A DNA stretch of 64,000 bases from Ruminococcus sp. GTDB taxonomy: Bacteria; Bacillota; Clostridia; Oscillospirales; Ruminococcaceae. Shown piece by piece: positions 1 to 64,000 of the stretch (within the stretch, counting starts at the first letter, position 1; every line of letters begins with the position of its first letter). The notes below the pieces were generated by a model. The model did not search any database and was not told the DNA's origin. It saw only the letters and a program-made list of their open reading frames with translations. The translations under genes and the position numbers were made by a program. The stretch spans positions 1-64,000 of the forward strand of contig JAFXSC010000011.1 in NCBI GenBank assembly GCA_017525915.1. The letters are read 5' to 3'.

Positions 1-43
1 GGTGTATTACCGATAAAAGCTGCTTTGGAGGAAAGGAGTGTTT

Positions 44-1666
44 ATGTTACCAAAGCAGGATAATTACAAGGTGGGTATCTACCTCCGCTTGTCTAAGGAC
101 GATGAGCGACAGGGAGAATCCCTTTCAATCGAAAACCAGAGACGAGTCCTCACAAACTATGTGAACGAACAGGGCTGGTCTATCTATGACGAGTATGTTG
201 ATGACGGAATTTCGGGCGTGTCCTTTGACCGTCCGGGGGTCCAGAGAATGCTCGATGATGCAAAGGCAAGCAGGATAAATCTTATCATCTGCAAGGATAT
301 GAGCCGTTTTGGAAGAAACTATATCCAGGTCGGACAGTATGTAGATTACCTGTTCCCGATGTACAATATCCGTTTCATTGCACTGACCGACAACATTGAT
401 ACGCTCAACAGCGACAGTGCCTCAATGGATATGCTCCCGATCATGAATGTTTTTAACGAGTGGTACGCTGCCAACACTTCAAAGAAGCTCCGTGCCGTGT
501 TTGAGAGCAATGCAAGGTCGGGCAAGTATAAATGCACCTATTGTGCATACGGCTATTTCAAGAGCGATGACGGCTTTAATACTCCGATCATTGATCCGTA
601 TGCCGCCGCTATTGTCCGCCGTATCTTTGAGATGAGGGCTAAGGGCTTCAACCCGAAAAAGATAGCCGATATTCTCAATGCAGAGCATATCCCCACGCCG
701 TCCGATTATCAGTATCAGCGACTTGGCAAGCCGAATCCCCATAACACTTCACATCTGTGGGGCAATATCAATGTTCAGCGTATTCTGAAAAATCCGATCT
801 ACCTCGGCAAGCTCGCTCAACTGCGTACCACCTCGGTGAGCTACAAGAACCACAAGATCGTTCAGAAACGCCCGGAGGATTGGGCGGTGGTCGAAAACAA
901 CCACGAACCTATCATCACCCAGGAACTGTGGGACAAGTGCCGTGAGGTCGATAGATCGGTGAGCCAGGGCAAGCGTGACCATAAGGGTGTTACTGCTCCG
1001 CTTTCGGGTTTCCTTTACTGCGATTCCTGCGGTTCAAAGATGCGGCAGCACAACGGCGGCAAAGGCTGTAAGCCTGCCTACACCTGTGGTCTGCATAGTC
1101 GCTGTGGCGGTGATGTGTGTTCCACGCACTTCATCAAGCAGTATCTTATTGAAGCCACGGTGCTTGCCGACATTCAGGCGAAAAGCCGTATGGTACTGCG
1201 TGAAGCAGATGCAAAAGCAAGGTTTATGGCATACAAGTCCAGACAGCACGAAAACCGTTCCGCTGAGGAAAAGAAGCGTGAAGCTGAGGTCAAGAAAAGA
1301 CTGGACGAGCTTGACAAGCTGATTCAGGGTATCTATGAGGATAAAGTCCTCGGTCGTGTTCCCGAAGATGTTTGTATCAATCTGCTTGAAAAGTACAGCA
1401 CCGAAAAGAAATCGCTCTCTGCGGAGTACGAAGTGATCTTGGAGCGTGAAAAGGCTGACAAGCAGGACGAAGCCGATGTGGATGAGTTCATGAGCCGTCT
1501 GCGTAAGTATGCAGGAGCTACGGAGCTTACAAGAGAAATGTGCCTTGATCTGATCGGCTATGTGACCGTTGACGAGAACATGGGCCGCACAAAGCCTCGT
1601 AAAATTCATATCTATTACAAGTTCCTCGATAAGGAGCTTGCTGACAAGCATAACGCCCTTGCGTGA
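44..1666 (+). CDS. Large serine recombinase (Tn4451 TnpX type)
   Basis: Site-specific recombinase that excises or integrates a mobile element through a phosphoserine intermediate. The N-terminal resolvase domain starts with YLRLSKDD, placing the catalytic serine at about residue 17, and has the arginine-rich DMSRFGRN segment near residue 85. A recombinase domain follows (about 160-300), then a zinc ribbon with CDSCGSK and later cysteines (about 326-365), then a charged coiled coil (about 395-480). The length of 540 aa is normal for the family. I chose ATG 44, preceded by AAAGGAG at 32-38, over GTG 38, which overlaps that site. Downstream genes on the other strand are conjugative-element types, so this is probably the integrase gene at one end of an integrative element. 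Confidence 0.93.
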   Translation: MLPKQDNYKVGIYLRLSKDDERQGESLSIENQRRVLTNYVNEQGWSIYDEYVDDGISGVSFDRPGVQRMLDDAKASRINLIICKDMSRFGRNYIQVGQYVDYLFPMYNIRFIALTDNIDTLNSDSASMDMLPIMNVFNEWYAANTSKKLRAVFESNARSGKYKCTYCAYGYFKSDDGFNTPIIDPYAAAIVRRIFEMRAKGFNPKKIADILNAEHIPTPSDYQYQRLGKPNPHNTSHLWGNINVQRILKNPIYLGKLAQLRTTSVSYKNHKIVQKRPEDWAVVENNHEPIITQELWDKCREVDRSVSQGKRDHKGVTAPLSGFLYCDSCGSKMRQHNGGKGCKPAYTCGLHSRCGGDVCSTHFIKQYLIEATVLADIQAKSRMVLREADAKARFMAYKSRQHENRSAEEKKREAEVKKRLDELDKLIQGIYEDKVLGRVPEDVCINLLEKYSTEKKSLSAEYEVILEREKADKQDEADVDEFMSRLRKYAGATELTREMCLDLIGYVTVDENMGRTKPRKIHIYYKFLDKELADKHNALA

Positions 1667-1680
1667 GTGAGGGCGGTTTA
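1654..1680 (+). terminator. Hairpin at end of the recombinase gene
   Basis: CGCCCT pairs with AGGGCG across a 10-nt loop, followed by a T-rich stretch. The stem overlaps the stop codon, so it is a modest candidate. Confidence 0.4.
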
Positions 1681-2163
1681 TTCCAACAATTTATAGTGTC
1701 CATAAGTGTTCCTTACATTATTAAGGAAATACACGTTGTCCTTGCCGTCCTCATCGGCATAATTGATGATAATATAGAAAATGTGACCGCCTTTTGTCGT
1801 TACTGCCGTAAAGAGCAGTTCTGAACTTGAATAGATCACCTTATATCCCTTTGATTCAATAAGTTCAGCATTACCGTCCGTATCGTAGTATGGATCGTTA
1901 TAGTAATCATCCGGAGTTTTCTTCTCATTTTTCTCCTGTTCTTCAAGAGCTTTGAATATTTCATCCTGATAATTGTCGTGTAGTTTCTGCCAGTCAGGAT
2001 CAGTCGTTGTTTCATTTGTTTCTGACGCAGGACTTGTTTCAGCTGTTGAAGCCTCAGCGACAGTAGTTGGCTGTTCAGGAGCAGCAAAGCTCTGAACCGG
2101 CGAACAACTTAATGCCAGAAGGATTGCTGCGGATATAGATACCGCCAGTCTTTTAAATATCAT
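1678..2163 (-). CDS. DUF4366/CD1107-like conjugative-element protein
   Basis: 161-aa exported or membrane-anchored protein of unknown function. Residues 1-28 form a signal peptide (ISAAILLALSCS). A low-complexity Thr/Ser/Glu linker follows. The C-terminal part contains FTAVTTKGGHIFYIIINYA and VYFLNNV, which resemble the conserved core of the DUF4366/CD1107 family found in clostridial conjugative transposons. Its start overlaps the stop of the upstream gene by 4 nt (ATGA), so the two are co-translated. The neighbouring serine recombinase fits the same element. The family assignment is from remembered motif similarity. Confidence 0.65.
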   Translation of the reverse strand: MIFKRLAVSISAAILLALSCSPVQSFAAPEQPTTVAEASTAETSPASETNETTTDPDWQKLHDNYQDEIFKALEEQEKNEKKTPDDYYNDPYYDTDGNAELIESKGYKVIYSSSELLFTAVTTKGGHIFYIIINYADEDGKDNVYFLNNVRNTYGHYKLLE

Positions 2164-2432
2164 TTCTTATCGTCTCCTTTTTGAAACATTTCTTTGATTT
2201 CATTAGTCGAAAGACCACTCTCCGAGATAAGTTTGCTAACCAGTATCAAATTGCTAAGTTCTGAGTCAGGAACCTGTCCTTTGATCTGTTGGAGCAGCAT
2301 ATCGTCTTTCAATTGGTCGTTTTTACTTTTTAGCTCTTTAATTTCAGCCTGTATGCGCTTGACCTGAGCTTCTTTTTTCTGGATCTTCTGATTGTTTTGT
2401 TCGATTTGTTTTTCTAATTCATCTAATTTCAT
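2160..2432 (-). CDS. DUF4315-like small coiled-coil protein
   Basis: 90-aa protein. Residues 1-50 are an uninterrupted Lys/Glu/Gln coiled coil, and the rest is a short helical tail. In Tn1549/Tn916-like elements a DUF4315 protein of this size and design sits just before a DUF4366 gene, which is the arrangement seen here. The ribosome site AAAAGGAG lies 8 nt upstream of the ATG. Function unknown. Confidence 0.6.
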   Translation of the reverse strand: MKLDELEKQIEQNNQKIQKKEAQVKRIQAEIKELKSKNDQLKDDMLLQQIKGQVPDSELSNLILVSKLISESGLSTNEIKEMFQKGDDKK

Positions 2433-2452
2433 AGTGCTTCTCCTTTTTTGCT

Positions 2453-3538
2453 TTAGTTTTTACTTGATAAGGGTAGTATTATTTCCGGATCAATGGAAGG
2501 TTTGCGATAGTCCATTAAATCAAAAAATGATATATTCAGATAATCATAGCCTGTATCATTATCGAGCAATGATACAAATACCTGATTGTTCAAATATGAA
2601 GGTATCTTCTCCAAATATCTCATTTCCTGTCTTTTGTTATTGGTTTTCGTGATAACCTGTCCTTTTTCAAATTCCTGTCCATCGTTTAATCCTGAAGTGT
2701 CTACATTTACATACACTATTGCCGGTTGCATAAATATTTTTCGGTCCTTCTCAAAACCTTGCAGAACAAAGTAATTGTCTCCGACCTGCTTTATCTCACC
2801 AGAAACCATTGCATAGACATTTGAGCCGCTGTTTTGGATTATACTGATACCGGAGTGTTCTTCATCATTGGTATTAAAAGCACAGTCAGCTTTGTTCCAT
2901 TCTTTCATTTCGTAGCCGTATCCGTGTAGTATCAGGTGATTTTCCATTAGATCTACATATCCGTAATAAGTCGGTGATGTTCCCAATTGATGCATACCAT
3001 AATACTGAGGTTCGGTATCCGGCGATAAGGTCAGATAATAACTGTACAGGCTTTCTTCGCCTTCAAGACTGAGCAGTGAATCTTTGATACAGTCATCAAA
3101 CGACTTTTTCCTGTTTACTGTATAATATAGCGTACATTCATTGATCCTGTCGTACTTGTGAAGAATACTGAACCAATCCTCGGTATAGATAAGATATGGG
3201 AAAGGAATAGTCAATACTCCGTTATCCCATATTCCGTAGGTGCATTGTTCACCGTCATACCAACCGCTGTATGTTTTACCAGAATTATCAGTAGTATTGT
3301 AGTATTGATTCTGCAAGTACCAACCGGTAGCAGCATAGCCATTGTTATAGTCCAGTATTTCGCCATTTGTTACGTTGAAATACAGTGTATTACCGTCAGT
3401 AACATCTCCAACCGGCAAAGCCTCTGGATGCGTAACATCTATATATCCGTATGTTCCGTTCCAGCCGCAGCTAATAATACATTTTGAATTATTGTTCAGG
3501 GAGAAAGTCTTTCTTTGATTATTTTTTCGCCAACGAGT
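2453..3538 (-). pseudogene. 3' part of an unknown gene broken by an IS256-family insertion
   Basis: The reading frame runs from the IS junction to a stop at 2453 and encodes about 350 residues rich in Tyr, Asn and Gly (for example GWNGTYGYIDV and GWYLQNQYYN). This looks like an extracellular or secreted beta-rich protein. I do not recognise the family. Its N-terminal part, with a membrane segment, lies beyond the insertion at 5030-5234. An open frame continues across the IS in antisense to the transposase, but that portion is not part of this gene. It belongs to the same minus-strand cluster as the DUF4315- and DUF4366-like genes. Confidence 0.7.
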
Positions 3539-5029
3539 GAGCCTCTGAAAAAAAGTCTGTAAAAAATCAGCTAACTGTGATAAAATAGAATTAATGTCAC
3601 AGGAGGCTGATTTTTTATGGCAAGAAGAAAAAGAGAACCGATGAGCGAGGGCAAGAAGAATATCATAGGAATGCTGCTTGAGGAATACGACATCAAGTCG
3701 GCTAAGGATATCGAGGATGCTCTCAAAGACCTTCTCGGAGGAACGATCCAGGAAATGCTCGAGTCCGAAATGGACGAGCACCTGGGATATCAGGAATATG
3801 AGCGTTCCGATAATCCCGATTCCCGCAATGGTAAGAAAACAAAGAAGATTCGCGGAAACTTCGGAGAAACTGAAATTGAAGTGCCGCAGGATCGCGACGG
3901 CAGTTTTGAGCCAAAGGTCGTAAAGAAGCGTCAGAAAGATATCTCCGGCATTGATCAGAAGATAATTGCTTTGTACGCAAAAGGCATGACAACTCGCCAG
4001 ATAAGCGAAACTATCGAGGATATCTACGGCTTTGAAGTAAGCGACGGAATGGTATCTGATATCACAGATCGTCTTCTTCCGCAGATAGAGGACTGGCAGA
4101 AGAGACCGCTGGACGAAGTATATCCAATAGTTTTCATCGACGCAGTACACTTCTCAGTGCGCGATAACGGACAGATCAGGAAGCTTGCTGCATATGTGAT
4201 CCTTGCTGTCAGCATAACAGGCCACAAGGAAGTTCTTTCAATACATATCGGCGAAAACGAGAGCGCCAAGTACTGGCTCGGAGTCCTTAACAAGCTGAAA
4301 AATCGCGGCGTTAAGGATATTCTTGTCATCTGCGCAGACGGACTCACAGGCATGAAGGAAGCCGTATCAGCGGCGTTTCCGCAGACCGAGCTTCAGCGCT
4401 GCATCGTTCATCAGGTAAGGAATACGCTGAAATACGTTGGTGAGAAGAACAAGAAGGAGTTCGCTAACGACCTGAAAACGATCTATCATGCGCCATCCGA
4501 GGACGCTGCTCTTGAAGCTCTTGACCGAGTTATCGAAAAATGGGAAGACGATTATCCCAACGCTATGAAGAGCTGGTACAAGAATTGGGACGTTATATCG
4601 CCGATCTTCAAGTTCTCATCCGACGTGAGAAAGGTCATTTATACAACCAACGCTATCGAGAGTCTTAACAGCGGCTATCGCCGTCTGAACAAGCAGAGAA
4701 GCGTATTTCCAAGCGATACGGCGCTTCTGAAGGCTCTGTATCTGGCAACGCATGAGATAGCTAAGAAATGGACTATGCCGCTGAGAAACTGGGGCAAAGT
4801 CCTGGGCGAGCTTGAGATCATGTACCCCGACAGGCTCGGCTGAGCCGCCGGATATCAGCCTGATTCCATTCCGCTGCACTTCATTCCATCAAGCTGATAT
4901 CAACAGAACCTTGACAAATTACAGTATCAGTTGTACACTGTAAAAAATCGGAGCGGCTATTTTTCAAGCCGCTCCCACGCATCGTTTTTATCACAGTTTT
5001 TGATTTTACAGAGATTTTTTCACAGAGCC
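3539..5029 (+). mobile_element. IS256-family insertion sequence, about 1.49 kb
   Basis: Imperfect terminal inverted repeats: the left end begins GAGCCTCTGAAAAAAAGTC and the complement of the right end begins GGCTCTGTGAAAAAATCTC. The element is flanked by a direct repeat, CAACGAGT, at 3531-3538 and 5030-5037. The preceding C also matches, so the duplication may be 9 bp. An 8-9 bp target duplication is typical of IS256. It holds one intact transposase gene, and the intact ends and duplication suggest a fairly recent insertion. Confidence 0.9.
3617..4843 (+). CDS. IS256-family (mutator-type) transposase
   Basis: 408-aa DDE transposase of normal length. Catalytic acidic residues sit in PIVFIDAVHFSVRDNGQ, in CADGLTGMKEAV, and the final Glu in YTTNAIESLNSGYRRLNKQ, all in the expected order for the mutator superfamily. 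The N-terminal part contains the EMDEHLGYQEYERSDNPDSR region common to the family. ATG 3617 has AGGAGG upstream at 3602-3607. No frameshift is visible, so it is probably active. Confidence 0.96.
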   Translation: MARRKREPMSEGKKNIIGMLLEEYDIKSAKDIEDALKDLLGGTIQEMLESEMDEHLGYQEYERSDNPDSRNGKKTKKIRGNFGETEIEVPQDRDGSFEPKVVKKRQKDISGIDQKIIALYAKGMTTRQISETIEDIYGFEVSDGMVSDITDRLLPQIEDWQKRPLDEVYPIVFIDAVHFSVRDNGQIRKLAAYVILAVSITGHKEVLSIHIGENESAKYWLGVLNKLKNRGVKDILVICADGLTGMKEAVSAAFPQTELQRCIVHQVRNTLKYVGEKNKKEFANDLKTIYHAPSEDAALEALDRVIEKWEDDYPNAMKSWYKNWDVISPIFKFSSDVRKVIYTTNAIESLNSGYRRLNKQRSVFPSDTALLKALYLATHEIAKKWTMPLRNWGKVLGELEIMYPDRLG

Positions 5030-5234
5030 CAACGAGTAATGCAACATTAATTAGAGTAATTCCAGCTGCGGCTATTACTACGCCTCTTCTATATGTTTGT
5101 TCTAAATTGTTTTTATTAGTAGTATTAGAATGCTTTACACGAGCCGATTTTATAGATTTTTCGACATTTTCACATATTTCCGATTCACTATTTACGTCCA
5201 TAGCTCCTTCGAGTTTAGTCATTAAATAAGACAC
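5030..5234 (-). pseudogene. 5' part of the gene broken by the IS256-family insertion
   Basis: The ATG at 5234 starts about 68 codons before the IS boundary: a hydrophilic Lys/Ser/Asn segment, then one membrane segment (GVVIAAAGITLINVALLVG). The open frame past the boundary into the IS, down to 4881, is accidental. If the IS and one copy of the target duplication are removed, this frame does not join the downstream frame. It would need one extra base or two fewer, so the gene carries a second lesion or the halves are not colinear. Confidence 0.55.
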
Positions 5235-5280
5235 TCCCCATCCAAATAGGATGGAGAATGTCTTTATAACTACTATAATA

Positions 5281-5330
5281 ACAACAGTGCCATCGTGCGC
5301 GACTTTCAGACAGTTTAGAGCTATCTTGAA
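5281..5330 (-). pseudogene. 50-bp remnant of the gene at 6318-7190
   Basis: This segment matches 6901-6950, inside the coding region at 6318-7190, at about 41 of 50 positions, with an identical core CGTGCGCGACTTTCAGACA. The flanks do not match, so it is a decayed duplicate fragment. The rest of the gap between 5235 and 5540 shows nothing except the promoter at 5455-5499. Confidence 0.6.
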
Positions 5331-5454
5331 GAATGAACTTTACATTTTCTTGTAATTGAGAAGTTTTAAGTTTGATATAGAACCCCAATTATTATAAGTT
5401 TTTATTTCATTATAAGAGTTTTGGCTATCCTCAAAAATAAATAAAGTTGTAAAA

Positions 5455-5499
5455 TGTCCAATATTCTGTACATACCATGTGCTATAATGATAACAGAAA
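5455..5499 (+). promoter_or_regulatory. TGTACA-box promoter for the 5544 gene
   Basis: TGTCCA at 5455-5460, TGTACA at 5467-5472 (12 bp later), 10 nt, TATAAT at 5483-5488, 5 nt, CAGAAA at 5494-5499. The normal -35 position holds AATATT, so there is no -35 box. Confidence 0.75.
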
Positions 5500-5543
5500 A
5501 ACGAAAACCACTTTAATCGAAAAGAATTAGGAGGAGGAAAATT

Positions 5544-6047
5544 ATGAAGATGACATCCGCACAGGCAGCCAAGTTGCTCCGTCAGCTCAAAGAAGAATTG
5601 TGTGCTCTTCAGGTTCGTGAAAACAATTCCCGAAGCTTTCTTGCATCTCTCGATGAAGATCCTGAATATGCACGTCCAGACTATGATTACAATGCTATGA
5701 AGGAGAAAATGAACGCAGTAGAGGTTAAGATACGAAAATTAAAGCATATTATCAATGTTTTTAATACTACTACTATTATTCCTGAATTTGACATTACGAT
5801 CGACGAGATGCTTGTATTAATTCCTCAACTTACAGCCAATTGTTCGAGGTTGGCGAAAATGAAGGATGTACTTCCTAAAGTGCGTGAAATGTCTGGATAC
5901 AGAAGCAACATTATTGACTATCGCTATGTGAACTATGATATCGAACAGGTAAAAAAGGATTATACAGAGCTTTATAATAAGCTTGCCAAAGCACAGACAG
6001 CTCTTGATTATGTGAATAGCACCGTAGAAATGGAGGTCGATATATAA
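5544..6047 (+). CDS. Helical coiled-coil protein, DIP1984-like
   Basis: 167-aa soluble protein. Residues 1-75 form a coiled coil, followed by TTTIIPEFDITIDEMLVLIPQLTANCSRL, which recalls the DIP1984/DUF6847 family of uncharacterised proteins, and a second coiled coil at the C-terminus. ATG 5544 has AGGAGGAGG just upstream. It is transcribed alone from a TGTACA-box promoter, placing it in the proposed damage regulon. The family call is tentative and the function unknown. Confidence 0.7.
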   Translation: MKMTSAQAAKLLRQLKEELCALQVRENNSRSFLASLDEDPEYARPDYDYNAMKEKMNAVEVKIRKLKHIINVFNTTTIIPEFDITIDEMLVLIPQLTANCSRLAKMKDVLPKVREMSGYRSNIIDYRYVNYDIEQVKKDYTELYNKLAKAQTALDYVNSTVEMEVDI

Positions 6048-6282
6048 CTAAGTTTTCCGTTTGTGATTCGCTATTCCTTATGAGATATCATAAGTCAGGG
6101 GTTAATGTTTAAGTCGTCCGTTATTTATTTGTAGTGTGTCACCTATTGTAAATGATAATGTTTAGTGTTATGGATACGTAGCAAGATACACAAAGTCGGC
6201 TATCTGTTTAAAACAGTAAAAACAATCACAATAAAAACCTGAATCAGCAGCTGAGGTACGGTTACAAGCCGCTGACATACTA

Positions 6283-6314
6283 ATCCCCGCCTTTAAGGCT
6301 CTTAAAGGCGGGGA
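6283..6314 (-). terminator. Terminator of the 8668-to-6318 operon
   Basis: ATCCCCGCCTTTAAG pairs with CTTAAAGGCGGGGAT across a short loop, just downstream of the minus-strand stop at 6318. I see no gene between 6048 and 6282. Confidence 0.75.
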
Positions 6315-6317
6315 TAT

Positions 6318-7190
6318 TCATAACCATTTTTCGTTAATATCAACCTTATTGCTGTACAGTTCTATAAAATCTGGAATACTCATTTTCCCTGTAAGGACAT
6401 TACTGAGCATCCGCAAAGGCTTTGGACATCCCGGATAGTCAGAAAGATCAGCCATTTCAGCTTTAAGTATAGGGACTTGAATATGTCCAAATGCACCGCC
6501 GCAGGAGTGAAAATCAAGACTGCCGAATTGCATAGCGTAGAATGACATATCGCTGTCATCAAGCGGCTTTGTGCGGGCTTTATTCTTATAGGTAGTAAGC
6601 TCGGTGATAACAGCGTATTTGTTGCCATAGCTTATAATGTCTCCGATTTTGTAATTATGAGGAATTTCGGCGAAAGCGTGGTGCAGTTCCTCCTCATGCT
6701 GCATATTATATACGTCTATCCCATATATTTCGTCTTGCGGGTTGATATTATATCTGTTGAGACAGCGGAGAGAGTTCCTTACACGTTCAGAAATGCGATA
6801 GTATTCATCTGGTTCGGCAGTTGATCTGGCTATTTTGAAAGCATCATCCCAGTTATCAAATATAGCTCCGTCATATGGAGAATTCTCATTCTCAATAACG
6901 AAAACTGTTCCGTCGTGCGCGACTTTCAGACAATTAAGAGCTATCGTAAGGTACAGCAGATACTGTTCAGCTCTCTTTCTGAAATCCTTATTATGCCATT
7001 CATATTCACCGGCTGCAAGCTCCTTGTCAGAATGGGCATCCAGTCGTTCACGAATGGCTTTAATTTTATCATCAAGAGAACGGCAGGTTGACTGAGAGAT
7101 AAGTATGCACTCTACTGCCGGAGATAGTTCCTTTCCTTCCATCATTTTTCGCAGAGTTGAAGAATCAATATATGAAGTATTTTGTTCCAT
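6318..7190 (-). CDS. Uncharacterised protein, third gene of a phosphatase operon
   Basis: 290 aa, no membrane segment. The N-terminal helical part contains SPAVECILISQSTCRSLDDKI, and a later beta-rich part contains YKIGDIISYGNKYAVITEL. The upstream neighbour shows the same order of features at low identity (ALEMAFIINDCKTLPLCEKHR, then KKGDILV), so the two look like diverged paralogues. ATG 7190 (RBS AAAGGAAG) overlaps the end of that gene by 26 bp. Fragments of this gene occur at 5281-5330 and 56225-56325. No known domain recognised. Confidence 0.75.
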   Translation of the reverse strand: MEQNTSYIDSSTLRKMMEGKELSPAVECILISQSTCRSLDDKIKAIRERLDAHSDKELAAGEYEWHNKDFRKRAEQYLLYLTIALNCLKVAHDGTVFVIENENSPYDGAIFDNWDDAFKIARSTAEPDEYYRISERVRNSLRCLNRYNINPQDEIYGIDVYNMQHEEELHHAFAEIPHNYKIGDIISYGNKYAVITELTTYKNKARTKPLDDSDMSFYAMQFGSLDFHSCGGAFGHIQVPILKAEMADLSDYPGCPKPLRMLSNVLTGKMSIPDFIELYSNKVDINEKWL

Positions 7191-8223
7191 ATTTCTTCCT
7201 TTCATAATTCTTGATAAGCTCACGTTTTTCATATATATCGCTAATGCCTGCATTTTGGTAGCATTCTTTAAGGTAGTCCCAACCAGGGAAAGTATTCTTC
7301 ATTATTCTTTCATTTAGGACTGCTTCGTATGCAATAAGCAGCATTGCAATGTCTATCTCATTCTGAATACAGGCACTTACTGCTTTCAGAACTCTATCGT
7401 TGCCATTGATCTCACCGGTATAGTATTCAAGGTTGTGATAATCGTGGAGGCACTCATCGTAGAGATGAGCGCTTTCATCTACCCAATAGCCATATGCAGT
7501 CATATCACTGCTGTCACCTCGTTCGCTTCGATGTGCAAGTTTTTCTTCTGGGTAGTTCCAGTAGCAGACAGATTTCAACACCATTCTGTGCCTACGTAGC
7601 TGACTTTTATCAGCTGTTACAAGTATATCTCCTTTTTTGAATGGTACAGGGATATATATCCAGAACAGTTCAAAGAGATCATCGCATTCCGTATTGTAAT
7701 TTCCGGAAATGTTAATGATGTTTCCATTTTGATCAAACAATACATCGTAGGTCGAGCGTTTACCCAAAGTATGCATAATAACAGTACCGTAGTATTTCAA
7801 ATCAGGTTTATCTTCAAGCCAGGCATAAATATCTTTATACATTTTTTTTACAGCAGTTTTGTAATCAGGATATAATTCGCGGCTTTCAAAGTGTTCATCA
7901 TCGTTCTCATTATGAAAAACATAGGTATATACCTTATCTTGACCGCCGTTTTTTATCTTATTGAGTAGTTGCTTTTCTTTATCGATATAAACTCTAAGAG
8001 TTTCAAAGAAACTTGCCTCACAGCCTATTTGCTGAAAATGCTTAGAAAGACTAACGTCTGGCATAATATCCATTATTTCAGCGTAAAGGCGATGCTTTTC
8101 ACAGAGCGGCAAAGTCTTGCAGTCATTGATGATAAATGCCATTTCAAGAGCATTGAACCGCCAGTTCAGCTGGCGGCAGTGTTTGGCAACATCCCGTGAG
8201 TTGAGATACTTATAAATATCCAT
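7165..8223 (-). CDS. Uncharacterised protein, second gene of a phosphatase operon
   Basis: 352 aa, soluble, rich in Tyr, Asp and His. It appears to be a distant paralogue of the next gene downstream, sharing a helical N-terminus and a central KKGDIL strand segment. It starts at ATG 8223, one base after the stop of the phosphatase gene (TGATATG), with GGAG within the end of that gene, so translation is coupled. The tight spacing suggests that this protein, its paralogue and the phosphatase act together. Function unknown. Confidence 0.75.
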   Translation of the reverse strand: MDIYKYLNSRDVAKHCRQLNWRFNALEMAFIINDCKTLPLCEKHRLYAEIMDIMPDVSLSKHFQQIGCEASFFETLRVYIDKEKQLLNKIKNGGQDKVYTYVFHNENDDEHFESRELYPDYKTAVKKMYKDIYAWLEDKPDLKYYGTVIMHTLGKRSTYDVLFDQNGNIINISGNYNTECDDLFELFWIYIPVPFKKGDILVTADKSQLRRHRMVLKSVCYWNYPEEKLAHRSERGDSSDMTAYGYWVDESAHLYDECLHDYHNLEYYTGEINGNDRVLKAVSACIQNEIDIAMLLIAYEAVLNERIMKNTFPGWDYLKECYQNAGISDIYEKRELIKNYERKKYGTKYFIY

Positions 8224-8224
8224 A

Positions 8225-8668
8225 TCAGTCTCCTTTCTGTTCATTATCGTAAACAACTCTCAGCAGGGAATATACATACTCGTTGTAAGAAAGGTCTTCA
8301 ACAGGCGGTAAGTCGAACATATATCTTGCAAACACACCAACCGCCCTTGAACGTGAAACTCCGGCATAGCAGTGTATCAGAAGAGTATCAACGTCCATAT
8401 GATCCTGTATAAAGTGTACTATCTGTCTTGCCTGAGACGAAGTTATAAGGCTGCATCCTCCGCCTGGCTCTTCAACATCGTCGAAATAAACTGTAAGCAC
8501 ACCTTTGCAATAGCGTGTCTCGTTGAATTCAAAACCGAATCCGCCGGGATCCTGAATCGAAATAACGGCATATGTATCAGTCTTTTTTGCGTATTCGTAC
8601 TGGATATGCTTCAGAACATACTTTACAGCCTCGTCAACAGATGTAACTAAGATTCTGGGTTTTTTCAT
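8225..8668 (-). CDS. Dual-specificity-type protein phosphatase
   Basis: 147-aa cysteine-dependent phosphatase. The signature LLIHCYAGVSRSRAVG (HCX5RS) lies near residue 100, with a conserved aspartate region VYFDDVEEP before it. The N-terminus MKKPRILVTSVDEAVKYV is shared with a second copy at 37382-37840. ATG 8668 is preceded by AGGAGGTGG at 8677-8685. The frame extends further upstream, but that part runs through the promoter and the divergent gene. It opens a three-gene operon, driven by a TGTACA-like promoter that faces the one for the 8771 gene. Substrate unknown; it could act on protein or on a small phosphorylated signal. Confidence 0.85.
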   Translation of the reverse strand: MKKPRILVTSVDEAVKYVLKHIQYEYAKKTDTYAVISIQDPGGFGFEFNETRYCKGVLTVYFDDVEEPGGGCSLITSSQARQIVHFIQDHMDVDTLLIHCYAGVSRSRAVGVFARYMFDLPPVEDLSYNEYVYSLLRVVYDNEQKGD

Positions 8669-8679
8669 TGTATTTCCAC

Positions 8680-8713
8680 CTCCTGAAAAGAGTATAGCAT
8701 CTGTTGCGTATAA
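8680..8713 (-). promoter_or_regulatory. TGTACA-type promoter for the 8668 operon (weak match)
   Basis: Reading the minus strand: TTATACGCA, 8 nt, TATACT (8696-8691), 5 nt, CAGGAG. Spacing is identical to the other sites, and there is no -35 hexamer. Its box lies 4 bp from the box of the plus-strand promoter. Confidence 0.6.
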
Positions 8714-8717
8714 TAAT

Positions 8718-8751
8718 TTAGACATAAGCTGTGATAAGATGTTTACAGAAA
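8718..8751 (+). promoter_or_regulatory. TGTACA-type promoter for the 8771 gene
   Basis: TTAGACATA at 8718-8726, 8 nt, TAAGAT at 8735-8740, 5 nt, CAGAAA at 8746-8751. There is no -35 hexamer. Confidence 0.65.
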
Positions 8752-8770
8752 CGAAGAGGAGCGTGAGAAT

Positions 8771-9196
8771 ATGAGAGGACGTGCTATTATTCCTGCATCT
8801 GAGATAACTGATGTAAGGCATAAAATCAAAGTGATAAATCCGGATTATACGGTAATTAGCAATATTTATATTAATAATGACAAAGCATACATTGTATATC
8901 CGCCTTATGAAGATGAAGCAAGATTTATCGAAGCAATATGCCGGTTTGCTGCGTTCTATGAACTTGATACCTTTTACTATATCGACAGTACTGGTGACAA
9001 GTGGAGAGTTGACAATAATGGCAATAGGATCGCTTGTCCTGAGCTTGTTATTAATGAGGAAAATGCAGATGTTATGGGACATATCCCTGCAATGCTTTAC
9101 GGCTGGCTGGTGTATAAACGCTATCCGGAGCTTATGAAAATAAGGGACGTTGAGTCTGGGCAGAAAAAATTAAATGATTCCGGACAGCAGATATGA
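8771..9196 (+). CDS. Uncharacterised protein upstream of hen1
   Basis: 141 aa, soluble, mixed alpha/beta. No family recognised. The N-terminus contains RAIIPASEITDVRHKIKVINPDYTVI and the middle YELDTFYYIDSTGDKWRVDNNG. ATG 8771 follows GAAGAGGAG. It precedes hen1 by 35 bp, and a second TGTACA-type promoter for hen1 overlaps its stop, so it is expressed with the RNA-repair genes. Confidence 0.75.
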   Translation: MRGRAIIPASEITDVRHKIKVINPDYTVISNIYINNDKAYIVYPPYEDEARFIEAICRFAAFYELDTFYYIDSTGDKWRVDNNGNRIACPELVINEENADVMGHIPAMLYGWLVYKRYPELMKIRDVESGQKKLNDSGQQI

Positions 9197-9213
9197 TAGA
9201 ATGAAATCAGAAA
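9181..9213 (+). promoter_or_regulatory. TGTACA-type promoter for hen1-pnkp
   Basis: CGGACA at 9181-9186, 10 nt, TAGAAT at 9197-9202, 5 nt, CAGAAA at 9208-9213. The box is degenerate, but the spacing and CAGAAA are exact. It overlaps the 8771 stop codon. Confidence 0.55.
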
Positions 9214-9231
9214 AGAACAGGGAGTGATAAT

Positions 9232-10581
9232 ATGCTTATTACGATCACATATGAGGGCAAAAATACACAGGAGCTTGGTTATCTTCTCCATAAAAATCCG
9301 AACTCTGCTCAGGAATTCGAGCTTACGTTCGGCAAAGCCTATGTTTTCTATCCGGAGGTAACAAATAAACGCACTACTGCCGCATTGGTCCTTGACATTA
9401 ACTCTGTTGATCTTGCAAAGGGTAAAGAAAATTCACCGAACACAGGACTTTTCACATATGTCAATGACCGCCCGTATACCTGCAACTCCTTTATGAGCGT
9501 TGCACTTAATCGTGTTTTCGGAACTGCAATGAAGGGCAGATGTGACAAGAAACAGGAGCTTGCAGATACACCTATTGACCTTACGGCAGCTGTATATATG
9601 CTTCGCTGCGAGAGTGATGAAGATGCTCGGAATATCTTTGAGCCGCTTGGATATGAAGTGAACATTGAGAGGGGAATGCTTGATGAAAGATTCCATGAGT
9701 GGGGCAAAAGCCCGTATATAAATATAACGCTGAAAGGCAAAGTCAGACTTGCTGAACTGCTCAATCACCTATATGTGCTGATACCGTTTTTTGACGGAAA
9801 CAAGCACTATTACATAGATGATTCTGAGGTTGAGAAGCTTCTCAGTCACGGCGGTGAGTGGCTGAAGAATCACCCTTACCGTGAGACTATCGTAAGAGGA
9901 TATTTCAACAATATTCATAGTATTACGAAGTCAGCGCTTACACAGCTTGCAGATGATGAGGACTCTGAAAATGATTCACCGAAGCATAAGAGACTTGATA
10001 CAGAGCGCATTGATACCGTGGCACAGGTTGTGCTTGACAGTGGTGCCAAAACTGTACTTGATCTCGGCTGCGGTGAGGGAAAATATGCTGCAAGACTTGC
10101 AGCCGAGCCTCAGATAGTTCGCATTACAGAAGCCGACGTTGCAGTCAAGATACTTGGAGCTGCCAAAGCAAGAGTTGAAAAGCTGCCGCAGTTTCAGCGG
10201 GATAAGGTGGACTTCATACAGGCATCCGCACTGTGCCGTGACAGGCGGTTTGAGAGCTATGACTGCTGCCTGCTTATTGAAGTCATCGAGCATATTGACG
10301 AGGAGAGACTGCCGGTTCTGGAGCGTGTATTGTTTGAATTTGCACATCCGAAGACGGTCATAGTTACAACCCCGAACGCTGAGTACAACAGCAATTATCA
10401 GTTCCTGCCGGACGGAGAGCTTCGCCACGATGACCACAGATTTGAGTGGAACAGGGAGAAGTTCAGCAAGTGGGCTGAGAGCGTATGCGAAAAATACGGT
10501 TACAAGGTTAAAATAACAGGCATTGGAAACGAGGACGGAAATTTAGGCGCACCAACGCAGATGGGAGTGTTTGAGTTATGA
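9232..10581 (+). CDS. hen1: Hen1 RNA 3'-terminal 2'-O-methyltransferase
   Basis: 449 aa. In the known bacterial Pnkp/Hen1 system, Hen1 methylates the 2'-OH at the cleavage site before ligation, so the repaired RNA resists a second cut. The N-terminal half (1-240) matches the bacterial-specific domain that activates the Pnkp ligase (start MLITITYEGKNTQELGYLLHKNP). The methyltransferase domain has the SAM motif VLDLGCGEGKYA near residue 275, the metal-binding EVIEH near 349, and DHRFEW near 400. It overlaps pnkp by 4 nt (ATGA), the usual coupled arrangement. RBS CAGGGAGTGATAAT precedes ATG 9232. Length is normal. Confidence 0.95.
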   Translation: MLITITYEGKNTQELGYLLHKNPNSAQEFELTFGKAYVFYPEVTNKRTTAALVLDINSVDLAKGKENSPNTGLFTYVNDRPYTCNSFMSVALNRVFGTAMKGRCDKKQELADTPIDLTAAVYMLRCESDEDARNIFEPLGYEVNIERGMLDERFHEWGKSPYINITLKGKVRLAELLNHLYVLIPFFDGNKHYYIDDSEVEKLLSHGGEWLKNHPYRETIVRGYFNNIHSITKSALTQLADDEDSENDSPKHKRLDTERIDTVAQVVLDSGAKTVLDLGCGEGKYAARLAAEPQIVRITEADVAVKILGAAKARVEKLPQFQRDKVDFIQASALCRDRRFESYDCCLLIEVIEHIDEERLPVLERVLFEFAHPKTVIVTTPNAEYNSNYQFLPDGELRHDDHRFEWNREKFSKWAESVCEKYGYKVKITGIGNEDGNLGAPTQMGVFEL

Positions 10582-13118
10582 GGATTGAGATACCACAGCT
10601 TGCACTGATTACTCTTGTAGGAGCATCTGCAAGCGGAAAGACTACATTTGCACACAAGTATTTCAAGGACACAGAGGTGCTTTCTTCTGATTTTTTCAGA
10701 GGAATGATAGGTGATGACGAGAATGATCAGTCCGTCACCAATGAGGCATTCGAGCTGCTCTTCAAGGCTGCTGATATGCGCCTTACACTCGGCAGATCCG
10801 CCGTTATTGATGCCACCAATTTACAGAAGAATCCCCGCAAAAATATTCTTGATCTTGCTAAGAAGCAGAATGTTCACGCCGTTGCAATCGTGCTTGATAT
10901 ACCGCTGAAAACTCTCATTGAGCGCAATGCTCAGCGTGGTGACAGGGAGTGTTCGGAGGGCGTTCTCCGCCGCCACTGTGAGCAGCTCCACTCAAGTATA
11001 AGGATATTGAAAAAAGAGGGCTTCCGCTATGTTTATGTAGTAAGCGAGAATGATATTGATAATGTTGAGATAGTGCGCACTAAGCTCTGGAATGACAAGC
11101 GTGAGGAGAGCGGTCCTTTTGATATTATCGGCGACGTTCACGGCTGTTTTGATGAGCTTGCAGAGCTTCTTGACAGGCTTGGCTACATGAAGAATGATGA
11201 GGGCATCTATGCTCATCCGGAGGGCAGAAAAGCCGTATTTTTAGGCGATCTCTGTGACAGGGGCAACAGAAATACCGATGTGCTGAAAGCAGTTATGTCT
11301 ATGGTGAAAAGCGGAAATGCAATAGCAGTACCCGGGAACCACGATGTTAAGCTTGTAAAGTATCTGCTTGGAAAGAACGTAAGGACTGAAAACGGACTTG
11401 ATACGACGATCGCTGAAATTGATAATGAGACACCTGAGTTCAGGAAGGAAGTATGCGATTTTCTTGACGGACTTGTGAGCCATTACGTTTTCGATGAGGG
11501 CAGGCTTGTTGTGTCTCACGCTGGAATAAAGCCGGAGTATATCGGCAGGGCATCTGCTGCTGTCCGTGACTTCTGTATATTCGGCGATGTGGACGGAAGA
11601 GTAGAAGAGGACGGTATGCCTGTTCGTAAGGACTGGGCTGCCGATTACCGTGGAAAAGCTGTGATCGTGTACGGTCACACACCGGTAGGGGAGGTGAGGA
11701 ACCGCAATAACACCTATTGTATCGACACTGGCTGCGTATTTGGCGGAATTCTTACCGCTCTGCGCTATCCTGAGATGACAACGGTGAGCGTTGCAGCAAA
11801 GGAGGTTTATAGCGAGCCAGCAAGACCGTTTGCAGTAAGTGATACTGCGGACGATATACCTGTAGCAGAGGAGCTGCTGGGAAAGCTCCGTATTGAGACT
11901 GAGCTTATCCCGTCCATAACTGTTCAGGAGGAGAATACTGCCGCTGCGTTTGAGGTGATGTCCAGATTTTCGGCTGATCCTCGCTGGCTGATATATCTCC
12001 CGCCCACAATGTCTCCCTGCGAGACAAGTGAAGAGCCGGATTACCTTGAGTATCCGACTGAAGCGTTTGCGTACTACCGGAAAAACGGCATCAGAAATGT
12101 TGTCTGCGAGAAGAAGCATATGGGTTCAAGGGCAGTTGTGGTGCTGTGCAGGAATGCAGAGACAGCGAAGAAGCGTTTCAGAGTTGATGATGGCAGCCGT
12201 GGTATGATATATACCCGTACCGGAAGAAGATTTTTCGATGACAGGAACACTGAGAATGCGCTGCTTGACCGCCTTGATAAAGTGCTTGACAAGAGCGGTT
12301 TCTGGAACGATTTTGATACGGACTGGGTTTGCCTTGATGCTGAACTGATGCCGTGGAGCGAGAAGGCTCAGGTACTTATAAAGGAGCAGTATGCTGCTAC
12401 CGGACACGCCGCTGTTCACAGCCTTGATACAGTGATGAAAGAGCTGTTTAAGGCTTATGAAAGGGATAAGGATGCCAATACCGAGCATTCGGTAAGCACC
12501 GAGACACTTGTGTATAAATACGGTTCCAAGCAGCGAGCAGCCGAGGGCTTTTACAAGGCTTACGGTAATTACTGCTGGAAGGTCACAAGCGTTGACGATA
12601 TACGCATAGCGCCGTTCCATATACTTGCCTGCGAGGGAAGTGTATTTACTGACAAGCCGCACAAATGGCATATGGACAATATTGAGAAATACATCACCGG
12701 CATTGACAACATCTTTATGATGACAGAGCATATTTACGTTGACACCGAGGACTATGAAAGCGTCACAGCCGGAATAAACTGGTGGAAAGGACTTACCGGA
12801 AAAGGCGGCGAGGGAATGGTCGTAAAGCCGGAATTCTATACCGCTTTCAACGGAAAGAAGCTGCTCCAGCCGGCAGTGAAGTGCCGAGGACGTGAGTACC
12901 TGCGTATTATTTATGGAGCTGAGTATCTCAGCAGGGAGAACCTGCCGAGACTGAAAAAGCGTTCGCTGAAACGCAAGCGTGATCTTGCGCTGAAAGAGTT
13001 CGCACTGGGAGTTGAGGGACTGAAAAGATTCGTAAAAAATGAGCCGCTTTACCGCATAAACCAGTGTGCATTCGGTGTTCTCGCAATGGAGAGCGAGCCT
13101 ACCGATCCGAGATTATGA
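10578..13118 (+). CDS. pnkp: Pnkp polynucleotide kinase-phosphatase-ligase
   Basis: 846 aa, close to the roughly 870 aa of the clostridial enzyme. Three domains are visible. The 5' kinase has Walker A GASASGKT at residues 15-22. The metallophosphatase for 2',3'-cyclic ends has GDVHG (185-189), GDLCDRG (about 223), GNHD (about 253) and YGHTP (about 365). The C-terminal nonclassical ligase has the adenylated lysine in KHMGSR (Lys513). Together with Hen1 it heals and seals RNA cut by ribotoxins. Translation is coupled to hen1 by a 4-nt overlap. All catalytic motifs look intact. Confidence 0.96.
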   Translation: MRIEIPQLALITLVGASASGKTTFAHKYFKDTEVLSSDFFRGMIGDDENDQSVTNEAFELLFKAADMRLTLGRSAVIDATNLQKNPRKNILDLAKKQNVHAVAIVLDIPLKTLIERNAQRGDRECSEGVLRRHCEQLHSSIRILKKEGFRYVYVVSENDIDNVEIVRTKLWNDKREESGPFDIIGDVHGCFDELAELLDRLGYMKNDEGIYAHPEGRKAVFLGDLCDRGNRNTDVLKAVMSMVKSGNAIAVPGNHDVKLVKYLLGKNVRTENGLDTTIAEIDNETPEFRKEVCDFLDGLVSHYVFDEGRLVVSHAGIKPEYIGRASAAVRDFCIFGDVDGRVEEDGMPVRKDWAADYRGKAVIVYGHTPVGEVRNRNNTYCIDTGCVFGGILTALRYPEMTTVSVAAKEVYSEPARPFAVSDTADDIPVAEELLGKLRIETELIPSITVQEENTAAAFEVMSRFSADPRWLIYLPPTMSPCETSEEPDYLEYPTEAFAYYRKNGIRNVVCEKKHMGSRAVVVLCRNAETAKKRFRVDDGSRGMIYTRTGRRFFDDRNTENALLDRLDKVLDKSGFWNDFDTDWVCLDAELMPWSEKAQVLIKEQYAATGHAAVHSLDTVMKELFKAYERDKDANTEHSVSTETLVYKYGSKQRAAEGFYKAYGNYCWKVTSVDDIRIAPFHILACEGSVFTDKPHKWHMDNIEKYITGIDNIFMMTEHIYVDTEDYESVTAGINWWKGLTGKGGEGMVVKPEFYTAFNGKKLLQPAVKCRGREYLRIIYGAEYLSRENLPRLKKRSLKRKRDLALKEFALGVEGLKRFVKNEPLYRINQCAFGVLAMESEPTDPRL

Positions 13119-13123
13119 TAATT

Positions 13124-13150
13124 GCCGCACTTCCGTGCGGCATTATTTTT
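13124..13150 (+). terminator. Terminator of the hen1-pnkp operon
   Basis: GCCGCAC, loop TTCC, GTGCGGC, then ATTATTTTTT. Confidence 0.85.
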
Positions 13151-13170
13151 TATCTCACACTTTCTGGTTG

Positions 13171-13215
13171 TGCACATTTATCTGGACATAAGATGTGCTA
13201 TTATATATACAGAAA
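13171..13215 (+). promoter_or_regulatory. TGTACA-box promoter for the AAA+ operon
   Basis: TGCACA at 13171-13176, TGGACA at 13183-13188 (12 bp later), 10 nt, TATTAT at 13199-13204, 5 nt, CAGAAA at 13210-13215. There is no -35 hexamer (ATTTAT at that position). Confidence 0.75.
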
Positions 13216-13227
13216 GAGGTGAACGGT

Positions 13228-15210
13228 ATGAGATATTTTGAGTGTAAGGCAGCTATGAAAAAGGAACTTAAAACACGTTCTGACGCTTGGAGCGATGTTT
13301 GCAACGAGGTAGGCAATATCTGTCAGGAATACTGTGACAGAAACGAGGACAGGTTCAGTATGTTTGTAACAAGTCTCAGATGCAAGAACTGCACTTTTAT
13401 CATCGGCGGAAACGGAAGCGATAAGGCTTTCAGCAGCGAGTGTGAGGCTATCTGGAAGTCCTTCGGAATTAATGGAAATATCGAGAGCATTACCGAAATA
13501 TCGGCTGAGAAGGTGCTTCGTGACATAAGGAACTGCCGTGACGTTGACAAGCCTGATGATATAGACGATCTTATGAAGGTCGACAGATTAAGATATATGG
13601 CACTTGATGAGCATATTGTCGAGCCGGACAAGCTTCCTGACCTTGCAGATTATGCTGATTTCAGAAGTATGCCGGAGCTTCGTGAGGAAGCAAAGCGGAT
13701 AGATGCCTGCACTTGTGACAGCTTTATGGGACACCCTGTTCACTACCTTTTTGAGGAGAACAATACTGAGAGTATGCGTAAAACTGCGTATATCCTTGTC
13801 GGAAAGCTCATGAAGGCAAACCGGCTTGTGTCCGGAAGAACTGCATTTATTTCTGAGAAGATGATACTTGATTCCAGAGGGGACATTATTGACGCTATAT
13901 ATGCAAATCTCAAAGGCGGAACGGTTATAGCATCTGTTAATACCGCACGATCTGACGGAGAATATGCTGACGCATCTGAGGAAGTGATCAAGGATATCTG
14001 CAAACACGCAAGAAAATACAGAAACGATATTCTTACCATTTTTCACATAAGCCACAATGACAGAATGGCAGAAAATACAATTGCATCTTATGTTAAGGAC
14101 GATCTTATGCTCGTCAGACTGAGAGAAACGGCAGTTGGCAGAGCTGAATGTGCAGACTATCTGGGAAAGCTTGCGGCTGAAAAGGATATCCATAATATCG
14201 GAGATATGCTGGACAAGCTTGATCCGGAAGTTGATACATATTATATCAGTGAGCTTGACAATATTTTTGAGGATTACTACGCAGAATACCTTAGAAACAA
14301 GCTGTATCCTGCGTATTTAGGATGTGAAAAGTTAGAGGCAAAACGGACAGAAGCTGAAACTGACGGAAAAGCTGCAAGTGAGCTTGCTGAGATGATAGGA
14401 CTTACAAGTGTAAAGGACGTGATAAACAGATCAGTGAATTTCTTTAAGCTCCAGCAGGTGTATAAAGAGCGTGATATTGTTATGGATAATCCTGCAAGAA
14501 GTATGATTTTTACAGGCAATCCCGGTACTGCAAAGACCACAGTTGCAAGACTTACGTCAAAGATATTCCGTGATAACGGACTGCTTGAAAACGGCAGGCT
14601 CATTGAAGTCGGACGTGCTGATCTTGTAGGACAGTATGTCGGTTGGACAGCTCCGACTATTAAGAAAGCATTCAAAAAAGCCAAAGGCTCTATACTGTTC
14701 ATTGATGAGGCTTATTCTCTTGTTGATGACAGGAACGGCAGCTTTGGCGATGAAGCAATAAATACAATAGTTCAGGAAATGGAGAACCACAGAGATGATA
14801 CCATAGTCATCTTTGCAGGCTATCCAAAGGAAATGGGACAGTTCCTTGAAAAGAATCCGGGACTGAGAAGCCGAATTGCGTTTCACGTTGACTTCCCTGA
14901 TTACAGCGAAAGTGAACTTATGGACATACTGAAACTTATGGCGAAAAACAAGAATCTGAAGCTTTCAAAGAAGGCTGCTGAAAAGGCACAGGAGATATTC
15001 AGAGAAGCGGTCAAGCTCCATGATTTCGGCAACGGACGATTTGTGAGAAATCTCCTTGAAAATGCAACTATGGGAATGGCACAGCGCCTTGCAAAGAAGA
15101 ACCTTAACAAACTGACAGACAAGCAGCTCACTACACTGGAGGCAGACGATTTCGTTATGCCGGTAATGACTACTAAGAAAGAAAAGAATGATCACCGGAT
15201 AGGATTTTAG
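13228..15210 (+). CDS. AAA+ ATPase, CbbX/SpoVK-like, with long N-terminal region
   Basis: 660 aa. The C-terminal third is a CbbX/SpoVK-type AAA+ module: Walker A TGNPGTAKTT near residue 430, with Ala where Gly is usual, Walker B ILFIDEAYSL near 488, and an arginine-finger region NPGLRSR near 550. The first 370 residues are helical, contain several cysteines, and match nothing I recognise. ATG 13228 is chosen because AAAGAGGTGA is well placed and the -10 box lies at 13199-13204, so the earlier in-frame start is excluded. A small gene follows after 11 nt. A remodelling role is likely by family; the client is unknown. Confidence 0.88.
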   Translation: MRYFECKAAMKKELKTRSDAWSDVCNEVGNICQEYCDRNEDRFSMFVTSLRCKNCTFIIGGNGSDKAFSSECEAIWKSFGINGNIESITEISAEKVLRDIRNCRDVDKPDDIDDLMKVDRLRYMALDEHIVEPDKLPDLADYADFRSMPELREEAKRIDACTCDSFMGHPVHYLFEENNTESMRKTAYILVGKLMKANRLVSGRTAFISEKMILDSRGDIIDAIYANLKGGTVIASVNTARSDGEYADASEEVIKDICKHARKYRNDILTIFHISHNDRMAENTIASYVKDDLMLVRLRETAVGRAECADYLGKLAAEKDIHNIGDMLDKLDPEVDTYYISELDNIFEDYYAEYLRNKLYPAYLGCEKLEAKRTEAETDGKAASELAEMIGLTSVKDVINRSVNFFKLQQVYKERDIVMDNPARSMIFTGNPGTAKTTVARLTSKIFRDNGLLENGRLIEVGRADLVGQYVGWTAPTIKKAFKKAKGSILFIDEAYSLVDDRNGSFGDEAINTIVQEMENHRDDTIVIFAGYPKEMGQFLEKNPGLRSRIAFHVDFPDYSESELMDILKLMAKNKNLKLSKKAAEKAQEIFREAVKLHDFGNGRFVRNLLENATMGMAQRLAKKNLNKLTDKQLTTLEADDFVMPVMTTKKEKNDHRIGF

Positions 15211-15221
15211 GAGGCGATAGT

Positions 15222-15431
15222 ATGAGCAAAAAGAAACAGCTTAACAGGGAAGTGTTTAAAAGATGCTTTGCAGACTATAAGTATGATTCTGACTATGATC
15301 CGAATAATGAGTACCTCATTGACAGCGCTATTGACCGCTGCAATATTTATGGTACGAACTACCCTAACCATGATAAGAATGATTACAGCAAGCCGACAGG
15401 GGAGCATAAAGATAAGGACTGTCCTCAGTGA
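15222..15431 (+). CDS. Small acidic/basic hypothetical protein
   Basis: 69 aa, highly charged, Asp/Lys/Tyr rich (DYKYDSDYDPNNEYL). RBS AGGAGGCGATAGT is well placed, and the gene is 11 bp after the AAA+ gene, so the two form an operon. A terminator hairpin overlaps its stop. No family recognised. Confidence 0.7.
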   Translation: MSKKKQLNREVFKRCFADYKYDSDYDPNNEYLIDSAIDRCNIYGTNYPNHDKNDYSKPTGEHKDKDCPQ

Positions 15432-15446
15432 GGGCAGTCTTTTAGT
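15418..15446 (+). terminator. Terminator after the AAA+ operon
   Basis: GACTGTCCTC pairs with GAGGGCAGTC (one G-U pair) across a 3-nt loop, then TTTT. Confidence 0.7.
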
Positions 15447-15453
15447 ATAGGTC

Positions 15454-15482
15454 TTGCTAAATTGTCCAAAAAATGATATAAT
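15454..15482 (+). promoter_or_regulatory. Promoter of the HAD phosphatase gene
   Basis: TATAAT at 15477-15482 with TTGCTA 17 bp upstream (15454-15459). A TGTCCA at 15463-15468 lies 8 nt, not 10, from the -10 box, so I do not count it as a member of the shared promoter class. Confidence 0.5.
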
Positions 15483-15515
15483 AACATAAACCGTATTTTT
15501 TAAGGGGTGGAAGTT

Positions 15516-16694
15516 ATGGTAATTGAAAGAAAAACTAAAGAGGACAAGCCTGTACTGGCTATTTGCTACGATTTCGATAAGACACTGTCTCCTGACGATA
15601 TGCAGGCGCAGGGCTACATACAAGCAGTGTATGACGGCGATATACCGTCATTCTGGAAGGAAACAGATGAACTTGCAGAAGCCAATGAAATGGATTCCAA
15701 CCTGGCATATATGTACAAAATGGTGAACGAAGCCCGCGGACGTATTCTGCTGACTAAAAAGAGCCTTGCAGACTATGGCTCTAAGGTAAAGCTGTTTCCG
15801 GGCGTAGAAGAATGGTTCGAGCGTATTCGGAAATATGGCGCAGAGCACGGAGTTATCGTTGAGCACTATATTATTTCCTCCGGTTTGAAGGAAATGATAG
15901 AAGGCACTTCTGTTGCCAAGGCCGGTGCATTTGAGAAGATATATGCAAGTTCATTTATGTTTGACGAAAAAGGCGTACCGATATGGCCGGCGCAGGCAAT
16001 AAACTATACCAACAAAACGCAGTTCCTGTTCCGCATTGAGAAAGGTGTACTTGATGTCAACGATTCCGGTGTAAATGATTATTTCCCGCCGGAGAAGCTA
16101 CGTGTGCCGTTCAGAAATATGGTCTATATAGGTGACAGTGATACGGATATCCCCTGTATGAAGCTTGTCAACACTAACGGCGGTCACTCTATCGGCGTAT
16201 ATAACAACGATACGCTCGACAAGACTAAAGTATATAAAATGCTTCACGACAAGAGAATCAAATACTTCGCTCCTGCCGATTATACTGAGGGCTCAAAGCT
16301 CGATATACTGGTGAAGTCCATAATTGACCGTACTGCTGCTAATGAAGTGCTTGAAAATATCTACTACGACTGTAAGGACGAGCGTGACCAGAATGATACA
16401 AGAAAGCAGGACAACGAGGAAAAGCGCAAAAGACTTGATCTTATAATCTCTCTTAACGGCAGCGGAAACTTCACAACTACGCATACAATAATCCAGAAGC
16501 TTAGTAAGATCGACGACTGGGAGCCTGATGAGATAGATATGCTCCTTGAAATTGCGCTGAATAATCAACAGGTTGGTTTTATTATCAATGATAATGATTT
16601 GAAGTCGTTCTATCAATCTCTTATTCAGAGACTGCCAAAGCCAACAGAGAATTCTGTCAGAATTGAAAAGATGTTCAACGAAAAGCAGGCATAA
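15516..16694 (+). CDS. HAD-superfamily phosphatase
   Basis: 392 aa. HAD motif I is YDFDKTLS (Asp19/Asp21), a threonine/serine motif lies in YIISSGLKEMI, and motif IV is YIGDSDTDIPCM near residue 205. The C-terminal 120 residues are a helical extension not needed for HAD catalysis. ATG 15516 follows AGGGGTGG; the GTG at 15507 lies inside that site. It sits in the RNA-repair block, but its own promoter lacks the exact TGTACA spacing. Substrate unknown; homologues are widespread in gut Firmicutes. Confidence 0.85.
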   Translation: MVIERKTKEDKPVLAICYDFDKTLSPDDMQAQGYIQAVYDGDIPSFWKETDELAEANEMDSNLAYMYKMVNEARGRILLTKKSLADYGSKVKLFPGVEEWFERIRKYGAEHGVIVEHYIISSGLKEMIEGTSVAKAGAFEKIYASSFMFDEKGVPIWPAQAINYTNKTQFLFRIEKGVLDVNDSGVNDYFPPEKLRVPFRNMVYIGDSDTDIPCMKLVNTNGGHSIGVYNNDTLDKTKVYKMLHDKRIKYFAPADYTEGSKLDILVKSIIDRTAANEVLENIYYDCKDERDQNDTRKQDNEEKRKRLDLIISLNGSGNFTTTHTIIQKLSKIDDWEPDEIDMLLEIALNNQQVGFIINDNDLKSFYQSLIQRLPKPTENSVRIEKMFNEKQA

Positions 16695-16698
16695 GAAG

Positions 16699-16730
16699 CC
16701 GCCCTCATATCAAAATGAGGGCGGAACTTT
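16699..16730 (+). terminator. Bidirectional terminator between convergent genes
   Basis: A 10-bp stem, CCGCCCTCAT with ATGAGGGCGG, then AACTTTTTT. It lies between the convergent HAD gene and the 629-aa protein gene. Confidence 0.85.
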
Positions 16731-16731
16731 T

Positions 16732-18621
16732 TTATGTGCTCTGTGAAGCCGTAGCAAGATGCTCCGGCATATAGCCGATTATGATCTTGCCTTTCTTATC
16801 GTCCCAGCAGAAATAGATACGGATAAGGACCTGTGAACTTACGCCGTATTTGAGGTGCATATCGAGGAGATACTTTTCGCCGTCAACAGTGACTTCATAA
16901 TCGTCACGGCGTACTCTGAGCGCACCGCTTCCGCAGCCGGAAACTTCCCAGTTGTAGCTCTCGGCGAACATAGCAAGCTGTTCACTTGTGATCTCACCGC
17001 GCCTGTACTGTGCATAGGCATTGAGGTAGTATACACCGTCACAGAGAATGGCTGTATCAAGGGCTCCGCTGTACTTCCGCAGAGCAGTTTCAGCACGCTG
17101 GGAAATGACTATATTGTCGGAGAAGCAGTCCTTTGCCCAGCTGCAAACTTCGTCTTTTTCGGTAGGGAAGTGAGCAGCGGCTTTTGCCTTTGTACGGTAA
17201 AATTCAACTATTTCAGCGGCTTTCCGATAAGCGGACTCCTTCTTTGCGGACTGTTCCATCTGATTGTTTATCCAGATATTCAGTGCTTCTTTTTCATCTT
17301 GCAGAGTTTTTAGCTGCTTCTGGAGCGAGCGAATGCTATCAGCGTTAAGCAGCAAGTCGGTGTTCTGCTGAGATAGTTCACGGTTGCGCTCACGGAGCTG
17401 AGAATTCTCCTGCTTATAGATACTTAGCTTGTCCTCAAGGGATATGTTCTCATGGCGTTGTTCACGCAGGTCGGCAAGCCTTGCATCTGAGTAGAAAAGC
17501 ACATCTCCATAGGAAAATGAACTTCTTTTCAGCATTGCACGAAGCTCTTTTTTTAGCCTGTCACCAATGTTTTCAATGGTGGCAGGGGAATATCTTATCC
17601 TTTCGATCTCGTTGCCGTACGTCAGAATGATGACTTCATTTTCGCCGATATTTATACCGAGTTTGTTTTGCAGCAAACTGAAACATTTCTCACTGACGAA
17701 GCATACAACAGCAAATCCCATAGTCTTAGCCGCAAGCTTTTCGTAGTTCAGGACCGGCTGCTTTTTATCGGTATTCTTTATTTCAGTCTGAACCGGTTTT
17801 TTGTCCGGAATCTCAGCCTTTGGCTTAGATGATTTTACTACGTTGCAATCGATCCTGACTTTTGAAGTATCTGCTTTCAGATCAGCAGTAAAAACAGCTT
17901 GTCCAAAGCCTTTGAATGACAGGGAAGTAGTATCCGGCTGAACTATCGTTTCGGGCATCGACTGCTCATATCCGCTGTCAGCAATGATTGCAAGCGGCAT
18001 ATCGAATGAATCAGATGTGAGAAGACGTTCAAGGTTTCTCAGCTCAGTCTGATTGGTTACCATAAGAGGTCTGCCGTCAAGCCGGAAGCCTTCCGTCACG
18101 AATCCAACTTCCGGATTCTCCGCAAGTGCCTTAACGACAGCCGGACGAAATACCGCACAGGGTTCATTGCACTCAGCAGGCTCGGAGCATATCGTCCGAA
18201 CACCGACTTCAACATTGCCGCTGCGTTTCAGAAAAGATATCTCAGTCTGGAAAATACGTCCGTTCACCGGCTTGCGTTCATTGTCGCTGCCGAGGTTTTC
18301 GCCAGTATCGGTTTCGGAAATGCGGAACGACCAAACACCCTTGCTTGCGATATAGGTGCAATCCATATTGGCACCGATGTTGATATTGAATGAGCGGAGC
18401 TGATCTTCTGAGAAGTCTGCGTAGTTCTCAGGTTCGGGAGCACTCAGCTCCTCCGGGATACTGTCATAGTTGTTGAGACGGTGACGCAGCCAGCGCAGAG
18501 TTTCAAGGACACATATTCGGAAAACGCTGTCCGCAGGCAGCTTATCGGCGGCTGTAAAAGCGTGGAACTGGTATGTAGGATAGCTCTTGACGGTTTGAAG
18601 TTTAGTAGTAATGTATGCCAA
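16732..18621 (-). CDS. Large coiled-coil protein of unknown function
   Basis: 629 aa. Residues 1-240 are a mixed domain (YQFHAFTAADKLPADSVFRICVLETLRWLR). A Lys/Pro-rich linker lies at about 250-290, a small domain at 290-380, and a long coiled coil at about 385-480. A C-terminal beta domain ends RIYFCWDDKKGKIIIGYMP, which recalls small RelE/HigB-like folds only in general shape. The start is TTG 18621, with AAAGG upstream. A TTGGGA-N17-TATACT promoter is visible before it. It stands alone between two terminators or gaps. I do not recognise the family. Confidence 0.75.
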   Translation of the reverse strand: MAYITTKLQTVKSYPTYQFHAFTAADKLPADSVFRICVLETLRWLRHRLNNYDSIPEELSAPEPENYADFSEDQLRSFNINIGANMDCTYIASKGVWSFRISETDTGENLGSDNERKPVNGRIFQTEISFLKRSGNVEVGVRTICSEPAECNEPCAVFRPAVVKALAENPEVGFVTEGFRLDGRPLMVTNQTELRNLERLLTSDSFDMPLAIIADSGYEQSMPETIVQPDTTSLSFKGFGQAVFTADLKADTSKVRIDCNVVKSSKPKAEIPDKKPVQTEIKNTDKKQPVLNYEKLAAKTMGFAVVCFVSEKCFSLLQNKLGINIGENEVIILTYGNEIERIRYSPATIENIGDRLKKELRAMLKRSSFSYGDVLFYSDARLADLREQRHENISLEDKLSIYKQENSQLRERNRELSQQNTDLLLNADSIRSLQKQLKTLQDEKEALNIWINNQMEQSAKKESAYRKAAEIVEFYRTKAKAAAHFPTEKDEVCSWAKDCFSDNIVISQRAETALRKYSGALDTAILCDGVYYLNAYAQYRRGEITSEQLAMFAESYNWEVSGCGSGALRVRRDDYEVTVDGEKYLLDMHLKYGVSSQVLIRIYFCWDDKKGKIIIGYMPEHLATASQST

Positions 18622-18763
18622 AGTATCACGACCTTTTTAGATAGAACCCAGACAGTATAAAAAGTTGTTATAGAGATCCCAACCTTATTAAGCAAGAGGT
18701 TGGGAATGTATTGTATGATGTGGAATGTTATGAATGTATGATTGCAGAAAGAGATTCTCTGCT

Positions 18764-19933
18764 TTAATCATTTTGCAATTCAGCTGCTTTTTCGAGCAGT
18801 TTTCTTTCGTTTTCAAGTGCAGCATTAACCAACCGAACAACTGCTTTACTTAAGCTCTCATCAAAATTGTTTTCAGATATTTTTTCGCTTTTATAAAAAA
18901 TTCGATAATACCTATAACCTTTACGTTCTTTCTTACCTGCTGCTTTAATCAAAAGATTTGAATGTTGTAATTGTTCTTCATTAAGATTATCACCGCCTAA
19001 TTCGAAATGAATAATCAAACGATCATCTATTTTTTCAAACCAGTACCAGTAGATGTAATTTGTTCCCCATGAACTATCTGGAGAGTTTAATGGTGGCAAA
19101 AATTTATCCATAGTTTGTGTTGCGAAAAATCTTTTATTATTACCCTCGTAAATAATCAAGCCTTTATTACTCAATTCTTGTAATGCACTACAGATTATCT
19201 CGGATTCTGCTGAATTATCAATATTTGCATTATCAAAAATCAAACGCAATGCAGTACGATGCTTATTATATATATCATTACAAATACGAATTAATTCTTC
19301 ATCTCTTTCACGCATGATATTTTTCCTCACTGTTTCGATATAGTTTTTTATTAGCAATGATACTTCTGATCTAAGTAATTTATCTTCAACAGCACACTCA
19401 AGTGCCTCGATTATTTCCTCATAGGAATAAGAAATCCAGCGCTCAGGATTACTCGAATCAATACCATAAGGTGTTAAAAAAACATATAGGATTTCAGTAC
19501 AATCTTTAAATTCGTATAGACTTTTTTCATAGTAGTCTGTTAATTGATGCTTAGATTCGCCAGAGCATATTTTATTCTCGATAATGATAGCTGTCTTTTC
19601 TTCTCTTGAAAAAAGAACAATATCCATATGGTTTGCTTCTCGATACACTTGATAAGAATAAAAGTCTTGGAGCATAAGAGAAATGCAATCTGTTTTATCG
19701 TCATCAATCTTTTCCGAGAGTATACGAACAAATTCTTTTATAAACGCATCGCCCAGTGCATGACTTTCGTTTGGATCAAAAAGCCAAGCCAATATATTAC
19801 TGTGACGTATCTCCATTTTTGTTATTTTTAAGACATCAAACAGATTAAAATCATCTGCCCATTTGTCGAGTTTTCTTAGACAGTTTATGTCAAACAGAAA
19901 TTCTTTAATGGCATTCTTTTCGATTTCATTCAT
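18764..19933 (-). CDS. PD-(D/E)XK nuclease-family protein
   Basis: 389 aa. The N-terminus has the hallmark of the PDDEXK_4 family: MEIRHSNILAWLFDPNESHALGDAFIKEF. Next come the active-site elements MDIVLFSREEKTAIIIENKI (Asp, then Glu-x-Lys) and SGESKHQLTDYY. These proteins usually sit in defence or phage-related settings. ATG 19933 follows AGGAGG at 19941-19946. A canonical promoter (TTGACT-N17-TATAAT) precedes it, not the shared TGTACA type. The C-terminal half is uncharacterised. Confidence 0.85.
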   Translation of the reverse strand: MNEIEKNAIKEFLFDINCLRKLDKWADDFNLFDVLKITKMEIRHSNILAWLFDPNESHALGDAFIKEFVRILSEKIDDDKTDCISLMLQDFYSYQVYREANHMDIVLFSREEKTAIIIENKICSGESKHQLTDYYEKSLYEFKDCTEILYVFLTPYGIDSSNPERWISYSYEEIIEALECAVEDKLLRSEVSLLIKNYIETVRKNIMRERDEELIRICNDIYNKHRTALRLIFDNANIDNSAESEIICSALQELSNKGLIIYEGNNKRFFATQTMDKFLPPLNSPDSSWGTNYIYWYWFEKIDDRLIIHFELGGDNLNEEQLQHSNLLIKAAGKKERKGYRYYRIFYKSEKISENNFDESLSKAVVRLVNAALENERKLLEKAAELQND

Positions 19934-20049
19934 TAACAAGCCTCCTGTCTATCTTTAATGTTCTTGGTAAAGCAAATCAAGCTTATAAACATATTATATA
20001 ACACAGCACAACAAAAGTCAATGTGTTTTATACGCAATTAACAAATCTT

Positions 20050-20430
20050 TTACAACTCCTCAGAGTATTTATAATGCTTCGAACCGTCAGCAACTACTCT
20101 TATAGATGTTATGCCGTTCTCGGTGCAAAGCCCCAAAGCGTCAGTGACTTTTGCGATAATCTTATCGGTACACAGCACGGGATTGCAGTATATCGTTGCT
20201 TTCCCGTGCCTTATCTGCACCCGACCTCTGGGATAATAGTTATATTTCTCGCTGCGGCTGAAAGTCTCCCACACACGTTTATGGTTGAATTCGCAGCCGT
20301 TATCAGCAAGCATTTCCGTCGCTGGCTGGGCAAGGAAGTTCCCTTGAATGTCACATTCTGCCGATACTATTATCATTTCCGGGCTGTCAATGTCAGTCAC
20401 CCAGAATACTCCACGCCGGAGAGGATTCAT
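20050..20430 (-). CDS. Uncharacterised protein paired with a SLOG protein
   Basis: 126 aa. ATG 20430 follows GGAGG at 20440-20444 and overlaps the end of the SLOG gene by 38 bp, so the two are co-translated. The sequence (RRGVFWVTDIDSPEMIIVSAECD, then KRVWETFSRSEKYNYYPRGRVQIRHGKATIYCNPVL) shows mixed alpha/beta character and no domain I recognise. The close coupling suggests it works with the SLOG protein. Confidence 0.7.
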   Translation of the reverse strand: MNPLRRGVFWVTDIDSPEMIIVSAECDIQGNFLAQPATEMLADNGCEFNHKRVWETFSRSEKYNYYPRGRVQIRHGKATIYCNPVLCTDKIIAKVTDALGLCTENGITSIRVVADGSKHYKYSEEL

Positions 20431-20821
20431 ATACCACAACCTCCTTGTGCATAGCTTTGAGCTCAGCGATATTTGCGGCTGTTCCACGGCTTTTGCTGTC
20501 CCAGAGCATAAGTCCGCAGTCTGCATCCCGAGCCATTGCAATGTCCTTCTGCCTGCGGAAATCAAAGCCTGAGACATCTTCGGAAACTTGAATGTGCTTA
20601 ACAGGAAAATCACCATAATTGCAGCGGACTTTATCACCGCTGACATATACGGTAACATTGGTATAGCCTCGTTCATTGAGATATTTCTGCACAAGAAGGT
20701 CAACACCAAAGCAGTCGCCGATCAGGATTTCGTGTCCCTCGCTGCAAATCCTGTCAAGCTCATTTATGAATTCATAGGTGAGTGAATTGACCATTTTTGA
20801 ACCGCCTATAAAATCTTTCAT
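20393..20821 (-). CDS. SLOG-fold nucleotide-binding protein
   Basis: 142 aa. Features of the SLOG/Rossmann fold are visible: IGGSKMVNSL near the N-terminus, EILIGDCFGVDLLVQKYL, then DADCGLMLWDSKSRGTAANI and a C-terminal KEVVVY strand. SLOG domains bind or process nucleotide-derived ligands and are common in conflict and signalling systems. ATG 20821 follows AGGAGGTGG. It is transcribed from one side of a divergent TGTACA-box promoter pair. Confidence 0.75.
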   Translation of the reverse strand: MKDFIGGSKMVNSLTYEFINELDRICSEGHEILIGDCFGVDLLVQKYLNERGYTNVTVYVSGDKVRCNYGDFPVKHIQVSEDVSGFDFRRQKDIAMARDADCGLMLWDSKSRGTAANIAELKAMHKEVVVYESSPAWSILGD

Positions 20822-20828
20822 ATTCCAC

Positions 20829-20862
20829 CTCCTGAATCAATTCTAACATAAGATATGTACAG
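20829..20862 (-). promoter_or_regulatory. TGTACA-box promoter for the SLOG gene
   Basis: Minus strand: CTGTACATA (20862-20854), 8 nt, TAGAAT (20845-20840), 5 nt, CAGGAG (20834-20829, part of the ribosome site). No -35 hexamer. Confidence 0.75.
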
Positions 20863-20866
20863 CAAT

Positions 20867-20889
20867 CTGTACATAGCCTTTTGTATAAT
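20867..20889 (+). promoter_or_regulatory. TGTACA-box promoter for the 20908 gene
   Basis: CTGTACATA at 20867-20875, 8 nt, TATAAT at 20884-20889. With the minus-strand box it forms a perfect inverted repeat, TATGTACAG-N4-CTGTACATA (20854-20875). Confidence 0.8.
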
Positions 20890-20907
20890 ATATCTGAGGT
20901 GAAAAAT

Positions 20908-21393
20908 ATGAAGACAATACTTGCAATGAATTTTGAGGAAGGCTATAAATACTTCCGTGACAGCAATAACAGTGGCTATGTTATGATCTCTACAAGAAAT
21001 AGCGGAAGTAATTTGTTCAATTTTATGAGAACTGAGCGGTGCAAGGACATTCTCTGGCTGGACTATGAAACTGATTATGATAATGAAAAGTGTTATCGGT
21101 TCAACAGTTATCATGCTGATGATGTGGTGGAGTTCATCAAGAAAAACAGGAAGAGACGTACTTGGGTTATCGTTTCTTACGATAATGTCTCCCGTGCAAG
21201 AACGCTCAGGTATGCTGTTATGAAATGTCTCGGACTGCCTTATGAAGAATCAACAGACGATATTGATATGTTCGTCGCTGATCAGATAATCGAGGCGTGG
21301 GAGAAAAGCAAGCGACCTCCAAAGCCATTGAAACCGGTTATGATCAACGGCAAAATAGAGTTTGTTGAAGACGATAATGATGAAAATAATTGA
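20908..21393 (+). CDS. Probable inactive phosphatase-fold protein
   Basis: 161 aa. It aligns by eye along its length with the dual-specificity phosphatase at 8225-8668: DDVVEFIKKN with ARQIVHFIQD, and VIVSYDNVSRARTLRYA where the phosphatase has LLIHCYAGVSRSRAVGVFA. The HC of the HCX5R loop is replaced, while VSRxR is kept, so catalysis by the usual mechanism is impossible. Pseudophosphatases often bind phospho-ligands. The C-terminus is acidic. ATG 20908 follows GAGGTGA. The relationship is inferred from local matches and needs a structural comparison. Confidence 0.65.
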   Translation: MKTILAMNFEEGYKYFRDSNNSGYVMISTRNSGSNLFNFMRTERCKDILWLDYETDYDNEKCYRFNSYHADDVVEFIKKNRKRRTWVIVSYDNVSRARTLRYAVMKCLGLPYEESTDDIDMFVADQIIEAWEKSKRPPKPLKPVMINGKIEFVEDDNDENN

Positions 21394-21409
21394 AAAGAGG
21401 ATAGTGGTT

Positions 21410-21859
21410 ATGGATATAGCTAAAACCGATACATTTGAAGTGCGACTTGTATGGGCAAAGTGTCCGTCATGGGCAGATACTTCTCAGTATCTTGGAGTGG
21501 ATTATTATATCAATGGTGTTTCACTCCTTGATATGATCAGAGAAATAGAAAAGCCTTATTTTGATGAGGAAGGTAATCCCGAATTGACAGGTGATTATGG
21601 ACTAAACTCTGTAAAGGTTATGCGTAAACAGTTCGCAAGAGCTCTTAAAGATGATGAGGTCATTGACCTGTATTGCTGCGCAGAATGCGGTTTCAGCGAC
21701 TGTTGGTCTGTTTATTGCAGATTTGAGGAGGACGGTGACTTTATTGTAATGAAAAACTTTGAGCATAATTTCAGAGATCTGACTTATCCGTTTGAATTCA
21801 GATTTACGAAGCAGAACTTTTGGGCTGAAATAGAGAAACTGACTGCTGCAACTCAGTAA
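21410..21859 (+). CDS. Uncharacterised protein with CCxECG motif
   Basis: 149 aa. Conserved-looking elements are YLGVDYYINGVSLLDMI, then LYCCAECGFSDCW, a possible metal-binding cysteine cluster, then NFRDLTYPFEFRF. I remember similar stand-alone hypothetical proteins in many bacteria, without known function. ATG 21410 lies 16 bp after the stop of the previous gene; GTG 21404 is an alternative closer to AAGAGG. Co-transcribed with the pseudophosphatase gene. Confidence 0.7.
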   Translation: MDIAKTDTFEVRLVWAKCPSWADTSQYLGVDYYINGVSLLDMIREIEKPYFDEEGNPELTGDYGLNSVKVMRKQFARALKDDEVIDLYCCAECGFSDCWSVYCRFEEDGDFIVMKNFEHNFRDLTYPFEFRFTKQNFWAEIEKLTAATQ

Positions 21860-21877
21860 AGAAGGTTAATATAACAC

Positions 21878-21913
21878 AAACCGCTCCCTTATTTGGGAGC
21901 GGTTTGCGTTTTA
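21878..21913 (+). terminator. Terminator after the 20908 operon
   Basis: An 11-bp perfect stem, AAACCGCTCCC with GGGAGCGGTTT, then GCGTTTTAT. Confidence 0.85.
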
Positions 21914-21981
21914 TGGCATATACGTTTGTGATAAAATCATAGCAAAATGGTAAATAACACTTAGTTGTGTATATGGCTGCG

Positions 21982-22506
21982 CTATAAAAGAATACTTCGA
22001 TTAAATGCATTGAATTCTAATTCGGAATAGTATAGCTCTTTATCTTGTCTGATTTGAGTTATATAGGTGTCATTGGATATCCTAATACTATATCCGTGTT
22101 GAACTTTGTTTATATATTTGATCTCTGAATCTTCACCTTTCATTTTCATTGTTTCAAGGGCCATTATTATCACACGTATTATTCTATGTTCTTCGTGATG
22201 GTTAATCAATACAAAAGCGATAGCTGGATTCATATCCCATTTTTTAGCAGTTTCGGTCAAATGTTTAATATTGCTTTCGGTAAATGTATAAGTTGGACTA
22301 TCAGTTTTAAAGCGTCTGCCTTTAACTGAAATTGCATATTTTTTACCATTTCTATCTGTAGCAAATAAATCGGCACCTACATGATCAATATGTGCAACCG
22401 ACATTCCCTCTGCTCCTAAAAGAAACATTATCAGATGCTCAGCAAAGTCTCCAAATTGCTTCTTAATTCTTTCATCACTGTCTATTTCAATTGAATTACC
22501 ATTCAT
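21982..22506 (-). CDS. PD-(D/E)XK-like nuclease-fold protein
   Basis: 174 aa. The segment HVGADLFATDRNGKKYAISVKGRRF has the D-x(n)-SVK spacing of the restriction-endonuclease fold (D in GAD, K in SVK), although the usual (D/E)xK acidic residue is Ser. It begins 36 bp after the stop of the AddA-like helicase on the same strand, so it may be the third gene of that operon. Role unknown; activity is uncertain because of the altered motif. Confidence 0.65.
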   Translation of the reverse strand: MNGNSIEIDSDERIKKQFGDFAEHLIMFLLGAEGMSVAHIDHVGADLFATDRNGKKYAISVKGRRFKTDSPTYTFTESNIKHLTETAKKWDMNPAIAFVLINHHEEHRIIRVIIMALETMKMKGEDSEIKYINKVQHGYSIRISNDTYITQIRQDKELYYSELEFNAFNRSILL

Positions 22507-22542
22507 ATTTATCCTCCGTATTATAGAATATTTTTTTGATAT

Positions 22543-25500
22543 TTATACATCAATATGATAAATCATCGCTTCAGCGTTTTCGTCCATAATATCCCTGAAA
22601 GCGTCTTTGTAAGCGTTAAGCTGCTCAGCATATTTGTAATCAAGTTGATTGGCTTCGTAGTTGGTCTTGTAGTCTACAATACGCCATTTGCCGTCTTTCT
22701 TGTAGAGAAGGTCGATAATACCGTTCCAGAGTTTGAAAGTATCGTCTACCTCATTGACTTTGTGGCAGAATGGAACTTCGCAGTAGACCTCTTCAGCGGA
22801 TTTCAGTTCTGCAAGAATATCCTCCGGCATACCGTTGTTCTGTGGGAATCCACCGTTGGTGACACGCTTATACACCTTTGAGAGCAGCTTGCCGTATTCT
22901 TCGTCAGTACCGTAGCTGTTCAATATATCCTTTATAAGCTTGTCCTCTGAAGGAAGCTGCTTTGCTGACACGATAAACTCCATAAGTCGATGTACCATTG
23001 TTCCGACAAGGGCAGCATTTCCCTTATCGGGAACATCATCACTCTCAGTGCTTTCAGATGTGACCGTATTCAGTTTAATCTGGCTCGGTATTTTTATCTC
23101 ATAAGTATTCTTTTTAGAAACTGCTTCTGCGAATATATCATCGTTTTCAGCTTTATTGTAAAACTCATTGGCATTGATAACAGTCTTGGAGACAGTAGTT
23201 GTATTTGCTTTGGGCGGCACACATTTAAATAAATCACCGTCAATTCCTGGAAGTAAAGGTTCCCACGGGTTCTTATTTGCTCTTGAGCCGTCAGCTTTCA
23301 CTGCCTCAGCGATTATCAGCGCATTTCTTGCACGGGTTGCTGCAACATACAGAAGCCTTACATCTTCTGCATCCATATATGTTTGTTCAATATCACTGAC
23401 CGCCTCAAAAGCGCTTGTTTCCGCACAATTGAATGTTGTGCTTCCGTAGCCACTTGAAAGCTTGAATACCCAGTGTTTGCTGCTTTCGGAAGTGTTTTCA
23501 GTGCGGTGGTGTACTGGGTGATCTTGTTTTCTTGGCTGAGCAAGTATCACCACAGGAGCTTCAAGTCCCTTGACCTTGTGAAGATTTGCAATATGCACAC
23601 GGTCGGCGTTTGTCGTAAGACTTATGCAGCGCTCTGTTGCGTTATCGTCAATGAGAGAACGTAAGAAACTGCTTGCAGTTCTCAGGTCTGATACTTCACC
23701 GGAAACTTCCGCAGCACGGAGCAGTTCAAGTGCATAATATAGGTATTCGAGATTTCCTGTACTGGCTTTTTCAAGAACTCTCAGCTCGTCCATAGCCACG
23801 CTGAATGCGGCGGCAGGGGAGAGATATCCTGCCTTTGATGAGAGCCTTTTGAGCACTGCAAATGCACTTGAAACACGTTCACCGCAATCTTCCGGCAGCT
23901 TGTCAGAATTACACAGTTTAAGCCACATTTCCTTACTTCTGAGGTCAGTTATCTCGCCGTCAGAAATGCGGAAAATAGCACTGGTTAGTGCTCCGTATAT
24001 CGCCGCCTGATCATTTGGAGCGGCAAGCGCTTCCATAATGCTTACCATAGCCATATACGCGGGACAGTCAGTGAAAGAGATCTTGCCTTCGACCATTGCC
24101 GGTATTGACCTTTCCACGAATTCACGGAGATAGTTCACTATCTTATCCTTTCCGATAAGAATGACCATAATATCGCTGTAACGGAGCATTCTCGGCTCAT
24201 CGTTCTGCTTAACTTGTATTTTTACGGCAGGATTATTGACGAGACGCTCGATCACATCGGCAGTTCTCTGCTCGCTGTCAACAACCGAATTTCTGTCGAT
24301 AGCAACTTCGTATGACCAAACGCCATTCAGAAGTCCGTCATTATCGCTGCCCTCAATTGGTATGCGACTGAACTTGCTCTGCTGCGGACTTTCGGAGGGC
24401 AATAGTACAGAGAATTTATCGTTGAACCATTCTTTCAGGTGTACTGTTGAACGGTAATTCCTTGTGAGATGCAGCACTTCACCTGCGCCGTTTTCAAAGA
24501 TTTGGCGTACCCCTAAAAACGACGTAACATCGGCTGATCTGAAACGGTAGATAGACTGCTTCGGATCACCCACAATGAACAGTGAACCGGCTCTCGGCAC
24601 ACATTTCCGCCAGTCCGGAACAGGCTTTTCGGCACTGAGGTAGAAGAATATCTCAGCCTGCATCGGATCGGTGTCCTGGAACTCGTCAATGAGGAAGTAG
24701 CTGTGACGACCATAGATATGTCGAATGAGTTTGCCACCGTTTTCAGCGTCACGTTTCAGCATATCGCGGAGATAGAGCTTGTAGTCAAAGTATGTCAGTT
24801 CACCGTTACTACGCAGCTGCTCAGCAATTTTAACCGCGGCTGAACTGAGAAAATCAATCGTAACAAAATACTGCATCTCAGAGAGAATACTGAAAACTGC
24901 AAGTTCATTAGTGTCGATGTAGTAATGAGAAATTTTCTTTCGGGAAATATACGGCGTGAATATGTCAGGAGCAGTCACACCAATCTCTGCCGGATCAACA
25001 GAGAGACGGAATTTATCAAGACTTCTAATAATGTCCATTATCTGCGCCGGATCATTGTTCCAGTTGGCTTTAAGTAACGAAAATTTCGCCCGGAGCGTTT
25101 CGTTGGGCTTTTTACACTCATTCACTTTGCCCCAGTACTCCTCGTGTTCTCTGGCACATTCAAGCGCCTGCAAAAATGCGGCACGTTTGCCCTGTACAGC
25201 GGCATTTACGTCTGTACCGTTAGAGGGCGGAAAAATGAGTTCAGCATTCCTGTTTTCGATAAAGTTACCGATAAATGAGGAGAAAGCCTTTTCAGGACGT
25301 CTTTGAAATTTGCTGAACAGCTTGTATTTTTCAAGAAGTTCATCACCGTACCCACCGTTGACGATACGGGCGTATTCACGCATATATACCGCTGTCATTT
25401 TGCCGTCCTCTTTTACTGAGGAGTTGGATGGAATACGTCCCTCCATCGGGTGTTCGTGGAGGATAAGGTGCGAAAATGAGTCGATAGTACCCATAAAGCA

Positions 25501-25800
25501 GAGGTCGATATTGTTCAGCGCCTCAGTGTATCTCTGGCGTTCGGTATCGTCCGTTGTATTTTTTATTGCTTCGGAAAGTGACTTCTGAAAACGCTTGTAG
25601 AACTCCCTTGCAGCTGCCTTTGTGAAGGTGATAGCGCATATTTTTCGCACGTCGATGCCTGCCCTGACCATTGCGGTCATTCGAGCAACAAGCTGAGTGG
25701 TCTTGCCAGAGCCTGCGCCGGCTTCAACAAAGAAATTCGTGGATATATCGGTGGATATACGCTCTCTTGCAAGTTCGTCCATATCTTTTATCTCAGCCAT
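22543..25800 (-). CDS. AddA-like UvrD-family helicase-nuclease
   Basis: 1085 aa. Helicase motifs: Walker A AGAGSGKT at residues 27-34, LIDEFQDTDPMQ near 373, IVGDPKQSIYRFR near 410, LTRNYRS, then NLHKVKGLEAPVV and LLYVAATRARNAL near 820. The C-terminal nuclease has GIIDLLYKKDGKWRIVDYKTN. ATG 25800 overlaps the AddB-like stop by 8 bp, so the frame upstream of it is not part of the gene. AddAB complexes process double-strand breaks. This pair lies in an accessory island, so it may be a second, specialised copy. Confidence 0.9.
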   Translation of the reverse strand: MAEIKDMDELARERISTDISTNFFVEAGAGSGKTTQLVARMTAMVRAGIDVRKICAITFTKAAAREFYKRFQKSLSEAIKNTTDDTERQRYTEALNNIDLCFMGTIDSFSHLILHEHPMEGRIPSNSSVKEDGKMTAVYMREYARIVNGGYGDELLEKYKLFSKFQRRPEKAFSSFIGNFIENRNAELIFPPSNGTDVNAAVQGKRAAFLQALECAREHEEYWGKVNECKKPNETLRAKFSLLKANWNNDPAQIMDIIRSLDKFRLSVDPAEIGVTAPDIFTPYISRKKISHYYIDTNELAVFSILSEMQYFVTIDFLSSAAVKIAEQLRSNGELTYFDYKLYLRDMLKRDAENGGKLIRHIYGRHSYFLIDEFQDTDPMQAEIFFYLSAEKPVPDWRKCVPRAGSLFIVGDPKQSIYRFRSADVTSFLGVRQIFENGAGEVLHLTRNYRSTVHLKEWFNDKFSVLLPSESPQQSKFSRIPIEGSDNDGLLNGVWSYEVAIDRNSVVDSEQRTADVIERLVNNPAVKIQVKQNDEPRMLRYSDIMVILIGKDKIVNYLREFVERSIPAMVEGKISFTDCPAYMAMVSIMEALAAPNDQAAIYGALTSAIFRISDGEITDLRSKEMWLKLCNSDKLPEDCGERVSSAFAVLKRLSSKAGYLSPAAAFSVAMDELRVLEKASTGNLEYLYYALELLRAAEVSGEVSDLRTASSFLRSLIDDNATERCISLTTNADRVHIANLHKVKGLEAPVVILAQPRKQDHPVHHRTENTSESSKHWVFKLSSGYGSTTFNCAETSAFEAVSDIEQTYMDAEDVRLLYVAATRARNALIIAEAVKADGSRANKNPWEPLLPGIDGDLFKCVPPKANTTTVSKTVINANEFYNKAENDDIFAEAVSKKNTYEIKIPSQIKLNTVTSESTESDDVPDKGNAALVGTMVHRLMEFIVSAKQLPSEDKLIKDILNSYGTDEEYGKLLSKVYKRVTNGGFPQNNGMPEDILAELKSAEEVYCEVPFCHKVNEVDDTFKLWNGIIDLLYKKDGKWRIVDYKTNYEANQLDYKYAEQLNAYKDAFRDIMDENAEAMIYHIDV

Positions 25801-28294
25801 TTTCTCTTTCCTCCTTCCGGCAGATGTTCTTGTATTCACAATAGGTGCAGTTATTTGATGTGCTGAAAGCACCGGTTTTAAGTGCGTTAGCAAATTCGCC
25901 GAGAATTTCATTAAGTGCGTATTCGATACTTTCGGTGAAGCTGCAAGTGATAGACTTTCTGTACCGCAGATAACGGTACTCTCCACGGCTGACAGTTATA
26001 TTCTTTGCCTTTTTCAGCATAGCGGCATAGAGCAGAACCTGCAAACAGCTTTCAATGTCATCCTCCTTGTGTGTTATGCGGCTGCCTGTCTTGAAGTCGG
26101 CTATTATGTATTCGCCGGAGGGAAGCTTCTCAAGGCGGTCGAGCTTGCCACGAAGCATTACGCCGCCAATCTCGACTGGTTCAATTTTCAGCTCCGGTTC
26201 TATAATACTGTTCTTTGCAGACATAGCCTGTCCGTTCAGAACCATTTCAAGGAACTGACTGCGGATTTCCTTGCACTTATGCTCGTTGACAGGAGGTCTT
26301 CCTGCAATAAACCGGTCAAATGAGTCTTCGGCAAGCTTGTAGAGTTCTTTCGGAGAAAAATGCTCCTTTGCGTCGATCTCCAGAAGCTTGTGGACGAGAT
26401 TTCCAAGGTCAAGGGGACTTATCACTGTGAAGACATCATCAGTATCAGGGATTTTTATGTTCAATATGTATTTAAGATAGAACTTTCTCGGACATTCATC
26501 GAATGTTTCAACAGCGGTAGGGGACAGTACAATGTCACTGCTGATATTGACAGTTGATTCAAGCTTTTCGGAGTTAAATGCGATGTCAGCACCGGAGGTG
26601 TAAGCCTTGCCGATATGCCGTGAAATGCCGATATTATTGTCAAAATATCCGGTCTGAATAAGCGATTTTTCAAAGCTTTTCATATCAGAGCCGCCGCAGT
26701 ATTCGCAGAAGATCTCGAACAAAACTGAGGAAGCATTCTCATCTTTCAGTTCAGAGGTGTCAAATCCGGAATAGCTCAGTTTTATTTCAGAATCAAGGGC
26801 TGAAGCAAACTTCATTACATCAAGCAGACGTGTCTTGTTGGCAATTACTATATTTTCAGATGTCGGAACATTATCTCCGAAGAGAAGCATATCGTTGTCT
26901 GGGACAAGATAGTTTTCAGCTGGAGAGCCGGGAAAATTGCCGGCAGAGAGTCCGGCGATGAACAGGTTTTCACGCATACAGCTCAAAGCCTGAGATATGG
27001 TACAGACGTGCAGGCAGCCGCCCTTGCTGTTTTCTGCACAGACATTACGGCTCAGAATATCTGGAATTATCTCACTGATACCGCCGTCAGCAAAAGCTGA
27101 AAATGAATCGAGTTCACGGCAGATAATGTCAAGAGCGGAGCGGTCGAGCTTTCCGGCAGCGCCTTCTCTTATTCTTGAATATTCAGCAACAATATATGAA
27201 ATACCACGCTGGAATTCAGCGGCAAGTTTCCACAGCTTAGCGGCTGTTTCAGCTTTTTCCGGATATGCTGTTTCATAGTTGGAAAGGCGTTCATTGTTGA
27301 CTGCTTCATCAGTGCCAAGACGCAGATTGCCTGCAATAAGCAATAGTTCTCCGAATTCTTTACCGGATTTGATATCAAGCAGTTCACGGAGTTTTTTATC
27401 GTCAAAAGCTGGACTGCTAACAAGTTCAGTAAGTGAATCGACTCCACAATACCCGGTAGTCATCCATTTGCTAAGGTTACATAATACCTGTGCTGGATTG
27501 GAGTTTGTAATAGGCAGTCCACAGCCAAAAGAAACAGGTATGCCGTACTGATCTGCAAGTTCATAAATAAGCTGTGAGTACCTTGCAGGTTCGGCTAAAG
27601 CAATCAGACACTTGTCAACCGGAAGTCCATTTTTGTATATGGCAGAGATTATGCTTTCGACTTCATTCTCAGCGCCGTAAGCCTTAGTTATAGAGTTTAC
27701 CTTTTTATTAACCGGCTTGACATTAACAAGCTCACACAGTTCAGTTCCGTGTGTGTTTCCACCGGAAATACTTTCAGCAAGGTGCTGTTCAAGAGGAGTA
27801 AGTGGGTATTCTTTCAGTGTGATCAATTCAGCAGAGAGAGGGGCTGAATCTGAGATCGCTCTGCGGATAATCTGAATGCTATCTATGTATTTATTATTTT
27901 TCAGTGTGAGGATATACTTATCATAAATGGCTGCAAGAGCTGTGCTGTTCTCAGGGAATTCGCCCTGTTTCATTATTTCGTGTATTACTTCGGCTTCGCT
28001 TTCGGGTACAAGATGACGGAGCGTAGTAAGTGTGTTTGCAATGTTCTGGGCATCGGCGTATGAGGCAGCTGAAAAGAATGGTATTTCGCCGAGTAAACTG
28101 TATATAAGTGCTGCCTGACTGCTGCCGTTCAGGTATGTTTCGGTTATAGTTTCACCGGAGTGCATAAGTGCGTGTTCTGCAAGTTCGGTGCTGCCCATTA
28201 TCCGAAGACCGAGCGTATTCACTCCGTAACGCGCGAGTGTACGGAGCAGTTCCGTGCTATTTGCTGAGGGGGCTAAAATGATTTTTTCGTGCAT
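25793..28294 (-). CDS. AddB-like nuclease subunit with Fe-S cluster
   Basis: 833 aa. The N-terminal helicase-like half lacks a Walker A motif (ILAPSANSTEL). The C-terminal nuclease begins SPTAVETFDECPRKFYL near residue 605, with RGKLDRLEKLPSGEYIIADFKTG near 720 (Asp, then Asp-x-Lys). CTYCEYKNIC near the end, with the earlier cysteine in DECPR, makes the four-cysteine iron-sulphur signature of AddB-type nucleases. It is shorter than the roughly 1150-aa AddB of Bacillus. ATG 28294 follows AAAGGAG. Translationally coupled to the helicase gene. Confidence 0.87.
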   Translation of the reverse strand: MHEKIILAPSANSTELLRTLARYGVNTLGLRIMGSTELAEHALMHSGETITETYLNGSSQAALIYSLLGEIPFFSAASYADAQNIANTLTTLRHLVPESEAEVIHEIMKQGEFPENSTALAAIYDKYILTLKNNKYIDSIQIIRRAISDSAPLSAELITLKEYPLTPLEQHLAESISGGNTHGTELCELVNVKPVNKKVNSITKAYGAENEVESIISAIYKNGLPVDKCLIALAEPARYSQLIYELADQYGIPVSFGCGLPITNSNPAQVLCNLSKWMTTGYCGVDSLTELVSSPAFDDKKLRELLDIKSGKEFGELLLIAGNLRLGTDEAVNNERLSNYETAYPEKAETAAKLWKLAAEFQRGISYIVAEYSRIREGAAGKLDRSALDIICRELDSFSAFADGGISEIIPDILSRNVCAENSKGGCLHVCTISQALSCMRENLFIAGLSAGNFPGSPAENYLVPDNDMLLFGDNVPTSENIVIANKTRLLDVMKFASALDSEIKLSYSGFDTSELKDENASSVLFEIFCEYCGGSDMKSFEKSLIQTGYFDNNIGISRHIGKAYTSGADIAFNSEKLESTVNISSDIVLSPTAVETFDECPRKFYLKYILNIKIPDTDDVFTVISPLDLGNLVHKLLEIDAKEHFSPKELYKLAEDSFDRFIAGRPPVNEHKCKEIRSQFLEMVLNGQAMSAKNSIIEPELKIEPVEIGGVMLRGKLDRLEKLPSGEYIIADFKTGSRITHKEDDIESCLQVLLYAAMLKKAKNITVSRGEYRYLRYRKSITCSFTESIEYALNEILGEFANALKTGAFSTSNNCTYCEYKNICRKEERENG

Positions 28295-28340
28295 AACATT
28301 CCACTCCTTTAAGTATGTTATCAACAAAATTATATCACAT

Positions 28341-28370
28341 TTTGTACAAAGTGTCAACGACTAAATTATA
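28341..28370 (-). promoter_or_regulatory. Promoter of the AddAB-like operon
   Basis: Minus strand: TTGACA, 17 nt, TATAAT, a canonical sigma-A promoter. TTGTACAAA lies inside the spacer, but at 6 nt rather than 8 from TATAAT, so control by the shared system is possible but unproven. Confidence 0.6.
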
Positions 28371-28375
28371 AATTG

Positions 28376-28420
28376 TGTCCAAAATTTTGTACATAAGATG
28401 CGGTATAATCATTTTAGAGG
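28376..28420 (+). promoter_or_regulatory. TGTACA-box promoter for the hydrolase-WYL-NADAR operon
   Basis: TGTCCA at 28376-28381, TGTACA at 28388-28393 (12 bp later), 10 nt, TATAAT at 28404-28409, 5 nt, TAGAGG. The -35 position holds AAAATT. This operon encodes the WYL regulator, so feedback control would follow. Confidence 0.8.
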
Positions 28421-28467
28421 TTGACATAGAAATGTTAGACTGATATAATAACTTTAAGGAGAACGTT

Positions 28468-29211
28468 ATGAAAACTGAACTTTGCGAGATACAGAACGCA
28501 TACACAATTAAAGCCAAACGCTTTGAGCCGGACAAAAGTATAGGCGGATATGTCCTTGCACTTCATGGCTTTTGCGGGGATATGGATAGCAGCTTTATAA
28601 GGCAGCTTGCAAAACGTATGTGCAAGCAGAATCTGGCTGTCGTTGCATTCAATTTTCCCGGACACGGCAGCAGTGATGCTGATATTTATTTCAGCCTTGA
28701 AAACTGCCGGAAAGATATGCTCGACGTAATGCGATATGCAAACAGGCTCTATGGAGTTTCAGCGCCGGAAGCCGTGATCGGAACGAGCTTCGGGGGCTAT
28801 GTCACACTTCTCAATATGCCGGATATACCGCAATATACTGTCATTGTTCTAAGAGCGCCTGCAGTGAATATGAAACGCTCTTTTGAGAAGTTCATAGCTG
28901 ATATGGACTCTTTCAAAAAGCGTGGATGGGAAGAAATGGGCTTTGAGAGGAAGATCAAAGTTCCATACGGCTTCTACACTGAGCTTGAACAGAACAATAT
29001 CCTTGAACGTGATATGATTCGTGAAATGCTCATAGTTCACGGTGACTGTGATGACGTTGTTCTGCCGGAGGATATGTGGACATTCTGCGGCTGCAATCCG
29101 CTTGCAAGACTTGAAGTCATAGGCGGTGCTGACCATCGTTTCAAGGGCAAAGGACAGCTTGAAAAAGTATTTGATATTATTGATAATTACCTATTTTCAG
29201 AGGAGGGCTAA
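28468..29211 (+). CDS. Alpha/beta-hydrolase (serine esterase-like)
   Basis: 247 aa. Catalytic triad candidates: Ser in GTSFGGYV (near residue 111), Asp in HGDCDDVV, His in GGADHRF. The oxyanion region HGFCGDMDS and the FNFPGHGSS loop are typical of the fold. It is cytoplasmic, with no signal peptide. It is followed after 2 bp by the WYL regulator gene and then the NADAR gene. Substrate unknown; in this setting an ADP-ribosyl ester or other nucleotide ester is conceivable, which is inference only. Confidence 0.85.
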   Translation: MKTELCEIQNAYTIKAKRFEPDKSIGGYVLALHGFCGDMDSSFIRQLAKRMCKQNLAVVAFNFPGHGSSDADIYFSLENCRKDMLDVMRYANRLYGVSAPEAVIGTSFGGYVTLLNMPDIPQYTVIVLRAPAVNMKRSFEKFIADMDSFKKRGWEEMGFERKIKVPYGFYTELEQNNILERDMIREMLIVHGDCDDVVLPEDMWTFCGCNPLARLEVIGGADHRFKGKGQLEKVFDIIDNYLFSEEG

Positions 29212-29213
29212 CT

Positions 29214-30770
29214 ATGGCAAAGGGAACCGGTGACAGAACATTTTTCCACGAAACAGTGCTTGAGATCCTTAATGAGACTTCTCCTGAGAAGCCTATGCAG
29301 AAAAAGCGTATGCTTGAAATCCTGAAACAGCGTTATGATATCACACCTACAAGAACTACCCTTGACAGAAAGCTCGCAGATCTTGAAACTAAGGGATATA
29401 ACCTTGTAAATGCCGGCAGAAAGGGATTCTACCTTGAAAGAAGCGATGATTCTCTGTCTGACGGTGAACTTCGTATCCTCATTGACAGCATTATGTACTC
29501 AAAGGTCGTAACTGAAGATGATTCTCCGGCTATAATAGATAAGATCGCTAAACTCGGTTCGGGGGATTTTCAGAAGGAAATGAAAAAGCGATCGCACGTT
29601 GCCAAAGACATTAAAAAAGATGTTTACTGGGGAACTGTGGACAGCGTTGAACTTGTACAGAAGGCGATTTTTACGGGAAAACAGATATCCTGTAATTATA
29701 TTCTGAGTTTTGACAGCTACGAATTTGATTACAAATTTGCAGAAAATGTAGTGATCAATCCCTATGAGCTTGCTTTTTCAAACGGAAAATATTTCTTGCT
29801 CTGCTCATATGAGAATGATGAGGGACTTAGTGTGCTTCGTGTGGACAGGCTTGATCTCATTGATGTGTTATCATCAAATTGTATTGAGAATGATGCGCTT
29901 AAAAAGGTGAAAGATCAGAACCTCCAGAGTTATATCTACTCTCAGCCGGAGCTTAAAGGCGGTCAGCCTGAAAGCTTTGATCTGCTCTGCTATCCGGAGG
30001 GGATAGAGGCGGTTTATGATGCGTTTGGCAGTTCAAATATACGAGATATGATATCTCGACCAGAAAACTATGACGATCCTGATACGAAACTTATCTCTGT
30101 AAGAACTACCCGTGAGGCTATTAAGTCATGGGCTGTATTCCACGCTGATTCCGTAGTTATAATAAAGCCGCAGGAGCTCAGAGATGAGATAGTAGAAGCA
30201 CTTAAAACTGCTGAACATACATATTTGAAGTCTGGCAAGCCGTCGAGAATACGTTCCTGGATAGCTCGTTCACTGGACGAAGCTATTCGTGAGGTGAAGA
30301 ACTCTGGGAAAAAGGCGGTACACTATACTGGTCACGGCAAGAAAAAGCAGCTTGAGAAGATAGACCTTGCAGATTATGATATTACAGGTTTAAGGGATCT
30401 TTCACTATGGTGCTGTGATGTTAAATGCAGTAAGAGCGACAGTGTTTATCCTGATATGAAATATCTGTATTTCATTCGAGGAGCTTTTACACCGGATATT
30501 TACCAACATTTTCCGTCTTTAACACATATAACAGTTTCAGGCAGTGATATCAATAACATTGACTTCATTAAACGATATGATAAACTATATGCACTGCGTA
30601 TAGTTGAGTGTGGGAATGTTACTGATTTTTCGCCTGTATTTGGACTGAACGAACTGAAAGTGTTTGAAACAGACAGTGAGCATTTTAATGAAGAAATGGT
30701 TGAAAAGCTGCGTGAGAAGTTCCCTGATTGTAAGATAAGAATAGATGAACCACGCAAGAAAAGAGGTTGA
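29214..30770 (+). CDS. WYL-domain transcription regulator with C-terminal extension
   Basis: 518 aa. Residues 1-80 form a winged helix-turn-helix (KKRMLEILKQRYDITPTRTTLDRKLADLE). The WYL domain spans about 150-250, with ISCNYILSFDSYEFDYKF and VINPYELAFSNGKYFLLCSYE, and a WCX-like region runs to about 335. The last 180 residues look like a small leucine-rich-repeat domain (DITGLRDLSLWCCDVKCS, FPSLTHITVSGSDINNIDF), unusual for the family. WYL proteins such as PafBC sense nucleic-acid ligands and activate DNA-damage promoters that lack a -35. This gene is the only clear DNA-binding regulator in the island and is my candidate for control of the TGTACA promoters. Confidence 0.88.
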   Translation: MAKGTGDRTFFHETVLEILNETSPEKPMQKKRMLEILKQRYDITPTRTTLDRKLADLETKGYNLVNAGRKGFYLERSDDSLSDGELRILIDSIMYSKVVTEDDSPAIIDKIAKLGSGDFQKEMKKRSHVAKDIKKDVYWGTVDSVELVQKAIFTGKQISCNYILSFDSYEFDYKFAENVVINPYELAFSNGKYFLLCSYENDEGLSVLRVDRLDLIDVLSSNCIENDALKKVKDQNLQSYIYSQPELKGGQPESFDLLCYPEGIEAVYDAFGSSNIRDMISRPENYDDPDTKLISVRTTREAIKSWAVFHADSVVIIKPQELRDEIVEALKTAEHTYLKSGKPSRIRSWIARSLDEAIREVKNSGKKAVHYTGHGKKKQLEKIDLADYDITGLRDLSLWCCDVKCSKSDSVYPDMKYLYFIRGAFTPDIYQHFPSLTHITVSGSDINNIDFIKRYDKLYALRIVECGNVTDFSPVFGLNELKVFETDSEHFNEEMVEKLREKFPDCKIRIDEPRKKRG

Positions 30771-30774
30771 TCAT

Positions 30775-31413
30775 ATGGCAGTCAGACCTGCATTTTACGT
30801 TAAGGACAGCAATGTGGTTAGCCGTGATGTGAGCTTTGAGTGGTTTGCAGGCTTTTCACTTGCACAGAAGCAGCGTTCTATTGCTGCGATGCACAATGCT
30901 CTTATCGCTGCGGACAGCTCTACTGTTCCGCTTGAAATAAGCACTAAGGGTACTGATCCGTTGGGAGTGAAGCTCAGTGCGTTCAACCTCAAACTTGACG
31001 GCTATGCACTGGAGAATGTGTTTCAGTCCTCGAAGATATTTGAGAACGGCGGACCGTACCGTGACTTGCTTGATGTTCACCCGAAGGAAGCAAAGCGTGA
31101 CGAGCGGATACGCAATTCCGGAAGAATAGTTGGATTTAAATATGCCGGAAATGACTTCCAGACTGAGCCTAAAACAGCCTTTTATGACTATATCTATTTC
31201 AGCGCAGTCAAGCAGTCGCTGACAGCGGATGAGATTCAGAATATCCGGAAATACAGCCATTTCACTGACATTGAGTTCAATCCTGCCAAGAGCCTTAACA
31301 CGCAGGCGAGGACTGCCGCTATAATCCGGTTTATGCTTGATGTTTACGGTGAATTGCCGCAGCTCAGCGTTGATGAGTTTATTGAGTTTCATAAGAAATG
31401 TGTTAAAGCATAA
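30775..31413 (+). CDS. NADAR-type protein (DarT1-associated antitoxin-like, DUF6977)
   Basis: 212 aa. FEWFAGFSLAQKQRSI, LGVKLSAFNLKLDG, ALENVFQSSKIFENGGPYRDLL and the C-terminal HFTDIEFNPAKSLNTQARTAA match, from memory, the family annotated as DarT1-associated NADAR antitoxins. Those are predicted to remove ADP-ribose from nucleic acid bases. No DarT toxin gene lies next to it here. ATG 30775 follows AAGAGG, 4 bp after the WYL stop. Third gene of the hydrolase-WYL operon. Confidence 0.75.
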   Translation: MAVRPAFYVKDSNVVSRDVSFEWFAGFSLAQKQRSIAAMHNALIAADSSTVPLEISTKGTDPLGVKLSAFNLKLDGYALENVFQSSKIFENGGPYRDLLDVHPKEAKRDERIRNSGRIVGFKYAGNDFQTEPKTAFYDYIYFSAVKQSLTADEIQNIRKYSHFTDIEFNPAKSLNTQARTAAIIRFMLDVYGELPQLSVDEFIEFHKKCVKA

Positions 31414-31420
31414 CAGAACG

Positions 31421-31446
31421 AGAGCCCTCACTGAGGGCTCTTAGTA
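31421..31446 (+). terminator. Terminator of the hydrolase-WYL-NADAR operon
   Basis: GAGCCCTC, loop ACT, GAGGGCTC, then TTAGTATTT. It lies between convergent operons. Confidence 0.75.
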
Positions 31447-31447
31447 T

Positions 31448-31978
31448 TTATATTGCCAAGCAATTCATAACGACTTTTATCATAGTTTCCTTTTCGGTAG
31501 GAGGAGATTCGGCTATCATTATTGTCAAAGCGGCAAGCGTATGATCTGATATTCTTTTGACCGTTTTAAATTCGTCAAGGAACAAAGAATTGTTCTTGTC
31601 GAGAAAATATAGGAACATTGCAGCTGCAATTCTTTTGTTACCGTCAGAAAACGAATGATTTTTTGTTATGAAATAGAGAAGATGTGCGGCTTTTTCTTCA
31701 AGTGAAGGGTAAATCATCACACCGTTGAATTCTTGGAATATATTTGCAATGCTGCCCCTGAATGAGTTATCTTTTTCATTTCCGAAAAGATCACTTTCAG
31801 CTGAGTATCTCATTGCATTTATGACAGCACGACACTCATCGTAGTCAAGGGCATAAAGTGCCATGCTGCCTTTTGGCTTATTCAAGGTCTGGTGATCGTA
31901 TTCGTCAAGCAGATCAAGGGCGGTGCTGAACTTATTGAGCATCTCCAAGACCTGCTTATCATCGAACTCATTTTTCAT
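31448..31978 (-). CDS. Fic/Doc-family protein
   Basis: 176 aa. The core motif is NHSFSDGNKRIAAAMFLYFLDKN (HxFxDGNKR), the Doc-like form with K before the final Arg. Fic enzymes transfer AMP or other nucleotide moieties, while Doc phosphorylates EF-Tu. The region before it is helical (EEKAAHLLYFI). It follows the pseudophosphatase-like gene after 18 bp on the same strand, with AAAAGGAG upstream, so it is the second gene of a TGTACA-controlled operon. No separate antitoxin gene is visible. Confidence 0.85.
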   Translation of the reverse strand: MKNEFDDKQVLEMLNKFSTALDLLDEYDHQTLNKPKGSMALYALDYDECRAVINAMRYSAESDLFGNEKDNSFRGSIANIFQEFNGVMIYPSLEEKAAHLLYFITKNHSFSDGNKRIAAAMFLYFLDKNNSLFLDEFKTVKRISDHTLAALTIMIAESPPTEKETMIKVVMNCLAI

Positions 31979-31996
31979 TAGGCTTGTATTCTCCTT

Positions 31997-33484
31997 TTAT
32001 CCAAGCGACTGGCAGTATGCACCTGCAAACAGTCCAGTCAGAATAACGGCATAGTTAAGTTCCGTGCGTCCTTCGGTCAGTTCATAGATCTTTTCAAGGC
32101 ACTTCATAAAAGCATCATCAGGTATTCGGTGTCCGTTATACGGACGTACTGTTTCTATCAGTGCATAAGCAGCAAGACAAAGCAAATTAACGGGATCATC
32201 ATTGGTTGTGGGTACATATTTGTCAATATTCCAGAATTTTTCAAACTCTGAAAGTCCTTCCAGATCCTTATAACGATGTTCAAAGAAGCAGCGAAGTATA
32301 GTCATATTCTCACAGTGTCCGCACTCCAGTAGTGAACCCATATAGAAATATGAAGCATACAAACAGGCGGTTTCAAATTCATTACCGTTCCATATGTTGT
32401 TCTCTCTCATCATAGTTTCATACTGCTTGAAATGCTCAGCATATTCCTCATAAATAAAGCTTCCGAACTCTTCAAATCTTCTTGGAAGCTGGCAGAATTT
32501 CGGTGTATATCCATTCCTCTCGGCAAGGAATTCCTCAGCTTTTTTCATTCCGAGGTAAGCTCTTTCCATTTCAGGTTTTGCATACTCACTTCCTTTAGTT
32601 CCATTTTTGTAGAATTCCCAATAGTCACGCTGTATCGTTCTGTAATCCTTGTATTTTTCAGGAATCGGTCTTTCGCCTATGGTTATGCCGTCAATGCTGT
32701 TGAAACCAAAATCATTGCCATAATGATCCTGTATTGTGTACTCATCTTCATTATCACTGTACATCGAGAAACTCATACTTCCAACATCTGAAAAGCTCGA
32801 TAATTCGGCTATTTCAGGAACACAATAATAGAACTGCACATATTCAACATCTTCTATATCAGGAAGATACATTGATTCAAGAAATGTTTCAACGTCAAAA
32901 TCAAGGCGCATACCGTTTTTTAACATTATCTTACACTGCCTGGCACCTAAAAAATCCAGTCCTCCAACTGTACATTCACGGTCGTGGCATACGTTATATC
33001 TTATCTGATCAAACATTATTTCAAGCATTTTTTTACAGTATTCCATTGGAGAAAGACAGTGAAGCAAAGAATATTTGACCTGAGTGTGCTTTATCTTCAG
33101 CATTGTGTGAATATGGACGTTTTTAGGTACATCTGCACCTGCAAAATTGAGATCATAGCATATCGCAAGTTCGGCAGCAATATTTACTGCCTCATTATAT
33201 CTGTCATCGTGAACAACATAAACATCATCAAGATCAAAGCAGCGCTCGCAGAGACGTATAATCTTATCCGCATCCCATACCTTGAATAATAATCCCTCAT
33301 CGTCCATCGGAATATCGGCAACATCTACACAGCCAGTTTCTCTTCTGTGAGTTGTTCTGAAGGATATTTCAGGCTTGCGGTATTTGAAGTCGTCCTTGAA
33401 AACATTGATAATAGCGTATTTTTCCTTCTTAGTATTAAATGTTCTCACTGCCTCATCAAGACTGATAACAAAGATATTTTTCAT
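31997..33484 (-). CDS. Large protein with an N-terminal phosphatase-like domain lacking the cysteine
   Basis: 495 aa. Residues 1-125 follow the phosphatases at 8225 and 37382: IFVISLDEAVRTF and YAIINVF at the start, then DVYVVHDDRYNEAVNIAAELA where the enzymes have DTLLIHCYAGVSRSRAVGVFA. Both Cys and Arg of the active loop are missing. The remaining 370 residues are helical and acidic, with no recognised domain. ATG 33484 has AAGGAG 9 bp upstream; ATG 33490 is too close. The Fic/Doc gene follows in the same operon. Confidence 0.7.
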   Translation of the reverse strand: MKNIFVISLDEAVRTFNTKKEKYAIINVFKDDFKYRKPEISFRTTHRRETGCVDVADIPMDDEGLLFKVWDADKIIRLCERCFDLDDVYVVHDDRYNEAVNIAAELAICYDLNFAGADVPKNVHIHTMLKIKHTQVKYSLLHCLSPMEYCKKMLEIMFDQIRYNVCHDRECTVGGLDFLGARQCKIMLKNGMRLDFDVETFLESMYLPDIEDVEYVQFYYCVPEIAELSSFSDVGSMSFSMYSDNEDEYTIQDHYGNDFGFNSIDGITIGERPIPEKYKDYRTIQRDYWEFYKNGTKGSEYAKPEMERAYLGMKKAEEFLAERNGYTPKFCQLPRRFEEFGSFIYEEYAEHFKQYETMMRENNIWNGNEFETACLYASYFYMGSLLECGHCENMTILRCFFEHRYKDLEGLSEFEKFWNIDKYVPTTNDDPVNLLCLAAYALIETVRPYNGHRIPDDAFMKCLEKIYELTEGRTELNYAVILTGLFAGAYCQSLG

Positions 33485-33504
33485 ATACATACACTCCTTT
33501 TTCA

Positions 33505-33538
33505 TTTCTGAGATCATTATACCACAGGCAAAGTACAA
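33505..33538 (-). promoter_or_regulatory. TGTACA-box promoter for the 33484 operon
   Basis: Minus strand: TTGTACTTT (33538-33530), 8 nt, TATAAT (33521-33516), 5 nt, CAGAAA (33510-33505). No -35 hexamer. Confidence 0.8.
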
Positions 33539-33542
33539 ACTT

Positions 33543-33565
33543 CTGGACACAAGATGTTGTAGAAT
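33543..33565 (+). promoter_or_regulatory. TGTACA-box promoter for the 33609 gene
   Basis: CTGGACACA at 33543-33551, 8 nt, TAGAAT at 33560-33565. The box lies 4 bp from the minus-strand box. CAGAAA at the +5 offset is not kept here. Confidence 0.65.
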
Positions 33566-33608
33566 ACAGATAAGAAAAACCACCACGATCATTAAGGAGA
33601 TGTTTACT

Positions 33609-34091
33609 ATGGGAAAATCGGCTTGCTTCACAGGTCACAGAGAAATATCGGAAAATCCGAAAAAACTGTCACAGAGACTGTATCCTATTCTTGAAAAGCT
33701 CGTAACAGACGAGAAAGTCACGGACTTTTATGCAGGAGGTGCAGTCGGATTTGATACAATTGCAGCTATGAATGTGCTGCGCCTGAGATCAGATCATCCG
33801 GAGGTGAAACTACACCTTGTTTTGCCGTGTTCAAATGAAGAGCAGACAAAAAACTGGAATCCCACACAGAAGTATGACTTCAAGAATATACTTGCGAGAG
33901 CAGACAGTGTGGAATACACCTCAGAGCATTATCACAGTAGGTGTATGAGCATCCGCAATGCACGTCTTGTGGAGAATGCCTCGGACTATTGTATATGCTA
34001 TCTTGATCCTGCACACAGGAGCGGAACTGCTCAGACAGTGGAACTTTCACGAAAGAAAGGACTGAAAGTCATAAATCTCTTTGAAAAGTAA
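33609..34091 (+). CDS. SLOG/DUF1273-like protein
   Basis: 160 aa. The N-terminus SACFTGHREI, then DFYAGGAVGFDTIAAMNVL, LHLVLPCSNEEQ and SDYCICYLDPAHRSGTAQTVELSRKKGLKVINL, match the SLOG family that includes YpsA (DUF1273). These bind nucleotide-like ligands. ATG 33609 is used because AAGGAG ends directly at ATG 33600. It is the second SLOG protein of the island, again on a divergent TGTACA promoter. Confidence 0.82.
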   Translation: MGKSACFTGHREISENPKKLSQRLYPILEKLVTDEKVTDFYAGGAVGFDTIAAMNVLRLRSDHPEVKLHLVLPCSNEEQTKNWNPTQKYDFKNILARADSVEYTSEHYHSRCMSIRNARLVENASDYCICYLDPAHRSGTAQTVELSRKKGLKVINLFEK

Positions 34092-34120
34092 CAAAACAAT
34101 GAAAATTTCAAAAAGGTCTT

Positions 34121-34150
34121 GACAAACCGCCTTTTGCAATGTATAATAGG
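34121..34150 (+). promoter_or_regulatory. Canonical promoter of the rtcB transcript
   Basis: TTGACA, 17 nt, TATAAT, upstream of the leader peptide. It is sigma-A type, unlike the island's TGTACA class. Confidence 0.75.
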
Positions 34151-34178
34151 CTCATATTCTACGAAAGGCGGTGAGCTT

Positions 34179-34271
34179 ATGACTTACAGTTACAATTATT
34201 CATCATTATCAAAACTAAATATCATTATTAATAAGCATGGAGCTTGCCCGATATGTTCAGCCATGTGCTGA
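34179..34271 (+). CDS. 30-aa leader peptide ending CPICSAMC
   Basis: Too short for routine gene calling. ATG 34179 has a good ribosome site, AAAGGCGGTGA. The peptide has a Tyr/Ser/Asn-rich first half and ends with three cysteine codons in CPICSAMC followed by TGA. A strong terminator hairpin follows 18 bp later, and rtcB starts 73 bp after the peptide stop. The arrangement looks like a transcription attenuator, although a small functional Cys peptide is also possible. No similarity recognised. Confidence 0.55.
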   Translation: MTYSYNYSSLSKLNIIINKHGACPICSAMC

Positions 34272-34330
34272 CGTTTTGCACGCATTTTTAAGCACTCCTG
34301 CGGGAGTGCTTTTTTGTTTATCGGGCGCTC
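34240..34330 (+). promoter_or_regulatory. Structured rtcB leader with terminator
   Basis: GCCCGATA (34246-34253) can pair with TATCGGGC (34319-34326), extended by GAGC (34240-34243) with GCTC (34327-34330). Inside this 12-bp stem lie a small hairpin (TCAGC/GCTGA) and the terminator AAGCACTCC/GGAGTGCTT (34290-34311) followed by a T-run. The 5' strand of the outer stem covers two cysteine codons of the leader peptide, and its 3' strand abuts the rtcB ribosome site. Confidence 0.6.
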
Positions 34331-34344
34331 GGAAAGGAAAAATT

Positions 34345-35547
34345 ATGATCGAATTAAAAGGAAAATACAACTCCGCAAAGGTATTCACCGATGTCATAGA
34401 CGAGAGCGCAATATCCCAGATAATCGAGCTTTGCAACCAGCCGATGAGCGAGGGCGCAAATATCCGTATTATGCCCGATGTTCACGCAGGCGCAGGCTGT
34501 ACTATCGGTACAACTATGACTATCACTGATAAGGTAGTTCCTAATCTCGTTGGCGTTGATATCGGCTGCGGAATGGAGACTGTACGTCTCAAGGAGAAGC
34601 ACATAGAGCTGCAAAAGCTGGACAAGCTGATATATGAAAAGATACCGTCCGGATTTGCTATCCGTGATAAGGCTCACCGTTATAGCGAACAGATAGACCT
34701 CACTGAACTGTACTGCTATGAGAGAATAAAGTCTGCCCGCGCGGAGCTTAGCATCGGCACTCTGGGCGGCGGAAACCACTTCATAGAGGCTGATCAGGGA
34801 GAGGACGGAAGCATATACATCGTTATCCATTCCGGTTCCCGTCATCTTGGTGTTGAGACAGCGAAGTACTATCAGGAGAAGGCATTCTGTGAGATAGCTA
34901 AGAATCGTGACGATGTGAAGGCGCTTATCGAATCCTACAAGGCAATGGGCAAGGAAAAGAAGATAGAAGAAACTCTCAGAAGACTGAAAAATACTGGCAA
35001 GGCTGGTGTACCAAAGCACCTTGCTTATTGCGAGGGTGAACTGTTTAAGCAGTATATCCACGATATGAAGATAGTGCAGAAGTTTGCTATGATAAACCGT
35101 CAGGCAATGATGGACGAGATAATCAAGGGTATGCACCTCCACGTTGAGGAGCAGTTCACTACTATACACAACTACATCGACACTGACACTATGATACTGC
35201 GAAAGGGCGCTGTATCGGCAAATGCAGGCGAAAAGCTGCTCATACCGATAAATATGCGTGACGGCAGCCTTATCTGTACCGGCAAGGGAAATCCGGACTG
35301 GAACTGTTCCGCTCCCCACGGCGCTGGCAGACTTATGTCCCGTTCCGCTGCAAAGCAGAGCTTCACTGTGTCGGAATTCAAGAAGCAGATGGACGGAATC
35401 TATACCACTTCCGTAAACGCAGCTACCCTTGATGAGTGTCCTATGGCATACAAGTCCATAGAGGACATCGTTGACAATATCGGCGATACAGTTGAGATAA
35501 ACGAGATCATCAAGCCTATTTACAACTTCAAGGCAGGTGAAGAATGA
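34345..35547 (+). CDS. rtcB: RtcB RNA ligase
   Basis: 400 aa, usual length for bacterial RtcB. It joins 2',3'-cyclic phosphate or 3'-phosphate RNA ends to 5'-OH ends using GTP and Mn2+. Metal and guanylate motifs: MPDVHAGAGCTIGTT, VGVDIGCGMET, GTLGGGNHFIE, HSGSRHLG and the guanylated-histidine region CSAPHGAGR. ATG 34345 follows GGAAAGGA. It is followed by coupled GNAT and small basic-protein genes. It complements Hen1/Pnkp by ligating similar ends through a different chemistry. Confidence 0.97.
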   Translation: MIELKGKYNSAKVFTDVIDESAISQIIELCNQPMSEGANIRIMPDVHAGAGCTIGTTMTITDKVVPNLVGVDIGCGMETVRLKEKHIELQKLDKLIYEKIPSGFAIRDKAHRYSEQIDLTELYCYERIKSARAELSIGTLGGGNHFIEADQGEDGSIYIVIHSGSRHLGVETAKYYQEKAFCEIAKNRDDVKALIESYKAMGKEKKIEETLRRLKNTGKAGVPKHLAYCEGELFKQYIHDMKIVQKFAMINRQAMMDEIIKGMHLHVEEQFTTIHNYIDTDTMILRKGAVSANAGEKLLIPINMRDGSLICTGKGNPDWNCSAPHGAGRLMSRSAAKQSFTVSEFKKQMDGIYTTSVNAATLDECPMAYKSIEDIVDNIGDTVEINEIIKPIYNFKAGEE

Positions 35548-36041
35548 TAGAAATATCAGTCCTGAACAGTGGCTGCGAGATGTGGAAAACTGTCGCAGAC
35601 TATGCTGAAAAATGTTCGTGGAGAGCCGGAAAACAGCTCTCCACGCTTATGCATACAAATGCTTTTAAGTATTGGGAACGAGTTATTGCCACATTTGAGG
35701 ACGGCGAGCCGGTCGGCTTCTGCACTCTGACTGAAAAGGACGAGCTGCCGCCGGATTTACCGTATACGCCGTTCATTGGATTTGTGTTCATTGAAGAAGA
35801 ACACAGGGGAAAACGGCTGTCGGAAAAAATGATAAGAAAAGCAATAGAAAATGCAGGCACACTTGGCTATGATAAGCTCTATCTTATGAGCGGTGAAACT
35901 GGTCTGTATGAAAAATACGGATTCAGATATATAGACGATTTGGAAACGATATATGGAGACACTGAGCAGTTATACTGCATCAGTACGCACGATCAGGAGG
36001 TCGATGATCAATGGAGAAATTCGTATCTTTCGAGAAAATGA
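35544..36041 (+). CDS. GNAT-family N-acetyltransferase
   Basis: 165 aa. The acetyl-CoA binding segment FIGFVFIEEEHRGKRLSEKMI has the R/Q-x-x-G-x-G/A pattern (HRGKRL). The preceding strand is GEPVGFCTLTEKDE and the C-terminus has GLYEKYGFRYID. It overlaps rtcB by 4 nt (ATGA). Substrate unknown; the tight link to rtcB is worth noting. Confidence 0.85.
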   Translation: MIEISVLNSGCEMWKTVADYAEKCSWRAGKQLSTLMHTNAFKYWERVIATFEDGEPVGFCTLTEKDELPPDLPYTPFIGFVFIEEEHRGKRLSEKMIRKAIENAGTLGYDKLYLMSGETGLYEKYGFRYIDDLETIYGDTEQLYCISTHDQEVDDQWRNSYLSRK

Positions 36042-36181
36042 GCAAGAAGGAGCAGAAAAAGCTCAACGCTGAAAAGCGCCGTGACTGGAACGGTATGAAT
36101 CCAGTTACCAGAGTTGTTACGGATAACAAAAGAGCTTACAAGCGCAATCCCAAGCACCGAGGTTCGCTTTACGCAGAATAA
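36011..36181 (+). CDS. Small basic protein at the end of the rtcB operon
   Basis: 56 aa, about one third Lys/Arg, with the core KLNAEKRRDWNGMNPVTRVV and NPKHRGSLYAE at the end. ATG 36011 has GGAGG 10 bp upstream and overlaps the GNAT gene by 31 bp in another frame. The strong ribosome site and clean stop support a real gene. Its composition suggests RNA or ribosome binding, which is inference. Confidence 0.65.
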   Translation: MEKFVSFEKMSKKEQKKLNAEKRRDWNGMNPVTRVVTDNKRAYKRNPKHRGSLYAE

Positions 36182-36183
36182 GA

Positions 36184-36208
36184 TACTGCCCTCTTTCGAG
36201 GGCAGTCA
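36184..36208 (+). terminator. Bidirectional terminator after the rtcB operon
   Basis: ACTGCCCTC, loop TTTC, GAGGGCAGT, between convergent operons. Confidence 0.75.
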
Positions 36209-36210
36209 GT

Positions 36211-36783
36211 TTATTGTTCAGGAAATTTGCAGTTGAAATGTATAGTTGCAAGACTTAGAGCTTCAATACCGGGCTTGCGGACGATCTTATCATAAGTGAC
36301 TTCCTGTACAGGCGTACCGGGAATAAGCTCGCCGAACTCCTTAATTCGTTTTTCTGTGGGCGGTTCAAGTTCCTTCCAGTCTTCATAGCTGCCCTCGTAG
36401 TAAACGTCAGTCAGAGAGGAACAGCCGGAAAAAATATACTTGCTTATTCGTTTTATCTGCTTGGGGAAATATATCCTTTCGAGGGCGATACAACCTTTAA
36501 ATGTACTGCCGCCCAACATTCTGATACCTGGATGTAGTATAACATCGGTAACAGTGGTGTTGCCTTGAAAAGCGTCACCTCCAATTCCAATTACGGCGAC
36601 TTCCAGACCGTAGCGGTTGACAGCCTTTTCAGGTATCCTTATGATCTTATCAGTGCAGCCGTTGAGCGAAAAAACGCCCAGCGGAAGCTTTTCCGGGTGA
36701 AGCCACATTAGAGCTTGTTCATACTCTAAGCCCTGTGTCTCCGAAGTTCCTTTGATTGTATTTATGTATTCATAATAGTTCAT
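36211..36783 (-). CDS. BspA-type leucine-rich-repeat protein (copy 2)
   Basis: 190 aa, no signal peptide. The LRR_5 repeats run NTTVTDVILHPGIRMLGGST, then FKGCIALERIYFPKQIKRIS, then FSGCSSLTDVYYEGSYEDW. It is clearly paralogous to the next gene upstream, with the same MNxYxYIxxIxxTxET start and LNGCTDKxIxxP segment, and even a near-identical ribosome site region. Most BspA proteins are secreted; this one should be cytoplasmic. Last gene of a four-gene operon. Confidence 0.82.
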   Translation of the reverse strand: MNYYEYINTIKGTSETQGLEYEQALMWLHPEKLPLGVFSLNGCTDKIIRIPEKAVNRYGLEVAVIGIGGDAFQGNTTVTDVILHPGIRMLGGSTFKGCIALERIYFPKQIKRISKYIFSGCSSLTDVYYEGSYEDWKELEPPTEKRIKEFGELIPGTPVQEVTYDKIVRKPGIEALSLATIHFNCKFPEQ

Positions 36784-36815
36784 AGGTGCGCTCCTTTCAG
36801 TTTTGAGTAAGCTTT

Positions 36816-37385
36816 TTATTCAGGATACTTGCAATTGAAATGAATAGATACATCGCAAAGCTCTTCACACTCATATTTGTGTATTACTTTTTCATTACAT
36901 ACTTTTTGAACTGGCATACCTGGTATAAGATCTACAAATTCTTCTACAAGCCGTTCGGTATGAGAATTCAACTCTTCCCATTTTTCTTTTGTTCCCTCGA
37001 AATACAGATCTATAAGTGATTTGCATCCGGCAAATGCTCCTTGTTCAATAGTCTTTACAGATTCGGGTATATATATTCTTTCCAATGAAGTACAGCCGAA
37101 AAATGATCCGGTCAATATCTCTTTAATATGCGGAGATAAGATTATATCTGTGACTGTTGTATTTCCTTTGAAAGTGTGTTCGCTGAAAGATATAACATTA
37201 ACTGCATTACCGTAAGGATTTATCATTTTGCTTGGAAGTTTTATAACTTTATCTGTACAGCCATTCAGTGATGATACTTTTAAAGGGAGATAGCTTGGAT
37301 TCAGGCAGCCACAGGCAAACTGATATTTAAGCCTTTTGGTTTCTGGAGTAGACTCAATGATTTTTATGTAATCGTAGAAATTCAT
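36816..37385 (-). CDS. BspA-type leucine-rich-repeat protein (copy 1)
   Basis: 189 aa, cytoplasmic. The LRR_5 repeats include NTTVTDIILSPHIKEI, FFGCTSLERIYIPESVKTIE and FAGCKSLIDLYFEGTKEKW. The ATG overlaps the stop of the phosphatase gene (ATGA), so translation is coupled. Tandem duplicate of the downstream gene. LRR proteins beside a phosphatase suggest a protein-binding adaptor role, which is inference. Confidence 0.82.
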   Translation of the reverse strand: MNFYDYIKIIESTPETKRLKYQFACGCLNPSYLPLKVSSLNGCTDKVIKLPSKMINPYGNAVNVISFSEHTFKGNTTVTDIILSPHIKEILTGSFFGCTSLERIYIPESVKTIEQGAFAGCKSLIDLYFEGTKEKWEELNSHTERLVEEFVDLIPGMPVQKVCNEKVIHKYECEELCDVSIHFNCKYPE

Positions 37386-37840
37386 AAGTGCGCTCCTTTC
37401 AGATAGACCTCTTTCAGCAGATCGTAAACATATCTGTTGAATGTTTGGCTTCCAGTATAAGGCTGTCCGAGTAATTCACTTGCAAACGCTCCAACTGCCA
37501 TTGAACGTGACACTCCTGCAAAACAGTGGATAAGCAGAGTATCAACATATGAATTAGCTTGGATAAACGCTATAATCTGCCGTGCCTGAATTTCATCCAT
37601 CAGCTTCAAACCAGCTTCGGGTTTCTCGATATCATCGAAGAAAAGAGTGATTGCTCCCTTGCAGAACTGATTCTGCCGAAGCTCAAAACCGTAACCGTTG
37701 CCGATAGTATCCTGTATTGATATTACAGCGTAAGTCTCAGTGTTCTTAGGGTACTCCGTAACACCGGGTTCGCAGAAATGATCCATAACATAGCGCAATG
37801 CGCCTCTTGATGAAACAACGAGTATTCGTGGCTTTTTCAT
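37382..37840 (-). CDS. Dual-specificity-type protein phosphatase (second copy)
   Basis: 152 aa, paralogue of the enzyme at 8225-8668: both begin MKKPRILV, share YAVISIQD and the ARQIxxFIQ helix, and keep the active loop (here LLIHCFAGVSRSMAVG, HCX5RS). The aspartate region is LFFDDIEKP. ATG 37840 follows AGGGAG; the in-frame GTG 37849 lies within the ribosome site. Second gene of the operon starting at 38293. Catalytic residues are intact. Confidence 0.85.
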   Translation of the reverse strand: MKKPRILVVSSRGALRYVMDHFCEPGVTEYPKNTETYAVISIQDTIGNGYGFELRQNQFCKGAITLFFDDIEKPEAGLKLMDEIQARQIIAFIQANSYVDTLLIHCFAGVSRSMAVGAFASELLGQPYTGSQTFNRYVYDLLKEVYLKGAHL

Positions 37841-37858
37841 ATTCGTCACTCCCTGATC

Positions 37859-38293
37859 TCAGAAATATCCCATATACAGCCTTCGGCGATTTTTGCTGCC
37901 TCTGTGCTTGTAAAGGTTCAGTATCACTACATAGCCTTTATAACCAATTTCAATTATTGGTACAAGAGCATCTTCCAGTGCAGATTCATTGATGTATATT
38001 CCGACACTCTCACTTGTAAAAACAGCACCGTTCTGGCTGGCATATTCTACTATTTCAAAGTTTTGTGTTTCAGCATCGGTGATACATGGGCAGGTGCCTT
38101 CCGGGAACAAGAATACAGTTCCTTTGGTAAATTCAGGCTTTTTCTGCTGCATAAGAGCATTCATAAGTCTTGTTTCCTCGCTGCTGACACCGTCAGTATT
38201 GAGCTTTTCAAGTAAGATACGCCTGTCAGCTATACCTTTTTTACCGGACGGCACATAGATAACTTTATCATATTGCTTTTCATAAGCGTACAT
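37859..38293 (-). CDS. Uncharacterised protein heading the phosphatase-LRR operon
   Basis: 144 aa, mixed alpha/beta with an EFTKGTVFLFPEGTCPCITD segment and a basic C-terminus (KHRGSKNRRRLYMGYF). No domain recognised. ATG 38293 follows AAGAGGTGG. It is transcribed from the minus-strand TGTACA promoter at 38365-38398, followed by a phosphatase and two LRR genes. Confidence 0.7.
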   Translation of the reverse strand: MYAYEKQYDKVIYVPSGKKGIADRRILLEKLNTDGVSSEETRLMNALMQQKKPEFTKGTVFLFPEGTCPCITDAETQNFEIVEYASQNGAVFTSESVGIYINESALEDALVPIIEIGYKGYVVILNLYKHRGSKNRRRLYMGYF

Positions 38294-38364
38294 AGTGTCC
38301 ACCTCTTAGTCAATTTATAGAACATCAGAGCATCAAGGCTCATAACATATATACTCTTTTCCTG

Positions 38365-38398
38365 TTTCTGAGATTATTATATCAAAGGAAGTGTACAG
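38365..38398 (-). promoter_or_regulatory. TGTACA-box promoter for the 38293 operon
   Basis: Minus strand: CTGTACACT (38398-38390), 8 nt, TATAAT (38381-38376), 5 nt, CAGAAA (38370-38365). No -35 hexamer. Confidence 0.8.
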
Positions 38399-38402
38399 AA
38401 TA

Positions 38403-38436
38403 ATGTACATAGCAAATGCTATTATGGTATCAGAAA
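38403..38436 (+). promoter_or_regulatory. TGTACA-box promoter for the AAA-VWA operon
   Basis: ATGTACATA at 38403-38411, 8 nt, TATTAT at 38420-38425, 5 nt, CAGAAA at 38431-38436. The box lies 4 bp from the minus-strand box. Confidence 0.8.
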
Positions 38437-38476
38437 AAGCAAACAGGAATTCACGACATAACGATAAGGAGATAAT

Positions 38477-39541
38477 ATGAATCTTTCTTTTACAGTAACA
38501 CAAAACGAATTATCCGATATACTTCTTAACCTCTCACCCACAAGACCGGTGTTCATATGGGGCGCACCCGGAATCGGCAAGTCTGCTCTTGTTCAGAAAT
38601 TTGCAGATGATGTGGGACTGCCCTGCGTATCACTTCTCGGCAGCCAGCTCGCTCCGGAGGACATTATCGGTATTCCGCAGATAAACGGCGAGACTTCACA
38701 GTTTATGCCGCCAAAGATGATAGCCCGGAAAGAACCGTATGTACTGTTCCTTGATGAGCTCAATGCCTGTTCGCAGGAGGTGCAGAAGGCTTTTTACAGC
38801 CTTATCCACGAAAAGAGGATAGGGGAGTATCATCTCCCGAAGGGCAGCGTTGTCATCGGTGCCGGAAACCGTTCACAGGACGGTGCGATAGTGAAAACTA
38901 TGTCAACGGCTCTTGTCAACCGTATGTTTCACGTTCAGCTTGTTGCAGATCCGCAGCAGTGGCTCAACTGGGCATATGAGAATGAGCTGCATCAGTGGGT
39001 GATAGACTACATAACACAGCGTCCGGATCACCTTTTTTCAGAGCCGCCGAAGACGGAAGAACCCTATTCTACGCCCCGTTCGTGGCATATGCTCAGTGAT
39101 GCACTGAAAGAATACGGCGCAGGCGAGAAAAATGTTCCGGAAAGCATACTGAGAGTACTTGCATACGGTTCAGTTTCACCGAGCCACGCAGGATTTTTCA
39201 TTGCATTCGTCAAGAACCTCAGCAATAAAGACCTTCTCAGCAAGATCATCAAGGGCGAGGAGAGATTTCCCTCCGATCCGTCTGACAGAGATGTGCTTTA
39301 TTTTGTATCTCAGAGCTTCCGTGCAAAGCTGCTTATGGAGCTTCCAGTTGATAAGCAGAAAATGGATAAGTCAGCGCAGTACCTCACACACAGGGCAAAG
39401 GCGCTTATCAAGGACCTTTCCCACATAAACCTTGAACTTGCACAGATGATAGTATCTTCCGATGACGGAAAGGTGCTTCCGGAGTGGTTTATGCTGGAGA
39501 TAGTCCGTGATCTGCCGAGACTTATAAAGAATGACAGGTGA
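38477..39541 (+). CDS. MoxR-like AAA+ ATPase
   Basis: 354 aa. Walker A is FIWGAPGIGKSAL (about residues 27-39), Walker B VLFLDELNACSQEVQ, and sensor 1 VIGAGNR. The PEDIIGIP loop is typical of MoxR-like AAA proteins, which normally work with a VWA-domain partner; the next gene, 2 bp away, encodes one. ATG 38477 follows AAGGAGATAAT. Likely a chaperone that remodels a target through the VWA protein. Confidence 0.9.
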   Translation: MNLSFTVTQNELSDILLNLSPTRPVFIWGAPGIGKSALVQKFADDVGLPCVSLLGSQLAPEDIIGIPQINGETSQFMPPKMIARKEPYVLFLDELNACSQEVQKAFYSLIHEKRIGEYHLPKGSVVIGAGNRSQDGAIVKTMSTALVNRMFHVQLVADPQQWLNWAYENELHQWVIDYITQRPDHLFSEPPKTEEPYSTPRSWHMLSDALKEYGAGEKNVPESILRVLAYGSVSPSHAGFFIAFVKNLSNKDLLSKIIKGEERFPSDPSDRDVLYFVSQSFRAKLLMELPVDKQKMDKSAQYLTHRAKALIKDLSHINLELAQMIVSSDDGKVLPEWFMLEIVRDLPRLIKNDR

Positions 39542-39543
39542 TT

Positions 39544-41385
39544 ATGGCTAAGAAAAAAGAGGAGAAGATCTCCAGAAATGAACAGCAGCTCCTTAACGGG
39601 CTTGCTATTATAAAAGAACATCGGCTTTTCGGACATCTTAGCATATCTACGAACATTGTTCCGAAAAGCCAGCTTGGTAGAAATATTCCTGCAAAGGTAT
39701 ATTCGTCAGGTCACGTTTATCTCAACAAGGACTGCGACAGAACGCCGAAGGAGTGGGCATACATCATAGCTCACTGTATGCTCCACCTTTGCTTCGGTCA
39801 CTTTGATGCTGACCGTATGCCTGGCTATTTTCAGCAGATAAACGAGAAAAAGCAGGTGTGGGTGAATAACTATGATCCTGTGCTCTGGAATATGGCTTGC
39901 GATATCTATATCACTCGGTTCCTTGCGGATATAAAGTTCGGCGCAACTGATATTGCCACTGAAAAACTCAGTGAGTTCGGCACTGCATCGACTGAGCTGA
40001 AAATATACGAAAAGCTTGCAGATGCACATATAAACGGGAACACCAACTGCTTTGGTACAGCAGGGGATTACCCGGATATGGCAGGCACAGAAAAGCCGCT
40101 GACTTATGGCAGCGGCAAGAATGAATATATCACAAGATTTGCGTATGTTTTAGCCGAATCTGTTCGCTCAGTCATTGACAGTGCAGGTGCTCAGAACGGA
40201 AATACCAGTAAGCGTAAGACTACAATGGACAAAGCGGCTGAGTGGTTCGTGAATCACTATCCGCTGCTCGGCGGTATTGCAATGGGTTTTAAGCTCGTTG
40301 AGGTCTCTCCGGTGAATCCCAATTCAGAGATAGAAGTGGCGGCAGTTGATGTTGTAAAGGGTGAGATATATGTAAATCCGGCTGCCGGGTTGACACTTGA
40401 GGAGTGGAAATTCGTAATCGCACACGAATATCTCCACGCCGGATTGCAGCACCACGCACGGCGAAACGGGCGTGACCATTATCTCTGGAACGTAGCCTGT
40501 GACTTTGTTATCAACGGCTGGCTGAACGAGATGCAGATAGGTGTTATGCCGCAGAAAGGTCTGCTGTATGATCAGGAACTGAAAAATCTGTCGGCAGAGG
40601 AGATATATGACCGGCTTATTGAGAATATTCGCCGGAACTTGAAATATGTAACATTCCGTGGATACGGCAGGGGAGACATTATCGACAACGGCTGGGAGAA
40701 GTTCGGGAACGGCGGTACTTCACTTGATGATTTCTGCAAGAGCGCTCTCAGGAACGGACTTGAATACCATACTGCGACCGGCAGGGGATATATTCCGGCA
40801 GGTCTTATCGAGGAGATAAAGGCACTTTCTATGCCGCCTGTTCCGTGGGATGTGGAGCTTGCAAAGTGGTTCGATATGTGGTTTGCACCTGTTGAGAAGC
40901 ACCGCACCTATGCTCGTCCAAGCAGGCGACAGAGCAGCACTCCGGATATTCCCCGCCCGAACTGGGTAAAGCCTGAGATACCGGAATACAGCCGCACCTA
41001 CGCTGTTATCATTGATACCTCCGGTTCAATGACTCCTACTCTCATTGGCAAGGCTCTCGGAGCTGCCGCAAGCTATTCCGTTGCAAAGGATGTGCCGCTT
41101 GTGAGAGTAGTGTTTTGTGATGCGGCTGCCTATGATATAGGGTATGTTGCGCCAGAGGATATTGCAGGCAGAGTTATGGTAAAGGGCAGGGGAGGAACTG
41201 TATTGCAGCCTGCCGTTGATCTTATCGAGAATGCAAAGGATTTTCCCAAGGACGGACCGATACTCATAATAACCGATGCAGGTATCGAAAGTGATCTGAA
41301 AGTACGCCGCGAACACGCATTTCTTATTCCGGAGGGCAGGAGACTGCCGTTCAGACCACGGGGTAAAGTGTTCTATTTCAAGTAA
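39544..41385 (+). CDS. VWA-like protein with duplicated metallopeptidase-like domain (DUF2201)
   Basis: 613 aa. A first zincin-like segment, IIAHCMLHLCFGHF near residue 75, has Cys where the HExxH Glu should be. A second, VIAHEYLHAGLQHH near 298, keeps HExxH. Each is followed by a WNxACDxxI segment, so the domain is duplicated. The C-terminus is VWA-like, with the MIDAS motif IDTSGSM near 495 and ITDAGIE near 577. It pairs with the AAA protein before it. The family (PF13203/PF09967 type) is common, but its function is poorly known. Confidence 0.87.
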   Translation: MAKKKEEKISRNEQQLLNGLAIIKEHRLFGHLSISTNIVPKSQLGRNIPAKVYSSGHVYLNKDCDRTPKEWAYIIAHCMLHLCFGHFDADRMPGYFQQINEKKQVWVNNYDPVLWNMACDIYITRFLADIKFGATDIATEKLSEFGTASTELKIYEKLADAHINGNTNCFGTAGDYPDMAGTEKPLTYGSGKNEYITRFAYVLAESVRSVIDSAGAQNGNTSKRKTTMDKAAEWFVNHYPLLGGIAMGFKLVEVSPVNPNSEIEVAAVDVVKGEIYVNPAAGLTLEEWKFVIAHEYLHAGLQHHARRNGRDHYLWNVACDFVINGWLNEMQIGVMPQKGLLYDQELKNLSAEEIYDRLIENIRRNLKYVTFRGYGRGDIIDNGWEKFGNGGTSLDDFCKSALRNGLEYHTATGRGYIPAGLIEEIKALSMPPVPWDVELAKWFDMWFAPVEKHRTYARPSRRQSSTPDIPRPNWVKPEIPEYSRTYAVIIDTSGSMTPTLIGKALGAAASYSVAKDVPLVRVVFCDAAAYDIGYVAPEDIAGRVMVKGRGGTVLQPAVDLIENAKDFPKDGPILIITDAGIESDLKVRREHAFLIPEGRRLPFRPRGKVFYFK

Positions 41386-41390
41386 TGAGA

Positions 41391-41427
41391 AAATCAGTGT
41401 GTCACCGTGACACACTGATTTTCCTTT
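41391..41427 (+). terminator. Strong bidirectional terminator
   Basis: A 15-bp stem, AAAATCAGTGTGTCA with TGACACACTGATTTT, loop CCG, between the AAA-VWA operon and the AbiE operon. Confidence 0.9.
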
Positions 41428-41464
41428 GGTTACTTAATGGCTATTTGACGTTTGTTAAGAATTG

Positions 41465-42325
41465 TTATTTTAGTGCAATTGTTATTTGTTTAAAGAAATC
41501 CGCACTCCACAAGTCAAGTGAAGTGGTGTCTTTTATAAATGGGCGAACATCGTCCTTTGCCTGAGCGTAATCAATTGAATCAAAACGTGAAAACAGCATT
41601 TGTTTTGCGTCTTCTATTGTGAAAATATTTTCGGATTTCCATACATCAGACTGAACGAGACGAGCTTTCAGATGTTCCTTATTAATTGTAGCACCATGTG
41701 ATAGATAAAATACATAATCATAAAGGTCTCTGCCTTTTACTCGGTTTTTCCACGAACGACATATAACTGCGTGAGCTTTACCAGCAAAAAGCGATGGCAT
41801 ATCGTATAGTTTTACTTCATATGGTGAAGGAAGTAAGCGGTATTTATGCTCAAATGTTGCTCCAATAGGTGGATTTGTATCAACCTCGAACTTGATTTTT
41901 ATCTTTTCATCGCCTGCTATTGAACTTGTTATCGGATCAGAAGCATAGAACATAAGCATATGCTCTTTTGTATTACCTTTCAAAAAAGCTGAACGTATTG
42001 CTGATTCTTTAGTTTTCTGCTTTTCTGTTATTTCAACGTTTAAGCCATAAGAAGCTACTTCACTTTTTAGAACAGGGAAATAATCTGACAGTTCAAAGGT
42101 TTCATCCGTTTTAATAAGGGAAAAATCAAGATCTTCGGAAAAACGGTCAAGCCCATAGAATATGCGAAGTGCAGTTCCTCCATAGAATGCAGCTTTTTTA
42201 AAGAATCCAGCTCTTGATAGTCCACAGAGAACTATTTCCTGCATTATCTCTTTTACGGCGTTCTTTTTATCAGTTAAACCGCCGGCATCATATTTATTCA
42301 GCATCTCGCTAATCATATTGTTCAT
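41465..42325 (-). CDS. AbiEii-type nucleotidyltransferase toxin
   Basis: 286 aa. The nucleotidyltransferase signature is AAFYGGTALRIFYGLDRFSEDLDFSL (GG then S-x-DLD) near residues 45-72. A later lysine region KAHAVICRSWKNRVKGRDLYDYVFYL is also typical of AbiEii/DUF1814. Known members modify tRNA 3' ends in type IV toxin-antitoxin systems. The start overlaps the antitoxin stop by 4 nt. In an island with RNA-repair enzymes, a tRNA-modifying toxin is a fitting companion. Confidence 0.9.
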   Translation of the reverse strand: MNNMISEMLNKYDAGGLTDKKNAVKEIMQEIVLCGLSRAGFFKKAAFYGGTALRIFYGLDRFSEDLDFSLIKTDETFELSDYFPVLKSEVASYGLNVEITEKQKTKESAIRSAFLKGNTKEHMLMFYASDPITSSIAGDEKIKIKFEVDTNPPIGATFEHKYRLLPSPYEVKLYDMPSLFAGKAHAVICRSWKNRVKGRDLYDYVFYLSHGATINKEHLKARLVQSDVWKSENIFTIEDAKQMLFSRFDSIDYAQAKDDVRPFIKDTTSLDLWSADFFKQITIALK

Positions 42326-42909
42326 TCTGCATCTCTCCTCAGATACTTTATCAGATATTTCAAGTTGTTACAATGATACAATTCTCCAATTTGATATATA
42401 TCTTCGTAATTAAGCCTTTCGAATTCGATTTTGTCAATTCTCAGGTCATCAAACAGCATTTTCTCGATGTCTCTTTGACTCGTCACTGGTGGCATAGTGT
42501 AAAGCTTATCACACAGAGCTTTTTCCGGAGAAGCAATCTTATATACATATCCATTCTCTTCCTTCATAACAACGCCATAAGGATACACTTCCGAAGGTAC
42601 ATCTCGATAGGTGAAATGACCGAAATGGTTTTCGTATTCCTTTGCCTTTTTCTTACTGAATGTAGCTGATGTAAAAGTATAAACTGCTTCTGGTATTAAT
42701 CCGTAAACGGACAATGCGTAATCAAATGACAGATATGATGGTCCGTATATTACACTCGCAAGACAATAGCCAGGTGTGTTTTTGTCGGTTTCATATATTC
42801 CCTTAGTTAGTTGAATCAATTCTCCGTTTTTCTTCATACGCATTATCTTACCAGCTGGATCACTATACTTATTAAGCTGATCCGTTAACATTAAAGATGT
42901 TAAAATCAT
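42322..42909 (-). CDS. AbiEi-type antitoxin/repressor
   Basis: 195 aa. The N-terminal winged helix (KIMRMKKNGELIQLTKGIYETDK) and the following GPSYLSFDYALSVYGLIPE match AbiEi-family antitoxins, which repress their own operon. ATG 42909 follows AGAGGTG; GTG 42918 is inside that site. Overlaps the toxin gene by 4 nt. Confidence 0.88.
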   Translation of the reverse strand: MILTSLMLTDQLNKYSDPAGKIMRMKKNGELIQLTKGIYETDKNTPGYCLASVIYGPSYLSFDYALSVYGLIPEAVYTFTSATFSKKKAKEYENHFGHFTYRDVPSEVYPYGVVMKEENGYVYKIASPEKALCDKLYTMPPVTSQRDIEKMLFDDLRIDKIEFERLNYEDIYQIGELYHCNNLKYLIKYLRRDAE

Positions 42910-43119
42910 TATTTTCACCTCTAAATTGTATTGTACACAATTTTGCGGAGAAAATCAAGAGTTTTGCTTGATTTTTTTTATTTCAGTCCAGATACTATAA
43001 CTTGATTCCTTTCATAGTACCAAAGAATACTATCAATTAGCTTTAATTCTTTTGAATGAGACTTCTTAAACTCTTTATCAAGAGTGTTCTCATATAAGAA
43101 GGTAGAACAATCAGAAGCG

Positions 43120-43284
43120 TAAGGAGCCTTCGGCTCATCGGGCTCTGCCCGAACCCGAGGTTTATCGCTTTCGTTTCCAAGTAATGAAAAGGCGAGCCGC
43201 ATATCGCTGACATCGCCCATTACTTGTAAACCTCACAGGACGCTCAGGTCGCTCCTCAGCGTTGCCCTATCCTCCCTGTGAGTA
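43120..43284 (-). ncRNA. Structured RNA resembling an orphan HEARO/omega RNA
   Basis: On the minus strand, nested pairings are: CTCACAGG with CCTGTGAG enclosing ACGCT/AGCGT; then GAGGTTTA with TAAACCTC enclosing AAGTAATG/CATTACTT and, inside that, GGCGA/TCGCC; then CGGGC AGA GCCCG. The segment GGAGGATAGGGCAACGC and this layout recall the HEARO RNAs of IscB-type elements. No iscB gene follows, only an 80-codon open frame (42978-43220) that overlaps the RNA and is probably not coding. The family name is from memory; the pairings are visible. Confidence 0.5.
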
Positions 43285-43308
43285 AAGTATATTTATTGTA
43301 TCATACAA

Positions 43309-43405
43309 GTTTGGCGACGTCAATGTACAACTGCTGCGACGACACTGTTCATTTTCGGCGACGCAAGTGTTCAACTTCGCCGGCCGCAGGTGTTCAACTG
43401 GAGCG
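43309..43405. repeat. IS21-like terminal repeat array (solo end)
   Basis: Four imperfect direct repeats: TGTACAACT (43324), TGTTCATTT (43346), TGTTCAACT (43368) and TGTTCAACT (43391), spaced 22, 22 and 23 bp, with GGCGACG/GGCCGCA between them. Such multiple repeats occur at the ends of IS21-family elements. No istA or istB gene is present, so this is an element relic. Confidence 0.5.
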
Positions 43406-43453
43406 CTATATTCAAAAATCAAGGCAAGCGGTCTGCTGACAACAAGGAAGACC

Positions 43454-43484
43454 GCTCCCATTATATTGAATGGAGCTTTTTTTG
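43454..43484 (+). terminator. Terminator-like hairpin
   Basis: GCTCC(C)ATT with AATGGAGC, then seven or more T. It lies just upstream of the partner-switching operon promoter. Confidence 0.6.
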
Positions 43485-43494
43485 AGTATAACTC

Positions 43495-43770
43495 TTGAAA
43501 ATATGACGATATTGTGCTATAATTAAATTGTGTATAAATGGTTGCTTAGAAATATGCAGATGCCTAAATTAACGTCATATCAAACAGCTCCTGTCAGATA
43601 GGATATCTGCCTCCGGAGCGAGATCCTCCGTTTGGAAACCGGAGGAATGCTGTAAATTGACGGTAATGACGATCTGGCAATGAAGTATTACTTGGGCTAC
43701 GGTAGTGTTGAAAAGCCCAAGCTCTGAAAATAGCGGCTTCGAGGTATATGATAAAAGCGAGGGAATACGA
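43495..43770 (+). promoter_or_regulatory. Promoter and long structured leader of the partner-switching operon
   Basis: TTGAAA (43495-43500), 17 nt, TATAAT (43518-43523). The 240-nt leader then contains a hairpin CCTCCG/CGGAGG and another, CTTGGGCT with AGCCCAAG (8 bp). It resembles no riboswitch I can name. Confidence 0.55.
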
Positions 43771-44373
43771 ATGAAAACAGATGTAATTAAAATCAACAGT
43801 GCCATTGAAGGACACGATGCTGCAATGCAGACAGCTGAAAAGTTTTCTGTGTACAATAATATTACCGGAAAGGCTGCAATGCACATCAGATTGCTAACTG
43901 AGGAAATGATAAGTATGGTCCACGGTATTCTGGACGGTTTCAGCGGTGACTTCTGGCTGGAAAGCATTCAGACAAAGAAAGGATTACTGTGCCGTATCTG
44001 CCTATCCGCAGATAAGTTCCTGAATAAAGAACAGGAATCAAAGATCCTTTCTGTTTCAACGAGCGGAAAGAATCAGAATGTAAAAGGTATCATGGGTAAG
44101 ATACGGGAGCTTTTCAGGCAGAGCCTTCAGGCGGAATCATCTGAAGATGAGAGATTCCTGACCAATATGGCTGATGCTATGGGACAACCGGGAATGGCAG
44201 GTTCATCATATTGGTCATTGCAGGCATACCGTCAGAGCATTTCGCCTAAGTCCAAACCGGAGGAGTGGGATGAACTGGAAAAATCCATCATAGCCAAAAT
44301 CGCCGATGAAGTCAAGGTATGGCTTAGATCCGATGCGACAGAGATCGTTATAGAAAAGCTGATAACACAATGA
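43771..44373 (+). CDS. Possible GHKL-ATPase-like protein of a partner-switching operon
   Basis: 200 aa. MHIRLLTEEMISMVHGILDGFSGDFWLE recalls the N-box helix of RsbW/HATPase_c_2 proteins, but the G-boxes are not clear. The C-terminal helix is rich in Glu/Lys. ATG 43771 follows GAGGG. The stop overlaps the next start (ATGA). Position at the head of an Rsb-like operon supports a regulatory role. The family call is uncertain. Confidence 0.65.
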   Translation: MKTDVIKINSAIEGHDAAMQTAEKFSVYNNITGKAAMHIRLLTEEMISMVHGILDGFSGDFWLESIQTKKGLLCRICLSADKFLNKEQESKILSVSTSGKNQNVKGIMGKIRELFRQSLQAESSEDERFLTNMADAMGQPGMAGSSYWSLQAYRQSISPKSKPEEWDELEKSIIAKIADEVKVWLRSDATEIVIEKLITQ

Positions 44374-45671
44374 AAAATGAAGGGACCATTTTCGGCAGCA
44401 TTCTGAACGATATGTCGGACGGCTTGCTTGTGATCGGCTTTGACGGCAGCATCCGACTGCATAACCCCGCTGCCGCTGCGATCCTCGGACTGCCCGAAAA
44501 CGCGCTGGATATGAGCATTGCCGATCTGGTGCAGCAGGCAGGTGAAAACGATGCACTCTTTGCAGATCTGCAGAAAGCTGTCGAACAGAAGAAAAAGACC
44601 GTCAAAACAGTGCCGTATTTCCGTGACGATGATATGTATTATCTGCGGATCACTGCGGATATCCTGTGCAGTGAAGGCGAGCAGATCGGCATCGTCGCAC
44701 AGATCACAGACATCACCGAAGCTACCATGCTGTTTATTGCCAACAAGCGGCTTGCGAATCAGGTGACAAACCTCATGAACTCGTTTGTCGAGGTCATGGT
44801 AACTGCTATCGAGGAAAAATCTTCCTACAACGCCAACCATACCAAGAGCATGGTGCGGTATGCAAAGCGCTATCTGGCATGGCTGGAGCAGAAGGGGACG
44901 CTTTCACAGTTCACTTCCGAAAATACTGCACCGCTGCTCATGAGCATCTGGCTACATGATATAGGCAAACTGCTTGTGCCGCCGGAGGTCATGGATAAGC
45001 CGACACGCCTTGGCAGTGCGGAAAAGGATATCCGCCACCGTATAGAAACGGCAAGGCTCATGCTGCAGATCAAAGCGCTGAAATATCCGGAAAGTTCCGC
45101 AGAATTTCAGCTGCAGAGCGAACGTCTTGAAAAAGCCGAGGCACTGATCTTCACGGCGAATACTGCCGGCTTTCTGGAGGATGATGTGCGTGAACAGCTC
45201 CGGGAAGCCGCAAAAATCCAGTGCTTTGCAGCAGACGGCAGCACCGTTTCGCTGCTTGATGAAAACGAGCTGGAAGCGATCACCGTACAGCGCGGCACAC
45301 TGACCGCTGACGAGCGGAAGATAATTGAGGCTCATGTGAGCTGGACAGGCACTCTGCTCTCAAAAGTGGAATTCCGCGGCGATTACAAGCCTGTGCCAAA
45401 ATGGGCAGTAGGACATCACGAACTGCTGGACGGCTCCGGTTATCCCGATCATCTCACGGAAGGCTCTATTCCGTGGGAAACACGGCTGCTCACCATTATT
45501 GATGTATACGATGCGCTGACCGCCGAGGACAGACCATATAAACCGCCGCTGCCGCCTGAGAAAGCATTTGCGATACTCACCGATATGGCAGAGCACGGTA
45601 AAATTGACAAACAGATCTTAGAAAGCTTCCTAGTAAGTGAAGCGTGGAAGCGTGAAACAACCAATAACTGA
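44370..45671 (+). CDS. PAS domain/HD-GYP protein
   Basis: 433 aa. A PAS domain spans about 10-125 (MSDGLLVIGFDGSIRLHNPAAAAILG). The HD-GYP domain follows, with SIWLHDIGKLLVPP near 192 and VGHHELLDGSGYPDHL near 347. HD-GYP proteins usually hydrolyse cyclic di-GMP. Between the two motifs is an insertion of roughly 90 residues (about 230-320). The gene overlaps its neighbour by 4 nt. The PAS domain suggests a sensed signal or redox input feeding the downstream STAS/RsbW/SpoIIE proteins. Confidence 0.88.
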   Translation: MKNEGTIFGSILNDMSDGLLVIGFDGSIRLHNPAAAAILGLPENALDMSIADLVQQAGENDALFADLQKAVEQKKKTVKTVPYFRDDDMYYLRITADILCSEGEQIGIVAQITDITEATMLFIANKRLANQVTNLMNSFVEVMVTAIEEKSSYNANHTKSMVRYAKRYLAWLEQKGTLSQFTSENTAPLLMSIWLHDIGKLLVPPEVMDKPTRLGSAEKDIRHRIETARLMLQIKALKYPESSAEFQLQSERLEKAEALIFTANTAGFLEDDVREQLREAAKIQCFAADGSTVSLLDENELEAITVQRGTLTADERKIIEAHVSWTGTLLSKVEFRGDYKPVPKWAVGHHELLDGSGYPDHLTEGSIPWETRLLTIIDVYDALTAEDRPYKPPLPPEKAFAILTDMAEHGKIDKQILESFLVSEAWKRETTNN

Positions 45672-45685
45672 AAGGATGGATCATC

Positions 45686-45982
45686 ATGACAATCAATCAG
45701 AACAAAGCAGGAAATATGCTGACCTTAGCAATCGAGGGAAGGATCGACACCCAAACCGCACCGGAGCTTGAAAAGGTTCTTGACGGCACACTGGACGGCA
45801 TTACCGAACTGGTGTTTGACTTTACTGGGGTCTCGTATATTTCCTCTGCCGGACTGCGTGTGCTGCTGAAAACTCAGAAGCAGATGAACAAGCAGGGCAG
45901 TATGACAGTCATTCATGCGAATGAAGACATTATGGAAATCTTTGAGGTAACAGGATTTACAGATATACTGAATATCAAGTAA
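45686..45982 (+). CDS. STAS-domain anti-sigma factor antagonist
   Basis: 98 aa, the size of SpoIIAA/RsbV. The phosphorylatable serine lies in VSYISSAGLRVLLK (about residues 53-66), and the N-terminus GRIDTQTAPELEKVL is typical. In partner switching it binds the RsbW-like kinase when unphosphorylated. Both partner genes follow. Confidence 0.93.
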   Translation: MTINQNKAGNMLTLAIEGRIDTQTAPELEKVLDGTLDGITELVFDFTGVSYISSAGLRVLLKTQKQMNKQGSMTVIHANEDIMEIFEVTGFTDILNIK

Positions 45983-45993
45983 GAGGAAACTGC

Positions 45994-46422
45994 ATGAAAG
46001 AGCTTGTTATTGAAGCTGTAAGCAATAACCTCGATACTGTACTGGCTTTTGTCGATGAACAGCTCGAAGAAATGGAGTGCCCACCGAAAAATCAGATGCA
46101 GATCGAACTTGCCGTAGAGGAGATCTTTGTCAATATCGCCAATTATGCCTATCTGTCTGAGACTGGCGATGTAACTGTGCGTATGGAGACCGATACGGAG
46201 CGGCAGACTGTGACGATTACATTTATCGACCGAGGTGTACCGTATGATCCCCTTTCAAAGGAAGACCCCGATGTGACACTGCTGTCTGAGCAGCGCGAAA
46301 TTGGCGGACTTGGCATCTTCCTCGTAAAAAAGACGATGGACGATGTACGGTATTCTCATCAGGATGGAATGAACATTCTTACAATTTGCACGACGTTTGC
46401 TTTACAGGAAGGACAGAATTGA
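45994..46422 (+). CDS. RsbW-like anti-sigma factor serine kinase
   Basis: 142 aa, GHKL fold. The N-box is QIELAVEEIFVNIANYAY (Glu and Asn present), the G1 box FIDRGVPYDP, and the G2 region EIGGLGIFLVKKTMDDVRY. It should phosphorylate the STAS protein encoded 11 bp upstream. No sigma factor gene lies nearby, so its target is unknown. Confidence 0.92.
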   Translation: MKELVIEAVSNNLDTVLAFVDEQLEEMECPPKNQMQIELAVEEIFVNIANYAYLSETGDVTVRMETDTERQTVTITFIDRGVPYDPLSKEDPDVTLLSEQREIGGLGIFLVKKTMDDVRYSHQDGMNILTICTTFALQEGQN

Positions 46423-46426
46423 TACC

Positions 46427-48112
46427 ATGAAAAAAGTGACAAGTATCAAGACAAAAGTTGCCCTGGCGGCAGTTGTTTTTATGTGTATCCTGACGGCTAC
46501 GATCGCCGGAATCGGATATAAGCTCTACCGCGACAGCGTTACTGAAAGCTATGAAACATATACGGATACGGTTCTGGAATATGCGTATCAGGCAAGTGTA
46601 AAGTACAGCTTCGGTGATATGATCGCAGCCCGTGAGATGCCGGAGCAGTATGAAAAGTTCCGGTCAGAGCTTAATACCGTAAAGGACAGCTCGAAAATCG
46701 AATATCTCTATGCGGTGTATTTTGATGATATTGAGGATATGCACAGTCTGCATTATGCGATCAATGCCAAAACGAAGGCAGAATTATCCTCTGGAAAGCC
46801 GCTGTCAGAGATATACACCTATATGGGAAAGCCCTGCGAAGAAGGCGCATTTCACGATGATACACTGAAGATACTCTGGGGTGCTGTAAAAAACGGCAGC
46901 CGGGAAAACGGAACACTGGACGGCTATTCAGACGGATACGGTCATATGCTGAACGGATACCGTGTGATCTTCGACAGTAATGACAAGCCTGTTGGTCTTA
47001 TCTGCGTTGAAATTGATGTCAGCAGGATAAACGTTGAACTCAACCGCTACCTTCGGACTGTGATACTGATAGCATCTTCATTTGTGGCCGTTGTCATTCT
47101 GGCTTATCTGTTCAATACACAGCGTTTTCTGACCGGTCCGATAGAAAGAATTGCTGAGAGCAGCGATTCCTTCGTAAGAAAAATGCAGGCGAATACGGAA
47201 CCGGAAGAGCTTGTATTTGATGAGGTCCGCATCCGCTCGAACGGTGAGCTTCGTGTGCTGGCAGATAATGTCAAAAGTCTCGCTGACAGTGTGGCGTCCT
47301 ACATGACAAATCTGAAAGCTGCAACAGCTGAAAAAGAACGTATCAGCACAGAGCTGGAGCTTGCCACAAGGATACAGGAGTCCATGCTCCCGCATATTTT
47401 CCCTCCTTATCCCGACCGACATGAATTTGATATTTATGCGATGATGGAGCCTGCACGAGAGGTGGGTGGCGATTTCTACGACTTCTTCCTGATAGACAAC
47501 GACCATCTGTGTCTTGTCATGGCTGACGTATCCGGTAAGGGCATTCCGGCAGCACTGTTCATGATGATCTCCAAGATCATTTTACAAAGCTGTGCAATGC
47601 TCGGACAATCTGTGTCGGATATCCTGACGAAAACGAACGAAGCCCTCTGCTCAAATAATCAGGTGGAAATGTTTGTGACCGTCTGGCTCGGTATTCTTGA
47701 GATTTCGACCGGTAGGCTGACCTGTGCCAATGCAGGACACGAATATCCGGTGCTGAAACAAAAAGGAGGAGAATTTGCCCTCTATAAGGATAAGCACAGC
47801 TTTGCGGTCGGCGGCATGGAGGGAATCCGCTATAAGGAATATACGCTCCAGCTCGAACCAGGCGATAAGCTGTTCCTTTATACGGACGGTGTACCCGAAG
47901 CCACAGATGATAAGCAGCAGATGTTCACAACTGAGAGAATGATAGCTGCACTGAATAAAGAGCCTGATGCAAAGCCGGAAGTGCTCCTTGAAAATGTCAG
48001 GAAAGCAGTGAGTGGTTTTGTGAAAGACGCGGAGCAGTTTGACGATCTGACGATGCTGTGTATTGAGTATACCAATCATTATACTATCAAGGGAGACGTG
48101 TCAGATGAATGA
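46427..48112 (+). CDS. Membrane SpoIIE/PP2C-type phosphatase
   Basis: 561 aa. Membrane segments lie at about residues 10-30 and 212-235, enclosing an extracytoplasmic sensor of 180 residues. A HAMP-like region follows (about 238-300), then a short coiled coil and the SpoIIE phosphatase domain (330-555), with EVGGDFYDFF, MADVSGKGIPAALFM, ANAGHEYP and DDLTML as metal-binding motifs. It should dephosphorylate the STAS antagonist. ATG 46427 follows GGAAGGA. Confidence 0.92.
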   Translation: MKKVTSIKTKVALAAVVFMCILTATIAGIGYKLYRDSVTESYETYTDTVLEYAYQASVKYSFGDMIAAREMPEQYEKFRSELNTVKDSSKIEYLYAVYFDDIEDMHSLHYAINAKTKAELSSGKPLSEIYTYMGKPCEEGAFHDDTLKILWGAVKNGSRENGTLDGYSDGYGHMLNGYRVIFDSNDKPVGLICVEIDVSRINVELNRYLRTVILIASSFVAVVILAYLFNTQRFLTGPIERIAESSDSFVRKMQANTEPEELVFDEVRIRSNGELRVLADNVKSLADSVASYMTNLKAATAEKERISTELELATRIQESMLPHIFPPYPDRHEFDIYAMMEPAREVGGDFYDFFLIDNDHLCLVMADVSGKGIPAALFMMISKIILQSCAMLGQSVSDILTKTNEALCSNNQVEMFVTVWLGILEISTGRLTCANAGHEYPVLKQKGGEFALYKDKHSFAVGGMEGIRYKEYTLQLEPGDKLFLYTDGVPEATDDKQQMFTTERMIAALNKEPDAKPEVLLENVRKAVSGFVKDAEQFDDLTMLCIEYTNHYTIKGDVSDE

Positions 48113-49514
48113 GATAATCTGTCCGCATTGCAAAAAAGCATTTACGATAGACGAAAACGACTATGCCAAACTCATCGCACAAGTAAGGACTGCCGAGTTT
48201 GATAAAGAGATACATGATAAACTCCAGGCGGAAACTGACAAACAAAAGGCAACTTATGATCTGGATAAAAAAGAAACTGAAATACAGCATAGAGCAGAAA
48301 TTTCAGAAAAAGAAAAGCAGATCGAAAAACTGAAAGCTGAAATCGACAAGTTTGAAAACGAGAAAAAACTTGCGGTAAACCAGGCGCTTGCTGAAAAAGA
48401 GAGCGAAATATCTTCGCTTAAAGCACAGCTTACAACCGCTGAGTCCGAAAAGGAAATTGCGGTCAGTCAGGCGGTCAAGGTCAAGGACGATGAACTCACC
48501 AGAAAGGATCGTGAGATCATCGAATTAAAGTCGAGCCTTAGCAATAAGGAGACTGAAAAAAAGCTTGCCGTCACACAGATCGAACAGAAGAAAGACAGTG
48601 AGATTGCAAGCAAAAATGCTGAGATACAGACTCTTTCGTCTACAATAGAACTGAAAGAAAGCGAGCATAGGTCAAAGGAACAAACTCTGAAAGCCAATTA
48701 TGAAGAACAGCTCAAAATGAAAGATGAGCAAATTGAGAAATACAAGGATTTCAAACAGCGCCTTTCGACAAAAATGGTCGGAGAAACACTTGAGCAGCAT
48801 TGCAGCATTCAGTTCAATCAGTACAGGATGACTGCATTTCCGAACGCTTACTTTGAAAAAGATAATGATTCATCTTCCGGCAGTAAAGGCGATTTTATCT
48901 ATAAAGACTTCTCTGATGACGGAACAGAATTCATATCAATAATGTTTGAAATGAAGAATGAAGCAGACACAACTGCTACCAAGCACAAAAACGAGGACTT
49001 TTTCAAAGAGCTCGATAAGGACAGAAATGAGAAGAAATGCGAATATGCAGTGCTTGTTTCAATGCTTGAAGCCGATAATGAACTGTATAATAACGGAATA
49101 GTTGATGTTTCGTATAGGTATCCGAAGATGTATGTTATCCGTCCACAGTTCTTTATTCCGCTTATAACTCTGCTCAAAAACGCAGCACTGAATTCACTGG
49201 AATACAAGAAACAGCTTTACATCGTCCAGAATCAGCAGGCTGACCTTACAACATTCGAGAGTAATATCGAAACGTTCAAGAATAGTTTCCTGTATACATA
49301 CGAAAATGCGACGAAAAAGCATAAAGAAGCAATTGATGGCATTGATAAGGCGATTGCACAGCTCACAAAGATAAAGGAAGCCCTTCAGACTTCGGACAAG
49401 CACCTTAACGCGGCTAATAACAAGCTGGAGTCAGATCTTACCATAAAGCGCCTTACAAAAAACGCTGATTCCGTATATGATAAATTGATCGAGATCCGTA
49501 ATGATAATAAATAA
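48105..49514 (+). CDS. DUF2130-family coiled-coil protein
   Basis: 469 aa. The N-terminus IICPHCKKAF is a zinc-knuckle-like CxxC. A coiled coil of about 200 residues follows, then the DUF2130 core (KMVGETLEQHCSIQFNQYR, SGSKGDFIYKDF, ISIMFEMKNE, with D and ExK suggesting a nuclease-like fold), and a second helical region. ATG 48105 overlaps the phosphatase gene by 8 bp. Function unknown; the family is common in mobile or defence contexts. Confidence 0.88.
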   Translation: MNEIICPHCKKAFTIDENDYAKLIAQVRTAEFDKEIHDKLQAETDKQKATYDLDKKETEIQHRAEISEKEKQIEKLKAEIDKFENEKKLAVNQALAEKESEISSLKAQLTTAESEKEIAVSQAVKVKDDELTRKDREIIELKSSLSNKETEKKLAVTQIEQKKDSEIASKNAEIQTLSSTIELKESEHRSKEQTLKANYEEQLKMKDEQIEKYKDFKQRLSTKMVGETLEQHCSIQFNQYRMTAFPNAYFEKDNDSSSGSKGDFIYKDFSDDGTEFISIMFEMKNEADTTATKHKNEDFFKELDKDRNEKKCEYAVLVSMLEADNELYNNGIVDVSYRYPKMYVIRPQFFIPLITLLKNAALNSLEYKKQLYIVQNQQADLTTFESNIETFKNSFLYTYENATKKHKEAIDGIDKAIAQLTKIKEALQTSDKHLNAANNKLESDLTIKRLTKNADSVYDKLIEIRNDNK

Positions 49515-49733
49515 CCGGATCGATCATGAACATATGGATCGTGAGCAACTGGTAGATTTTTGGCACCTCAACATTGGAGCGCCATCCTTTTAATTAAACC
49601 TAAGCTGACCTGAACGGCGTTGCTGTTTTCAGACTTGAAGTTGATTATATGACCTGCAAAGCTAAATAATATTTTGGTATCATGTATGTTCGCAGTGAAG
49701 ATCTATAAATTAAAGAAAATGGTATGATCACAT

Positions 49734-50644
49734 ATGGAAAACACTGGAAATAATAAAGCTTATTTTCATCTTCCGGGTCTGTTTGAATTCTATGACCTGT
49801 ACAGTGCGTTTCTGCCGCTGTACCGTGAACACAGGGAATATTTCTACGACTGGTGCGAAATAGCGTCTGTCTATGGCGCTCCTGCCGATTGTATCTGGGG
49901 CGGCGGACGAGTTGGATTCGGCGAATGCGATGCTGATGATGTACTCGCTCTTATGAGTGAATATGGTATTTCTTCAAGGCTCGCTTTCAGCAATTCGCTT
50001 TTAAAACCTGAACATCTCTCCGACAGGAAATGCAATGCTCTGTGCGAGCTTTTCGCCGGAAGCCAAGGCGTACAGAACGGCGTTATAATCCACTCTGATC
50101 TTCTGCTTGAACATATTAAAAAAAAATATCCCGGCCTTTATTTCGTTTCCTCGACAACAAAGGTTCAGACTGATTTTGATCAGTTTTTAAAGGAAACAGA
50201 CCGCAGTGATTTAAAATATGTTATTCCTGATTTCAGGCTGAACAAGCTGTACAAAAAACTTGATATGCTCTCGCGGGTCCAGAAAGATAAAGTCGAATTT
50301 CTGTGCAATGAATGCTGCTCGTTTTACTGTAAAGACAGAAAAGCGTGCTATGAAAATGTTAGCCGGAAAAACCTCGGAGAAGACTGTCCCGACCATGTCT
50401 GTACCGCGCCGGATGCCGGAGACGGATACCGTTTTTCAAAGGCGATGAAAAATCCCGGATTTATCAGTATCAACGACATCACCAGCACCTATCTGCCCTC
50501 GGTTTTTCTAATTTCAAAATAGAAGGCAGAGGACTCGGAAGCGCGGTCAATCTCGAATTTCTGCTTTATTATCTCACAAAGCCGGAGTATCAGCTTACCG
50601 TTCGTGAAGAGATATATCTTGACAGTATGCTGGATCTGTTCTGA
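49734..50644 (+). pseudogene. U32-peptidase-like gene with a one-base frameshift
   Basis: The first frame runs to a stop at 50522. A second frame continues the same protein from about 50505 (LGFSNFKIEGRGLG, then YYLTKPEYQ) to 50644, so one base is missing near 50498-50506. The protein has a cysteine cluster, CNECCSFYCKDRKAC, and resembles gut-Firmicute U32-like TIM-barrel proteins. It could be a true mutation or a sequence error. The ribosome site is weak. The 220 bp before it holds no clear feature beyond a TATGAT-like -10. Confidence 0.65.
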
Positions 50645-50708
50645 ATATAAACAAAAGATGCTGAAAGGCGACGTTGTTTTCAATCGCCGTGGGGAATGGG
50701 TGAAATCT

Positions 50709-51401
50709 ATGAGTGATATTTTTACGATTCAGGAAGAATTTCTGAGACAGCAGAATGAGCTGTGTGACAGGATAGAGACGACTGACAAATTCGATATTGA
50801 CAGCGTGAAGCTGATCGCAGGTGTTGACCTTGCCTATTGGAATAAGGACGACGAAGAGTATGCGGTCTGCTGTATCGTTATTATTGATGCGAATACGCAT
50901 GAAGTCATTGAAAAGCAGCATTACAGCGGAAAGATAGAAGTGCCGTATATGCCGGGATTCCTTGCGTTCAGAGAATTGCCGCTTATACTGAAAACAGTGG
51001 AGCTGCTTGAAAGCAATCCTGATATATTCATTTTTGACGGTAACGGTTATCTGCACCCACGGCACATGGGTATTGCAACTCACGCGAGCTTTTATCTGAA
51101 CAAGCCGACTATCGGTATCGCAAAAACATATTTCCGTGTCGATAAAAAGACCGACTACACAGAACCCGATAACGATGCTGGCAGCTATACTGATATCGTC
51201 ATAGACGGCGAGATCTACGGCAGAGCGCTGAGGACTCAAAAGGATGTCAAGCCGATATTTGTATCTATCGGAAACTACATATCTCTTGATACTGCCTGTG
51301 TTCTTGCGATGAGACTAACTGACAAGGAAAGCCATATACCGATTCCAACACGATTGGCTGATTTGGAGACACATATCGAAAGAGAAGCAGAGAGAAGTTA
51401 A
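50709..51401 (+). CDS. nfi: Endonuclease V
   Basis: 230 aa. It nicks DNA (or RNA) next to deoxyinosine or inosine. Family motifs are LIAGVDLAYW (catalytic Asp), YMPGFLAFRELP (Glu and the strand-separating PYxP-like wedge, here VPYMPG), and FDGNGYLHPRHMGIATH (second Asp). ATG 50709 follows GGGTGAAATCT; an earlier in-frame ATG at 50658 lacks a ribosome site. Confidence 0.92.
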   Translation: MSDIFTIQEEFLRQQNELCDRIETTDKFDIDSVKLIAGVDLAYWNKDDEEYAVCCIVIIDANTHEVIEKQHYSGKIEVPYMPGFLAFRELPLILKTVELLESNPDIFIFDGNGYLHPRHMGIATHASFYLNKPTIGIAKTYFRVDKKTDYTEPDNDAGSYTDIVIDGEIYGRALRTQKDVKPIFVSIGNYISLDTACVLAMRLTDKESHIPIPTRLADLETHIEREAERS

Positions 51402-51412
51402 CAAGGGAACTG

Positions 51413-51443
51413 AGCACTTGTCCAAATAGGCAAGTGCTTTTTC
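51413..51443 (+). terminator. Terminator of the endonuclease V gene
   Basis: AGCACTTG with CAAGTGCT, 10-nt loop, then TTTTT. Confidence 0.8.
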
Positions 51444-51487
51444 TCGTCTTAGATGTATTCAGCGAAGTGTTCATAATAAACGCATAT

Positions 51488-51512
51488 AAAAAACTCGCCC
51501 TTCATGGGCGAG
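51488..51512 (-). terminator. Terminator of the minus-strand gene cluster
   Basis: Minus strand: CTCGCCC, loop ATGAA, GGGCGAG, then TTTTTTATATG. Confidence 0.8.
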
Positions 51513-51537
51513 AATAAATTTCAAATACAAGGATATA

Positions 51538-52266
51538 TCAATCATGCCGCTGTTCGTTATTGCTGAACATTTCGCAGAATCGTCCTGCAAATGCAGGCGG
51601 TTCTCCACCGCTATTCAGGTGGGAGATATCTCCGAAAGCTGAAACACGGAAGTACGCTATGCCTTCACGGCGTTCCTCTGTGCAAACGGTAGTTACCGAG
51701 GTAGGTGCAGCAATGAAGCCGTGCCAGAGCACCATAGGCGATATGCCGAGAAGATGTCCGAGCATCACACATTCAACTCCGAAATGGCAGAACAGCGCGA
51801 TTGTATCTTCATTGGGACGGACTGCGATATAGCAGTTTCCGGAACGATCATAGCCGTGCTTGGAAAGCAGTGTGTCCAGACCGTTCTGAACATAGGCAAT
51901 GCCGTTTTTCATATCTGCTTCGGACATCACTGGAACGTCAGTCCACTTGTCCTTGTCGTAGTATTCTGGAACAGCAGTCCAGTCCTGCGGCAGCATATCC
52001 CAAGCAATGCGGCGCTGACCGTCAGGACCAATAATAAGATTGCGGTCAAATTCATGCAGCCAGTCGAGAGTTTCTGCTGTCCGTCCGCATCTTTTCAAAG
52101 TATACTCAGCGGTCGCCTGCGCCCTGCCGAGAGGGGAGACATAATAAGCGGCAATATCCATTGGAGCTATTCGCTCAGCGAGCAATGCAGCTTCCTTATG
52201 ACCTTTTTCGGTTAGCGAGTCGATAGTGTAGTCAGGATCACCGTGCCTGATAATAAGCAGTTTCAT
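51538..52266 (-). CDS. Histidine phosphatase-family protein
   Basis: 242 aa. The catalytic RHG is in LLIIRHGDPDY (residues 7-9), the second histidine in IALFCHFGVECVMLG, and the arginine/Glu region in YVSPLGRAQATAEYTL. Broad-specificity phosphatase or phosphoglycerate-mutase fold. Last gene of a minus-strand row. Start ATG 52266; the ribosome site is weak (GAAAGG). Confidence 0.9.
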   Translation of the reverse strand: MKLLIIRHGDPDYTIDSLTEKGHKEAALLAERIAPMDIAAYYVSPLGRAQATAEYTLKRCGRTAETLDWLHEFDRNLIIGPDGQRRIAWDMLPQDWTAVPEYYDKDKWTDVPVMSEADMKNGIAYVQNGLDTLLSKHGYDRSGNCYIAVRPNEDTIALFCHFGVECVMLGHLLGISPMVLWHGFIAAPTSVTTVCTEERREGIAYFRVSAFGDISHLNSGGEPPAFAGRFCEMFSNNEQRHD

Positions 52267-52286
52267 ATTTTTGTGCCTTTCTGGAT

Positions 52287-53129
52287 TTACTTTTCTTCGA
52301 TAAACATTCCCGTCAGTTTCGGAACATTGAAGCGTGAGGTGAAAAGGTCGCATTTGCAGAGAAATTCGTAAAAAACGTGCCTCCCAAGTCCGGACATCGA
52401 TTCATAATTCCCCTGACCTTTGGCGAGTATAACGTCGGAATTATCGAGAACTTCTTTTGCATATTCGGGCAGCATTTCGCAGATAGTTCCAGCGATCGCT
52501 TCACCGTTGGAGACTATCTCGGCAACAGTATCAAGTCCGACATAGTTTGCGTCTTCGACGGTCGCATCGTTAAGAACTTCTCCGCCCCGAACCATAGCTC
52601 TTACAGTCAGCTGCGGAAATCTCTTTTGCAGCTGTTCGAGCAAAAGCTTGTCGAGAACTATCTCTCCGCAGTTGTCGCATATCAGAAGAAAAGTACCAGC
52701 GCCGCAGCACTCCCGGAGAAATGCTTCGTAAGTCCTGCGGTCATCTTCACGCATTTCAGTATTCCTGAACAGCGCAAGGAACTCGTCACTGTTAATGCTG
52801 CTCATAGCTCCGAAGTCGATATAATTGCCTATTCTTGCCATTATCAGCGCCTTCGCAAGAGGATCTTCCGCGGAGTTTATTTCGCGGCGAAGGCTGTCCT
52901 CCATAGAAAGCACAAGGTCATTGTACTGCTTCTTAATTGCGCTGTAATCTGCCGTTTCACCGAAATATTTCATATGTACCTTGTTGAAAAGATAGACCAT
53001 ATACGGACTTGTATCTGTTTCTTTCCGGTTGTCGAGAAGGCGTTTTACTTCTGTAAGATACCCGATGTTATCTGTTTTATTCTTCTGGCGCTCATACAAA
53101 CATTCAGCGCAGCTTTGTGGAATTCGCAT
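52287..53129 (-). CDS. DUF89 damage-control phosphatase-like protein
   Basis: 280 aa. Family features: the N-terminal cysteines PQSCAECLYER, then CDNCGEIVLDKLL (metal-binding Asp/Asn), VRGGEVLNDATVEDA and DVILAKGQGNYE. DUF89 enzymes remove phosphate from damaged or unwanted sugar-phosphates. ATG 53129 follows AAGAGG. Confidence 0.9.
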   Translation of the reverse strand: MRIPQSCAECLYERQKNKTDNIGYLTEVKRLLDNRKETDTSPYMVYLFNKVHMKYFGETADYSAIKKQYNDLVLSMEDSLRREINSAEDPLAKALIMARIGNYIDFGAMSSINSDEFLALFRNTEMREDDRRTYEAFLRECCGAGTFLLICDNCGEIVLDKLLLEQLQKRFPQLTVRAMVRGGEVLNDATVEDANYVGLDTVAEIVSNGEAIAGTICEMLPEYAKEVLDNSDVILAKGQGNYESMSGLGRHVFYEFLCKCDLFTSRFNVPKLTGMFIEEK

Positions 53130-53147
53130 TTTATACCTCTTCATGTG

Positions 53148-53885
53148 TTATTCTTTCATAATAATGTACGCAAGATTCTGTTTGCCCCTGTCGCCGCGCC
53201 TGTATGAGTAATATGTTGTATCATGGCAGGTGCAGCCACTCGCGGCGCATATGTTTTTACAGGAAATACCCTCGGATGTCAGTTTCAGACGTATTGCCTG
53301 AGTAAGATTGAGATACAAACGTCCTTCACGCTGCTGAAATACACGTTCAAGTTCTTCTGGTGCAAAAACTTTGGCGTACTCATCACGGACTTCCTCGCCG
53401 ACTTCATAGCAATCTGCACAGATATGAGGTCCTATAATTATTTGTATATCTGAAGGAACGGCTCCCAACTTTTTCATCCGCTCAACAGCATTGTGTATCA
53501 GCATTCCCGCCGCCGACCTCCAGCCGCAGTGAAGTAGTCCGATAACCTCAGCCTTTTCATCGACAAGATAAACCGGAACGCAGTCAGCGGCAATAATGCT
53601 CAGAACCAAGCCTTTTTCAGCAGTGATAAGTCCGTCAACTTTTCTGAGATCGTTGTCCTTGATAACACCGGAACCGCCGTGTTCAGAGCCGACTATTTCG
53701 ACTTTGTCTCCGCCTGCCTGATAGGGACGGATAAAGCGTGAGAGCGGCATTTCAAGCTTTTTACTGAGTGCAGTATAATCGTTTGTCGGCGGATCAGAGG
53801 GTTCGTTCCTCGACCAGATCCCTTCTTTTCCGGACGTAAAGCCTGCAAGCGCAAAGTCGCTGTCGATCATCGTTATTTCCTTCAT
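53148..53885 (-). CDS. pgeF: PgeF/YfiH-family polyphenol oxidase-like protein
   Basis: 245 aa. The zinc-binding residues are in VGSEHGGSG, AADCVPVYL and LLHCGWRSAAGML, and GPHICADCYEVGEEV is conserved. Some members act as purine-nucleoside-processing or peptidoglycan-editing enzymes. Its start overlaps the upstream phosphatase stop by 4 nt. Confidence 0.9.
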   Translation of the reverse strand: MKEITMIDSDFALAGFTSGKEGIWSRNEPSDPPTNDYTALSKKLEMPLSRFIRPYQAGGDKVEIVGSEHGGSGVIKDNDLRKVDGLITAEKGLVLSIIAADCVPVYLVDEKAEVIGLLHCGWRSAAGMLIHNAVERMKKLGAVPSDIQIIIGPHICADCYEVGEEVRDEYAKVFAPEELERVFQQREGRLYLNLTQAIRLKLTSEGISCKNICAASGCTCHDTTYYSYRRGDRGKQNLAYIIMKE

Positions 53886-54340
53886 AATTGCTCAATAAGG
53901 TAATTGAGAAGCCCCTTGCAGCCTTCTTCGATATTGGCGTAAGCTTTACCGAAATCCCGGGTATACCACGGGTCTGAAACGTCATCGCTCCTGCCTGTAA
54001 ATGCGAGGAGCTTGTATATCTTCCCATCTTTGTCGCTGCCGAAAATGCGGTTCATATTGCGGATATTGGCAGTATCCATTCCAATGAAATAGTCGTATTT
54101 ATCGTAGTCGGACTTTTTAAGCTGAACTGCATACTTTCCTGCACAGCCTATGCCGTGCTTTGCAAGCTCAGATTTTGCAGGAGGATAGACGGAATTGCCA
54201 ATCTCCTCCGTGCTTGTCGCACTTGAAGTAATGTAAAAGTCATTGGAATAGCCTGCGTCTGACGCCAGCTTTTTCATTACAAACTCAGCAATCGGTGACC
54301 TGCAAATATTGCCGTGGCAAACAAACATAACTCTTATCAT
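53882..54340 (-). CDS. Low-molecular-weight protein tyrosine phosphatase
   Basis: 152 aa. The P-loop is VCHGNICRSP (CX5R with a following Ser) at residues 7-16, and the general acid region is VSDPWYTRDF. Intact and of normal length. Coupled to pgeF. Confidence 0.95.
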   Translation of the reverse strand: MIRVMFVCHGNICRSPIAEFVMKKLASDAGYSNDFYITSSATSTEEIGNSVYPPAKSELAKHGIGCAGKYAVQLKKSDYDKYDYFIGMDTANIRNMNRIFGSDKDGKIYKLLAFTGRSDDVSDPWYTRDFGKAYANIEEGCKGLLNYLIEQL

Positions 54341-54363
54341 ACGTTTTTACCTCTAATTATTCA

Positions 54364-54816
54364 TCACTTGGAAACAGCCCATCTCGGTCCTTCTGCGCCG
54401 ATTACTCCATTGAGGGCAAATCCGCATTTCTCAAGCACTCTTTTTGATGCAGCATTGTCTGAATCGGTCTCCGCTTCCACTGCAGTGACCTCCGGATGCG
54501 CAAACGCCCATTCCAATACTGCCTTGACTGCTTCGGTCGCATAACCGTTGTTCTGATATTCTTCATTGATACCGTATCCGATCTCTGCAACGCCGTCCGC
54601 AGAAAGTCCCTTGAAGCAGAGTTCACCGATATGTGCGCCGTCTTTCAGTTCGATCATCCAGATCGCATACCACTCCCACTGGTCGGGATGCTCCAGACAG
54701 CCGTTCAGCATTTCTGTGTAAGCAGCTTTCAGGACATCAACAGTCTGCGCTTCAATGAACTGTTCCATGATATCCTGAGATGCAGCATAGATTTTCAGCC
54801 TTCTTGTTTCGAGCAT
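54364..54816 (-). CDS. GNAT acetyltransferase (RimJ/RimL type)
   Basis: 150 aa. LKDGAHIGELCFKG, then EIGYGINEEYQNNGYATEAVKAVLEWAF (acetyl-CoA site Q-N-N-G-Y-A) and NAASKRVLEKCGF are classic features. Confidence 0.93.
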   Translation of the reverse strand: MLETRRLKIYAASQDIMEQFIEAQTVDVLKAAYTEMLNGCLEHPDQWEWYAIWMIELKDGAHIGELCFKGLSADGVAEIGYGINEEYQNNGYATEAVKAVLEWAFAHPEVTAVEAETDSDNAASKRVLEKCGFALNGVIGAEGPRWAVSK

Positions 54817-54838
54817 TGAGTTCTCCTTTTTTCAGGCT

Positions 54839-55357
54839 TTATTCTGCCCAGTAAACGTAGTTTTCTTTGCGCGGCGAGACAGCAGGTTCTTCACAGTCAG
54901 CATATCCAAGAATACAGTGACCTATTCCTTCGTAGTCTCCGTTGATACCGAGACTTTTGAGCAGTTCCTTACCTTCCTCAGACGCGAATTCCTCCTTTGC
55001 ACGGTGTATCCAGCAGCTTGAAATGTCGTAAGCATGGGCGGCATTCATAAGGTTGCCCATGACAAGGCTTCCGTCGTACAGGTATGTGGGAAACTCTTTA
55101 TTTGCAAGCACGATCAGTACGACCGGAGCGTTGTAGAAAGGGTCGGTATCAACTCCCATTATTCTTGCATTCAGCGCAGAAAGGCGGTCGCGTATCTCTT
55201 TGTTTGTAACGGCAATAATTACAGGGGACTGCCTGTTCATTCCTGTAGGAGCATAGGTTCCGGCTTCGATTATCTTCCCGATAATATCCTTTGGAATCAT
55301 ATCAGATCTGAATTTCCTGATACTTCTTCTTGTAAGCATATTTGTGATAGCGTCCAT
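54839..55357 (-). CDS. Nitroreductase-family flavoprotein
   Basis: 172 aa. RRSIRKFRSDMI at the N-terminus, GTYAPTGMNRQSP (FMN binding) and a C-terminal LGYADCEEP are typical. ATG 55357 follows GAGGAGG. A TGATATAAT -10 box is seen near 55465, so the leader is about 100 nt long and contains a GCGAG/CTCGC hairpin. Confidence 0.92.
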   Translation of the reverse strand: MDAITNMLTRRSIRKFRSDMIPKDIIGKIIEAGTYAPTGMNRQSPVIIAVTNKEIRDRLSALNARIMGVDTDPFYNAPVVLIVLANKEFPTYLYDGSLVMGNLMNAAHAYDISSCWIHRAKEEFASEEGKELLKSLGINGDYEGIGHCILGYADCEEPAVSPRKENYVYWAE

Positions 55358-55474
55358 GTTTTTCCTCCTCAGAGTTTATTGATAATTATTCGGCGCGAGA
55401 TGCCTCGCTCGTTTTTTGATAACTGCTTTCATTTTCAAGTTCCAATATCGATCAAAATTATTATATCACTTTTC

Positions 55475-55510
55475 AGAGGTGTTGTAAATGCCTTTGCGTT
55501 GTGCTATAAT
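55475..55510 (+). promoter_or_regulatory. Promoter of the crcB gene
   Basis: TTGTAA, 17 nt, TATAAT. No fluoride-riboswitch motif is recognisable in the short leader. Confidence 0.55.
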
Positions 55511-55538
55511 AGAAAAAATATAATGAGTGGGTGATAGT

Positions 55539-55912
55539 ATGAAGGATTGTCTGATAGTCGCTGCCGGCGGTGCGATAGGTGCTGTTTGCAGATTCCTGAT
55601 AGGAAAGCTTCCGATAGGCAGCAGTGACGATTCCCGATAAAGACTTATATTGTCAATATACTTGGTTGTTTTCTGATCGGACTTGTTTCTGCACTTGCAT
55701 TGAAACAGTTTTCGGATTCACCGAGGCTTGTTCTTTTCCTTAAAATCGGAATCTGCGGCGGCTTTACCACTTTCTCATCCTTTGCTCTTGAAACAGGCGG
55801 ACTGTTGGAAAAGGGCTCATATATTACAGCTGCCTCGTATGTCATATTGAGTGTTACGGCAGGTGTTGCAGCAATGTTTGCGGCACAGTTACTTGCCGAT
55901 AAATTATTCTGA
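55539..55912 (+). pseudogene. crcB: Fluoride channel CrcB with a one-base frameshift
   Basis: ATG 55539 starts MKDCLIVAAGGAIGAVCRFLIG, which stops early at about 55640. The next frame continues FPIKTYIVNILGCFLIGLVSAL and GICGGFTTFSSFALETG, the CrcB/Fluc core, to 55912. One T missing near 55630 would restore the reading frame. It is either inactive here or a sequence error. Confidence 0.8.
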
Positions 55913-55937
55913 TCAATTGAGAAGCGGTGTTGGAATT

Positions 55938-56138
55938 ATGAGAATACTGAATATACACGGATTCATGGGCGAAGCCGACAACAAGAATTACAAGGCACTG
56001 TGTGGAATTATATCTCCTGAGGGTATTATTTTTCCGCAGATAAATTACAAGGGAACTGCACCCTCTGAGCTTCTTGAACTGCTTTCTGCTATCTTCGTCA
56101 TTGTATATATATGTGATTTGGGACAATGGAAAACCTGA
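55938..56138 (+). pseudogene. Truncated alpha/beta-hydrolase gene (YqiA/RBBP9-like start)
   Basis: MRILNIHGFMGEADNKNYKAL is the start of a small serine-hydrolase-like family of about 180 aa, but similarity stops after some 50 codons and the frame ends at 56138. It appears cut by a rearrangement; a fragment of an island gene follows directly. Confidence 0.6.
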
Positions 56139-56224
56139 AAAAACATAAACAGGATATTCATATAGTTATATTCTATGAATTTGATTATGAATAGTGTAAA
56201 GTTGGATTATTGTACTTGTTCTTA

Positions 56225-56325
56225 CCTTATCATCAAGAGAGCGGCAGGCCGACTGCGATATAAGTATGCACTCTACTGCTGGAGGGATTTCTTTTCTCTC
56301 CAGCATTTTTCTCAGAGTTCTGACA
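56225..56325 (-). pseudogene. Remnant of a gene like that at 6318-7190
   Basis: The minus strand encodes TLRKMLERKEIPPAVECIL and LISQSACRSLDDKVR, nearly the same as TLRKMMEGKELSPAVECIL and LISQSTCRSLDDKIK in the protein at 6318-7190. No start or further homologous sequence is present. It lies 13 kb outside the right edge of the island. Confidence 0.75.
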
Positions 56326-56495
56326 ATCAAGTATTCATACAGCAACAGGCAGTCTCGTGCCGCCTGTTTGCATATTGATACTTTTAGCTGTTTAGTTGAC
56401 GCACGCAGTTGCATTCGTAAGGAATATGTGTTAGAATAGGTATATACATCATACTTGAATAGGAAGCTCCTATTGCAATGTAAGGAAGTGATAGC

Positions 56496-59400
56496 TTGAA
56501 AAAATCATTATTGAAAAGACTGTTCTCTGCGGCAACAGCTGCTGCACTTGTAATACCCGTGTGTGCGGAAGCTTTTCCGGCATTTGTTGAATTGAATGTA
56601 CCGGCAGCTGCAAGCTATGCAGACAGCAGTATTATTGATGTTATGGTAAGACTGAAGGGCGATCCCGTACTTGCCGCTCCTGAGGCACAAGGTCAGGGAA
56701 CAGGATTTATTGATACAGAGCTTGCACATTCAGCCGAAGCTGATCTCCGTGAAACTCAAGACGCAGCAGAGGAGCATATACGCCGGCTGTACCCTGAGCT
56801 TGAGATACAGCGCCGCTTTACACTGACCGCAAACGGATTCATATGCGCTCTTCCGGATTCACTCATCAGCATAATAAGAAGCGACCCGCTCGTTGAAAGC
56901 ATAACAGAGGTACACCGCGATATAGTTCCTGTACCGCAGCTTACGGCTGCTAAGGAAGCCTGCGGTATCACGGAATTCTGCAATAACACCGGCTGTACCG
57001 GTGAGGGCGAAGTCATTGCGATACTTGATACAGAATTTGATGTAACTAATGATATGTTCGCAGCGATCACCGACAAAAGCGTAAAGATAAACAAGGATAC
57101 TGTCGTCGGAATAAACAGCAATAGCGGCTTTTCATCTGATGTGGATACCGACGAAGTCTATATCAGCAGCAAGATACCATTTGCATACGATTACAGCGAC
57201 AATACACCTTATACCCTGTCCTCACGCAGCAACTACCACGGCACACACGTCAGCGGAATTGCAGCCGGTGACCGTGTTATAAACGCAGAGGGAAATGAAA
57301 TATCCGGTATCGCTCCGGACGCGCAGCTCCTGATGATGAAAGTGTACGGAAACAGGTATGACAATGATGAAGGAGTTTTTGAGGTCTCGGATGCAGCTAT
57401 TGCAGCCGCGATCGAAGATGCTGTGAAACTGAAAGCTGACGTAATAAATATGAGCTTCGGACGTGTATATGAGAACTACGACAGCCTTGTCTACGCTGAT
57501 TCAATAGCCGCTGCCGAAAACGCAGGTATAATTATCTGTGCCTCTGCCGGAAACAATGCAAACGATCACTCAGGCTTGGGTACACGGATAACAGTTGATA
57601 ACGTGGATACCGGCAGCATCAACGAGCCTTCAGTATTTCCGCAGGTATTATCGGTGGCGTCCGCAAGTATTACATCATCTTCCCCGGACACTGCCGGCGG
57701 AAGCATTCAGATAAGCTCATTCAGCTCATACGGTGTAGGAACATCTCTTGACATCAAGCCTGAGATCATGGGTATCGGCGGAAATATCGAGTCGGCTGCT
57801 TACGGTAACACCTTCGAGAAAAGATCCGGAACTTCAATGGCTTCCGCATACATAGCAGGCTGTGCGGCTGTCTATGACCAGTATGTGAAAAAGCAGGAGC
57901 CTGCTCTGGCTGGCAGTAGCCCTCAGTATATAAAGAACATACTTATGAATTCAGCTGTTCCCGTCTCGGAAAACGGTATATATCTGAGCCCGAGACGTCA
58001 GGGAGCAGGACTTGCCGCACTTGACATGGCAGTCAATGATAAAGTCGTTATGACCGGCGCTTCGGGGAAAGCTGATATTGAGCTGCGTGACGGACTTGGT
58101 GAGGAGTTCAGTTTTGAGCTGAATATCACCAATATCAGCTCAGAAGATGTCACTTTCCCTGCCGCTTCTGTTGCACTGTCAACTGACGGATACGAATATG
58201 ATGAAAAGACGGAAAAAACTTTCATTTCCGGACAGACTGCACTTGCCTCGGAAAATGACCTTGGCAGTGATATCAGCGTCCCGGCAGGGACTGCCGTTAC
58301 CAGAACTGTTAATGTCAAGCTTGACACCGCGCAGCTTGAAACGCTCGCATCAGTGTTCACGCGCGGTTTCTTCGTTGAGGGTTATGTTACACTTTCCGGT
58401 GCTGAAAACTGCTGTGACATATCCATTCCTCTGCTCGGCTTCTGCGGAGACTGGTGTATGGTGCCGACCATTGACACGGACAGGTACCCTGTCATACCTA
58501 AAGTGACCGTTGGCGACAGTGAGATGCGCTCTGATATCAGCTTTGCGAAGGCAGCTGCGATGATGGAGAGGATCGTTGCCGGTGATGATAATCTGATCTC
58601 ACTTTCCCCCGAAAAAACGGAAACATTTCCCGATAAACCTGATCTTTCATCAGAACAGCAGCAGGGATTCAACAGCCTGGCTGACGGTAAGATATACCTT
58701 TCTCCGAACAATGACCGGTTCGGTGACTTTGCCGGCTGCTATTACGTCCCCTCACGCGAAGCAACATTTACGGGCATTGACCTTTACGACAGTCAGGGCG
58801 GGCTTATGTACAGCTCTGGCAAGGGAAGACGCAACAGCTTCGATACTCAGCTTGCACTTCTGCCTGATAGGGCATATTCGCTTCCTGACGGCTCTTACAA
58901 GGGCAGGATAGATTCATACATCAACTATGGGAGCGGCGCCGATAAAAAGCAGAGCTGTCCCGTTGACGTTGTTATCGACACAACAGCGCCAAGGGTCACA
59001 TACGAAACTGTCAATGAAAATGGAAAGAAACTCCTGAAGCTGACTGCTGCTGACAATGCCATTGACGGTATATATATCTTTGGCATGAAGTCAGGGAATA
59101 CTGAAAAAAGCAGTCTGGCGTGCTTCAATGCGCTTGTTCTGGCAGAAAAAATGCTCTCATATGATAATCTTCCAAAAACTAAAAAGAGCATAATGTCAAA
59201 CTATTATATCGAGCCGTCAGATAATGGATTGTCCGATTTCCAGAAAGCACTAACAGGCAATGTCAAGCCCCGGGATTACTACAACTTCTGCGATATTATC
59301 CCTGTCGAGCCTGACGAAAACGGTACTATTTCGCTGACATACGATGTCACCGAACTTGGAGAATACAGCGTAACAGTCACAGACCGCGCGTACAATGAAA

Positions 59401-60551
59401 CGGTCATACACTCAGAAGCTCCTGTGCTCACTGAATTCAAACAGGGCGTGTGGAGATGCACCAGTGATGATGACACCTGCTACTATGAATTCGGCGAGGA
59501 CGGTGAAATGGCGGTTATGTTTCCGGAAAGCAGAGAATTATACCGCAGCAAATACTCTATAAACGGCGATGAGGTCACAATTGAACAGACAGATTTTCTT
59601 ATCCATTCTGTTGGAAAAATAAAATGGAGCAGTCCGGACAGAGCAATTATCTGCTGGGATTACGACAACATTTTCAGGGAGATGCGCTTCATTCAGAAAT
59701 GTTCAATCCTCGATTTCCCGTTCTATACCAATGAGGAACTGTGTGAGCTTGCTAAGAGGTATTATTTATACAAGTATAATAAAACACCTGCCGATGCGTA
59801 TATGACCGCATACAGTAACAATTTGCAAGTATATGTGCGTGACGAGACCGGAGCGGTACTCGATACATATACTGTTGACCGCGAAACAGGCGTAGGCACC
59901 GACAGAAGCGGTAAATCTGTTGATCTTAAAGAAGGCTTCTATTTTGTAACTGATGCCGTCTGGAGCGGCGTGTCTCTCATGCCTGATCTGAATATGCGGC
60001 GATATTTCAAATTCACCGAGATAGACGAGCACGGCTACGGTAAGGGCGTTTATGCCTATGCGTCTGACGGTATTGAGCACGAATTCGAGTGTTTCATCGG
60101 AGGAAGTAAAATAATCGTATTCTCATTCGATCCCTATGAAGAGGAGGGCAAGTCTTACACCACTGCCGAGCTCAGACCCGTGTCACCGTACACTGTCTTT
60201 CTTGATTGGGTCAACGGTTACAGTGAAGAGCTGACCTTACACCCGTATTATACAGAGATAAGTGAGATGATGGAAGCTTACAATGAAAACCTCAGGCTTG
60301 GAGATGTAAACTCAGACGGTATAATCAATGCTATCGATGCATCAAAAATACTCGCCCGTGCTGCTGAGCTTTCATCAGATGATGCTGAGGCAAGTGACAG
60401 CGACTTCCTGACCTGTGATATAAACGGCGACGGACGCATAACAGCCGTTGACGCATCACTGCTTCTTGTATACTGCGCTGATCTCGCGGATGATCCTGAA
60501 CTGACACTAAAAGATTTCCTCGAAAGAAAGGTAACTATTCAATCCCGCTGA
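56496..60551 (+). CDS. Secreted S8 subtilisin-like protease with C-terminal dockerin
   Basis: 1351 aa. Signal peptide (LLKRLFSAATAAALVIPVCAEA), then a propeptide-like region. The S8 catalytic domain has Asp178 (IAILDTEFDV), His248 (YHGTHVSGIAAG) and Ser447 (RSGTSMASAYIAG), with Asn in SAGNNAND. Fn3-like and beta-rich modules follow. A type I dockerin ends the protein (about 1268-1345), with two calcium loops, GDVNSDGIINAIDAS and CDINGDGRITAVDAS. Start is TTG 56496, supported by AAGGAAGTGA. The dockerin suggests attachment to a cellulosome-type scaffold. Confidence 0.95.
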   Translation: MKKSLLKRLFSAATAAALVIPVCAEAFPAFVELNVPAAASYADSSIIDVMVRLKGDPVLAAPEAQGQGTGFIDTELAHSAEADLRETQDAAEEHIRRLYPELEIQRRFTLTANGFICALPDSLISIIRSDPLVESITEVHRDIVPVPQLTAAKEACGITEFCNNTGCTGEGEVIAILDTEFDVTNDMFAAITDKSVKINKDTVVGINSNSGFSSDVDTDEVYISSKIPFAYDYSDNTPYTLSSRSNYHGTHVSGIAAGDRVINAEGNEISGIAPDAQLLMMKVYGNRYDNDEGVFEVSDAAIAAAIEDAVKLKADVINMSFGRVYENYDSLVYADSIAAAENAGIIICASAGNNANDHSGLGTRITVDNVDTGSINEPSVFPQVLSVASASITSSSPDTAGGSIQISSFSSYGVGTSLDIKPEIMGIGGNIESAAYGNTFEKRSGTSMASAYIAGCAAVYDQYVKKQEPALAGSSPQYIKNILMNSAVPVSENGIYLSPRRQGAGLAALDMAVNDKVVMTGASGKADIELRDGLGEEFSFELNITNISSEDVTFPAASVALSTDGYEYDEKTEKTFISGQTALASENDLGSDISVPAGTAVTRTVNVKLDTAQLETLASVFTRGFFVEGYVTLSGAENCCDISIPLLGFCGDWCMVPTIDTDRYPVIPKVTVGDSEMRSDISFAKAAAMMERIVAGDDNLISLSPEKTETFPDKPDLSSEQQQGFNSLADGKIYLSPNNDRFGDFAGCYYVPSREATFTGIDLYDSQGGLMYSSGKGRRNSFDTQLALLPDRAYSLPDGSYKGRIDSYINYGSGADKKQSCPVDVVIDTTAPRVTYETVNENGKKLLKLTAADNAIDGIYIFGMKSGNTEKSSLACFNALVLAEKMLSYDNLPKTKKSIMSNYYIEPSDNGLSDFQKALTGNVKPRDYYNFCDIIPVEPDENGTISLTYDVTELGEYSVTVTDRAYNETVIHSEAPVLTEFKQGVWRCTSDDDTCYYEFGEDGEMAVMFPESRELYRSKYSINGDEVTIEQTDFLIHSVGKIKWSSPDRAIICWDYDNIFREMRFIQKCSILDFPFYTNEELCELAKRYYLYKYNKTPADAYMTAYSNNLQVYVRDETGAVLDTYTVDRETGVGTDRSGKSVDLKEGFYFVTDAVWSGVSLMPDLNMRRYFKFTEIDEHGYGKGVYAYASDGIEHEFECFIGGSKIIVFSFDPYEEEGKSYTTAELRPVSPYTVFLDWVNGYSEELTLHPYYTEISEMMEAYNENLRLGDVNSDGIINAIDASKILARAAELSSDDAEASDSDFLTCDINGDGRITAVDASLLLVYCADLADDPELTLKDFLERKVTIQSR

Positions 60552-60625
60552 TAATTCCGCAGAGTTGATAGTGAGTAGATCCCGGATTCTGTGTAAACGA
60601 CAAATATTGCAATAGAAAAGCGTAT

Positions 60626-60660
60626 GATGAGACCGATTGTGAAAGCAGTCGGTCTCATCT
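60626..60660 (+). terminator. Hairpin after the protease gene
   Basis: GATGAGACCGA with TCGGTCTCATC, 12-nt loop; there is no T-run. Confidence 0.5.
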
Positions 60661-60747
60661 GCGTATTAGCACATGATTATTTGATTGCCATGCCTGCCTT
60701 CGCGTGACGTTCAGCATCAGCCGGTTTATGCAAACTGACCGATAATA

Positions 60748-60776
60748 TTGACAATCTTTGCTATATAGTATATAAT
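60748..60776 (+). promoter_or_regulatory. Promoter of the GH43 gene
   Basis: TTGACA (60748-60753), 17 nt, TATAAT (60771-60776), canonical. Confidence 0.85.
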
Positions 60777-60807
60777 ATCTGTAACGAATTCAAAAAGGGA
60801 GGTCTGT

Positions 60808-63720
60808 ATGAAACTATTAAGGAAGATAATGCCGTCAGTGCTTGCGTTCATTACAGGTGTAAGTGCTGTACCCTTTACGGCAGATGCGGTCGACTATGAT
60901 AAAGTGCAGTCCGCTGACCTTGAACAGTATGCCGACAGTTACGGAGAAGTGATAAGCGGTTTGGACTATAACATTATGGTCAGGCTGAGCGGCAAGTATA
61001 TCACTGCTGGTACGGACGGCAATGTCATTCAGTGGGAGGACAATGGCTCTGACGCACAGCTCTGGCATATCACGTCAAACGGTGACGGCACTTGCAGCAT
61101 CGTTTCTGCCGGTGAAGGCCTTTCGCTCACCGTTGAGAATGAAAATGCTGAAAACGGCAATAACATTTACCTCTCTGAGTACACCGGAAGTCCGGCGCAG
61201 AGATTCATACTTCACAGGACTGACGATGCTTACTGGATAACTGCTGATTGTTCGGGGCATACAGCACTCGATGTCTATGATATAAGCTATGACAACGGCG
61301 CAAATATAGACCAGTGGGATTACTGGGGCGGTGAGGGACAGAAGTTCTATATCCGTCCGGCAGGCGGCGCATACAAGCTCATTCGCGGTGATATCAACTG
61401 CGACGGCAGAGTAAACGTATTCGACAAGATACTCGTTGCACGGTGCATGGGGAAAGCTGCCGATGATCCGAAAACTATCCGCGCTGATATCGACGGAAAC
61501 GGCTTCTGTGACGCGAATGACCTTGCCCTGATAAATGACTTTCTTCTCGGCAGAGATCCGGATATCGAGCCTTATGCGGAGCTGTCCGCAGACAAACCCG
61601 ATGTAGCTTACCTTTTCGCTTATTTTCTTGGAAATGCTCCTGCTGAAGAACAGCTATCCTATGCGGTCAGCCTTGACGGCAAGAATTTCCGCGCACTGAA
61701 CGGCGGAAGGACAGTATGGAAGTCCGGACAGGGTACTGAGTGCATACGCGATCCGTACATCTTCAAAGGTGAGGACGGGCTCTATCATCTTCTTGCGACG
61801 GATATGAAGTCCTCGCTCGGCTGGAACAGCAACCGCAACCTCATAACCGCAAATTCCACGGACCTTGTTCACTGGTTTGATGATACCATAATCGAGATAG
61901 CAAACAAGTACCCGAATATGATGGGCTGTGACCGTGCATGGGCTCCGCAGGCTATCTACGCCCCCGAAAAGCAGTCGTACATGATATATTTTGCAGCGAG
62001 AGTACCCGGCACTGACGACAGGACAATAATGTACTATGCTTACAGCAGTGACCTTAAAAAGCTCGACACTGCTCCCACACTCCTGTTCGCTCCTCAGAAC
62101 GGCAATGATGCTATCGACTCCGATATCATCTTCCGGAACGGCACTTACTATATGTACTACAAGAACGAGACCAACAAGCGCATTTATCTTGCAGAATCGG
62201 AGCACGCGAGCGGTCCCTACCGCGAGATAAAGCAGGTCTCAGAGGGAAATATCGGTGTTGAGGGGCCTAACATCTATAATGTTATCGGTACAGACGAATG
62301 GCTGATGATGTCCGATGCCTACGGAAACGGCTATTATGTTATGCAGTCTACCACTGACCTTGAGAATTTCACTACTGTTGACAGGAGCGCTTACAGCTTT
62401 GATTTCACTCCACGTCACGGCTATGTTATCCCAATAAATGCCGACCAGTACAATGCTCTTGTGAGCGCGTATCCTTCCTCCGGCATCAACGCGATAAACA
62501 CCGGTACCAAACCTGTGACAGTCGGTGTGAAGGCAGGGGATACTCTTGAACTTCCTGGCAGCGTTACGGCAGTTTACAGCGACGGAAGCAAGGGCGATTT
62601 TCCGGTAAGGTGGGAGCCAAGCGATATTTCAGCAGTGAATACTTCAGTTCCCGGAACGTATAAGGTCAGGGGCAGGACTGCTTCAAGTGCTGAAAGGTAC
62701 GCTGACCCGTTCATAAAAGAACGTGCCGATCCTTATGTCATAAAAGGTGAGGACGGCTGGTACTATTTCACAGCCTCGTATCCGGCTTACGGCAGCGTTG
62801 ACAAAGGCTACGACCGTATAATCCTCCGCAGAAGCAGGACCGTTGCAGGGCTTGCCGATGCGGAGGAGATCACAATTTGGAAGGCGCATCCGGATGGGAT
62901 TATGTCAAAGCATATCTGGGCTCCGGAAATGCACTTCATAGGCGGAAAATGGTACATATACTTTGCGGCAGGCGCCTCCGGGAATGTCTGGGCGATACGT
63001 CCGTATGTCCTTGTGTGCGACGGTGACCCCTATACAGGAAACTGGACCGAGCTCGGACAGATGCAGGCTTCGGCAGGCGATACAGAGTCCTTTGCAGGAT
63101 TCTCGCTGGATATGACTTACTTTGAGAACAACGGCAGGCACTATGTGGTGTGGGCTGAGATAAAGGGCGATTCTTCGCTGTTTATGGCTGAAATAGATCC
63201 CGAAGTTCCGAACCGCCTTGTCAGCAGGCCGATACTCCTGACCAAGCCGGAGTATAAGTGGGAGATGGTCAACAACCGCGTGAATGAAGGCGCGGCAGTG
63301 CTTGTTACTGACAAAAAAGTCTATGTGTTTTTCTCGGCATCAGGTACTGGTTCGGAGTATTGTGTCGGACGTCTTGAGGCTGACCGGACTGCCGATCTTT
63401 TGGATGTATCAAGCTGGAAGAAGCTAAGTGAGCCAGTGCTTGAGACAGCAGACCTTGAAGGCGTGTCTGGTCCGGGACACAACAGCTTTGTTGTTGATGA
63501 GAACGGCTGTTTGCTCATTGTTTACCATGCGCGTCCGGAATCACATTCCTCAGGAAAATGCGAAACTTACAGCAAAGATCCGCTCTATGACCCTTGCAGG
63601 CATACGCGCATAAAGCAGGTGCTTTTTGCGCCGGACGGCACTCCTGTGATAGATGTTGACCCGAAAAATGAGATACTTCCGCAGTATCGCGATGTGACCG
63701 CGACTGTTTATGTATATTGA
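60808..63720 (+). CDS. Secreted protein with two GH43 domains, a ricin-type lectin and an internal dockerin
   Basis: 970 aa. Order: signal peptide (1-28); ricin-B-type carbohydrate-binding module (about 55-190, with repeated W/Q motifs); type I dockerin (about 197-253, GDINCDGRVNVFDKI and ADIDGNGFCDANDL); first GH43-like beta-propeller (about 265-570, IRDPYIFKGEDGLYHLLATD); bacterial Ig-like domain (about 572-640); second GH43-like propeller (about 645-965, ERADPYVIKGEDGWYYFTAS). Likely acts on arabinose or xylose side chains of plant hemicellulose. The dockerin in the middle, rather than at an end, is unusual. Confidence 0.93.
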   Translation: MKLLRKIMPSVLAFITGVSAVPFTADAVDYDKVQSADLEQYADSYGEVISGLDYNIMVRLSGKYITAGTDGNVIQWEDNGSDAQLWHITSNGDGTCSIVSAGEGLSLTVENENAENGNNIYLSEYTGSPAQRFILHRTDDAYWITADCSGHTALDVYDISYDNGANIDQWDYWGGEGQKFYIRPAGGAYKLIRGDINCDGRVNVFDKILVARCMGKAADDPKTIRADIDGNGFCDANDLALINDFLLGRDPDIEPYAELSADKPDVAYLFAYFLGNAPAEEQLSYAVSLDGKNFRALNGGRTVWKSGQGTECIRDPYIFKGEDGLYHLLATDMKSSLGWNSNRNLITANSTDLVHWFDDTIIEIANKYPNMMGCDRAWAPQAIYAPEKQSYMIYFAARVPGTDDRTIMYYAYSSDLKKLDTAPTLLFAPQNGNDAIDSDIIFRNGTYYMYYKNETNKRIYLAESEHASGPYREIKQVSEGNIGVEGPNIYNVIGTDEWLMMSDAYGNGYYVMQSTTDLENFTTVDRSAYSFDFTPRHGYVIPINADQYNALVSAYPSSGINAINTGTKPVTVGVKAGDTLELPGSVTAVYSDGSKGDFPVRWEPSDISAVNTSVPGTYKVRGRTASSAERYADPFIKERADPYVIKGEDGWYYFTASYPAYGSVDKGYDRIILRRSRTVAGLADAEEITIWKAHPDGIMSKHIWAPEMHFIGGKWYIYFAAGASGNVWAIRPYVLVCDGDPYTGNWTELGQMQASAGDTESFAGFSLDMTYFENNGRHYVVWAEIKGDSSLFMAEIDPEVPNRLVSRPILLTKPEYKWEMVNNRVNEGAAVLVTDKKVYVFFSASGTGSEYCVGRLEADRTADLLDVSSWKKLSEPVLETADLEGVSGPGHNSFVVDENGCLLIVYHARPESHSSGKCETYSKDPLYDPCRHTRIKQVLFAPDGTPVIDVDPKNEILPQYRDVTATVYVY

Positions 63721-63760
63721 AAAATCGCACGGATCCTCCGTAAGTTCTTGAGGAGCTGAT

Positions 63761-64000
63761 ATGGAAAAGAAGCAGAAAAAGAATAAGCCGATGTTCATTA
63801 TCGGCGTGATAATGATAGTGCTGGGAGTCGGTATCTTGTCGTTCTACGGCTACCGGAAGATAAGCAGAGAGCTTTATCTTCGCAGGCTGCTGAGAGATAA
63901 TATCAACTTTGAGATACCGCGGCTCGGTATAAAGGTCCCTGTACTTGAAGGGACCGATTCAAAGTCACTGCAGGTCTCGGCAGGCCACTTCAAGGGCACA
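63761..64000 (+). CDS. Class D sortase, N-terminal part
   Basis: 80 codons visible; the gene runs past the window. A basic start (MEKKQKKNKP), one membrane anchor (about 11-32), then IPRLGIKVPVLEGTD and SLQVSAGHFKGT, typical of the sortase fold before the TLxTC active site. ATG 63761 follows GAGGAG. Probably anchors surface proteins, possibly scaffoldins. Confidence 0.85.
   Translation, partial: MEKKQKKNKPMFIIGVIMIVLGVGILSFYGYRKISRELYLRRLLRDNINFEIPRLGIKVPVLEGTDSKSLQVSAGHFKGT

Follow-up and report, generated by a model that had tools for sequence, protein, structure and literature searches.

The island and its WYL protein

The 64,000-nucleotide stretch of Ruminococcus DNA analyzed here (the window) carries an island in which the RNA-repair methyltransferase Hen1 (9232..10581, + strand) and the RNA-repair kinase-phosphatase-ligase Pnkp (10578..13118, +) are joined by the RNA ligase RtcB (34237..35547, +), by SLOG and NADAR proteins, and by a UvrD/PDDEXK pair for which the label AddAB-like is our own. 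One operon of the island codes for an alpha/beta hydrolase (28468..29211, +), a 518-residue WYL protein (29214..30770, +) and a NADAR protein of the NADAR-DarT1 family (30745..31413, +). The WYL protein combines a winged helix-turn-helix (HTH), a WYL and a WCX domain in a single chain, and has a C-terminal LRR-like part. Its Pfam scores lie just under the curated cut-offs (21.7 versus 21.8 bits for WYL, 19.5 versus 23.9 bits for WCX); the PADLOC WYL profile scores 68 bits. The AlphaFold model places HTH residues 11-80 at 58-80 pLDDT per block; beyond the HTH its quality is low (mean pLDDT 49). The protein is the one WYL ORF among the 40 window ORFs scanned and, at E ≤ 1e-3, matches nothing but itself in its own genome, where weaker WYL genes may exist elsewhere.

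A promoter class of fixed geometry

Twelve promoters of the island share an element consisting of an 18-bp near-palindrome, TGTMCA-N6-TGKACA, followed 10 nt later by a TANNNT -10 box. If the -10 box is set at -12 to -7, the operator occupies -40 to -23, with its center at -31.5. Sites reading TGTCCA-N6-TGTACA-N10-TATAAT lead to ORF 5544-6047 (5455..5488, +) and to the hydrolase-WYL-NADAR operon (28376..28409, +), for which autoregulation is proposed; the AAA ATPase gene at 13228-15210 follows TGCACA-N6-TGGACA-N10-TATTAT (13171..13204, +). Read in reverse, toward the AddB-like gene, the 28376 palindrome offers TTTAGT at N10 (28360..28393, -), which is not a good -10 box. The Hen1-Pnkp promoter (9169..9202, +) has a single half-site, CGGACA-N10-TAGAAT.

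Divergent promoters use one palindrome in common. At the first such pair, TGTCTA-N6-TATACG-N10-TATACT (8691..8724, -) serves a DSPc-like ORF (8668-8225) together with the genes that follow, and TAGACA-N10-TAAGAT (8707..8740, +) serves ORF 8771-9196, each with three mismatches to the consensus. TGTACA-N6-TGTACA-N10-TAGAAT (20840..20873, -) precedes ORF 20821-20393, and the same palindrome with TATAAT (20856..20889, +) precedes ORF 20908-21393. TGTCCA-N6-TGTACT-N10-TATAAT (33516..33549, -) faces a 497-aa ORF (33490-31997) followed by a Fic gene (31978-31448); with TAGAAT on its other side (33532..33565, +), it faces the SLOG gene (33609-34091), which is followed by RtcB and a GNAT gene (35544-36041). 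Finally, TGTACA-N6-TGTACA-N10-TATAAT (38376..38409, -) leads to a cupin-like gene (38293-37859) and then to a DSPc-like and two LRR genes, and its + strand counterpart with TATTAT (38392..38425) to an AAA_5 gene (38477-39541) and then a DUF2201 gene (39538-41385). An ORF of at least 80 aa, preceded by a Shine-Dalgarno-like word, begins 18-82 nt past the -10 box in all twelve cases.

A sequence-only reading of this DNA had already listed twelve promoters with a box, 10 nt and TANNNT. Eleven stand as given; the coordinate assigned to the twelfth, 8691 on the - strand, marks the element's far end, and the layout fits once its box, TATACG, is taken to begin at 8712. Two further features named by that reading hold up against the 82 exact TATAAT words in intergenic DNA: CAGAA or CAGGA lies exactly 5 nt after the -10 box in 9/12 island promoters (none of the 82), and a -35 element (at least 4/6 matches to TTGACA, spacer 16-18) is recognizable in none of the twelve (33/82). 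The TGn of an extended -10 is found in 9/12 (24/82). What that reading missed is the upstream half-site, 12 nt away, which is perfect in seven of the twelve promoters, has one mismatch in three, is poor at 8707, and is absent only before Hen1-Pnkp (box at 9181). The reading had also equated the layout with that of the mycobacterial PafB/PafC promoters, whose motif has the form 9-mer-N8-TANNNT. We reject that identity in view of the second half-site, present in 11/12, and of the single WYL gene found; the divergent promoters on shared palindromes also speak against it.

Confinement to the island

A position matrix built from eleven of the sites, one of the checks proposed for the sequence-only reading, gives leave-one-out scores of 13.8-38.8 (the Hen1-Pnkp site being the weakest) and 18.8 for the twelfth site, which was left out of the matrix; the best score in 260 kb taken from other parts of the genome is 9.6. 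A search of the window that is blind to the -10 box finds six palindromes with at most one mismatch. All six are flanked by TANNNT at exactly N10, three on one side and three on both; none of the 13 palindromes with two mismatches is. Throughout the 3.09-Mb genome, all six exact and all five one-mismatch matches lie inside the island, which bears out the earlier contention that a shared promoter class ties it together. These eleven matches cover nine of the twelve promoters, since the 5455 palindrome is counted a second time in its reverse reading and the match at 28360 (-) has a poor -10 box. At up to three mismatches, the genome-wide total is in effect no higher than that of a reversed control (236 versus 227); the 8691/8707 pair (three mismatches) and the 9169 site, which is absent from the matches listed, are supported by matrix and spacing.

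Operator letters change with the WYL protein

Ruminococcus flavefaciens, a relative of the bacterium studied here, carries a comparable island in strain YRD2003. The WYL protein there is 42% identical to that of the window and fused to NADAR; the hydrolase and RtcB have partners there that are 65% and 86% identical. The geometry of the operator is unchanged, and its letters become TGTCTT-N6-AAGACA. All four matches to TGTCTT-N6-AAGACA-N10-TANNNT at up to one mismatch in that genome (three palindromes) sit on the island contig, and a weaker palindrome (three mismatches) lies 93 nt upstream of the hydrolase-WYL genes. The WYL protein of the window, already put forward by the sequence-only reading, is the best candidate for the regulator and likely to be it: its own operon carries the site, and the letters of the site change with its ortholog.

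Paralogous DSPc-like and LRR genes in both islands indicate duplication. That the sites themselves are copies of one recently duplicated promoter, as these paralogs might suggest, or a chance alignment, is nevertheless scarcely credible. Outside the box, the -10 and the CAGAAA the sites diverge, few of the genes downstream are related to one another, and the geometry is met again elsewhere with other letters (see below); the matrix scores, the genome scan and the spacing found by the -10-blind search speak against chance.

One ortholog of the WYL protein was found among 98 other genomes, none besides the window's own in 394 genomes of the order (E ≤ 1e-40), and none in viral contigs; of two scans of genome contigs, the first gave no further ortholog and the second gave one, apparently from the same strain. 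A plasmid search returned distant relatives only (4 records). Hen1 is present in 14 of 99 genomes searched, the window's own included; in the 13 others, all of which were fetched, six matches to the bare layout in four stretches include no clear palindrome.

The same geometry before other WYL genes

Upstream of 65 genes of a large Clostridia WYL clade, counted apart from the window and R. flavefaciens proteins, the layout TG-N14-CA-N10-TANNNT, or (14,10), tops 361 layouts with 27 genes; the runner-up has 17, and the other cells average 4.4 (s.d. 2.3). For the remaining 38 genes, the sequence read contains no site. This test is partly circular, since the looser TG/CA rule was shaped on earlier loci that are among the 65 (L080, L084, L090, L014 and L091 among others). 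Free of that circularity is a fresh set of 17 genes from other orders (ORFs kept at E < 1e-20 to the G050 WYL protein; all 17 loci kept), in which (14,10) is again on top, narrowly, with 6/17 against 5 for the runner-up (mean 1.36, s.d. 1.09). Equally free of it are two viral contigs with WYL genes, one with two good sites and the other with one plausible site. Three sites lie within 9 kb of the Butyrivibrio plasmid pCY186; one of them precedes a run of AAA, McrC and WYL genes and another precedes a second WYL gene. At two of three named plasmid loci (L195, L196) a convincing site is absent.

Outside the clade the layout precedes 7/67 genes (Fisher 5e-5 versus the clade), and 40 lower-ranked WYL genes show no peak (2/40; six of the 40, all lacking a site, were later placed inside the clade). 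On these two counts we reject one rule for all WYL proteins. Strict palindromes peak at the predicted offset in 45 upstream regions (9 sites, shuffles 0-4) and in 48 WYL loci (11 sites, mean 3.85), and show no peak in the next 26 WYL loci (1 site at that offset, mean 0.91). Some strict-palindrome sites of the first two sets resemble terminators. The clade tree was built after dropping ORFs of less than 250 aa; the branch of the window protein is long and drew a warning from the tree program.

The recurrence of the geometry before other WYL genes also bears on the idea that the WYL protein is a bystander and that the box is read by another regulator, either an unannotated small protein or an alternative sigma factor. 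Several small island ORFs have no Pfam match in a scan that took in part of the island's ORFs, and a sigma factor might recognize the box together with TATAAT as its promoter. Yet the -10 matches the housekeeping type, and the box belongs to a near-palindrome that is used both ways and whose letters differ in R. flavefaciens along with the WYL protein. The other 39 window ORFs scanned contain no HTH match at E ≤ 0.01; we consider this reading very improbable.

A proposed mechanism and its relatives

The sequences show the site, its geometry, its near-confinement to the island, the change of its letters along with the WYL protein and the return of the geometry in the clade; activation, direct binding and a ligand we infer. 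The island is probably the regulon of a single WYL activator. The near-palindrome is most likely the docking site of this switch protein, a dimer of which is predicted to lie at -40 to -23, the usual meeting place of the -35 element and sigma region 4. Like DriD in Caulobacter, the dimer would substitute for the missing -35 by keeping RNA polymerase and its housekeeping sigma in a set position, and a good, often extended, -10 box would complete the promoter. A palindrome flanked by two -10 boxes could serve both directions. The WYL protein would also drive its own operon, so that the response could amplify itself. The WYL domain may sense a product of nucleic-acid damage (single-stranded DNA or RNA ends) by binding it.

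The opposite sign of control is an unlikely alternative. Extended -10 promoters (TGn in 9/12) could work without a -35 and fire by themselves, with the dimer on the palindrome blocking sigma region 4 unless released by a ligand, ADP-ribose or an RNA end. According to the papers used for comparison (PMC10693628, PMC11804915, PMC9122588, PMC9122601, PMC9503650, PMC12340889), CapW and BrxR are WYL dimers that repress from inverted repeats upstream of their own defense loci, and WYL factors of ADP-ribose systems are predicted to be negative regulators; here NADAR is encoded in the WYL operon. The position of these operators is different, however: those of CapW overlap the -10 and the repeats of BrxR follow it, whereas the island operators end 10 nt before the -10. 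A repressor would presumably need neither exact spacing nor loss of the -35, yet N10 is kept at all six palindromes and the -35 is missing throughout. TGn, moreover, occurs in only 10/37 clade promoters (-35 in 1/37).

A broader reading gives the whole Clostridia clade of WYL regulators a single grammar, TG-N14-CA, 10 nt and TANNNT: every distance and the outer TG/CA would be constant and only the inner letters rewritten for each protein, with DNA repair, RNA repair and ADP-ribose reversal switched on together here as one damage response; we regard the chances for and against this as evenly balanced. It would be a testable sequence rule for locating the targets of one clade's WYL proteins, by which the regulons of many uncharacterized WYL proteins could be read from sequence; for the island, the analysis predicts regulator, operator and regulon. 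The open-licence literature searched contained no operator rule of this kind for Clostridia.

Among known systems, mycobacterial PafBC shares WYL proteins, -35-less promoters used with housekeeping sigma and an element near -26. It differs in being a heterodimer, encoded by adjacent genes: PafB alone makes contact with promoter DNA, at a single element near -26/-24, and PafBC needs polymerase to bind promoter DNA. SiwR of Mycobacterium smegmatis, a WYL homodimer termed an activator, uses a 19-bp imperfect palindrome that lies between the -35 and -10 regions of the adjacent operon; the passages on it name one target operon and mention no fixed-spacing regulon. The nearest known mechanism appears to be that of DriD of Caulobacter crescentus rather than PafBC, and the clade profile matches solved structures of both (DriD: 8tp8, E 4e-7), over the WYL-WCX part only. 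DriD is a winged HTH-WYL-WCX homodimer that, on binding ssDNA, activates promoters with a poor -35; its palindrome covers the -35 region, always equally far from the -10. Its G at -14 is counted as shared with island promoters, and its own promoter is bidirectional, like the divergent pairs here. The palindrome letters differ (ATACGAC-N7-GTCGTAT for DriD versus TGTMCA-N6-TGKACA), as do the targets, which are scattered DNA-damage genes for DriD and one contiguous RNA/DNA-repair and NADAR island here, and DriD's domain list lacks the C-terminal LRR-like part and the NADAR fusion. The likeness suggests that DriD-style replacement of the -35 is not peculiar to Caulobacter. By hand alignment of three printed promoters on G-14, the DriD operator is centered at -31, against -31.5 in the island.

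The promoter element and its distribution

The promoter class reported for the island is confirmed as real. Extraction of the twelve promoters from the window reproduces the earlier description as written for 11; the one placed at 8691 on the minus strand is present, with its box (the half-site nearer the -10 element) actually at 8712. The sequence-only reading recognized a single box followed by 10 nt and TANNNT, which holds, but it overlooked a second box 12 nt upstream of the first (perfect in seven promoters, with one mismatch in three, poor in one and absent at 9181). The aligned sites are nearly palindromic, with the consensus TGTMCA-N6-TGKACA, 10 nt, TANNNT, the palindrome spanning -40 to -23 when the -10 element is counted as -12 to -7. 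Divergent promoter pairs share one palindrome each (8691/8707, 20840/20856, 33516/33532 and 38376/38392), and all six palindromes picked without reference to the -10 element have a TANNNT at N10 spacing. The claimed lack of a -35 element is borne out: none of the twelve has at least 4/6 matches, compared with 33 of 82 intergenic exact TATAAT sequences in the same genome (Fisher 0.007). CAGAA or CAGGA at +5, claimed for most of the promoters, is found in nine of the twelve and in none of the 82 background TATAATs. The longer words CAGAAA or CAGGAG hold a fixed place 5 nt past the -10 element in nine of twelve window promoters, and CAG occurs there in one of 37 clade promoters. The feature is seemingly private to the island; the predicted transcripts would start AGAAA or AGGAG.

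Leave-one-out matrix scores run from 13.8 to 38.8 (18.8 for the twelfth site); the best background score in 260 kb of the same genome is 9.6, and 20 shufflings of the island generate 14 sites in total scoring at least 9. The genome-wide scan that had been called for (3,091,626 bases) places all six exact and all five one-mismatch matches inside the island, covering nine of the twelve promoters. All 13 two-mismatch matches lie outside it, and the genome total at up to three mismatches is near that of the reversed control (236 vs 227). Scanning 98 other genomes yielded one further exact match, in G048, 1.9 kb from a WYL gene.

Putative target genes and island edges

Each of the twelve promoters is followed at 18-82 nt by an ORF that has a Shine-Dalgarno-like word. 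The putative targets include Hen1-Pnkp; AAA; SLOG, followed by RtcB and GNAT; a 497-aa protein, followed by Fic; DSPc-like and LRR genes; AAA_5 with DUF2201; and the WYL operon. The AddAB-like operon (our name for a UvrD/PDDEXK gene pair) has an ordinary TTGACA-N17-TATAAT promoter (28320-28360, minus) beside the 28376 palindrome; its spacer holds TGTACA at N8.

The left edge is occupied by a gene for a large serine recombinase (38-1666), which suggests that the segment is mobile. An AbiEii-type nucleotidyltransferase toxin gene lies just outside the island (41465-42325, minus), and a gene at 16732-18621 (minus) matches the PADLOC candidate defence family HEC-07 (E 5e-41); the matrix scan detects no element upstream of either.

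The candidate regulator

The WYL protein (29214-30770) is the sole DNA-binding regulator recognized among 40 scanned window ORFs, and its operon (28468-31413: hydrolase, WYL protein, NADAR) itself bears the element. Its residues ~390-500 form an LRR-like C-terminal part, with a profile match to LRR chains, that is unusual among WYL proteins; distinct LRR genes belong to the same proposed regulon.

Fixed spacing and the absence of a -35 element indicate an activator that would take over the role of the latter; we infer that the WYL protein is this activator, responding to some ligand. A clade profile matches nine chains of solved structure over the WYL-WCX part: 8tp8 (named DriD), four PafBC chains (two named only transcriptional regulator-like) and four more that, matching the same stretch with scores nearly equal to that of 8tp8, are taken to be DriD as well. 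The DriD preprint (PMC12340889) describes such a mechanism: the two DNA-binding domains sandwich σ4, the sites lie at a single fixed distance from a weak -10 element that has G-14, a poor -35 accompanies it, and DriD's own promoter is bidirectional. The palindrome centers at -31 in DriD (a hand count on three printed promoters aligned on their shared G-14) and at -31.5 in the island. The earlier interpretation is judged right in part: the island is read as a WYL regulon, with a DriD-like layout in place of the PafBC-like one. The main rival, that the WYL protein is a negative regulator, draws on a published prediction that related WYL factors act in this way. CapW sites overlap the -10 element and BrxR sites lie downstream of it, in contrast to the island layout; we consider repression unlikely and activation the better reading.

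The R. flavefaciens island

One clear ortholog of the activator candidate was found, 42% identical, in R. flavefaciens YRD2003; the window genome is assigned to that strain's genus group. The YRD2003 contig carries a similar island, with the AddAB-like pair, DSPc-like proteins, AAA, hydrolase, WYL, NADAR, SLOG, RtcB (86% identical to the window RtcB) and LRR; Hen1 was not found in the YRD2003 genome. The NADAR domain is fused to the WYL regulator (G038:C36 39788-42061), the two being separate adjoining genes in the window. The palindromes read TGTCTT-N6-AAGACA, with N6 and N10 as in the window, and this contig accounts for all of the genome's four best element readings (three palindromes), which lie between the counterparts of window genes 8225-9082 and 13195-15210, ahead of the counterpart of 31997-33631, and ahead of a paralog of that counterpart. 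A weaker palindrome (3 mismatches) precedes hydrolase-WYL. Between the two islands, the half-site letters have shifted along with the WYL protein, and the geometry has stayed constant.

Layout across WYL relatives

We read the island as an example of a broader promoter grammar within one WYL clade. The upstream regions of distant WYL genes were examined for this geometry. Strict-palindrome tests on WYL loci were mixed, two for and one against, and the inspected loci suggest a cause: the outer TG/CA is retained and the inner bases are imperfectly paired. TG-N(m)-CA-N(n)-TANNNT was accordingly counted over 361 layouts. Layout (14,10) occurs at 27 of 76 WYL ORFs, compared with 14 for the next, in a set that includes loci that partly inspired the rule; two fresh gene sets were used for that reason. 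Forty lower-ranked WYL genes show no peak ((14,10) in 2/40); among seventeen near relatives from other orders, (14,10) is top with six, the next having five (mean 1.36, sd 1.09). In a FastTree tree of 134 proteins the matches concentrate mainly in one 67-row branch (support 95) that contains the window protein, whose exact place is unsure because of its long branch: 27 of 65 genes inside vs 7 of 67 outside (p 5e-5, window and R. flavefaciens excluded).

Butyrivibrio proteoclasticus pCY186 has TGTGCA/TGCACA-type sites ahead of an AAA-McrC-WYL gene run, ahead of the gene at locus position 5095 and ahead of a second WYL gene. In the plasmids of E. eligens and R. albus there is a single layout match each, which looks like chance. 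Clade WYL genes also occur on two viral contigs: one has two TGTACA-/TGTGCA-type sites in this layout and the other has one plausible site. In genome G050 a layout site lies ahead of a NADAR gene. At locus L183 (G556:C2, 1482-2674) three palindromes of the layout, with five readings, lie around a divergent pair of WYL genes, and the letter types TGTACA and TGTTCC occur next to each other; perhaps two regulators read two alphabets there.
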